Source of the DNA: Saprospiraceae bacterium
GTDB taxonomy: Bacteria > Bacteroidota > Bacteroidia > Chitinophagales > Saprospiraceae
DNA: 34,288 nt
Direction of reading: 5' to 3'
Assembly (NCBI GenBank): GCA_020848995.1
Contig: JADLHA010000033.1
Span: 1-34,288 of the forward strand
In this document: positions 1-34,288 of the stretch, piece by piece
How positions within the stretch are numbered: position 1 is the stretch's first letter
Layout: each line of letters begins with the position of its first letter
The notes under the pieces: model-generated
Told to the model about the DNA's origin: nothing
Seen by the model: the letters and a program-made list of their open reading frames with translations, nothing else
The model's database searches: none
Program-made: the position numbers and the translations under genes

Positions 1-16
1 AGGGAGGCAGCCCCTG

Positions 17-158
17 AGCAAAACAAGCCGAGGCGCAGCGAAGGAAGCTATGTGGAGCGATAACTGACTGAGCTGCAACGAAGGATTGTGAAGCTAAATT
101 CATTGAGCGCGTGAGCCTGTGCGGTCTGGCTGACGCAATTGGGGGTTTTTAGAAGTGC
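17..158 (+). repeat. Left copy of a 142-bp inverted repeat
   Basis: This non-coding segment is the reverse complement of 34140-34281, with only two differences in 142 positions (at 125 and 133). It contains two copies of an 11-mer, GCRRCGAAGGA, at 35-45 and 75-85, exactly 40 bp apart. I see no open frame, no terminal inverted repeats and no transposase. It lies downstream of clpX, outside any gene, and resembles a dispersed intergenic repeat. A MITE or REP-like element is possible, but the copy number in the genome cannot be seen from here. Confidence 0.9.
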
Positions 159-175
159 ACTAAAGTTTTGTAATA

Positions 176-202
176 TTATTTGTGCTGCGCGGCAACAAAT
201 AA
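176..202 (-). terminator. Hairpin downstream of clpX, possible terminator
   Basis: The arms TTATTTGT (176-183) and ACAAATAA (195-202) pair perfectly over 8 bp around a short GC-rich loop that may pair further. It lies about 45 bp beyond the clpX stop, where the tig-clpP-clpX transcript would end. There is no strong U-run after the hairpin on the minus strand, so the assignment rests on position and fold. Confidence 0.4.
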
Positions 203-247
203 AATCTTTGCAATATGACGAGTGGAGGACATCCTGTGAGGCCGCTC

Positions 248-1534
<1,287 letters not shown>

Positions 1535-1537
1535 GAA

Positions 1538-2227
1538 TCAACCTTTACGCGTGCGCAACAGGACTTCGTCAACGAGTCCGTAATCTCGGGCTTCTTCGGC
1601 GGTCATCCAGTTGTCGCGGTCACAGTCTTCCTCAATGCGCTCGTAAGCTTGTCCCGTGTGAGATGCCAGCACTTCATACAGCTCCTTCTTCATCGCCTTG
1701 ATCAACTTGTAGCTGATTTCCATGTCGCTGAACTGTCCCTGCATACCTCCTGAGGGCTGGTGAATCATCACGCGCGCATGTGGCAGGCAGGTGCGCTTTC
1801 CCTTGGTACCTGCACTCAGCAACACGGCGCCCATCGAGGCGGCAAGCCCCGTGCAAATGGTGGCCACATCCGGATTGACGTACTGCATGGTGTCGTATAT
1901 CCCCAAGCCGTCGATGACCGATCCTCCCGGGCTGTTGATGTACATCTGGATATCGCGCTTGGGATCCGCTGAATCCAGGAACAGCAACTGGGCCTGGATG
2001 ACATTGGCAACGTAGTCGTTGATGGGAACTCCCATGAAGATGATGCGGTCCATCATCAGCCGGCTGAATACATCCATCCCAACGACGTTGAGCTGGCGTT
2101 CTTCAATGACGGTAGGAGTAAACCCTTTGATGGATGGGATGGCAGACTCCATGTATTTGTCGAGGTGCATCTCCGACATTCCAAGGTGACGGGTTGCGTA
2201 TTTTTTGAATTCGTCCTGTGAAAACAT
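1538..2227 (-). CDS. clpP: ATP-dependent Clp protease proteolytic subunit ClpP
   Basis: ClpP is the tetradecameric serine peptidase that degrades substrates unfolded by ClpX. The 229-residue sequence has the catalytic triad: Ser131 in GLAASMGA, His156 in MIHQPSGG and Asp205 in DRDNW, with the same His-Asp spacing as the E. coli enzyme. The N-terminal extension before the conserved core is about 35 residues and may be removed by self-processing, as in E. coli. The gene lies between tig (28 bp upstream) and clpX (3 bp downstream). Confidence 0.97.
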   Translation of the reverse strand: MFSQDEFKKYATRHLGMSEMHLDKYMESAIPSIKGFTPTVIEERQLNVVGMDVFSRLMMDRIIFMGVPINDYVANVIQAQLLFLDSADPKRDIQMYINSPGGSVIDGLGIYDTMQYVNPDVATICTGLAASMGAVLLSAGTKGKRTCLPHARVMIHQPSGGMQGQFSDMEISYKLIKAMKKELYEVLASHTGQAYERIEEDCDRDNWMTAEEARDYGLVDEVLLRTRKG

Positions 2228-2255
2228 ATGGTAGTGCTTTTTAATCCGTGTTTGA

Positions 2256-3635
2256 TCAATGTTGGTGGGTGCGGTACTTTTCTGTTTTTTCGCGGAAGGC
2301 GTCCAGACTGAGCCGCTCTACGGGAATGTCGATGCGTCCCTTGATCCATTGCAAAGCCTTGCGGTTTTGTATTTCGCCGATGTACTGAAGCGCCTGCTCC
2401 TTGTTTTCCATGGTCTTTTGTGCAAGTTTGGCCCACGATTCAGGTGGAAGGTTAAACGATCCGTATTTGCCCTGAAGGTCTTCGATGATCTCATTCGCCA
2501 CCTCATCGTAAGAAATTTCGATCTGCTGGGTTTCCAGAATGTAGTCCCTCACGTGCTGCCAGCTCAGGCCTTCCTTAAAATGCAACAAGTCGTGGGCAAA
2601 GACGTCCTCCGGTTTTTCTTCCCAGGCTTTGAACGAACGCCGCAACCATTTTTCCAGAAAGGCGTCCGGATAGTTCAGGCCCGATTGAGTTGCTGCCAAT
2701 TTTGCCAACTCGATGTCGAGAAACTTTTCGGCCTCGACCGAAAAGGCTTTGGCGATGCCCTGTCGCAGCTTTTCCCGCAAGCCCTGTTCATCCACCACAT
2801 CCGTTTCTTCACCAAAGGCCTTTTTGTAGAGCGCCTCGTTGAGTTCTGCCGGACTTACGCGCAGAATGCCGGCAACCCGGCCCCGGAAGAGGTCGCCAAC
2901 CTGCCGGTCGCCCGCCTCCTGCTTTTCGATGTGGAGCAGGTACCGGTAAATGTCCTTCTCGCTGAGATCCTTTTCAACTTCGCGGATGTTGAACTCAAAC
3001 GCGTCGCCGACGGAAGCACCCACGAGTTTGTCGCGCATCGCATCGTGCAGGTTTTCCCCGATGAGGATGTTGAATTCCGTGACGACGCCGTCAGCAACCG
3101 CAGCTTCCCCTGCCCATTCCTCGGCTTCGATCTCAACGACGTCCCCTTCCTGGGCAGGTCCCTCCACTTCGGTGCGCTCCGAAAAGCGCTGGCGAAAACG
3201 CTTCACCTCCTCGTCAACCAGGGAGTCTTCCACTTCAATTTCAAAACGCATGGGCTTGAGGCCATCGATAAAATCAAAAGAGGACAGGCTGGGTGTGATG
3301 CCAACTTCAAAGTTGAACTGAAAGCGATTCCCGTCGCCGCTGAGCTGTTCATCTACTAACGGAAGCAGGTCTCCGAGAAAGTTGAGCTCGTTTTCCTTTC
3401 GGTAATCTTCTATGCTCTTGCTGAGCAGTTTCTGGAGCTGGTCTGCCTTGACTTCTTCCCCGTACAATTTGCGGATCATCGATTCCGGCGCCGTTCCCGG
3501 ACGGAAGCCCTTGAGATTTGCGTTTTTGCGGATCTTGTGAAGCTCCTGTTTTACCTGAGGTTCGTAATCCTCGGGTTCTATTGTCACCTTCAGGTAAAAA
3601 TGCTGCTCGCCTATGGGTTCAAGTGCAATGTTCAT
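2256..3635 (-). CDS. tig: Trigger factor (ribosome-associated chaperone)
   Basis: Trigger factor binds near the ribosome exit tunnel and shelters nascent chains. The protein is about 459 residues when started at the ATG at 3635; a TTG one codon upstream is also open, but ATG is preferred. The ribosome-binding signature is recognisable near residues 40-50 (LKGFRPGTAP, the counterpart of the GFRxGxxP motif), followed by a divergent middle domain and a long helical C-terminal domain. The middle PPIase-type domain is poorly conserved, as is typical in Bacteroidota. It is the first gene of the operon with clpP and clpX. Confidence 0.93.
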   Translation of the reverse strand: MNIALEPIGEQHFYLKVTIEPEDYEPQVKQELHKIRKNANLKGFRPGTAPESMIRKLYGEEVKADQLQKLLSKSIEDYRKENELNFLGDLLPLVDEQLSGDGNRFQFNFEVGITPSLSSFDFIDGLKPMRFEIEVEDSLVDEEVKRFRQRFSERTEVEGPAQEGDVVEIEAEEWAGEAAVADGVVTEFNILIGENLHDAMRDKLVGASVGDAFEFNIREVEKDLSEKDIYRYLLHIEKQEAGDRQVGDLFRGRVAGILRVSPAELNEALYKKAFGEETDVVDEQGLREKLRQGIAKAFSVEAEKFLDIELAKLAATQSGLNYPDAFLEKWLRRSFKAWEEKPEDVFAHDLLHFKEGLSWQHVRDYILETQQIEISYDEVANEIIEDLQGKYGSFNLPPESWAKLAQKTMENKEQALQYIGEIQNRKALQWIKGRIDIPVERLSLDAFREKTEKYRTHQH

Positions 3636-3698
3636 CAAACGTCAGATTGGCTTGAATGTTGGAAAAACAACGGGCATCCGGCAAAGGTTGCCACCGTG

Positions 3699-3780
3699 TG
3701 CGGGCGGAGGGAGTCGAACCCACACACCTTTCGGCACCAGATCCTAAGTCTGGCGTGTCTGCCAGTTTCACCACGCCCGC
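3699..3780 (-). tRNA. tRNA-Leu (anticodon UAG)
   Basis: On the minus strand the acceptor arms GCGGGCG (3774-3780) and CGCCCGC (3700-3706) pair perfectly, with A as the discriminator base. The anticodon stem CCAGA/TCTGG encloses the loop CTTAGGA, giving anticodon TAG (reads CUA, leucine). The T loop carries GGTTCGACTCC. The length of 82 nt with an extended variable arm fits a class II tRNA-Leu. The 3' CCA is not encoded. It lies upstream of tig in the same orientation. Confidence 0.95.
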
Positions 3781-3930
3781 AAAAGCGCTGCAAAGGTAAT
3801 CATTCAGGGCTTTCGTGAGGGGAGCGGGGATTTATTGTATAAAAATTAAATATTATGTATAAAGCATTGACTGATAGGTATATGTAAATTTTATAGATGA
3901 GTCGTTGCATTTTCGGAACAAGAATTGTGG

Positions 3931-3938
3931 TAATTTTG
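3931..3938 (+). promoter_or_regulatory. Candidate Bacteroidota -7 promoter element for rel
   Basis: TAATTTTG matches the Bacteroidota -7 consensus TAnnTTTG exactly. A TTG at 3905-3907 could be the -33 element, although the 23-nt spacer is slightly long. The element ends 10 bp before the ATG at 3949, so transcription would start only a few nucleotides upstream of the coding region. Confidence 0.45.
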
Positions 3939-3948
3939 TCTTTACAGT

Positions 3949-6198
3949 ATGCAATCAGTTGCACCGTTAAATCCATTGGTCACTGCCCGGGAGGAGCTGG
4001 ATCACCGCCTGATCAGGGCGGCCTACCGCCGTCTTTTGCGTGCGCTGGGCAAGCACCCTATGGCTGCGGAAGACAAAAAGCAGATCCGCGAAGCGTTCGA
4101 GTTCGCCATGAAGGCCCACAGCAGCCAACGGCGCAAATCGGGAGAACCCTACATAACCCATCCCCTGGAAGTTGCGCGCATCTGTTTTGAAGAGATCGGC
4201 CTTGGCCCGACTGCGGTGGTGGCAGCCATCCTGCACGATACGGTTGAGGACACACCCGTCGAACTGGCCGATGTTCACCAGCGCTTCGGACCCAAAATCG
4301 CCAAGATCGTCGACGGCCTGACAAAACTTGACGGCCTATACAACGTCGAAAGTCCCCAGGCCGAAAATTTCAAAAAGGTTCTGTCCACCCTGCTCGACGA
4401 CGTGCGCGTCATTCTGATCAAGATGGCTGACCGCCTGCACAACCTGCGCACCATCGACGTCATGTCGCGTACCAAGCAGTTGAAAATTGCTGCTGAGACC
4501 TCTTACATTTACGCGCCCCTCGCGCACCGGCTTGGGCTCTACAACCTCAAGTCGGAGTTTACCGACCTCTGTCTGAAGATCAACGAACCTGAACTCTACA
4601 CGGAGATCGGCGAGAAACTTCGCCAGACGCAAAAGGACCGCAATAAGTTCATCAATGACTTCATCCGGCCACTCAAGAATGTGATCGATCCGCTCGGGAT
4701 CCCCTACAAAATTTACGGTCGCCCGAAGTCCGTTTCTTCGATCGCCAACAAGATCAAAACCAAAAGGGTTGCATTCGAAGAGGTGTACGACCTGTTTGCA
4801 GTCCGCATCGTACTCGACGTACCGGTTGAGAAGGAAAAGTCGGCCTGCTGGCTGGTTTATTCCATCGTTACCGACGTACATCGTCCGATCCCCGAGCGCC
4901 TGAAAGATTGGATCACTACGCCAAAGTCGAATGGGTACGAATCCCTGCACACCACGGTGATCGGTCCGGGAGGCCGTTACGTCGAGGTCCAGATCCGTTC
5001 GCGCCGCATGGACGAAATTGCCGAAAAGGGCTTTGCCGCCCACTGGAAATACAAAGACATCGGCACCATGCAAACGGTGTACGACCACTGGTTCGATAAC
5101 ATCCGCGACGTTTTGGAAACGCCTCACAACGACGCAATCGAATTTTTAAACGACTTTAAATCCAACTTATACGGGGAGGAAGTTTACGTATACACCCCAA
5201 AGGGCGAGATGCGGGTGCTGCCCAAGGGCGCTACGGTACTCGATTTTGCCTTTAGCATACACACCGAACTGGGATGCCACGCAACGGCATTTAAGGTCAA
5301 CAACAAGTTGGTGCCAATGGGGCAGCAACTTGCAAATGGAGACCAGGTGGTGGTTCACGTCAACCGCAATCAAAAGCCAACCGAAGACTGGCTTAAGCTC
5401 GTCGTGACGGGAAAGGCTCGCTCCCGGATCAGGGCTGCGTTGAAAGAGGAACAAAAGAAGCTGGCGGACATGGGGCGCGAGATCCTGGAACGCAAGTTGA
5501 GAAACAATAAGCTGGAAGCAGATGAAAACGTCGATCTGCTGATGCGCAGCCTTGGTTATAAAACCCGCTCAGACCTTTTCCAGGCCATTGGAGATGGCAA
5601 AGTGGACGTTGCTGAGAATCTCCGCGGATTTGACATCGAACGGGGGCGACTCGTCGAGCGGCGAGAAGCGCTGCCCGAGCCGGCTCCAAGGGAGATTGGA
5701 CCAAAACCCGGGATGGATGCAGACCGGACGTCCGAAGGAATTCTCATCAACGGTGAGCCGGGTCGACAATACCACTACAGCCTGGCCAACTGTTGCAATC
5801 CCGTCCACGGCGACGAAATCTTTGCCTATGTCACTGCCAGCAGTGGCGTCCGGATACATCGTGCAAATTGTCCCAATGCGGAGCACCTCATGGTTAACCA
5901 CGGCTACCGCATCCTCAAAGCCGAATGGTCTGATCTGGTCACCGATACCTTCACTGCGGAACTTCTGATCCAGGGCATTGACTCCGGCCCCGGCGTCATT
6001 GAGCGACTGACTCACCATATTTCCACCAAACTGGGAGTGAACATCACCTCCTTTAGCATCCACGGGCATCAGGGAACCTTCGAGGGCCGCATTGGATTGG
6101 TCGTCAATAACAAAGCGCACCTCAACCTCATCATCAAGGCTCTGGAGCAGCTTCCCGGCATCAGTGCAGTCCAGCGCACCGATACACCGGCCACCTAA
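3949..6198 (+). CDS. rel: Bifunctional (p)ppGpp synthetase/hydrolase, RelA/SpoT family
   Basis: This 749-residue enzyme makes and degrades the stringent-response alarmone (p)ppGpp in the cytoplasm. The N-terminal hydrolase domain keeps its metal-binding residues (His57, His96-Asp97 in ILHDTVEDT), so hydrolysis is probably active. The synthetase domain follows with the GRPKSVSSIANK motif near residue 260. A TGS domain spans about 411-480 (EVYVYTPKGE) and an ACT domain covers the last 75 residues. Full length with both active sites intact argues for a bifunctional Rel rather than a RelA-only synthetase. It is transcribed divergently from the tRNA/tig operon. Confidence 0.95.
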   Translation: MQSVAPLNPLVTAREELDHRLIRAAYRRLLRALGKHPMAAEDKKQIREAFEFAMKAHSSQRRKSGEPYITHPLEVARICFEEIGLGPTAVVAAILHDTVEDTPVELADVHQRFGPKIAKIVDGLTKLDGLYNVESPQAENFKKVLSTLLDDVRVILIKMADRLHNLRTIDVMSRTKQLKIAAETSYIYAPLAHRLGLYNLKSEFTDLCLKINEPELYTEIGEKLRQTQKDRNKFINDFIRPLKNVIDPLGIPYKIYGRPKSVSSIANKIKTKRVAFEEVYDLFAVRIVLDVPVEKEKSACWLVYSIVTDVHRPIPERLKDWITTPKSNGYESLHTTVIGPGGRYVEVQIRSRRMDEIAEKGFAAHWKYKDIGTMQTVYDHWFDNIRDVLETPHNDAIEFLNDFKSNLYGEEVYVYTPKGEMRVLPKGATVLDFAFSIHTELGCHATAFKVNNKLVPMGQQLANGDQVVVHVNRNQKPTEDWLKLVVTGKARSRIRAALKEEQKKLADMGREILERKLRNNKLEADENVDLLMRSLGYKTRSDLFQAIGDGKVDVAENLRGFDIERGRLVERREALPEPAPREIGPKPGMDADRTSEGILINGEPGRQYHYSLANCCNPVHGDEIFAYVTASSGVRIHRANCPNAEHLMVNHGYRILKAEWSDLVTDTFTAELLIQGIDSGPGVIERLTHHISTKLGVNITSFSIHGHQGTFEGRIGLVVNNKAHLNLIIKALEQLPGISAVQRTDTPAT

Positions 6199-6332
6199 GA
6201 CCCCGAAGGGCCAACTCATTTTTTTTTCATTCAAGAAACCATCGCCAGAGATGACCGGCCGTGGCCTGATCTGCACCATCGTTTTCATTTGGTTCCGCCG
6301 GATTGTCTATCTTTATTCCCAGCGTGGTAAGT

Positions 6333-7973
6333 ATGCAAAATCAAGGAGGGCAGGCCCATTCGGAAGTACATTGCGACTACCTCGTGATCGGTTCGGGTTT
6401 TGGGGGCTCCGTGGCCGCAATGCGTCTGGCAGAAAAAGGATACCGCGTCATCGTACTCGAGCAGGGCAAGCGATGGAGTGCAGAAGATTTTCCAAAGAGC
6501 AACTGGAATTTTAAGCGCCACCTCTGGGTTCCACGGCTGGGCTGGAAGGGCATTCTCAGCATGCACGTTTTCCGGGATCTCTTTGTCGTAAGCGGAGTTG
6601 GCGTAGGCGGGGGATCGCTGGTGTATGCCAACGCACACATGATCCCGGATGATGGTTTTTTTGAACACCCCTCCTGGGCGGACCTGGGAGACTGGAAAAC
6701 CCGGCTGGAACCCCATTATCGCATGGCCCGCACCATGTTGGGCAGTGAGCGTTTTGATGAGGAATTTTCCGAAGACCTCGCGTTGCGTGAAATTGCAACT
6801 GAAGCTGGACGGGAATCCTGTTATGGTCACGTAGATGCTGTTGGCATTTATCTCAAAGGACCGGATGGCGATCCCTATTTTGGCGGACTGGGGCCTTGGC
6901 GAAAGGCCTGTGTACAATGTGCTGGATGCATGATCGGATGCCGGCATCATGCCAAAAATTCCCTGGACAAAAATTATCTGTGGCTGGCCGAACGGGTGTT
7001 CGGAGCCAGGATTCATGCGGAGACCCGCGCAGACTCCATTGCCCCGGATCCGGGAGGTGGCTACCGGGTGTTGGCATATCGCACAAATCAAAACAAAAGG
7101 AGCGGAGCAATAGTATATTACAGCAAAGCGGTCGTCGTCAGCGCGGGCGTTTTGGGAACCATGAAGCTGCTCATGCGGCAAAAACATGAGCTGAAGACCC
7201 TTCCCGCGATCAGCGACCGTCTTGGAGATCGCGTGCTGACGAATTCGGAAATGATCTGTGGCGTGACAGCCGCAAACGGCAAACTCAACCACGGCATTGC
7301 CATCAGCACCGCTTACCGGCCCGACGCAAAGACCTGTGTGGAGCTGTGCAAATACCCCAACGGATCCGGCGCGATGTTCTTCCTGGCAACCATGGCTGCC
7401 GGCGGGAGTTCGACCGCAAGGCGCGTGTTCAACTGGGTAGGGCAGATGGCGCGGCATCCAATTCGCTGGGCGAGGAGCTGGTTTCAAAAAGACCGGGCTC
7501 AAACCAGCATTCTGTTGCTCGTCATGCAGACCCTCCCGGGTTCGATGAAATTCAAATGGAAGCCAGGCTGGTTCGGGAAACGCATGCAGTTGTGCAACCA
7601 TACGACCTCCGGGGTAAAATCCTTTCTCCCGGAAGGGCAAAGCATCATGGACGCCTATGCCAAAAAGGTCGGAGGGGTGGCGCAAAATGCGGCTTTGGAA
7701 CTCTTCCTTGGTAAGGCGACTACCGCCCATCTGCTGGGTGGTTGCCCTATGGGTGCCGATGCAAACAGTGGGGTCGTGAACGATGCATTTGAAGTACACG
7801 GATACCCGGGACTCTATGTGCTCGACGGGTCCATCGTTCCAGCCAACCCCGGCGTCAATCCATCGCTGACCATCACCGCAGTGAGCGAATACGCCCTGTC
7901 CCTGATCCCTCCCCACCCTGAAGCTTCCGGCATTGCGCTGGAAGCCTTGATTCGCGACCAGAAATTGAACTAA
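6333..7973 (+). CDS. GMC-family FAD-dependent oxidoreductase, cholesterol-oxidase-like branch
   Basis: This is a flavin-dependent alcohol or sugar oxidoreductase of unknown substrate. With the ATG at 6333 (a TTG ten codons upstream is less likely) it has 546 residues. The FAD-binding motif GSGFGG lies at 20-25, and a GVGVGGGSL glycine-rich stretch follows. A cysteine cluster near 193-207 (CxxCxxCxxxC) is typical of the branch containing cholesterol-oxidase-like proteins. The C-terminal substrate/FAD region has HLLGGCPMG and NPSLTI, with the His and Asn expected at the active site. No signal peptide is evident. A possible promoter (TTTG at 6288, TATCTTTA at 6308-6315, spacer 16) precedes it. 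Two membrane proteins and a cytochrome c follow, suggesting electron delivery to the respiratory chain. Confidence 0.85.
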   Translation: MQNQGGQAHSEVHCDYLVIGSGFGGSVAAMRLAEKGYRVIVLEQGKRWSAEDFPKSNWNFKRHLWVPRLGWKGILSMHVFRDLFVVSGVGVGGGSLVYANAHMIPDDGFFEHPSWADLGDWKTRLEPHYRMARTMLGSERFDEEFSEDLALREIATEAGRESCYGHVDAVGIYLKGPDGDPYFGGLGPWRKACVQCAGCMIGCRHHAKNSLDKNYLWLAERVFGARIHAETRADSIAPDPGGGYRVLAYRTNQNKRSGAIVYYSKAVVVSAGVLGTMKLLMRQKHELKTLPAISDRLGDRVLTNSEMICGVTAANGKLNHGIAISTAYRPDAKTCVELCKYPNGSGAMFFLATMAAGGSSTARRVFNWVGQMARHPIRWARSWFQKDRAQTSILLLVMQTLPGSMKFKWKPGWFGKRMQLCNHTTSGVKSFLPEGQSIMDAYAKKVGGVAQNAALELFLGKATTAHLLGGCPMGADANSGVVNDAFEVHGYPGLYVLDGSIVPANPGVNPSLTITAVSEYALSLIPPHPEASGIALEALIRDQKLN

Positions 7974-8074
7974 GGCTTTTGAGCGCATGCAGGCTTACAG
8001 CCATGAGTTCAGATGTCCGCTGTGTCCAATTTTACCGCGTACCGTCGACCTATTTTCGCGTTAAAACCCAGCTC

Positions 8075-8785
8075 ATGGAGAACAAACCGTCAAACGCGCA
8101 AGGATCGATTCAACGCACTACCGGTTGGCTGTCTATAGCGTCCGGGCTGATCGCCCTGGTCAGCTATTATCTCGTAGCCGCATCCGTGCATTTTAATTTT
8201 GAATTTTTTTCAAATCCGGCCATAGTCTTTCAGGGCCAGCCCGTTGACCGCGGAATGCTGCGATGGAGCATGATCGCCGATGTGTTTGGCTATTACCTGT
8301 TGCTGTTGCCGCTGATGTTTTTTTTAGGGCGACAAATGGATGCGCATACACCCTGGAGTGGAATCGTTCGCTTCCTGGGAACGAGTTACGTTCTGATGGG
8401 TGCCGCCGGAGCCAGCGTGCTGGCCGTGGTATGGCCATTTCTCCTCGACGCGCACTCTGCGGCAGATGCATCCTTGCAGCCTTCAATCGCCTTGTTGTTT
8501 CAAACCAGCGCTCAGGGTGTGGTGACCGGAATTTGGAACCTGCTCGACGGATTATTGGGGGGCGCCTGGTGGATTGCAGTGAGCTGGTTTTTGCTGAATC
8601 GCATGAAATTTTTAGCTTATCTGGGTTTGCTAACCGGTATGTTCTCATTGTTGGATGCTGTGGGAAACATGCTGGAATGGAAAGCACTTGCTGACATCTC
8701 CGTAAATGCATACCTTGTGCTGGCCCCTGTCTGGGCAATGTTCGCGGGCGCAGCCCTGCTCAGAAGGAGGGATCTTTTTGTTTGA
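8075..8785 (+). CDS. Multi-pass membrane protein of unknown function (DUF4386-like appearance)
   Basis: The 236-residue protein has about six hydrophobic segments, beginning with IASGLIALVSYYLVAASV after a polar N-terminus of some 25 residues. An upstream TTG at 7979 would add 32 residues of low-hydrophobicity sequence with no support, so the ATG at 8075 is used. I cannot recognise a catalytic motif. The topology and the pattern of short loops recall the DUF4386 family of small membrane proteins, but this is a weak impression. It lies between the GMC oxidoreductase and a second membrane protein and may belong to the same transcript. Confidence 0.6.
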   Translation: MENKPSNAQGSIQRTTGWLSIASGLIALVSYYLVAASVHFNFEFFSNPAIVFQGQPVDRGMLRWSMIADVFGYYLLLLPLMFFLGRQMDAHTPWSGIVRFLGTSYVLMGAAGASVLAVVWPFLLDAHSAADASLQPSIALLFQTSAQGVVTGIWNLLDGLLGGAWWIAVSWFLLNRMKFLAYLGLLTGMFSLLDAVGNMLEWKALADISVNAYLVLAPVWAMFAGAALLRRRDLFV

Positions 8786-8800
8786 GCTAAAAACATCTTT

Positions 8801-9334
8801 ATGAGTCTTGATGGTACACCAAGGGTTTTGTTTTTGATCGCCTTAGGATTTGCCCTGAATTTTATCATGGGCGTTGCAGGAAGCATGTTCTCTCCGGAAT
8901 CCCTGTACCAAATGATGTGCTGGCAAATTGGGGATACCATGGCACTGATGGCCTGCGTCCTTTCTGCACGCTATCTGTCCGATAGAAAAATGCCCTTCCC
9001 CTCCGATGGCTTCAACGTACTGGCCATCGCCTATGGCGTTTCATTTGCGTCGAGTTCTCTAAACGCAGTCAACGAAGACGTAATGGCTTCCGCAGCCCTT
9101 CCGCTCGTCCCCGCATTGTGCATCATCGGCACCTGCAGCTTGTTTCCGTTGTGGCTCCGCATCGCAACGGCCTCGGTGGGCATACCCTTTTTGTTCATCT
9201 ATAAAAACGTCATTCAGGAAACCTATCATCACGACAACCCCAGCAATGCGACAGCTTATATTGGCTTACAGACGCTTGGTTTGTTGTGGACTTACTATTT
9301 TTATCTCGACAATCGAAAAACCAAACTCGCATGA
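8801..9334 (+). CDS. Small integral membrane protein, unknown function
   Basis: This 177-residue protein has five to six hydrophobic segments filling nearly all its length (for example VLFLIALGFALNFIMGVAG near the N-terminus) and a short basic C-terminus. No known motif is visible. Its stop codon overlaps the start of the cytochrome c gene as ATGA, so the two are translationally coupled. It could help anchor the cytochrome or the oxidoreductase, but the sequence alone does not show this. Confidence 0.6.
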   Translation: MSLDGTPRVLFLIALGFALNFIMGVAGSMFSPESLYQMMCWQIGDTMALMACVLSARYLSDRKMPFPSDGFNVLAIAYGVSFASSSLNAVNEDVMASAALPLVPALCIIGTCSLFPLWLRIATASVGIPFLFIYKNVIQETYHHDNPSNATAYIGLQTLGLLWTYYFYLDNRKTKLA

Positions 9335-10305
9335 AACGCATATTAAAGTTCGCTGGCTACCTGGTCGTCGTGGTCGTCGTGGGCATTGCCCTTTTGTTGA
9401 CCTACGTAAAGACCATGCTTCCTGATGTTGGGAATGCTCCCGACCTGAATGTAGAGAAAAGCGAAGCGCAAATTGAGCGCGGACGCTACCTGGCCAATCA
9501 CGTGATGGTCTGTATGGACTGCCACTCAAAGCGGGATTGGACCCGGTATTCCGGCCCGCTCGTCGAAGGCACGCTCGGTCAGGGAGGTGAAGTGTTTGAC
9601 CAGAATATGGGCTTTCCCGGAAAATTCGTGGCCAGCAACATCAGTCCACATGGCGTTGGCAACTGGACGGACGGGGAGATTTTCAGAGCCGTTGCATCGG
9701 GAGTGGGCAGGGATGGCAGACCCTTATTTCCTATTATGCCCTACCCGAATGCTGCCCAACTGGACGAGTCGGATATCCACGCCGTGATCGCTTATTTGCG
9801 CACCCTCGCACCGGTTGCCAACGACCCTCCTGCATCCAAAGCTGATTTTCCAATGAACTTCATCATTCACACCATCCCGGCTAAACCTAATTTTCAAAAA
9901 ATGCCACCGGCTTCCGACCGCCTTGCGCACGGTCGTTACCTGGTCACTGCAGCAGGGTGCCGCGATTGTCACACGCGCCAGGAAAAGGGCAAGTTCGTAG
10001 GGCCGGATTTCGGTGGTGGTTTTGCCTTCCATTTTCCCGACGGGTCGGTAACTACCTCCTCCAATATTACCCCACACGCTACAGGCATTGGCAATTGGCC
10101 GGAGGAGCAATTCGTGATGCGCTTCAAGCAGTATGTGGATTCGGGATACGTTGCTCCTCGGGTAGCTGCAGGAGAAAAACAAACCCCCATGCCATGGACT
10201 ATGTATGCCGGAATGACCAACGAGGACCTTTCTGCCATGTATGCATATCTGAAGACCCTTACCCCGGTTGACAACTCCGTCGTGCAGTTCACATCGGGAA
10301 AGTAG
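9331..10305 (+). CDS. Membrane-anchored dihaem cytochrome c
   Basis: The 324-residue protein starts with a hydrophobic anchor (about residues 7-26) and then carries two haem-c sites, CMDCH at 61-65 and CRDCH at 210-214. It would therefore face the periplasm with two covalently bound haems. This two-domain arrangement resembles the cytochrome subunits that accept electrons from periplasmic or membrane alcohol dehydrogenases. The start is the ATG overlapping the preceding stop codon. With the GMC oxidoreductase upstream it probably passes electrons from substrate oxidation to a terminal oxidase, although the GMC protein has no visible export signal. Confidence 0.85.
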   Translation: MKRILKFAGYLVVVVVVGIALLLTYVKTMLPDVGNAPDLNVEKSEAQIERGRYLANHVMVCMDCHSKRDWTRYSGPLVEGTLGQGGEVFDQNMGFPGKFVASNISPHGVGNWTDGEIFRAVASGVGRDGRPLFPIMPYPNAAQLDESDIHAVIAYLRTLAPVANDPPASKADFPMNFIIHTIPAKPNFQKMPPASDRLAHGRYLVTAAGCRDCHTRQEKGKFVGPDFGGGFAFHFPDGSVTTSSNITPHATGIGNWPEEQFVMRFKQYVDSGYVAPRVAAGEKQTPMPWTMYAGMTNEDLSAMYAYLKTLTPVDNSVVQFTSGK

Positions 10306-10632
10306 GACGCCAGAGTTCACCTACATTCACCCTTCCGGCCCTTGCCGGAGCTGTTTGCCAGCCTGGTCGCCTCTGAGGCCAGCACTTTATATTTTTTATG
10401 GTAAAAGAGAATTGTCTCTTAAATTTGGTCGCTGCATCGCTGGCTCGGTTCAGGGGTTGGAGCGGGAACGATTTTTGCAAATAGTTGAAAATCAATAACT
10501 AAATTTCTATTTGGATTCGCCTCTTGCGATGGCTAGCTGTAGATGGAGCCGTCGTCGGGGCAACGGCCGGCGATGGTACGCCTGTCCAGACTGTGCACCA
10601 TTACTCAATACAACTAAATTAAAGTGACCGCC
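10306..10632 (+). other. Intergenic region before the catabolic cluster
   Basis: This 327-bp stretch separates the cytochrome c gene from the TrpB2-like gene. It holds a 6-bp AT-rich hairpin (AAGAGA/TCTCTT at 10405-10420) and an exact TAnnTTTG element directly after it. I see no convincing open frame, RNA gene or repeat. It is the only long gap before the sixteen-gene cluster and so the most likely site of its main promoter. Confidence 0.6.
10420..10427 (+). promoter_or_regulatory. Candidate -7 element of the main cluster promoter
   Basis: TAAATTTG fits the Bacteroidota consensus TAnnTTTG exactly. It overlaps the last base of a small hairpin (10405-10420). No clear TTTG is found at the proper distance upstream, and the leader to the ATG at 10633 would be about 200 nt, so this is only a candidate. 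Confidence 0.3.
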
Positions 10633-12000
10633 ATGGAAAAGACCAAGAAAATTTTACTCACAGAAAGAGACATTCCGCATCAGTGGTACAACATCATGGG
10701 CGATATGCCCAATCCCATGTTGCCTCCTCTGCACCCCGGGACGATGCAACCCATTGGTCCCGAGGACCTCGCACCTCTGTTTCCGATGGAGTTGATCAAA
10801 CAGGAAGTATCCGGGGAATCCTGGATCGAGATCCCCGACGAAGTGCGCGATGCGTATCGCATCTGGAGGCCCACGCCGCTCTATCGCGCACATCAGTTTG
10901 AAAAGCTGCTCGACACGCCCGCAAAAATTTATTATAAATACGAAGGGACCAGTCCCTCGGGTTCGCACAAGCCCAATACGGCCCTTGCCCAGGCCTATTA
11001 CAACAAAATGGAAGGTGTGCGCAAGCTCAGTACCGAAACCGGCGCTGGTCAGTGGGGGAGCGCCCTCAGTTTTGCGTGCAAGATGTTTGGGCTTGAATGC
11101 GAAGTTTTCATGGTAAAAATCAGTTATCAGCAAAAGCCCTTCCGCAAGATGCTGATGAACATCTGGGATGCTACAGTGCATGCTTCCCCAACCGACCTGA
11201 CGGATGCCGGCAAAGCCATTTTGCAGGCGGATCCCAATTCTCCGGGCAGCCTGGGCATTGCCATTTCGGAAGCCGTCGAGGTTGCAGCAAAAGATGGGAC
11301 GACTAAATATTCTCTGGGAAGTGTGCTCAACCATGTTTTGATGCATCAGACCGTGATCGGACTCGAAGCGGAGAAGCAGCTCGAAATGGCTGGGGATTTT
11401 CCCGATGTGGTCATAGCTCCATTCGGAGGGGGCTCCAACTTTGCAGGCATCACCTTCCCGTTTTTGAGGCACAACTTCCGCAATGGCAAAAACGTGCGTT
11501 GCATCGCCATCGAGCCGGCTTCCTGTCCCAAGCTCACCAAAGGGCAATTCCGCTATGACTTTGGTGACACCATTGGCATGACCCCACTGATTCCCATGTA
11601 TACCCTGGGCCACAATTTCCTGCCGGCCCCAATTCATGCCGGAGGACTGCGCTACCACGGCGCCGGGGCCATTGTCAGCCAGTTGCTGCGCGACAAACTC
11701 ATCGAAGCCCAGGCCATCCAGCAGCTCGAATGTTTTGAGGCAGGCGTGCAGTTTGCCGGAGCCGAAGGCATCCTTCCGGCACCAGAGGCCACCCATGCCA
11801 TCGCCGGAGTCGTGCGCGAGGCCAGGCGGGCCAGGGAAGAGGGCCAATCAAAAACCATTCTGTTCAACCTCTGCGGCCACGGTTACTTCGACATGAGCGC
11901 ATACCAGGACTACTTTAGCGGAAAACTCGTCGACCATCACTTTACAGACGACGAGCTGTACGCTAACCTGAGGGAGCTCAATACTCCGATCCCAGCATAA
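10633..12000 (+). CDS. trpB2: TrpB2-type tryptophan synthase beta chain-like PLP enzyme
   Basis: This is a fold-type II PLP enzyme of the TrpB2 branch, which joins indole with serine to make tryptophan without needing a TrpA partner and is often considered an indole-salvage protein. Started at the ATG at 10633 (a GTG three codons upstream is open) it has 455 residues, the TrpB2 length. The N-terminus (IPHQWYNIMGDMP, LHPGT) is the characteristic TrpB2 extension. The PLP lysine is Lys113 in GSHKPNTA, and the catalytic acid is Glu135 in ETGAGQWG; Trp after Gln is typical of TrpB2. No trpA or other trp gene is nearby. As first gene of the cluster it may bring indole into the pathway; a serine or tryptophan lyase role is an alternative. 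Confidence 0.88.
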   Translation: MEKTKKILLTERDIPHQWYNIMGDMPNPMLPPLHPGTMQPIGPEDLAPLFPMELIKQEVSGESWIEIPDEVRDAYRIWRPTPLYRAHQFEKLLDTPAKIYYKYEGTSPSGSHKPNTALAQAYYNKMEGVRKLSTETGAGQWGSALSFACKMFGLECEVFMVKISYQQKPFRKMLMNIWDATVHASPTDLTDAGKAILQADPNSPGSLGIAISEAVEVAAKDGTTKYSLGSVLNHVLMHQTVIGLEAEKQLEMAGDFPDVVIAPFGGGSNFAGITFPFLRHNFRNGKNVRCIAIEPASCPKLTKGQFRYDFGDTIGMTPLIPMYTLGHNFLPAPIHAGGLRYHGAGAIVSQLLRDKLIEAQAIQQLECFEAGVQFAGAEGILPAPEATHAIAGVVREARRAREEGQSKTILFNLCGHGYFDMSAYQDYFSGKLVDHHFTDDELYANLRELNTPIPA

Positions 12001-12021
12001 ATTCAAGGGTCTTTACCTGCA

Positions 12022-14142
12022 ATGCGTTTTAAAGTTGGAATCGACATAGGGGGTACTTTTACGGACGTCATCGCCATCGGCGACGGTGGGGAGACCTACG
12101 TGCACAAAACCCTGAGTACACCGGAAGATCCTTCGATCGGATTTATCAATGGATTAGCCGAGTTGGCTGAAAAGGCCGGAATGTCTGTACGCCAGTTTGT
12201 AGAACGCATTGACACCATCGTTCATGGCACTACGGTGGCGACAAACGCCCTGCTCACATTTCGCGGGGCAAAGACGGCCTTGCTGACGACCCGCGGTTTT
12301 CGCGACGCACTCGAGATGCGCCGTGGCATCCGCGAGGAGCAGTACAACAACCGGTACGAAAACGTCACGCCAATGGTGCCGCGACACCTGCGACTGCCGG
12401 TCGACGAAAGAGTGGATGCAGAAGGAAAGGTCGTTCGCAAACTCAACCGCAAAGAATTGGAGAAGCTTGCCGCGCAACTGAAGGCAGAAAACGTCGAATC
12501 GGTGGCCGTTTGTTTCGTCAACTCCTATAAAAATCCGACGCACGAATTGCAGGTTGCCGCTTTCCTTCGCAAAAAGCTCAGGCATTGTTTTGTGACGGCA
12601 TCCTGTGAAGTCCTGCCATGCATTCGCTTTTATGAGCGCGTTAGCACCACGGTGGTCAGCGCGTTTGTGGGTCCGATTGTTGCCCGATACATCGACCGCC
12701 TCGAGCAGAAGCTCTCGGAAGTCTCCTACCAGGGCACCTTGCTCATCATGCAATCGAATGGCGGGGTCGTTGCTCCCGAGGTGGTGAAAAGGATTCCCGT
12801 GGTTACCGTGTTGTCCGGACCCGCTGCGGCGCCAACGGCGGGAGCCTACTATGCTGCAATGCTCGGTTACGACCATTGCATCACCGTCGACATGGGCGGC
12901 ACGAGTTTCGATGCTGCGCTGGTCATCGGTGGCGAATGTGTGACGAGTACCGCAGGCAGCATCAACCGCTACCGCATCGCATTGCCTTCACTCGACATCG
13001 TCACCATCGGCGCCGGGGGCGGCAGCCTCGGATGGATCAACGACGGGGGCATGCTGCAGATGGGTCCGCAAAGTGCGGGCGCCCTTCCGGGACCGGCATC
13101 CTATGGTCGCGGGGGAAGCCTCCCGGCATGTACCGATGCCGACCTGCTGCTGGGCTATCTGGATCCCGGTTTTTTTGCCGGCGGACGACTCAAACTCGAC
13201 GTTGCTGCGGCTCAAAAGGCCATCAACGAACACCTGGCTGGTCCCCTGGGGCTGAGCCTCGTCGAAACGGCTGCGGGCATGTACCGCATCATCAACAGCA
13301 ACATGGCCCAGGGCGTGCGGCAGATTTCCGTCGAACGGGGTTACGACCCACGCGAATTCCTGTTCATCGTGGCTGGAGGTGCCGGACCGGTCCATGCCGC
13401 AGAGATCTGCTCGGAACTCGAAATCCCGGCATTCCTGGTGCCTGCGGTTTCATCGATTTTCTGCGCAGCGGGCATGTTGCTCGGTGACCTGAAACACGAC
13501 TACATCCGCTCCTGTTACGCTTCCTTCCGCGCGCTCGACCGCAAACGCGTCCTCGGACTTTTTGAAGAAATGCAAACGGAAGGGGTAGCAACGCTGAAAA
13601 AGGAAGGCGTTCCCGTTTCCAAAATCAGCTTTCATCCGGTACTCGACATGCGTTACGCCGGACAGTACCACGAAGTTCAACTTGCGGTAGAATGGAAAAC
13701 CGTACAGTCGTTCGCGTTGACAGACATCTTCGAAGCTTTTCACGCCGAGCACAATAGGCAATTCGGTTATTCACTCAAAGAGGAGGGAACGGAAATTGAA
13801 CTAATAAACGTTCGTTTGCGCGTCGTCGGGAAAAACGAAAAGCCGCAATTTGCAACGCCATCGGGCAAACCGGCAACTGCTGTTGAAGCTTTGAAGGGTC
13901 AACGGGAGGTGTACATTTCGGAACAACAGTCAATGCAAAGGGTAGCTGTGTACGATGGGGACCTGTACTTATCTGGAACATTGCTGAAGGGGCCCTGTGT
14001 GATCGAACGCATCACCACATCCATTTTTGTCAGTGCCCGCTACGACTGTCTTGTTGATCCTGCCGGATCATTTCTCGTATACGAGCGGGCGCGTTTCCCC
14101 GGAGGGGAAAGCGAAATCCGGAAGCGCTATCGTCATCGCTGA
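12022..14142 (+). CDS. Hydantoinase/oxoprolinase family protein, HyuA-type subunit
   Basis: HyuA-type subunits use ATP to activate an amide or carbonyl oxygen, with a HyuB partner, in N-methylhydantoinase, 5-oxoprolinase and acetone or acetophenone carboxylases. The 706-residue protein has the ASKHA-fold phosphate motifs GIDIGGTFTD (6-15), HGTTVATNA (about 71-79) and DMGGTSFD (near 290), and full family length. HyuB follows after 17 bp. In the indole-3-acetate cluster of Azoarcus/Aromatoleum a hydantoinase-like enzyme is proposed to hydrolyse the lactam ring of 2-oxoindole-3-acetate; the same role is inferred here because the other pathway enzymes are present. Hydantoin or 5-oxoproline hydrolysis is less likely from context. 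A near-match to the recurrent palindrome lies at 13805-13818. Confidence 0.88.
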   Translation: MRFKVGIDIGGTFTDVIAIGDGGETYVHKTLSTPEDPSIGFINGLAELAEKAGMSVRQFVERIDTIVHGTTVATNALLTFRGAKTALLTTRGFRDALEMRRGIREEQYNNRYENVTPMVPRHLRLPVDERVDAEGKVVRKLNRKELEKLAAQLKAENVESVAVCFVNSYKNPTHELQVAAFLRKKLRHCFVTASCEVLPCIRFYERVSTTVVSAFVGPIVARYIDRLEQKLSEVSYQGTLLIMQSNGGVVAPEVVKRIPVVTVLSGPAAAPTAGAYYAAMLGYDHCITVDMGGTSFDAALVIGGECVTSTAGSINRYRIALPSLDIVTIGAGGGSLGWINDGGMLQMGPQSAGALPGPASYGRGGSLPACTDADLLLGYLDPGFFAGGRLKLDVAAAQKAINEHLAGPLGLSLVETAAGMYRIINSNMAQGVRQISVERGYDPREFLFIVAGGAGPVHAAEICSELEIPAFLVPAVSSIFCAAGMLLGDLKHDYIRSCYASFRALDRKRVLGLFEEMQTEGVATLKKEGVPVSKISFHPVLDMRYAGQYHEVQLAVEWKTVQSFALTDIFEAFHAEHNRQFGYSLKEEGTEIELINVRLRVVGKNEKPQFATPSGKPATAVEALKGQREVYISEQQSMQRVAVYDGDLYLSGTLLKGPCVIERITTSIFVSARYDCLVDPAGSFLVYERARFPGGESEIRKRYRHR
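13805..13818 (+). promoter_or_regulatory. Recurrent palindromic motif, near match (in hyuA)
   Basis: TAAACGTTCGTTTG fits CNAACRNNYGTTNG at all but the first position. It lies inside the HyuA gene, about 340 bp before the HyuB start. It is one of a set of related sites in the cluster and could be operator-like; no function is shown. Confidence 0.25.
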
Positions 14143-14159
14143 CGGCTCAACGACCTGGT

Positions 14160-15851
14160 ATGAAAAAGAAAAGTGAACAAAGCGTAGATAAGATCCTGGT
14201 ATCCATAATGCAGCGGGCTTTTAAGTCGATCACCGACGAAATGAGCATTTCGCTGACCAAGACCACGCGGTCACCAATATTGTGCGAGGCCAAGGATTTC
14301 GTCACCGGACTCTACGATGCGGAAGGACAGATGCTCGAACAAACGGAAAACCTGCCCATCTTGTCGTTTTCCCTGGGCCCCGTTTGTAAGGAGATCCTTC
14401 GTCAGTATGGCGACGACCTTCACGAAGGCGACGTCATCATCCACAACGACGTCTTCAGTATGGGCAACCAAAACAACGACGTGGCGATTTTCAAGCCAAT
14501 CTTTTTCGAAGGAGTGCTGGTAGGATGGTCTGCGGCCAAAGGGCATCAGGCGGATATTGGCGGCGCTGTTCAGGGAGGATACAACCCCAATGCAACCGAA
14601 GTTTGGCAGGAGGCCCTCCGCATCCCCGCAGTGAAGATTTATGAAAGGGGACATTTGCGACAGGATGTATGGAATCTCATTTTTGCCAACATCCGGTTGC
14701 AAATGGTGCAAGAGGACATCAAAGCACAAATGGGCGCCTGCACCCTCGGTGAACGCAGGCTTCAGGCGCTGTTTGCAAAATACGGAAAGGCGGTAGTGGA
14801 TCTTCACAAGCAGGCATTGTTCGATGCTACAGAGGCCATGATGCGCGCAGAGATTGAGCGATTCCCGTCGGGCGAATACAAAGGCAGCAGTTGGGTGTAT
14901 TACGACGGGAAGCATCCGGACAGCAAGTTCGAAGTGCGCGCCAAAATCCGCGTTGCCGGCGACGAGATCTGGTTTGATTTTTCAAAGTCCTCTCCACAGA
15001 CCAAGGGCTTTGTCAACGGAACGTTCACGTCTACCTGTTCAGCCATTACCCTTACCTTTCTGCAAATGGTCAACCCGGCCATACCGCACAACGAGGGCAT
15101 GCTCAAACCGCTGCACTACATCGTTCCGGAAGGGACCATACTCAACGCCTCATACCCGGCGGCGACGACCTTCGGAAACCACCTTTGTCCCCAAGTCGCG
15201 GATTCCATATTTAAAGCACTGGGCCCCGCCGTTCCGGAACGCGTAACAGCGGGCTGGAATCACCTGCTGTGCTCACTGTTTACCGGAATGCATCCGCGCA
15301 CCAATCGCAAATACGTCGACATCTGTTTCCTGGGAATGAAGGGGGGAAGCGGGGCGCTGCGGGGTTGCGACGGATACGACCACATTGGCATGATCGATGC
15401 ATCGGGAGGAGTGCTCGATCAGGATTACGAGATGTACGAGCAACAAACGCCCCATATGATCTTAAAACACGAATACCTCTGCGATTCCGGCGGCCCCGGT
15501 CAGTGGCGCGGTGGACTGGGAACCGAAACGCAAATCCTGTTGCGCGGAGACGATACGACGATGGTGGTATTTGGCGATGGCGACGTAGAACCCAACTACG
15601 GTTTGTTCGGTGGCAAGGGCAGCGTGCTCAACCGCATCGAACTCAGGTATCCCAACGGGAAACGCAAAATTCCCAGGAGCAAGGATATGGTCCACGGCAT
15701 TCCGGACGGAACGGTTTACCACCAAATCGCCGGTGGCGGGGGAGGCTACGGCAGGCCCAAAAAACGTCTGCGCGAAAAAATTTTGCAGGATGTGCGCAAC
15801 GGCGTCGTCAGCAAAAAAGCTGCCAAAGAAATTTACGGAGTCAAAAGCTGA
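14160..15851 (+). CDS. Hydantoinase/oxoprolinase family protein, HyuB-type subunit
   Basis: This is the partner subunit of the preceding HyuA protein and holds the hydrolytic or carboxylating half-reaction. At 563 residues it has normal family length. Family marks include the N-terminal stretch with MSISLTKTTRSP and FVTGLYDAEG, the metal-site region KGHQADIGG (near 126-134) with the following QEALRIPAVKIYERG, and the C-terminal glycine-rich segment IAGGGGGYG. The inferred substrate is the lactam of a 2-oxoindole-3-acetyl compound, yielding 2-aminophenylsuccinate. Its stop codon is immediately followed by the ATG of the Rid-family gene. Confidence 0.88.
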   Translation: MKKKSEQSVDKILVSIMQRAFKSITDEMSISLTKTTRSPILCEAKDFVTGLYDAEGQMLEQTENLPILSFSLGPVCKEILRQYGDDLHEGDVIIHNDVFSMGNQNNDVAIFKPIFFEGVLVGWSAAKGHQADIGGAVQGGYNPNATEVWQEALRIPAVKIYERGHLRQDVWNLIFANIRLQMVQEDIKAQMGACTLGERRLQALFAKYGKAVVDLHKQALFDATEAMMRAEIERFPSGEYKGSSWVYYDGKHPDSKFEVRAKIRVAGDEIWFDFSKSSPQTKGFVNGTFTSTCSAITLTFLQMVNPAIPHNEGMLKPLHYIVPEGTILNASYPAATTFGNHLCPQVADSIFKALGPAVPERVTAGWNHLLCSLFTGMHPRTNRKYVDICFLGMKGGSGALRGCDGYDHIGMIDASGGVLDQDYEMYEQQTPHMILKHEYLCDSGGPGQWRGGLGTETQILLRGDDTTMVVFGDGDVEPNYGLFGGKGSVLNRIELRYPNGKRKIPRSKDMVHGIPDGTVYHQIAGGGGGYGRPKKRLREKILQDVRNGVVSKKAAKEIYGVKS

Positions 15852-16271
15852 ATGCACATGGCACACCAACACATTCTGCCCGAGGGCTGGCCAGTCCCCA
15901 AGGGATATGCAAACGGAATCCTCGCAGATCGCGGCCGCCTGCTCTTCATTGCCGGCCAGGTAGGCTGGGATGAAAATGAAGAATTTTCGAGTCCGGACAT
16001 CGTTCCGCAATTCGAGCGCGCATTGAAAAATATACTAACAATTGTTAGTGCCGCAGGAGGTTCTGCCTCCGACATCTGCCGGATGACCTGTTATTGTAAA
16101 GACCGCAATGCCTACCTTACGGCACGCAAGGAGCTGGGCGCCATTTGGAAATCGGTTTTGGGCAGGCACTATCCTTGTATGAGCATGATCTTTGTAAGTG
16201 ACCTGCTCGACCATCCCGCGCTCATCGAAATCGAGGCCACCGCGGTGATTCCCTCTGGCCAGGGTGCATGA
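15852..16271 (+). CDS. Rid (YjgF/YER057c/UK114) family protein lacking the deaminase arginine
   Basis: Rid proteins are small trimeric proteins; the RidA subgroup hydrolyses reactive enamines and imines released by PLP enzymes. This 139-residue protein shows the family pattern (LLFIAGQVGWD, then DICRMTCYCKD, ending LIEIEATAVIP). The arginine required for imine hydrolysis in RidA, in the segment YPARS, is replaced here: YPCMS with Met110. It is therefore probably not a classical imine deaminase and may act on a cluster intermediate. It is directly abutted by HyuB upstream and by the acyl-CoA dehydrogenase downstream (TGA followed at once by ATG in both cases). The assignment to the family is firm, the function unknown. 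Confidence 0.85.
   Translation: MHMAHQHILPEGWPVPKGYANGILADRGRLLFIAGQVGWDENEEFSSPDIVPQFERALKNILTIVSAAGGSASDICRMTCYCKDRNAYLTARKELGAIWKSVLGRHYPCMSMIFVSDLLDHPALIEIEATAVIPSGQGA
16034..16049 (+). promoter_or_regulatory. Perfect 16-bp palindrome of the recurrent motif (in the Rid gene)
   Basis: ACTAACAATTGTTAGT is a perfect palindrome and fits CNAACRNNYGTTNG at 16035-16048. It is inside the Rid-family gene, about 220 bp before the acyl-CoA dehydrogenase start. It could be an internal operator. Confidence 0.35.
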
Positions 16272-17408
16272 ATGAGGAGTATGCAGGCATTGAATGAAAC
16301 ACAGCGGTCGGTCCAGCAGAGTTTTCGAGAATTCGTAGACCTTCGCGTTTTGCCGCAGGCGAGGAACATAGACCGCGAGCAGCTGTTCCCGATGGACCTG
16401 TTTCGCGAAGTGGCAGCGCTTGGTTTTTTTGGAATGCGATATCCGGAAACCGCCGGCGGCAGCGGAATGGATAACATCAGTTATGCGCTGGCCGTCATGG
16501 AACTCGCCCGCGGCTCACTTTCTTTGGCCGCTGCCTGCACCATGCAGTCGCTCATGGGAACCCATTTCCTGCACCGGTACGGCGATCAAGAGCTCCTCGA
16601 ACGGTTTTTTCGTCCGGCGCTGCGGGGAGAACTGATCGGGGCCATTTGCATGACGGAACCAAATGCCGGCAGCGACCTGATGGGGATCAGTACCCATGCA
16701 CGCAAAACGGAGGAGGGCTTTGTGCTCAACGGCCAAAAGACCTGGGTCACTTCCGCTCCGGTCGCCGACTTCTTTACGGTGCTTGCAAAAAATGAGGGCC
16801 TGGATGGTCTTTCTATTTTCCTGGTTCCCGCCAGGACTCCTGGTCTGCAGCTTGGAAAGCCCATCGAAAAAATGGGCGTTCGCGGATCGCCAACGAGCGA
16901 ACTGTCGTTCGCCGATGTACTCGTCCCCAAGAACCATCTGCTGGGTCCTTTGGGAGGAGGCACAGCCAGTCTCAGAGAGATCCTCGTAGAGATTCGCATC
17001 ATGACGGCCGCACTGGCAGTTGGCATTGCTCAGGCCGCAAGGGACGAGGCCGTGAAATATTCTGCGGAGCGCATGCAGTTTGGCAAACCCATTGCGGCGT
17101 TCCAGGCCATCCAGCTCAAACTTGCGGAGATGGAGATGCAACTGGAAACGTCACGCACCTATACGCTACATGTTGCAGCGCTTGCCGACCGCCTGGAACC
17201 GCGCCACAAAGAAGCCATGATCGCCAAACTCCACGCTTCTGAAGCGGCATGCGCGATCTGCGACCAGGCGGCGCGCATTATGGCATCGTACGGGTATTCG
17301 ACCGATTTCTCTGCCGAACGCCTGCTGCGCGATGTCCGCTTTACTCTCATTGGCGGAGGAACCTCCGAAATCCTTAAAATCAACATCGCAAAAGAAATGA
17401 AGGAATGA
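16272..17408 (+). CDS. Acyl-CoA dehydrogenase without the usual catalytic glutamate; putative 2-aminobenzylmalonyl-CoA dehydrogenase (decarboxylating)
   Basis: This FAD-dependent acyl-CoA dehydrogenase has 378 residues, family length. Recognisable are the FAD-binding signature CMTEPNAGSDL (near 126-136), WVTSA, and the C-terminal RLLRDVRFTLIGGGTSEI. In medium-chain enzymes the catalytic base is the Glu of YEGT; here that position is Gly362. In isovaleryl- and long-chain enzymes the base sits in helix G; aligning from memory on the following Arg (Arg242) puts Ile241 there, with Glu240 one residue off. A base would not be needed if the substrate is a benzylmalonyl-type CoA ester that loses CO2 to form the carbanion. 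I therefore infer oxidative decarboxylation of 2-aminobenzylmalonyl-CoA to 2-aminocinnamoyl-CoA. A structure-based alignment could move the base to Glu240. Confidence 0.85.
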   Translation: MRSMQALNETQRSVQQSFREFVDLRVLPQARNIDREQLFPMDLFREVAALGFFGMRYPETAGGSGMDNISYALAVMELARGSLSLAAACTMQSLMGTHFLHRYGDQELLERFFRPALRGELIGAICMTEPNAGSDLMGISTHARKTEEGFVLNGQKTWVTSAPVADFFTVLAKNEGLDGLSIFLVPARTPGLQLGKPIEKMGVRGSPTSELSFADVLVPKNHLLGPLGGGTASLREILVEIRIMTAALAVGIAQAARDEAVKYSAERMQFGKPIAAFQAIQLKLAEMEMQLETSRTYTLHVAALADRLEPRHKEAMIAKLHASEAACAICDQAARIMASYGYSTDFSAERLLRDVRFTLIGGGTSEILKINIAKEMKE

Positions 17409-17496
17409 ACGCGCACAGGTCTCTCCATTGCATAACACAAAGGCTTCTATGTGCGGCACCAGTCCGCATGGTTGAGCACTTAAACCATTTTAAGGG

Positions 17497-17883
17497 ATGA
17501 AGGTACTTTTGGCAAAGCCCGGTCTCGACGGTCACGACGTAGGTGTGAAAGTGCTGGCTCACGCCCTGCGCGAAGCGGGGTTTGAAGTCGCTTACACGGG
17601 CTTGCGCAAATCCATTGGGCAGATTGCAGACCAGGCGCAAAAATTGAATCCCGACGTCATCGGACTGTCGATCCTCTCCGGGTCGCACCTGATCCTCTGT
17701 GCGAAAATGCGGGAGGAACTGGAGCGGAGAAAACTAAACATACCCTGGATCGTGGGAGGCAACATTCCCGACCAGGACGTAAAATCACTCATCGAACTCG
17801 GCGCCAGGTGCGCATTCCCATCGGGTACGCGGATCGAGGAAGTCATCCGCTATTTTGAGGGGATGAAACAAACCACCGGATGA
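17497..17883 (+). CDS. Cobalamin-binding small subunit of a B12-dependent acyl-CoA mutase
   Basis: The 128-residue protein is a stand-alone B12-binding domain of the methylmalonyl-CoA mutase class. It has the complete signature: Asp11-x-His13-x-x-Gly16 (the His replaces dimethylbenzimidazole as lower cobalt ligand), Ser58-x-Leu60, and a later VGGNIPD. The catalytic large subunit is encoded three genes downstream (21349-23022), so the holoenzyme is heteromeric, as in isobutyryl-CoA, 2-hydroxyisobutyryl-CoA and archaeal methylmalonyl-CoA mutases. An 88-bp gap separates it from the acyl-CoA dehydrogenase gene. Its presumed reaction is the interconversion of 2-aminophenylsuccinyl-CoA and 2-aminobenzylmalonyl-CoA. 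Confidence 0.93.
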   Translation: MKVLLAKPGLDGHDVGVKVLAHALREAGFEVAYTGLRKSIGQIADQAQKLNPDVIGLSILSGSHLILCAKMREELERRKLNIPWIVGGNIPDQDVKSLIELGARCAFPSGTRIEEVIRYFEGMKQTTG

Positions 17884-17889
17884 GTCAAA

Positions 17890-17903
17890 CTAACAAACGT
17901 TTA
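17890..17903 (+). promoter_or_regulatory. Recurrent palindromic motif upstream of the thiolase gene
   Basis: CTAACAAACGTTTA fits CNAACRNNYGTTNG at all but the last position and is centred on the perfect palindrome AAACGTTT; further symmetric bases (AACT and AGTT) flank it. It lies in the 62-bp intergenic gap, about 42 bp before the thiolase ATG, and is the only site of the set in a gene-free position. This makes it the best operator candidate. Confidence 0.4.
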
Positions 17904-17945
17904 TAAGTTTTAAAGTAACTGAATAACAGAGAGAATACGATCTAT

Positions 17946-19145
17946 ATGCGAGAAGTACAGACCATTTTTCCGGAAGCCAGAATTCCGTACGGGACCTGGG
18001 GCTGCAGCTATTTTCCAGCCTGGCAGACCTCTCCGCTTGCGGAGGTCAACATTGGCCAGTTTGCCGGGGAGGCCATGGCGCGCATCTTGGCCCTGCGAAA
18101 AGTGCAGTTGCAAAAACTCGACTACCTGGTCATTGGATCCACCGTTCCCTGGCATTATAAATTCTGGAATGCCACCGTGGTTTCGATGTGCGCAGGACGC
18201 CGCATTCCAGGATTTCACGTAGAACAGGCCTGTGCAACGGGACTGCAGGCTATCCTGCTGGCAGCAGCGCAGGTGTCGAGTGGAGCGAGCGAGAGCGTCG
18301 GTGTGCTCACCTTCGACCGCACCAGCGATTCGCCCGTAGGGGTTTTTCCCGAACGCCGCAGTTACCGGAGAACCGAAGTCATCAGCGACGTATGGGACAA
18401 CTTCGGTTTTGATCCGGCAACGGGAAAGGCCATGCTGCAATCTGCCGGCAACATTGCCCGCAAATACGGCCTCAGCAAGCAGGAAGTCGACGAGTTGACG
18501 GCCTGCCGGTACGAACAATATTTTAAGGGCCGATCATCGGGCTTCATACAGCGATGCGCCGTGCCCTTGGAAATTTTAAATGCCCAGGGAAAACCGATGG
18601 GTGTGATCGATGAAGACAAAGGGGTGAAACCAATTTCCCTGCAGTCCCTGCGCAGCATGCGCGAACTCGATTCCTGTGTTACCAGCGGAACGCAGACGCA
18701 TGCTGCCGACGGGATGGCCACACTGGTGGTCGCGTCGCGTGAAGGTGCGAAAGCCCTCAGTGCGCGCCCCGAGATCGACATCCGGTTCGTTGCCAAGGTC
18801 GAAGTGCGCGCAGGCGCATCCTGCATGCCGGAAGCTCCTGCTCTGGCCGTCGGGCAGTTGTTAAAAAATACCGGACTTTCGCTGAGCGACATCGCCGTCG
18901 TCAAAGATCACAACCCCTTTGCCGTTAACGATGCCGTATTTGCCAAGACCTTCCAATACGACTGGCGCAAAATGAACAACAATGGTTGTCCTCTGGTATG
19001 GGGTCACCCACAGGGACCCACCCTTACACGCGTCGTCATGGAAGCGCTCGAAGAAGCCGTCGATCTTGGCGGCGGATACGTCCTCGTGTTTGGATGCGCT
19101 GCAGGAGACGTTGGCATCGCCGCGCTGTTTAAGGTCGATGGCTGA
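17946..19145 (+). CDS. Thiolase family protein (putative 3-oxoacyl-CoA thiolase of the cluster)
   Basis: Thiolases cleave 3-oxoacyl-CoA with CoA to an acyl-CoA and acetyl-CoA. The 399-residue protein keeps the three usual catalytic residues: nucleophile Cys96 (EQACATGLQA), His354 in WGHPQGP and Cys384 in VFGCAAGDVG. The usual NEAF loop is replaced by HNPF (in VKDHNPFAVND), a departure from standard acetyl-CoA acetyltransferases that may reflect an aromatic substrate. In the inferred pathway it would release acetyl-CoA from 3-(2-aminophenyl)-3-oxopropionyl-CoA, giving 2-aminobenzoyl-CoA. The gene starts 62 bp after the B12-binding subunit. Confidence 0.88.
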   Translation: MREVQTIFPEARIPYGTWGCSYFPAWQTSPLAEVNIGQFAGEAMARILALRKVQLQKLDYLVIGSTVPWHYKFWNATVVSMCAGRRIPGFHVEQACATGLQAILLAAAQVSSGASESVGVLTFDRTSDSPVGVFPERRSYRRTEVISDVWDNFGFDPATGKAMLQSAGNIARKYGLSKQEVDELTACRYEQYFKGRSSGFIQRCAVPLEILNAQGKPMGVIDEDKGVKPISLQSLRSMRELDSCVTSGTQTHAADGMATLVVASREGAKALSARPEIDIRFVAKVEVRAGASCMPEAPALAVGQLLKNTGLSLSDIAVVKDHNPFAVNDAVFAKTFQYDWRKMNNNGCPLVWGHPQGPTLTRVVMEALEEAVDLGGGYVLVFGCAAGDVGIAALFKVDG

Positions 19146-19207
19146 ACCGCACAAGCTCAATCATCTCAGTTAACCCATCAATAAAAAGGAAATAAAGGAA
19201 TTATACC

Positions 19208-21295
19208 ATGAAGCAAATGCGAAAATCGACACTCGAGGAACTGGGACTTGGCACCGTGCTCGACGTGTTTCGAAATGGAAAATTACCCGTGGATGCGGAA
19301 CGGGCAGTGACGGCAGTCTTTGGTCCTCCGGAAGACCGGGGTTGCATGGTCATTTCCGGCGCCAACGGCGTTGTGGGTGCAGGCAAACTCATGCAGTTTG
19401 CAGCGAGGTTGTCTTCTTACGGCGTACCCATGGTCGCACTGGACCTTGCCGGATCTCCCGATGGAATTGGAAAACAGTTAACCGGCCTTCGCAAGGCATT
19501 TGGTGCGGACCAGGCCGCTGAGATCGCCAAAAACATCATTCAACTCAATTACGACGGCAAATCCCTTCCCTCCGCTTTAAAAATCTACAAACCCAAATTT
19601 TTGCTGGAAGCCATTCCGGAAAAACTGGAGCTGAAAAGGGCGCATTATGCGCTCTTCCGCCGGGAATACCCCGACCTGCACATATGGTCTGTTACTTCGG
19701 GTTTTCCGAGTGAACAACTCGGAGTTGACATCGCACACCCCGCATTCCCGCATGAAATTAACAAGATCTTCGAAATTGTAGAAAAGGAGCCGGGTCCTGC
19801 GAGTGCCTTGCTGTGGGCACTGGGTCTGATCCCCGTAGAGGTGAGCGATCACTGGTCCTTTGTTCTCGATGTGTTTTTCTGTGGCCTGATGCAGGCAAGC
19901 ATTCGCGCCAGCAGCATGAAAAATATGCCCTACTGGAAAACGGATAAATACATCCGCAAACTCGTGGGCCCAAATCCGTTTCGGGCTCACGATGCCATCG
20001 GCGCCCGCGGCGCTAACTTTCTGACCTGGTCGTGTCTTCACCATTTACATCTGCAGTACGGCCCCTTGTTTGAACCGGTCCCCGAGCTCGTTGAACGCAA
20101 GGACAGCGGCCAAAACTGGTATCCTCCGGATCACTTCAGGCCCCTGGTCAACTACTCCATTTCGGAACAGGAACAATCGGAACTGGAAGATGTCGTTTAC
20201 GGATCGCTGTTCCAGATGACGACGATCATGTTGCACGAACGACGCGCATCCCTGTCAGCGATGAACGCCATTGGAGAACTCTGCGCTCAATTCACGCGGG
20301 GTATGCTGGCCAACTTGCGAAGCAGGGGCGCCACTGCGGTGCTGCAGACCATTGCGCGGTACCATGCACTGCATCCCGAAGCAGCGCAAACCAGTTGGTA
20401 TCCGGAAGAACTCAACCGGATGTCAGAAGTCGAATGGCAACAACTGTACGTCAATGCAGAGCACGATGGCGTGGCTGGCGTCATTCACATCAGTCGCGAG
20501 AGTTACAATTCCGACGTGGATGCTGAACTCAACCGCGCAATGGATTGGCTGCTGTCACAAGGCATTCGCCGGACCATCCTCTGTGCAGATTTTCATCTTT
20601 CCACACAGATGGTCGGAGCGGATACCAGCGAATTTTTTCCGGCACTCACGGAAAGAGCACAAGGCATCCGGATCGCTGCCAGCTGGTCGGCGACGGCCCG
20701 CCGGCTCCACAGCGATTTCGATTGCACGGTAGGCTTCATCAGTGGCAAGCGATGCATGGGTGGTATGCTCGAACTCATGATGCACTGCCATTACCTCTTC
20801 GCAGCGGATTCGGTGGTGCTCTCCATGCCGGAAGTTACCCTTCCCGTGGTTCCCGGTATGGAAGGATGCCACTGGCCTTTCCGGAAAGCGGATGAAGCGG
20901 GCCGGCTCCAACTCGCCAGGATGCTGCTCACCGGAAGACCCGTGAAGGCAACTCAGGCCCTCGGTTGGCTGATCGATCGCACGGGACCCCTGGAAACTTT
21001 GTTGAGCGATGCCTGGAAATTGGTAAACGGAGATGCATCCATTTCGCAGCGCAGGCATTTCGAAGATGCCGCGTTGCCGCCTATACAGTTCGACGCCATC
21101 GACGGCCTGGATTCCGGCGATGCCCAACTTGAGCAGGCGCGTGAGGCCGTACGCAATACCATCAGGGCGGCATGTGGAGCCGGCCTCACCGAAGCCCTTC
21201 ACATGCAGGCGGAGCATTCTGCCGATTTTATGGTCAGCGCGCTTTGTCACAAGGGAGTCGTTGGCGCAGCGTGGTCAAAAATTGCAAGCATTTAA
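19208..21295 (+). CDS. 3-hydroxyacyl-CoA dehydrogenase / enoyl-CoA hydratase fusion
   Basis: This 695-residue protein joins two beta-oxidation activities. The first 250 residues form a divergent NAD-binding 3-hydroxyacyl-CoA dehydrogenase domain: GANGVVGAG near 50, LLEAIPEKLELK, SVTSGF, and HPAFPHEINKIFEIV, which corresponds to the HFFNP...VE catalytic region. The C-terminal part from about 440 is a crotonase domain with both catalytic glutamates, Glu522 (GGMLELM) and Glu542 (SMPEV), at the canonical 20-residue spacing. The order dehydrogenase-hydratase is opposite to FadB. A fused protein of these two activities is also part of the indoleacetate cluster in Azoarcus/Aromatoleum. It would hydrate 2-aminocinnamoyl-CoA and oxidise the product for the thiolase. 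Confidence 0.87.
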   Translation: MKQMRKSTLEELGLGTVLDVFRNGKLPVDAERAVTAVFGPPEDRGCMVISGANGVVGAGKLMQFAARLSSYGVPMVALDLAGSPDGIGKQLTGLRKAFGADQAAEIAKNIIQLNYDGKSLPSALKIYKPKFLLEAIPEKLELKRAHYALFRREYPDLHIWSVTSGFPSEQLGVDIAHPAFPHEINKIFEIVEKEPGPASALLWALGLIPVEVSDHWSFVLDVFFCGLMQASIRASSMKNMPYWKTDKYIRKLVGPNPFRAHDAIGARGANFLTWSCLHHLHLQYGPLFEPVPELVERKDSGQNWYPPDHFRPLVNYSISEQEQSELEDVVYGSLFQMTTIMLHERRASLSAMNAIGELCAQFTRGMLANLRSRGATAVLQTIARYHALHPEAAQTSWYPEELNRMSEVEWQQLYVNAEHDGVAGVIHISRESYNSDVDAELNRAMDWLLSQGIRRTILCADFHLSTQMVGADTSEFFPALTERAQGIRIAASWSATARRLHSDFDCTVGFISGKRCMGGMLELMMHCHYLFAADSVVLSMPEVTLPVVPGMEGCHWPFRKADEAGRLQLARMLLTGRPVKATQALGWLIDRTGPLETLLSDAWKLVNGDASISQRRHFEDAALPPIQFDAIDGLDSGDAQLEQAREAVRNTIRAACGAGLTEALHMQAEHSADFMVSALCHKGVVGAAWSKIASI

Positions 21296-21348
21296 CCGGT
21301 CCACCAGGCACCCCGGAAAGGGCAAGGCAGATGGACGGACACTATTGA

Positions 21349-23022
21349 ATGGCTGTAGCTGTTAATGGAATAGAGATAACGAGTCACATGAGCAACGGAG
21401 ATCGCAAGCAGGAGCAAACCGCCGACGAAAAGCGCGTCTTTCTGGAATCTGGTATTGAAGTCAAAACACTCTATACGCGCGAAGATGCACTGGCCGGCAA
21501 CCCCCAACTCGATGCAGAGCTGCCCGGGCAGTTTCCCTTTACACGGGGCATCCACCCGCTGATGTACCGCAAACGCCCGTTCACCATGCGGCAATATGCG
21601 GGATTTGCCTCCCCCGAAGAGACGAACGAGCGTTTTCATTTTTTGATCCGCAACGGGCAGACTGGACTCAACGTCGCATTTGATTTGCCGACGCAATGCG
21701 GACTCGATTCGGATGACCCCGCAGCGCTGGGCGAAGTCGGCAGAGTAGGCATGGCCGTGGATTCCCTCGACGATTTTGAGCGCGCCTTTGCTGGAATAGA
21801 CCTCAGCAAGATCACCGTTTCGATGACCATCAATGGTTCTGCGCTGGTTTTGATGGCCATGTATTTTGCCCTGGCGGAAAAGTGGGGATACGACCTATCG
21901 ACCTTGCGGGGAACAGCGCAAAACGACATCCTCAAGGAATTTATCGGCCGCGGAACCTGGATCTTTCCCGTCGACAAATCGGTAAAACTCGTCGTGGATA
22001 CCATCGAATATTGCGCACGCAACGTTCCGCGATATTCGCCCGTCAGCGTATGCGGTTATCACATCCGCGAATCGGGAGCCAATCCCGTTCAGGAAATGGC
22101 TTATGCATTTTGCATTGCAAAGGCCTACTCGGAGGAGACCCTCAAACGCGGTGTTCCGGTCGACGAATTTGCCTCGCGGCTATCGTACAATTTCGACATC
22201 TACGGATACTTTTTTGAACAGATCGCCAAGTTCCGCGCCGGCCGGAGGCTTTGGGCGAAAATCGTACGCGAGGAGTACGGTGCCCAAAAGGAAGAATCCT
22301 GCTGGCTGCGCATGATCGCCGGTGGCGGTGGTGCCGGACTGACCAAGGAGCAGCCCGAAAACAACATCATCAGAACGGCATACTTCGCCATGGTGTCGGC
22401 GCTTTCGGGTACACAGACCATGGCCCTTTGCACCTACGACGAAGCTTACACCATTCCCACGGAAAAGGCTGCTGAGATCGCCCTGCGCACCATGCAGATC
22501 CTCACCCACGAAACGGGAGTGTGCGATACCGTGGATCCACTCGGCGGATCCTATTACGTCGAAACCCTCACCAACCAGTTTGAAACGGCCATACGTCAGG
22601 AAATGGCCGTCGTCGACACTTGGGGTGGCATCGTCGACGCAATTGCCAGCGGTAAAGTTCAGGAAGCCATCGCCCACCAAGCCTACCAACGCGAATGCGA
22701 TATCCAGCAGGGCCGCATCGTGAAAGTGGGTTTTAATGCCTTTTACAGCGACGAGGACCGCCAGCAAATCAGCTTCCATCCGTACAACCAGGAGGCAGCC
22801 GACAAGCAAATTACCCGCCTGTCTCAAATACGCGCACAGCGGAATGCCCGCGAAGTCGACGAAGCCCTGGGTACCTTGCGCCTCGATGCGCAAGCCGGCA
22901 AAAACCTGATGCCCGCCACCATCCGGGCCGTAAAGGCCTATGCTACGGTTGGGGAAATCATCCGGGTGTTGCGGGAAGTGTACGGCGAATACGAGGAACC
23001 CGTATTTTTTAACTATGCGTAA
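21349..23022 (+). CDS. Methylmalonyl-CoA mutase-like large subunit; putative arylsuccinyl-CoA/benzylmalonyl-CoA mutase
   Basis: This 557-residue TIM-barrel subunit lacks a B12 domain, which is supplied by the 17497-17883 gene. Residues that in Propionibacterium methylmalonyl-CoA mutase bind the substrate carboxylate and assist catalysis are all kept at a constant offset of six: Tyr83 (Tyr89), Arg201 (Arg207) and His238 (His244). Isobutyryl- and hydroxyisobutyryl-CoA mutases change some of these, so the substrate here probably carries a free carboxylate. That fits 2-aminophenylsuccinyl-CoA/2-aminobenzylmalonyl-CoA in the inferred pathway; methylmalonyl-CoA itself cannot be excluded by sequence alone. 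An alternative start at 21388 would shorten the N-terminus by 13 residues. Confidence 0.92.
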   Translation: MAVAVNGIEITSHMSNGDRKQEQTADEKRVFLESGIEVKTLYTREDALAGNPQLDAELPGQFPFTRGIHPLMYRKRPFTMRQYAGFASPEETNERFHFLIRNGQTGLNVAFDLPTQCGLDSDDPAALGEVGRVGMAVDSLDDFERAFAGIDLSKITVSMTINGSALVLMAMYFALAEKWGYDLSTLRGTAQNDILKEFIGRGTWIFPVDKSVKLVVDTIEYCARNVPRYSPVSVCGYHIRESGANPVQEMAYAFCIAKAYSEETLKRGVPVDEFASRLSYNFDIYGYFFEQIAKFRAGRRLWAKIVREEYGAQKEESCWLRMIAGGGGAGLTKEQPENNIIRTAYFAMVSALSGTQTMALCTYDEAYTIPTEKAAEIALRTMQILTHETGVCDTVDPLGGSYYVETLTNQFETAIRQEMAVVDTWGGIVDAIASGKVQEAIAHQAYQRECDIQQGRIVKVGFNAFYSDEDRQQISFHPYNQEAADKQITRLSQIRAQRNAREVDEALGTLRLDAQAGKNLMPATIRAVKAYATVGEIIRVLREVYGEYEEPVFFNYA

Positions 23023-23112
23023 CGGTAAATCGGCCGAGTGCGCCGCGTGCAAGGGAATTCAACGTTTGGATGACTGGAAGTGGGTCCTCCAAACCGACAC
23101 GCCATCTGCAAC

Positions 23113-24309
23113 ATGCTGAAGCGAAAGACCATATTGTCTCTGGAGCAGGCCCTGGCGCTGCCCTATGCCACCCAACGGTTCGCCCAACTTGGATGGCGCG
23201 TGATTCGCCTGGAAAATCCACCTGAAGCGGGTGGGCGCGGCGGAGACCCCAACCGCTACATTGGCGTGGATACGGGCCAGTTGGGAATGGGTTCCTATTA
23301 CCTCGCTCCGAATGCCGGGAAGGAAGCCATCACCATCAACCTCAAAAAACCCGAGGGCAGGGCTTTGCTGCAACAGCTCATCCGGGAATTGCAGGTCGAC
23401 GTGTTTATGTGCAACACCCTGCCCATGCGCTATGCCGCGCTGGGTATCGACTTTGCAAGCCTTTCAAAAGCTAACGAACGTTTGGTTTGGTGTGGGATCA
23501 GCGCCTTTGGACCGGAATGCCCGGACCGCGCAGGTTACGATCCGGCGCTGCAGGCCAGCCTCGGTTTTACCTGGCTCACCGGCGAACCCAAAGGGATGCC
23601 CGTACCCTGCGGTGTACCCATCATCGACCTCAAAGCGGGAGACGAAGCCTTTGCCCAGGTCCTTTTGGCGATGCTGGAAAATGCACCTTCCGGGAAGGAG
23701 ATCCACATTTCCATGGCGAGGTGCGCGGCGAGTTGGCTGATCACTGCCTTGCCTCAGCTCAATTTTCTCGACAAGGCGAACGACCATTTTATGCGCAGCG
23801 GGAGCGAACACCGCAGCTTCATTCCGTCAAACGTCTATGCTACGGCAGATGGCTTTGCCTACCTGGCGATCGGCAACGACCTGCAGTGGAGCAAATTGTG
23901 CTCCATTCCCGGCTTTGAAGTGCTCGCAAAACCAGAGCGCGAAACAAACGAAGGCAGAAAACAACAGCGATTTGACATATACTCGGAAATCGGAGCGCTG
24001 ACTCAAAATTTTGCAACACAGGCCTTCGTCGATCGATGTCTGCAAGTTCAACTGTCGGCAGCCCCGGTACATACCGTGGACCAGGTGGCTGAAATGGAAG
24101 CCCTGAAGCCCTATTTTATGCACACCACCCTTCCGGATGGAAGGTCCATTCCCCTGAGCCCCACTGCAGTGGATACCGATTTTCTGAAGGAACGGGGATT
24201 TTGTCTGGCAACACCTCCCGCCCTGGGGGCCGACAACCAGAAGATTTTTGGCGAAGCTGGCCTGGGAGCAAGCGAATTGACTTCCCTGCTGCAAAATGGG
24301 GTGATATGA
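23113..24309 (+). CDS. Family III CoA-transferase (CaiB/BaiF type)
   Basis: Family III enzymes move CoA between carboxylic acids through an aspartyl-CoA thioester. With the ATG at 23113 the protein has 398 residues and begins close to the family N-terminus (SLEQALALPYATQRFAQLGWRVIRLENP); a GTG at 23080 would add 11 residues. The nucleophile is Asp172 in PIIDLKAGD, after the typical GYDPALQASLGF segment. In the pathway it could transfer CoA from indoleacetyl-CoA (made by the IOR) or succinyl-CoA to 2-aminophenylsuccinate. A CoA-transferase is also part of the known indoleacetate cluster. The gene contains one exact copy of the recurrent palindrome. Confidence 0.9.
   Translation: MLKRKTILSLEQALALPYATQRFAQLGWRVIRLENPPEAGGRGGDPNRYIGVDTGQLGMGSYYLAPNAGKEAITINLKKPEGRALLQQLIRELQVDVFMCNTLPMRYAALGIDFASLSKANERLVWCGISAFGPECPDRAGYDPALQASLGFTWLTGEPKGMPVPCGVPIIDLKAGDEAFAQVLLAMLENAPSGKEIHISMARCAASWLITALPQLNFLDKANDHFMRSGSEHRSFIPSNVYATADGFAYLAIGNDLQWSKLCSIPGFEVLAKPERETNEGRKQQRFDIYSEIGALTQNFATQAFVDRCLQVQLSAAPVHTVDQVAEMEALKPYFMHTTLPDGRSIPLSPTAVDTDFLKERGFCLATPPALGADNQKIFGEAGLGASELTSLLQNGVI
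23471..23484 (+). promoter_or_regulatory. Recurrent palindromic motif, exact match (in the CoA-transferase gene)
   Basis: CTAACGAACGTTTG fits CNAACRNNYGTTNG at every position and also the stricter CNAACGNNCGTTNG. It is intragenic, about 360 bp into the CoA-transferase gene. It has no obvious promoter next to it. Confidence 0.3.
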
Positions 24310-24412
24310 TCGTACTTTGCAAACGGACAGACGAGCAAGGCAAGGCTTTGCCATCCTGGTGCAACCGGCACCGGGGAACTGCCGGAACCGTTGAAAACCA
24401 GAACAAGCACCG

Positions 24413-27400
24413 ATGCTGAAGGCCACCGTCGACATATTGCGCTCCTACAGCCAAGCTGAGCCGCGTTGCGTGATGGGCAATGTGGCCATAGCCCGCGGAG
24501 CAATCGAGGCAGGGGTACAAGGCGTCTTCGCCTACCCGGGAACCCCGTCGACGGAGATTTCCGAAGTTTTTAAGCACGTAGATGCCTACTTGACCGATCC
24601 GGGAGCCAACCCAAACCAGGATGGCATCGCCGTGCACGAGCTGTATTTCGAGTACAGCATCAACGAAAAAATTGCACTCGAAAAGGCCATTGCCTTTGCC
24701 GTTGCCAGTCAACGCGCGATGTGCGTGATGAAAAATGTCGGAATGAACGTTGCCAGCGACGCACTGATGAGCATTCCATATCAAACCTTTGCAGGGGCGC
24801 TGGTCATAGTGTTGTGCGATGATCCCGGCTGCCATTCGAGTTCCAACGAACAGGACTCGCGCTGGTGGGGAACCATGGCTTCCGTTCCGGTGCTCAATCC
24901 CGCCACCCCGCAAGAGGCGAAGGAACTGACGCAGCAGGCTTTTTCATTGTCGGAAGCGATCCATCTGCCGGTCATCGTTCGCAGTACGACAAGGGTATCG
25001 CATGCGCGAGGAATGGTCATATACGGAGAACTGCCGGGCAGTGGTCCCGCACCGGCTTACGACCGCGTTCCGGAACACATCAACATCCCGTCGCGCAATA
25101 CCGGCGCCCACCAGGCATTGCTCGCCAGGATCGCGCGTCCTGAAGTGCAGGCAAGCCTGCAGCGCTGCACGCGCAAGTTGGTCGAAGCGTCCACATCCAG
25201 AGCCGTCATCTGCTCAGGCATCACGGTTGCTTACCTGTTGGAACTTCACGCGGCATCTGCCGGACAAACGGGGGTTAGCATCCTGGAAATCCAAATGGTT
25301 CACCCTTTTCCGGAAAGCGAAGTACTTGCATTTCTGCGCAACGGATATGATCAGGTTTTGGTGCTCGAGGAGCTCGACCCCATAGTAGAAAATAACATCC
25401 GCCTGATCGCACAAAAACACGGCATGTCCGTGGACGTTTTTGGAAAGGGATTTTCGGGATTGACGTCTGCAGGGGAATACAGCCTCGACCTCGTTGCCAA
25501 AGCACTGCACAGCTTCTCGGGAGCACCGGTTGAATCCGGAATTCCCCTTCCTGCTTGGGAAGCCATGTGCAAAAACCTGCCCCCAAGGCCTCCGGCGCTA
25601 TGTTCCGGGTGCCCGCACCGCGCGACCTTTTATCTGCTCAAACTCGCCATGCCGCGTGAGAACCGGGAGCTCGTCCTTTGCGGCGACATCGGTTGTTTCG
25701 GGCTGGGAGCCCTCCCTCCACTGAAAATGATCGATACGATCAATCACATGGGAATGAGCATTTCCATGGCGCAGGGACTGAGTACCGCACTCGCGCGCGA
25801 ACGGAAGTCCTGGAAAACCGTTGCACTGGTTGGCGACGGTACGTTTTTTCATTCCGGACTGGCTTCGCTGGTCAACGCGGTGTACACGCGGGCAAACGTG
25901 CTGGTCGTCATTTTCGACAACCGGACCATCGGAATGACCGGACACCAGTCTCATCCCGGGGCCGCGCGTCGACTTCCGAAGTATCGCGAAATAGAATTGG
26001 CGCCCATGTTAAAGGGATTGGGCATTGAAATGGTCGAGACCATCAATCCTTTTGAATTGCGCGAGGGCATGCAGCGACTCAACCGCGCCATGCAGCACGA
26101 AGGCGTATCAGTAGTCATTGCGCAAAGTCCCTGCATCTTTCTTCCTGAATTCAAGGAGGGCATGCCGTACCGGCGTCGCATCGCCGTCGACCCCAAGCGG
26201 TGCAACTCATGCGGAAACCACGAGGACCTTTCCTTGTCCTGCTCGCGCAGGCAATCTCCATCGGGCAACCTGGTGCGCGCCCGTGCAAAGCTGATGGCGC
26301 CAAAAGCTATCGCCGGGGAACGGCAATTGTGCCCTGCCAACATCTGCAACCACGGATTCTTCTTTGCCATCCGCGATGGAGATTACCGCTCGGCCATCGA
26401 GATCGTTCGCGACAAAATGCTGTTCGCAAGAACCTGTGGAGACATCTGCCATCGCCCTTGTGAGTTGTTTGCCGGCATGCCGGACAAAGTTCCCGTGAAA
26501 GCACTGAAGAAATTTGTTTCCGGGATCGACGAGCATTTTTTTGATTTCAGCATTCCCATTGCGCGTGCAGAACAGGCGGCGAAGAGCAATTGGCGCGTTG
26601 CCATCGTCGGCGCCGGTCCGGCGGGGCTGAGCGCTGCATACGATCTGCTTCAGGCTGGATATTCAGTAGATGTATTTGAACGCAGGCATGAGGCCGGGGG
26701 AATGGTCATCGCTGCCATACCGGGATTCCGCATGGATAAGCAGGGATTCCGTTTCGAAGCAGGGCAGTTGGAAGCCATGGGAGCACGCTTTCATTTTGGA
26801 AAATCTTTGGGATCCGAATTGGAGCTTTCCGAACTCGCTGCTCAATGGGATGCCGTGGTATTGGCCCTCGGGCAGTGGCGGCCGGCAACTTTACCCGTTC
26901 TCCAAAAGCTGAATGGCCAGGGACCCCGTGTCGACGCCGTGCACTTTCTGGAGCGATTCAACGAAGGGTTGGATACCGGCATTCCCGACGGAGACCTCCT
27001 CGTCGTCGGAGGGGGCAACAGCGCCATCGATGCCGCGCGTGCTGCAAGGAAATTGTTCCCTTCGCGAAGGGTTGTCGTCTCCTGTCTGGAGCGGGAAGAA
27101 GAGATGCCCGCTTTCGCGGAGGAGATTGCACATGCACGCAACGAGGGGGTCGAGATCTGGGCCGACACCATGCTGGCGCGCTGCGAGGCCAGCCAAACGC
27201 TGCACGTCACCTTAAACCGGTATTCGAGCGGCGAGGCGGTGGCGGCATTTACAGTGGGAGGGATCATCTCTGCAATTGGCCAGCAGGTCTGTTTTGAAGA
27301 CCTCGGTGGGCCGGAGGCGGCCTGGTGGGATGGCCATGGGCGACTTGATCCGGAAGCCCTGCGCAGGGAATACCCCAATGTCTTTGTTGCCGGCGACCTG

Positions 27401-27838
27401 TGTTCCGGAACGCACCGCAGCGTGATTGGCGCCATTGCTTCCGGCAAGCGGGCGGCAAATTCCATCCGCAGGCATCTTGAAAATTACCCTTATGCCTACG
27501 AAGGCGAACAAACGTTTGTAAGGTTGTGTGAAGATTCGACTAAAACTAACGTACGTTCGTTAGTAAATGGAAAGGAAGCAGGAGCTCCTGTTTATGAAGA
27601 AGCAGTCCTTCCACAAGACTGGACAACCCGGATGGAATTTTTTAACCTCTTCCAGTCCTGCATGAAATGCAACCACTGCATTGAGAATTTCGGATGCCCG
27701 GCCATGGTGATGCGCAACGGAAAGGTGGTCATCGACGACAACGCCTGTACGCTTTGCGGACTGTGCATCGACGTATGCCCAAACGATGCCATCCGGTGGG
27801 TCGCCATCGAAACTGAAGAAGAACTCACCCTCACATGA
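24413..27838 (+). CDS. iorA: Indolepyruvate oxidoreductase alpha subunit with an inserted GltD-like flavoprotein module
   Basis: IorA, with IorB, oxidatively decarboxylates aryl-pyruvates to aryl-acetyl-CoA. This 1141-residue protein is nearly twice the usual IorA length. Residues 1-580 are the thiamin-dependent part, with YPGTPSTE near 43, LCSGCPHR near 400 and the thiamin motif GDGTFFHSG...N near 475. From about 595 to 1060 a GltD-like module is inserted: N-terminal iron-sulfur cysteines (CPANIC; CGDICHRPCE), the FAD site Gly733-x-Gly735-x-x-Gly738, and the pyridine-nucleotide site Gly866-Gly-Gly868. The usual C-terminal 2[4Fe-4S] ferredoxin domain follows (Cys1083, 1086, 1089, 1095; Cys1112, 1115, 1118, 1122). 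I infer that electrons can pass to NAD(P)+ rather than only to free ferredoxin. The stop overlaps the iorB start. Confidence 0.92.
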   Translation: MLKATVDILRSYSQAEPRCVMGNVAIARGAIEAGVQGVFAYPGTPSTEISEVFKHVDAYLTDPGANPNQDGIAVHELYFEYSINEKIALEKAIAFAVASQRAMCVMKNVGMNVASDALMSIPYQTFAGALVIVLCDDPGCHSSSNEQDSRWWGTMASVPVLNPATPQEAKELTQQAFSLSEAIHLPVIVRSTTRVSHARGMVIYGELPGSGPAPAYDRVPEHINIPSRNTGAHQALLARIARPEVQASLQRCTRKLVEASTSRAVICSGITVAYLLELHAASAGQTGVSILEIQMVHPFPESEVLAFLRNGYDQVLVLEELDPIVENNIRLIAQKHGMSVDVFGKGFSGLTSAGEYSLDLVAKALHSFSGAPVESGIPLPAWEAMCKNLPPRPPALCSGCPHRATFYLLKLAMPRENRELVLCGDIGCFGLGALPPLKMIDTINHMGMSISMAQGLSTALARERKSWKTVALVGDGTFFHSGLASLVNAVYTRANVLVVIFDNRTIGMTGHQSHPGAARRLPKYREIELAPMLKGLGIEMVETINPFELREGMQRLNRAMQHEGVSVVIAQSPCIFLPEFKEGMPYRRRIAVDPKRCNSCGNHEDLSLSCSRRQSPSGNLVRARAKLMAPKAIAGERQLCPANICNHGFFFAIRDGDYRSAIEIVRDKMLFARTCGDICHRPCELFAGMPDKVPVKALKKFVSGIDEHFFDFSIPIARAEQAAKSNWRVAIVGAGPAGLSAAYDLLQAGYSVDVFERRHEAGGMVIAAIPGFRMDKQGFRFEAGQLEAMGARFHFGKSLGSELELSELAAQWDAVVLALGQWRPATLPVLQKLNGQGPRVDAVHFLERFNEGLDTGIPDGDLLVVGGGNSAIDAARAARKLFPSRRVVVSCLEREEEMPAFAEEIAHARNEGVEIWADTMLARCEASQTLHVTLNRYSSGEAVAAFTVGGIISAIGQQVCFEDLGGPEAAWWDGHGRLDPEALRREYPNVFVAGDLCSGTHRSVIGAIASGKRAANSIRRHLENYPYAYEGEQTFVRLCEDSTKTNVRSLVNGKEAGAPVYEEAVLPQDWTTRMEFFNLFQSCMKCNHCIENFGCPAMVMRNGKVVIDDNACTLCGLCIDVCPNDAIRWVAIETEEELTLT
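27505..27564 (+). promoter_or_regulatory. Tandem pair of the recurrent palindromic motif (in iorA)
   Basis: CGAACAAACGTTTG at 27505-27518 and CTAACGTACGTTCG at 27546-27559 both fit CNAACRNNYGTTNG exactly. The second sits in the near-perfect 20-bp palindrome ACTAACGTACGTTCGTTAGT (27545-27564); the first contains the perfect palindrome ACAAACGTTTGT. Their centres are 41 bp apart, about four helical turns. They fall in the linker between the flavoprotein module and the ferredoxin domain, where protein sequence constraint is low, 270 bp before iorB. Confidence 0.4.
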
Positions 27839-28440
27839 GAAACGGAGCGGAGCGGTGCAAGATCATGATTGCAGGGGTTGGCGGCCAGGGAATTGTCTAT
27901 TTGTCCAACCTCATCGTAGAAGCGGCTGTGGCCAGTGGCATCTCCGCAAGCGTAAGCGAGATCCACGGACTTTCTCAGCGCAGCGGCATCGTCACCTCGG
28001 GCATTGGCCTGGGTGAACACTGCACGGGGTTCCTGGCCCGGGCCAGCGTAGACCTGCTCTTCGGACTCGAGGCCCTGGAGACGCAACGCTGCCTCCCCTG
28101 GCTCCACCGCAACAGCAGCGTGGTGTTTTGCAATCACCGCCTGCTGCCTCACGCCGTCAATGCGCGCACCGCAGAATATCCGGATCCCGGCCAACTCGCC
28201 CGATACCTTCAAAACCATTGCAGGGAGGTCGTCTGCATCGACACCCGGCAGCTGCTCATTGATACCATTCGCCTCAACCTCTTCTGCCTTGGCGTCGCCA
28301 CCCGGCTCGCGCAGTTCCCGCTGGAAACGGTCGCCATTGAACAGGCCCTGGCCCGCACCAGCACAGAACGAAATTTGGAAAAGTCCCTTGAGGTGTTCCG
28401 GCAGGGAATGGAATGCGAACGAAACCCGACTTGTCTATGA
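27835..28440 (+). CDS. iorB: Indolepyruvate oxidoreductase beta subunit
   Basis: The 201-residue IorB subunit (gamma-type domain of the 2-oxoacid oxidoreductases) completes the enzyme with iorA. It has the marks GVGGQGIVYLSNLI near the N-terminus and SEIHGLSQRSG near residue 42, which belong to the CoA-binding region. The start overlaps the iorA stop as ATGA and the stop overlaps the next start in the same way, so iorA, iorB and the molybdenum hydroxylase genes are translationally coupled. The product expected here is indoleacetyl-CoA. Confidence 0.92.
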   Translation: MRNGAERCKIMIAGVGGQGIVYLSNLIVEAAVASGISASVSEIHGLSQRSGIVTSGIGLGEHCTGFLARASVDLLFGLEALETQRCLPWLHRNSSVVFCNHRLLPHAVNARTAEYPDPGQLARYLQNHCREVVCIDTRQLLIDTIRLNLFCLGVATRLAQFPLETVAIEQALARTSTERNLEKSLEVFRQGMECERNPTCL

Positions 28441-28994
28441 CACCATCAACAGAATCCGGAAGCCCTCCAATTATAAACGAACGAACGATTGTTTGCCAAA
28501 TCAATGGGCGTACCGTGACGCAGCCGGTGCAGCCGCTGACGAGCCTGCTCGAACTGCTGCGCGACCGCCTGGGGTTGCGGGGAACAAAATCCGCCTGCAA
28601 CGAAGGGGAATGCGGCGCCTGTACCGTATTGGTCGACTACGTAGCTGTAAATGCCTGTCTCTTTCTGGCAGTAAACGCCCATGGAAGCAACATACTCACC
28701 ATCGAGGGCATGCTTCAGCCAGGTGGCGGACTCGACGAAGTGCAACGCGCACTCGTCGAGCACGGCGCCGTGCAATGCGGATTCTGCACTTCCGGAATGG
28801 CAATGCGCATTCGTGCACTCGTCAATGAGCAAGGGGCGCATCCGGCTGATCCCGCTTCGGGCATGCGGGTCCTGCCTTCGCGGGCAGACATCCAGAAACA
28901 GCTGGAGGGCAACCTGTGTCGCTGCACGGGATACATCAAAATCGTAGATGCCGTGGAGGCATTGTTGCAAAAAAAGTACGGCAATCCTGCATGA
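28437..28994 (+). CDS. Molybdenum hydroxylase, 2Fe-2S subunit (xanthine oxidase family)
   Basis: This 185-residue subunit carries the two [2Fe-2S] clusters that link the molybdenum site to FAD. Cys54, Cys59, Cys62 and Cys74 form the plant-ferredoxin-type cluster; VQCGFCTSGM and NLCRCTGY form the second. The ATG overlapping the iorB stop (28437) is chosen; one at 28413 would overlap iorB by 28 bp. An N-terminal stretch of about 15 residues precedes the fold, with no twin-arginine signal. With the two following genes it makes a heterotrimeric hydroxylase that inserts oxygen from water into an N-heterocycle, here probably at C2 of the indole ring. Confidence 0.93.
   Translation: MTPSTESGSPPIINERTIVCQINGRTVTQPVQPLTSLLELLRDRLGLRGTKSACNEGECGACTVLVDYVAVNACLFLAVNAHGSNILTIEGMLQPGGGLDEVQRALVEHGAVQCGFCTSGMAMRIRALVNEQGAHPADPASGMRVLPSRADIQKQLEGNLCRCTGYIKIVDAVEALLQKKYGNPA
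28482..28495 (+). promoter_or_regulatory. Recurrent palindromic motif at the start of the 2Fe-2S subunit gene
   Basis: CGAACGATTGTTTG fits CNAACRNNYGTTNG. It lies 45 bp inside the 2Fe-2S subunit gene, in the codons of its variable N-terminal extension, and is preceded by two direct AACG repeats. It could regulate transcription entering the molybdenum hydroxylase genes. Confidence 0.3.
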
Positions 28995-31306
28995 AAAAAC
29001 AGCTCGACATCATTGGCAAGGGCATACCCAAACAAGATGCAGGTCTTCGCGCGTCCGGGAGAGCGGTGTATGGGCAGGACATCGTCCTGCCGGGGATGCT
29101 GTACGGCGCCATCCTGCGCACCGAATATCCGTCGGCGGCCTTTTCGCTCGACCTTACAGATGCACTTACACTGCCGGGCGTCGCCTGCATCATCACGGCG
29201 GATGACGTAGATGTCAACCGCATCAGTTACAAACGCGACCATCCGGTACTCAAACAGGGAGAAGTATGTTGCATCCGAGATGAGATCGCCGCCGTAGCAG
29301 CAGAAACCCGCGAAATCGCGGAGGAGGCGGTACGCCGGATCAAGGTGCGATACGAAATTCGCAAACCCTGCTGCGACCCGTTTGACGCGTTACAGGAAGA
29401 CGCCCCGACGATCAACCGCTTCGCAGGTGGAAAATTTTCTCACAAGAACATCGCCGAAACCTTCCATTATGCCCATGGCGACCTCGAAGCAGAGCGCGCC
29501 CGGAGCAAGATCGTCCTGAGCAGGAGGTTTTCGCTTCCCCGCATGACGCACGCCTGCCTTGGACCCAGCAGCATTACGGCCGATTGCGACATCGTCTCCC
29601 GCAAACTCACGCTGTACAGCTCGACGCAGGTGCCATTCCTCTACCAGCGCGACATGGCCCATGCCTTGAAGATGCCGCCTTCCGACATCCGGATCATTCA
29701 GCCCATCATTGGAGGCGGCTTCGGAAGCAAACTCGACATGTACCCCTTTGAGGTGATCTGTGCTTTGCTTTCCATGCGCACGGGCAGACCAGTCCAGATC
29801 GTCTATTCCCGCAAAGAAGAATTCATCGCCTCGCCAACGCGTCAGCCCATGATCATCGACCTGACTGCCGGGGTCGATGCCGAAGGAAAGTTTACCTTCC
29901 GCGAAGTGGACATAGTTAAAGACAACGGCGCCTACACTTCCTGGGGGGCAACTACGCCTTTTGTCATCATGCAGGCATTTTCTTCCCTTTATAAAGTCAG
30001 GGCCTGCCGCTTTGACGCAAAAGCTGTTTACACCAATAACGTTTTCGCAGGCTCTTTTCGTGGCTATGGAAATCCGCAGGCAACGTTTGCGCTGGAGCGC
30101 ATGATCGATCTGCTGGCTGCAGCCATTGGAATGGACCAGGCGGAAATCCGTCGCATCAATGCCAACGAACCCGGAGAAATTACCGGACAGGGTCTGCATT
30201 ACGAAACCTGCGGGCATGGTGAATGCCTCGACGTGGTGATCCGGCAAAGTGAACGGGTAAGGAACACCGCAAACGGCGGTGCTTCGCGCCTTCAGGGCCG
30301 CTACCGCAGCGGCGTGGGGTTTGCATCCATGCTGCACGTGGGCGGCGGAGCGAAGATCTACCGCTCCGATGGCTGCGGAACGACCGTTCGCATTGATCCC
30401 TATGGACATTGCACCATCATCACCGGATCGACTGAAATTGGTCAGGGATCGGAAACCGTCCTGGCCATGATCGCTTCGGAGGAACTGGGTATTGCACCCG
30501 ACCGCATCTCGGTGATCAATTCAGATACCGATGTAAAGCCCTGGGATGTCGGCGTACACGCATCGCGTACGAGTTTTGTCGCCGGAAATTCATTGCTCGG
30601 CGCCATCGCCATCCTTCGCAAAAAGCTCGAATCCAAAGCCAGGCAACTCCTGCAATGCGGCGACGCAGAATTGGCGTTTCGCAACGGCCTTATTGAAACG
30701 GAAGACGGCGCAGCCCACGTGGCACTCGACAAGGTCGTGCGCGAAATGCATTTCGGCGAACCCAACGAGCTGGCCGTAGCAAATTTTTTTTACGAACCGC
30801 CCAGCCAATTTCAGGATACAGGATTCAAAGGCAACGTCTCCGGTAGCTACGCATTTGCTGCGCAGGCCATAGAAGTGGAAGTGGATTGCTGTACGGGAAA
30901 CGTGAAGGTTAAGAACGTTTGGGTGGCCCAGGATGTGGGGAAAGTATTGAACCAAATGCTGCTCGAGGGACAGATCCACGGGGGCGTTCTGCAGGGCATC
31001 GGATACGCACTCTACGAAGAGCTCCTGATGGACGGAGGCTACATCATCAACCCCAATTTTCACAACTACAAACTCCCCACCGCCTCCGACGTCCCTCCGA
31101 TTCACTTTCACCCCGTTGAAACATACGACCGGCATGGACCTTATGGAGCCAAAGGCGTCGGCGAGGCTCCTCTCATCCCGACTGCAGCAGCCATCGCCAA
31201 TGCCGTGAGCAATGCGCTGGGCGTCGAGATCAGTTCACTTCCCGTTACACCTGAAAAAGTATTGAGGGCATTGGAAGAGAAAAATCACAAAATGCATCTG
31301 GCATGA
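28991..31306 (+). CDS. Molybdenum hydroxylase, molybdopterin-binding large subunit
   Basis: This 771-residue catalytic subunit belongs to the xanthine oxidase/CoxL family. It shows the molybdopterin-binding GGGFGSK motif near 240, further conserved stretches such as FRGYGNPQ and STEIGQGSETV, and the general-base glutamate Glu725 in GVGEAPLIPTAAAI. The CoxL-type loop with selenylcysteine (VAYRCSFR) is absent, so it is not a CO dehydrogenase. The start is the ATG overlapping the preceding stop; an in-frame ATG 75 bp upstream lies within the 2Fe-2S gene and is rejected. By analogy to the indoleacetate cluster of Azoarcus/Aromatoleum, hydroxylation of indoleacetate (or its CoA ester) at C2 is inferred. 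Confidence 0.92.
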   Translation: MKKQLDIIGKGIPKQDAGLRASGRAVYGQDIVLPGMLYGAILRTEYPSAAFSLDLTDALTLPGVACIITADDVDVNRISYKRDHPVLKQGEVCCIRDEIAAVAAETREIAEEAVRRIKVRYEIRKPCCDPFDALQEDAPTINRFAGGKFSHKNIAETFHYAHGDLEAERARSKIVLSRRFSLPRMTHACLGPSSITADCDIVSRKLTLYSSTQVPFLYQRDMAHALKMPPSDIRIIQPIIGGGFGSKLDMYPFEVICALLSMRTGRPVQIVYSRKEEFIASPTRQPMIIDLTAGVDAEGKFTFREVDIVKDNGAYTSWGATTPFVIMQAFSSLYKVRACRFDAKAVYTNNVFAGSFRGYGNPQATFALERMIDLLAAAIGMDQAEIRRINANEPGEITGQGLHYETCGHGECLDVVIRQSERVRNTANGGASRLQGRYRSGVGFASMLHVGGGAKIYRSDGCGTTVRIDPYGHCTIITGSTEIGQGSETVLAMIASEELGIAPDRISVINSDTDVKPWDVGVHASRTSFVAGNSLLGAIAILRKKLESKARQLLQCGDAELAFRNGLIETEDGAAHVALDKVVREMHFGEPNELAVANFFYEPPSQFQDTGFKGNVSGSYAFAAQAIEVEVDCCTGNVKVKNVWVAQDVGKVLNQMLLEGQIHGGVLQGIGYALYEELLMDGGYIINPNFHNYKLPTASDVPPIHFHPVETYDRHGPYGAKGVGEAPLIPTAAAIANAVSNALGVEISSLPVTPEKVLRALEEKNHKMHLA

Positions 31307-32181
31307 GCAGGGTTGAAATGCACATACCGCATTCGATGGAAGAACTGCTTGCCCTGCTGGGGCGTATGGGAGAGCGTCCTTACCGGTACATTGCCGGGGG
31401 GACCGACGTGTTGCTGGAACTGCGGCGAAAGCCGGAGGCAGATCAAGTGCTCATTAACCTGTACAAGGTGAGCGGATGGGGTTTTCGGGAGATCAGCCAC
31501 GAAGGTCGCAGCTGGTGGATTGGGGCAGGGGTCACCATCGGTCAGCTTGCCGCAGATACCGGAATTGCAGCCAACTTCCCCGTGCTGCATCAGGCGGCAC
31601 TGCACCTGGCATCTCCACAGATCCGGAATCTGGCCACGGTCGGTGGAAACGCCTGTACCGCCTCGCCTTCCGGTGACGTGGCCTGTGCATTGGTTGCGTT
31701 GGATGCCGTGGCGGTTGCCATCGACGCACAAGGCAAGCGTCGACGGATGCGCCACGACGCATTTTACCTCGGTCCCCGGAAAACTGCTTTGCGCAGCGAC
31801 GAATGCCTGCTCGGTTTCGAATTGGAAGCGGCGGACCCCTCACTAAAAATTGTGCGTTCACAGTATGCGAAGGTCGGGACCCGGATGTCGATGGAGTGTT
31901 CGGTGGTCTCGCTTGCCAGCCACCTGCTGGCCGATGAAAAGGGTTGTCTTCGTTCCTGTGGCGTGGCCATTGGCGCCGTGGCTCCTACCATACGTCGCAC
32001 CGATGATGCCTGCCGGATGCTGGAAGGCAAAATCATGGGCGGGATTTCGGAGCAGGACGTCCTCGCCTTTGCCGATGCCGTCGCAGCCTGTGCATCCCCC
32101 ATCAGCGACCTGCGAGCAAGCGCCTGGTACCGGGACCGGGTGCTGCGCAACCTCGCAACCGATATGATCAGCACGCATTAA
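31303..32181 (+). CDS. Molybdenum hydroxylase, FAD-binding subunit
   Basis: The 292-residue protein is the FAD-binding (CoxM/CutM-like) subunit. It has the flavin contacts RYIAGGTDVLLELR near 28 and IRNLATVGGNACTASPSGD near 107, and a C-terminal CO-dehydrogenase-flavoprotein domain. It passes electrons from the iron-sulfur clusters to an acceptor such as NAD+ or a quinone-linked carrier. It overlaps the large subunit by 4 bp (ATGA) and is followed after 3 bp by the aminotransferase gene. Confidence 0.92.
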   Translation: MSRVEMHIPHSMEELLALLGRMGERPYRYIAGGTDVLLELRRKPEADQVLINLYKVSGWGFREISHEGRSWWIGAGVTIGQLAADTGIAANFPVLHQAALHLASPQIRNLATVGGNACTASPSGDVACALVALDAVAVAIDAQGKRRRMRHDAFYLGPRKTALRSDECLLGFELEAADPSLKIVRSQYAKVGTRMSMECSVVSLASHLLADEKGCLRSCGVAIGAVAPTIRRTDDACRMLEGKIMGGISEQDVLAFADAVAACASPISDLRASAWYRDRVLRNLATDMISTH

Positions 32182-32184
32182 ACG

Positions 32185-33219
32185 ATGAAGGAAGCAGACC
32201 ATACCCAGGAAACCATCCGCCTGAACTTCAACGAGAACTGTTACGGATGTTCACCCCTCGTCAGAGCAGGCGTTGAAGGAGTGCTGTTGAAGGAACTGCA
32301 CCTTTACCCCAGCGCACCGGTGCGACTTGAAACTGAACTGGCCCGGCGCTTTGGGCTCAACCTCGATCAGGTCATTGCCGGCGCAGGATCTGTCCGCCTC
32401 ATCGACGGACTCATCCAGACGCTGGTGGACGAGACCGGTGAACTGCTCATTTTTGAGAACAGCTTTGTGGCTTATGAACAACTGGCACAGGCTCATTCAA
32501 AGAATTATCGACTCATACCGCAAAGCGATTTCATTTGCGACCCCCAGGCCATACTGGATGCCCTGACCCCCCAAACGCACCTGGTGTTTTTGGCGAATCC
32601 CAACAACCCAACGGGGACCTTCATCGCCCACGACCAACTCGAACAACTGTTAGTTCATTTACCCACAACTGTTTTTTTAGCGCTCGACGAGGCCTACGTG
32701 GAATACGTAACCGACCCTGCCTATCCGGATGCGCTTGCGTTGCTCAAACGCTTTCCAAATCTGATCGTCCTGAGGTCATTTTCCAAAATGTACGGGCTCG
32801 CTGCTTTGCGCATTGGTTATGCCCTGGCCGATGCGGCCTTGTGTCGTGCAATGAAAAAAAAGCAAATCCCGTTTTCAATCAACAGAGTCGCCGAAGAAGC
32901 AGCCCTGATTGCACTGGAGGATCAGCTTTTTGTAGAATACTGCAAGAAGGAAAACGAAACCGGCCGCAACTATTTGTGGAAGGAGCTCACCGCTGCGGGT
33001 TTCCACGCGCTGCCATCCCAGGGAAACTTTATCTACCTGCACTTTGACCATAAAGGCGATGCATCCAATGCAGCATCAGCACTCGCACGCTGCGGGATCC
33101 TCGTCAGCGACCTCCCCAGCGGTGGGCCGCAAGGCGCACTGCGCATCGGCGTAGGCGATCAGGCGGCCAACAGCCGGGTTGTCGAGTGCCTGCGAAGCCT
33201 GCCTCCGGTCCGCAAATGA
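32185..33219 (+). CDS. HisC-like PLP aminotransferase, putative aromatic amino acid aminotransferase
   Basis: This 344-residue fold-type I aminotransferase resembles histidinol-phosphate aminotransferases. Seen are LNFNEN at the N-terminus, LANPNNPTG with the PLP-binding Asn, LDEAYVEY with the Asp, and the PLP lysine Lys201 in SFSKMYG, followed by the phosphate-binding LRIGY region. No his genes are nearby, and HisC-like enzymes often act on aromatic amino acids. With the indolepyruvate oxidoreductase in the same transcript, tryptophan to indole-3-pyruvate is the likely reaction. Tyrosine or phenylalanine as substrate, or genuine histidine synthesis, remain possible. It is the last gene of the tightly packed part of the cluster. 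Confidence 0.88.
   Translation: MKEADHTQETIRLNFNENCYGCSPLVRAGVEGVLLKELHLYPSAPVRLETELARRFGLNLDQVIAGAGSVRLIDGLIQTLVDETGELLIFENSFVAYEQLAQAHSKNYRLIPQSDFICDPQAILDALTPQTHLVFLANPNNPTGTFIAHDQLEQLLVHLPTTVFLALDEAYVEYVTDPAYPDALALLKRFPNLIVLRSFSKMYGLAALRIGYALADAALCRAMKKKQIPFSINRVAEEAALIALEDQLFVEYCKKENETGRNYLWKELTAAGFHALPSQGNFIYLHFDHKGDASNAASALARCGILVSDLPSGGPQGALRIGVGDQAANSRVVECLRSLPPVRK
32640..32653 (+). promoter_or_regulatory. Recurrent palindromic motif (in the aminotransferase gene)
   Basis: CGAACAACTGTTAG fits CNAACRNNYGTTNG. It is within the aminotransferase coding region, with the A/T variant at the fourth positions from the centre shared with the 16034 site. Function is unknown. Confidence 0.22.
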
Positions 33220-33299
33220 GGCCGTTGAAGTGCAGACCCTAATGGCCATTTGCACTTTCCGGAGCCAACAGGGCATGCTCTGGCGACCAGGGAATGCGT

Positions 33300-34097
33300 A
33301 TGTTTGATGCCAGCTCCTCTGCTATGGATCTATTTATTCTTACCCTCACGGCTTTTGTTGCGGCCATACTCACCTTTTTTTCGGGCTTTGGCCTGGGAAC
33401 CCTGCTCACACCCGTTTTTATGGTCTATTTCCCTCCGGATCAGGCCATAGCGTATACAGGCATCGTCCATTTCTGCAACAACCTGTTCAAGATCCTGCTC
33501 GTGGGAAAGCACGCAGACACCCGGGTGCTGATGCGTTTCGGCATTCCCGCCGTACTTGCTGCCGTAGCCGGATCGTGGTTGCTGTTGAACCTACCCAACC
33601 AACAGCCCCTGCTGCGCTACGAATGCTTTGGCCAATGGAGGGAAGTGATGCCGGTCAAATTGTTGATATCTGTGCTGCTACTGGCTTTTGCCTCGATGGA
33701 CCTCATTCCGTATTTCGGCCGGCTCCGGTTTAGCCCCGGGATGCTTCCATTGGGGGGTCTGCTCAGCGGTTTCTTTGGAGGGCTTTCCGGAAACCAGGGA
33801 GCCCTGCGCAGCGCCTTTCTGGTCAGGGCGGACTTGACCAAAGAGGCCTTTATCGGAACGGCCGTGGTGGTATCGACGTTCGTTGACCTGACAAGGCTTG
33901 GCATCTACGCCGGAGGACTTACAATGGGCGCGACCGGCAACCAGGTGCCCACCGTGGCGGCTGCGGTCGGGGCCGCTGTAGCCGGAGCATTGCTGGGAAA
34001 CCGGCTGCTGCAAAAAGTGACGATGCAATGGATCCAGAGGGTTGTGGCCCTTTTACTCATCCTGCTTTCCCTTGCACTTGGATCCGGCTTGCTCTGA
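33300..34097 (+). CDS. TauE/SafE-family membrane permease
   Basis: TauE/SafE proteins are multi-pass permeases, some of which export sulfite, sulfoacetate or other organic anions. This 265-residue protein has about eight hydrophobic segments and the family pattern of two repeated halves (TFFSGFGLGTLLTPVFMVYF in the first; LPLGGLLSGFFGGLSGNQGALRSAFLV in the second). Of three in-frame ATGs (33294, 33300, 33324) I choose 33300, which has AGGGA at a 6-nt spacing; 33324 would begin directly at the first helix. It starts 80 bp after the aminotransferase and is on the same strand, so it may be part of the cluster and move an aromatic acid, or may be unrelated. Confidence 0.85.
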   Translation: MFDASSSAMDLFILTLTAFVAAILTFFSGFGLGTLLTPVFMVYFPPDQAIAYTGIVHFCNNLFKILLVGKHADTRVLMRFGIPAVLAAVAGSWLLLNLPNQQPLLRYECFGQWREVMPVKLLISVLLLAFASMDLIPYFGRLRFSPGMLPLGGLLSGFFGGLSGNQGALRSAFLVRADLTKEAFIGTAVVVSTFVDLTRLGIYAGGLTMGATGNQVPTVAAAVGAAVAGALLGNRLLQKVTMQWIQRVVALLLILLSLALGSGLL

Positions 34098-34110
34098 GCC
34101 GGCATCCGGC
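34098..34110 (+). terminator. Short GC hairpin after the permease gene
   Basis: GCCGG (34098-34102) and CCGGC (34106-34110) pair perfectly around a 3-nt loop, directly after the stop codon. There is no T-run behind it. It may help end the cluster transcript, but the evidence is only the short fold and its place. Confidence 0.25.
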
Positions 34111-34139
34111 AATCAGTAGCCCATAGCCCGGATATAAAG

Positions 34140-34281
34140 GCACTTCTAAAAACCCCCAATTGCGCCAGCCAGCCCGCACAGGCTCACGCGCTCAATGAAT
34201 TTAGCTTCACAATCCTTCGTTGCAGCTCAGTCAGTTATCGCTCCACATAGCTTCCTTCGCTGCGCCTCGGCTTGTTTTGCT
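34140..34281 (-). repeat. Right copy of the 142-bp inverted repeat
   Basis: This is the reverse complement of 17-158 with two differences. It lies downstream of the permease gene, so both copies occupy gene-free positions and present the same end (GCACTTCTAAAAACCC read outward-to-inward) toward the genes between them. The bases beyond each copy differ (1-16 compared with 34282-34288), so the repeat boundary on the outer side is at or close to the AGCAAAACAAG end. Confidence 0.9.
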
Positions 34282-34288
34282 AAATTCA

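Follow-up and report, generated by a model that had tools for sequence, protein, structure and literature searches.

Results

The window analysed here is a 34,288-nucleotide stretch of DNA from an uncultured Saprospiraceae bacterium (genome G000). Sixteen open reading frames on its plus strand form a block that runs from 10624 (ATG 10633) to 33219, with the TrpB2 gene first and an aminotransferase gene last, which confirms the sixteen co-directional genes described in an earlier sequence-only reading. The intergenic spacings are -79 to 103 bases as called, and 11 of the 15 are below 60 bases or are overlaps. No sigma-70-like promoter was found upstream of the block. A seventeenth co-directional gene, encoding a TauE permease (33294-34097), follows the block; at this place it was seen only in the window and in the sister genome G006.

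The first gene (10624..12000, likely ATG 10633) encodes a TrpB2-type tryptophan synthase beta. It belongs with the TrpB-like models, whose curated cut-offs it exceeds (TIGR01415, 636 bits against 519; NF009057, 722 against 366), and the solved chains nearest to it bear the label tryptophan synthase beta chain 1 or 2. The next two genes encode HyuA (12022..14142), a subunit of an ATP-dependent lactam hydrolase with three hydantoinase/oxoprolinase A-type Pfam domains, and its partner subunit HyuB (14160..15851; PF02538, 481 bits). The best PDB match of HyuA is 6yra, labelled 5-oxoprolinase. Against the caprolactamase (CapAB) models NF050156 (alpha, matched by HyuA) and NF050157, the scores are 682 and 401 bits with a cut-off of 1000, which places the pair outside caprolactamase. 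They are followed by a Rid-family protein (15852..16271; PF01042) of the imine/enamine hydrolase family and by an IaaF-like decarboxylating acyl-CoA dehydrogenase (16272..17408) with acyl-CoA dehydrogenase domains and the stretch IGGGTSEI. An IaaH-like B12-binding mutase subunit (17497..17883; TIGR00640, 111 bits against a cut-off of 57) carries the DGHDVG motif, and the aryl-acyl thiolase after it (17946..19145; PF00108/PF02803) has Cys96, GHPxG and CAAG motifs in the alignment.

The gene at 19208..21295 encodes a fusion of 3-hydroxyacyl-CoA dehydrogenase and enoyl-CoA hydratase. Pfam and NCBIfam models bear out all the enzyme classes assigned in the sequence-only reading except the dehydrogenase half of this protein: the hydratase half is matched by NCBIfam, whereas residues 1-400 have no listed match. 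For that half it is the predicted fold that suggests a dehydrogenase. The AlphaFold model (mean pLDDT 88) resembles beta-oxidation multifunctional enzymes (TM-score about 0.3-0.4) as well as a stand-alone 3-hydroxybutyryl-CoA dehydrogenase, for which the TM-score is 0.67 on the target and 0.30 on the query. The large subunit of a B12 mutase, IaaG-like, lies at 21349..23022 (PF01642, 633 bits), and an IaaL-like CoA-transferase at 23080..24309 is matched at the level of the class III family (PF02515, 212 bits).

An indolepyruvate oxidoreductase alpha subunit (24413..27838) is joined in one protein to an NAD(P)H flavoprotein of the GltD/YgfK type that has a 4Fe-4S domain (Fer4), and the flavoprotein part matches NF009410 with 244 bits over residues 638-1129. 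The beta subunit follows at 27835..28440 (PF01558). Since the alpha subunit scores 588 bits against TIGR03336 (cut-off 651) and the beta subunit 107 bits against TIGR03334 (cut-off 206), we file them as IOR-like, fused to a flavoprotein. The Mo hydroxylase is encoded by genes for a 2Fe-2S subunit (28413..28994; PF00111, PF01799), a Mo-cofactor subunit of xanthine dehydrogenase type (XdhA; 28916..31306; PF02738, PF20256, PF01315) and an FAD subunit (31303..32181; PF00941, PF03450); the overlap of XdhA with the preceding frame is smaller if the likely ATG near 28991 is taken as its start. The best PDB match of XdhA is 4-hydroxybenzoyl-CoA reductase and the third is quinoline 2-oxidoreductase. 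None of IorA, IorB, HyuA, HyuB and XdhA reaches the cut-offs of the models concerned. The HisC-like aminotransferase that closes the block (32185..33219; PF00155) has as its best PDB chain 4r2n, a putative phenylalanine aminotransferase. Within the block, no gene product stood out as a dedicated electron acceptor of IaaF.

Two of the proteins depart from their relatives at diagnostic positions. The IaaF-like dehydrogenase has GGG in all ten block genomes, whereas all six of the non-block acyl-CoA dehydrogenases in the fetched loci have YEG; GGG in place of YEG is the mark of the benzylmalonyl-CoA branch, the IaaF rule, in the portion of the account drawn on here (PMC8360864). The mutase is of the two-subunit B12 type, with separate large and B12-binding genes as in IaaGH at the family level. 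By comparison with solved mutases it keeps the carboxylate-type Tyr/Arg pair, and IAGGGG replaces the HxQT found in the four solved chains compared (three different proteins). The absence of HxQT sets it apart from methylmalonyl-CoA and 2-hydroxyisobutyryl-CoA mutases. The stretch RMIAGGGG[AG]GLT is present in ten of ten block genomes.

The block recurs in G006 and in eight other genomes, nine in all besides the window, in some of them split or cut by contig ends. Chance neighbours were rejected on this ground. All fifteen genes other than TrpB2 are present in G006, G434, G435 (split on one contig), G436 and G437, and twelve of the fifteen in G433, whose contig begins at IaaF. In G773, G849 and G519 the set has replaced members of the same classes: the hydratase/dehydrogenase and the thiolase come from other families in G773 and G519, and the thiolase does in G849. 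The G519 contig ends after IaaG and the G849 contig begins just upstream of HyuA; in G773 no aminotransferase was found next to XdhB. The IorA fusion is present in G773 and G849 and, at 51-58% identity, in all five of G433-G437, the match in G437 crossing one stop codon. Genome G199 holds a part-block with HyuA, thiolase, fusion protein and CoA-transferase and lacks the IorA fusion. HyuB is 77-82% identical in the seven genomes where it was seen, the sister excluded. The sister record is named Saprospiraceae, which fits the Bacteroidota origin deduced from the letters; the block is also present in records named Ignavibacteriales and Competibacteraceae. Gene content, gene order, motifs and co-occurrence are established by these comparisons.

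A thiolase search of genome contigs found 152 relatives, of which 80 loci were kept. No Aromatoleum aromaticum locus is among these 80. Block genes other than the thiolase/fusion pair are present in only six of the 80, and in 34 the fetched flank contains a gene for a reductase, a 2-hydroxyacyl-CoA dehydratase or Had. For L054, L058 and L061, inspected among the remaining loci, no pathway could be named. A tblastn search of plasmids with HyuB gave nothing at 60% identity or more. A second HyuB search, which had no positive control, gave nothing at E 1e-130 in 46 genomes from the phylum to which L090 belongs.

Another contig of the same genome (C32) carries BcrCBAD, a dienoyl-CoA-hydratase-like protein, Had, Oah and KorAB. 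The curated cut-offs are exceeded by BcrC, BcrB, Had and Oah but not by BcrA (411 of 578), BcrD (310.1 of 312.85) or the dienoyl-CoA hydratase. The Oah and dienoyl-CoA hydratase genes are overlain by a long opposite-strand frame. Judging from these genes, the bacterium seems capable of opening an activated benzoate-type ring. Adjacent pairs of the BcrA/BcrD family (PF01869) were found in all eight block or part-block genomes tested (G000, G006, G199, G433-G437) and in two of six genus members without the block. Reductase genes and block lie in one run in G519 and in G773, where a single co-directional run holds BcrCBAD, HyuAB, TrpB2, IaaF, IaaGH, IorAB, XdhABC, Had, Oah and KorAB. An AMP ligase gene accompanies the reductase genes on C32 and also occurs in the runs of G773 and G519. 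Its neighbour is a HadB-like dehydratase gene, an arrangement also present in L052 and L111, both without the block. Phe/Tyr could be handled by a separate gene set of the window genome.

TrpB2, which the argument of the sequence-only reading leaves unmentioned, is the most novel part of the block, and its presence in Saprospiraceae clusters is new. It occurs in all five clusters of genomes recorded as Saprospiraceae and is missing from the block genomes G433-G437. The window copy is 98% identical to that of the sister genome, more than the remaining operon genes are, which suggested a mere upstream neighbour; this was rejected as TrpB2 lies inside the clusters of G773, G849 and G519. The cluster genes occupy two positions and fall into two branches of a small tree. 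Besides the cluster copy, a canonical TrpB is encoded elsewhere in G773 and G849 and another TrpB2 in G519; the window genome has no other TrpB match. No TrpA match was found in any of the 14 genomes searched, G000, G006 and five further block genomes included, and its absence is therefore not tied to the block.

Discussion

We propose, with a probability of roughly 80%, that the block is an oxygen-free tryptophan catabolic operon that leads to 2-aminobenzoyl-CoA and then to ring reduction. This reading was put forward from the letters of the window, and it gains support from the GGG of IaaF, the invariant mutase motif, the aminotransferase and Ior fusion that travel together and the linkage to Bcr genes. 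All substrates, the order of the steps and the entry of indole are what we infer. The aminotransferase would convert tryptophan to indolepyruvate, which IorA-flavoprotein/IorB would oxidise to indoleacetyl-CoA, CO2 and NAD(P)H; as this oxidation yields the CoA ester, no CoA ligase or ATP would be spent on activation. XdhABC would place oxygen from water onto C2 of the indole ring, and HyuAB, with ATP and HyuA as the presumed oxindole-opening subunit, would open the lactam to (2-aminophenyl)succinyl-CoA. The CoA-transferase would then shift CoA to the other carboxyl, IaaGH would rearrange the product to (2-aminobenzyl)malonyl-CoA, and IaaF would oxidise and decarboxylate it to 2-aminocinnamoyl-CoA. 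From there the fusion protein and the thiolase, the latter acting on 2-aminobenzoylacetyl-CoA, would release 2-aminobenzoyl-CoA and acetyl-CoA, and further conversion of the ring would fall to the class I benzoyl-CoA reductase cluster on contig C32.

TrpB2 probably joins indole and L-serine to tryptophan, and at about even odds it feeds free indole into this pathway. The chances seem evenly balanced that Saprospiraceae degrade free indole anoxically by a serine-primed route through TrpB2, transamination, indoleacetyl-CoA and iaa-type steps to 2-aminobenzoyl-CoA for benzoyl-CoA reductase. Within that route the serine skeleton would act as a handle for ring opening, replacing direct hydroxylation of indole to oxindole. 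It is possible, at somewhat less than an even chance, that the catabolic pathway is right and TrpB2 instead salvages indole for protein tryptophan in organisms that lack TrpA. The missing TrpA of G000 and G006, the missing second TrpB of G000 and the five block genomes without TrpB2 are consistent with salvage, a role reported for TrpB2 in a reference quoted in the excerpted text of PMC11085991. However, a tryptophan-making gene in a tryptophan-destroying operon would, as an argument, be self-defeating; the cluster copy is kept although G773, G849 and G519 have another TrpB or TrpB2, and its two positions and two branches also speak against salvage.

The substrate of the block itself can be read in other ways. 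The downstream classes are those of indoleacetate degradation, and imported indoleacetate (auxin) could be degraded as in Aromatoleum, with the aminotransferase and IorAB as a side entry; the AMP ligase of the reductase clusters would be in keeping with this. We consider this quite unlikely, as no ligase was recognised from HyuA to the aminotransferase in any block stretch examined, and the AMP ligase keeps its HadB-like neighbour in loci without the block; an auxin-only role was rejected for want of a recognised ligase in the block. Ior-type enzymes accept several arylpyruvates, and XdhA also resembles quinoline 2-oxidoreductase, so that another aromatic 2-oxo acid or N-heterocycle (e.g. phenylpyruvate, quinoline) might be the substrate. 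Aromatic 2-oxoacids are described as oxidoreductase substrates in the part of PMC13290082 used here. Another substrate of this kind is very unlikely, since phenylalanine breakdown has no evident need of a lactam hydrolase, a GGG-type dehydrogenase or TrpB2, and the separate gene set could serve Phe/Tyr. The sequence-only reading had itself named what would count against it: closest homologues from unrelated pathways such as purine, hydantoin and propionate metabolism, and no co-occurrence elsewhere. At face value the former is what was found, as 5-oxoprolinase/N-methylhydantoinase, caprolactamase, 2-hydroxyisobutyryl-/methylmalonyl-CoA mutase and 4-hydroxybenzoyl-CoA reductase come out nearest among solved or curated homologues, but no iaa protein is named in the hit lists of these libraries. 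The latter is contradicted by the nine further genomes, and the mutase and the dehydrogenase differ from those relatives in an invariant way; unrelated neighbours are barely credible.

A Mo hydroxylase and HyuAB steps also belong to the iaa pathway. As far as the consulted section of PMC8360864 goes, the iaa operon of Aromatoleum aromaticum serves anaerobic indoleacetate degradation through IaaB, IaaL, IaaGH and IaaF; phenylsuccinyl-CoA and benzylmalonyl-CoA served there as proxy substrates. The block is likened to it by class and motif, with its GGG dehydrogenase, two-subunit B12 mutase and class III CoA-transferase, and by its probable end product 2-aminobenzoyl-CoA. It differs in its entry, an aminotransferase and an indolepyruvate oxidoreductase fused to the NAD(P)H flavoprotein, and in the TrpB2 added in Saprospiraceae clusters. 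IorAB stands in place of the ligase IaaB, which was not recognised in the block stretches; the front end without a CoA ligase proposed earlier holds up, since it is the fusion that goes with the block, in contrast to the ligase of the iaa operon. Gut acetogens share the aminotransferase and the 2-oxoacid oxidoreductase that gives indoleacetyl-CoA (OFOR-driven tryptophan oxidation), but end at indoleacetate in the available extract of PMC13290082, whereas the block would open the ring and reach 2-aminobenzoyl-CoA. Bifidobacteria likewise make tryptophan from exogenous indole and serine by TrpB and channel it on, to indolelactate according to the same excerpt of PMC11085991; here a type 2 TrpB stands within a ring-degradation operon. 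With the class I Bcr pathway the genome shares the whole C32 set, from BcrCBAD to KorAB, but with BcrA, BcrD and the hydratase under curated cut-offs and the cluster on another contig than the block. If the proposal is true, tryptophan breakdown and class I ring reduction would come together in Bacteroidota. For the breakdown of tryptophan, and probably of indole, in uncultured bacteria the block supplies an explicit list of genes, and the GGG of IaaF, the IAGGGG of the mutase and the IorA-flavoprotein fusion form a marker set for finding it.

Gene content and conservation of the block

The window is an entire contig (C33) of a 3.1 Mb genome with a completeness rating of 100%. ORF calling placed sixteen genes at 10624-33219 on the + strand, and 11 of the 15 gene spacings are either overlapping or shorter than 60 bases. 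Family scans identified, in gene order, TrpB2, HyuA, HyuB, Rid, an acyl-CoA dehydrogenase, a B12-binding subunit, a thiolase, an enoyl-CoA-hydratase-containing protein, the large subunit of a B12 mutase, a class III CoA-transferase, IorA fused to an NAD(P)H flavoprotein, IorB, three Mo hydroxylase subunits and an aminotransferase. The sixteen co-directional genes and the enzyme classes named in the sequence-only reading were borne out by the family scans, apart from the dehydrogenase half of the proposed hydratase/dehydrogenase fusion. The hydratase part was recovered; the first 400 residues of the protein had no family match among those listed, and the dehydrogenase assignment is therefore drawn from the fold. 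The predicted structure (pLDDT 88) matches beta-oxidation multifunctional enzymes and also, with a TM of 0.67 on the target, a 3-hydroxybutyryl-CoA dehydrogenase that stands alone.

The same reading had proposed looking for the gene order elsewhere, and it was found. The sister genome G006 (public record name Saprospiraceae bacterium Bin_50R) has the order of the window at 79-98% identity. A scan with the thiolase as query gave 152 relatives, of which 80 were kept as loci, and six of the 80, the sister included, had further block genes beside the thiolase. G433, G434, G436 and G437 retain, with minor differences, the order HyuA-HyuB-Rid-IaaF-IaaH-thiolase-fusion-IaaG-CoA-transferase-IorA-IorB-XdhC-XdhA-XdhB-aminotransferase; the G433 contig begins at IaaF, IaaH is displaced in G437, G434 has an additional class I/II aminotransferase between Rid and IaaF (L034:7194-8483), and some of these blocks are interrupted by other ORFs. 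G435 carries the block in two pieces on one contig. Among the records of G433-G437, three are named Bacteroidetes, one Competibacteraceae and one Ignavibacteriales. Compared with the window proteins, HyuB, IaaG and the thiolase are 74-82% identical, whereas Ior, XdhC, XdhB and the aminotransferase reach 40-58%.

Within the genus, HyuA is present in 2 of 9 genomes. In the family, 5 of 398 genomes have a HyuB match with an E-value of at most 1e-150; the window genome is counted in both figures. The full-length hydratase/dehydrogenase fusion was detected in 2 of 395 sampled phylum genomes, its own and G199. Of the block genes looked for in G199, HyuA, the CoA-transferase, the thiolase and the fusion were found over two contigs and the IorA fusion was not; HyuA there adjoins a BcrC-like ORF of 34% identity (L029:3177-6080).

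Several minor features were observed. A cytochrome c domain protein (9286-10305) lies about 320 bases upstream of TrpB2 and is kept in the sister, outside the conserved block, and a co-directional TauE/SafE permease (33294-34097) was seen after the aminotransferase only in the window and the sister. The IorA-fusion match in G437 crosses one stop codon (L042 / L152), which may reflect an error in the assembly or a defective gene. The window-type thiolase and fusion co-occur in loci of many uncultured groups (L032-L111), with record names including Zixibacteria, Gemmatimonadota, Acidobacteriota and Elusimicrobia.

Sequence motifs and gene displacement

According to PMC8360864, every IaaF enzyme carries GGG at the position that YEG or a variant of it occupies in most other acyl-CoA dehydrogenases. 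GGG is present in the window dehydrogenase and its relatives from nine genomes, and YEG in six unrelated dehydrogenases of the fetched loci. Compared with solved mutases, the mutase large subunit retains the Tyr and Arg of human methylmalonyl-CoA mutase, whereas 2-hydroxyisobutyryl-CoA mutase has Ile and Gln instead. The retained pair would fit a substrate with a free carboxylate. All ten block mutases have IAGGGG in place of the HxQT stretch of the compared solved chains, a replacement that may leave room for an aryl group.

Two proteins stand in for the window-type thiolase in G773, G849 and G519: a thiolase from a different family and a protein that we read as DUF35/ketosynthase-like; in the family scan, which covered the G773 proteins, the latter had no NCBIfam match. 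In G773 and G519 the gene before HyuA encodes a protein whose hydratase half is FadJ-like. The use of other families for the same reactions supports the beta-oxidation assignment.

Linkage to ring reduction genes

Another contig of the window genome, C32, carries a class I benzoyl-CoA reductase cluster at about 25000-46500 (L132, L133), comprising BcrC, BcrB, BcrA, BcrD, an AMP ligase, a HadB-like dehydratase, a ketopantoate-reductase/activase fusion, Had, Oah, a dienoyl-CoA-hydratase-like protein, a 4-hydroxybenzoyl-CoA-reductase-like enzyme and KorAB. BcrC, BcrB, Had and Oah scored above curated cut-offs, and BcrA, BcrD and the dienoyl-CoA-hydratase-like protein below them. All 8 of the block or part-block genomes that were tested have strong-scoring adjacent PF01869 pairs, against two of six genus members lacking the block. 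Among the 80 thiolase loci, 46, including the six block loci, gave no match to a reductase-type gene within the flank that was fetched. The reductase genes of G773 share one co-directional run of ~40 kb with Had, Oah, KorAB and the TrpB2-containing block, and G519 has the start of this run up to its contig end. This linkage in one run is the strongest sign that the block product is a benzoyl-CoA analogue.

A thiolase/hydratase pair also lies within class I benzoyl-CoA reductase clusters at L037, L039 and L043. The reductase cluster together with such a pair suggests Phe/Tyr breakdown via aryllactyl-CoA and cinnamoyl-CoA to benzoyl-CoA. Since the window holds the sole full-length hydratase/dehydrogenase of its type found in the genome, a single pair may serve both branches.

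No description of the route in Bacteroidota was found in the titles and abstract beginnings of the papers listed; most subscription papers lay outside this scope, so the claim of novelty is a limited one. The downstream chemistry is already known; what is new, within those bounds, is the front end together with the range of hosts and the link to TrpB2.

TrpB2 and tryptophan synthase genes

TrpB2 is present in all five clusters from genomes identified as Saprospiraceae, as the first gene in the window and the sister and between HyuB and Rid in G773, G849 and G519. TrpA above cut-off was found in 14 of 14 control genomes and in none of the window genome, the sister and G433-G437 (weak matches in two of these seven). 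G438 and the six members of the genus that lack the block likewise have no TrpA passing the cut-off. With TrpB2 as query, no second TrpB match was found in the window genome and no TrpB match at all in G433-G437 and G199; elsewhere in their genomes, G773 and G849 have a canonical TrpB and G519 a second TrpB2. In bifidobacteria, as described in PMC11085991, a TrpB joins exogenous indole to serine to yield tryptophan. In a TrpB2 tree, a small sample of 14 rows, the window pair groups with G009 (support 95/95), a genome with no HyuA match, and the remaining cluster copies group with the second copy of G519 (92/99), a pattern consistent with TrpB2 having been recruited twice.
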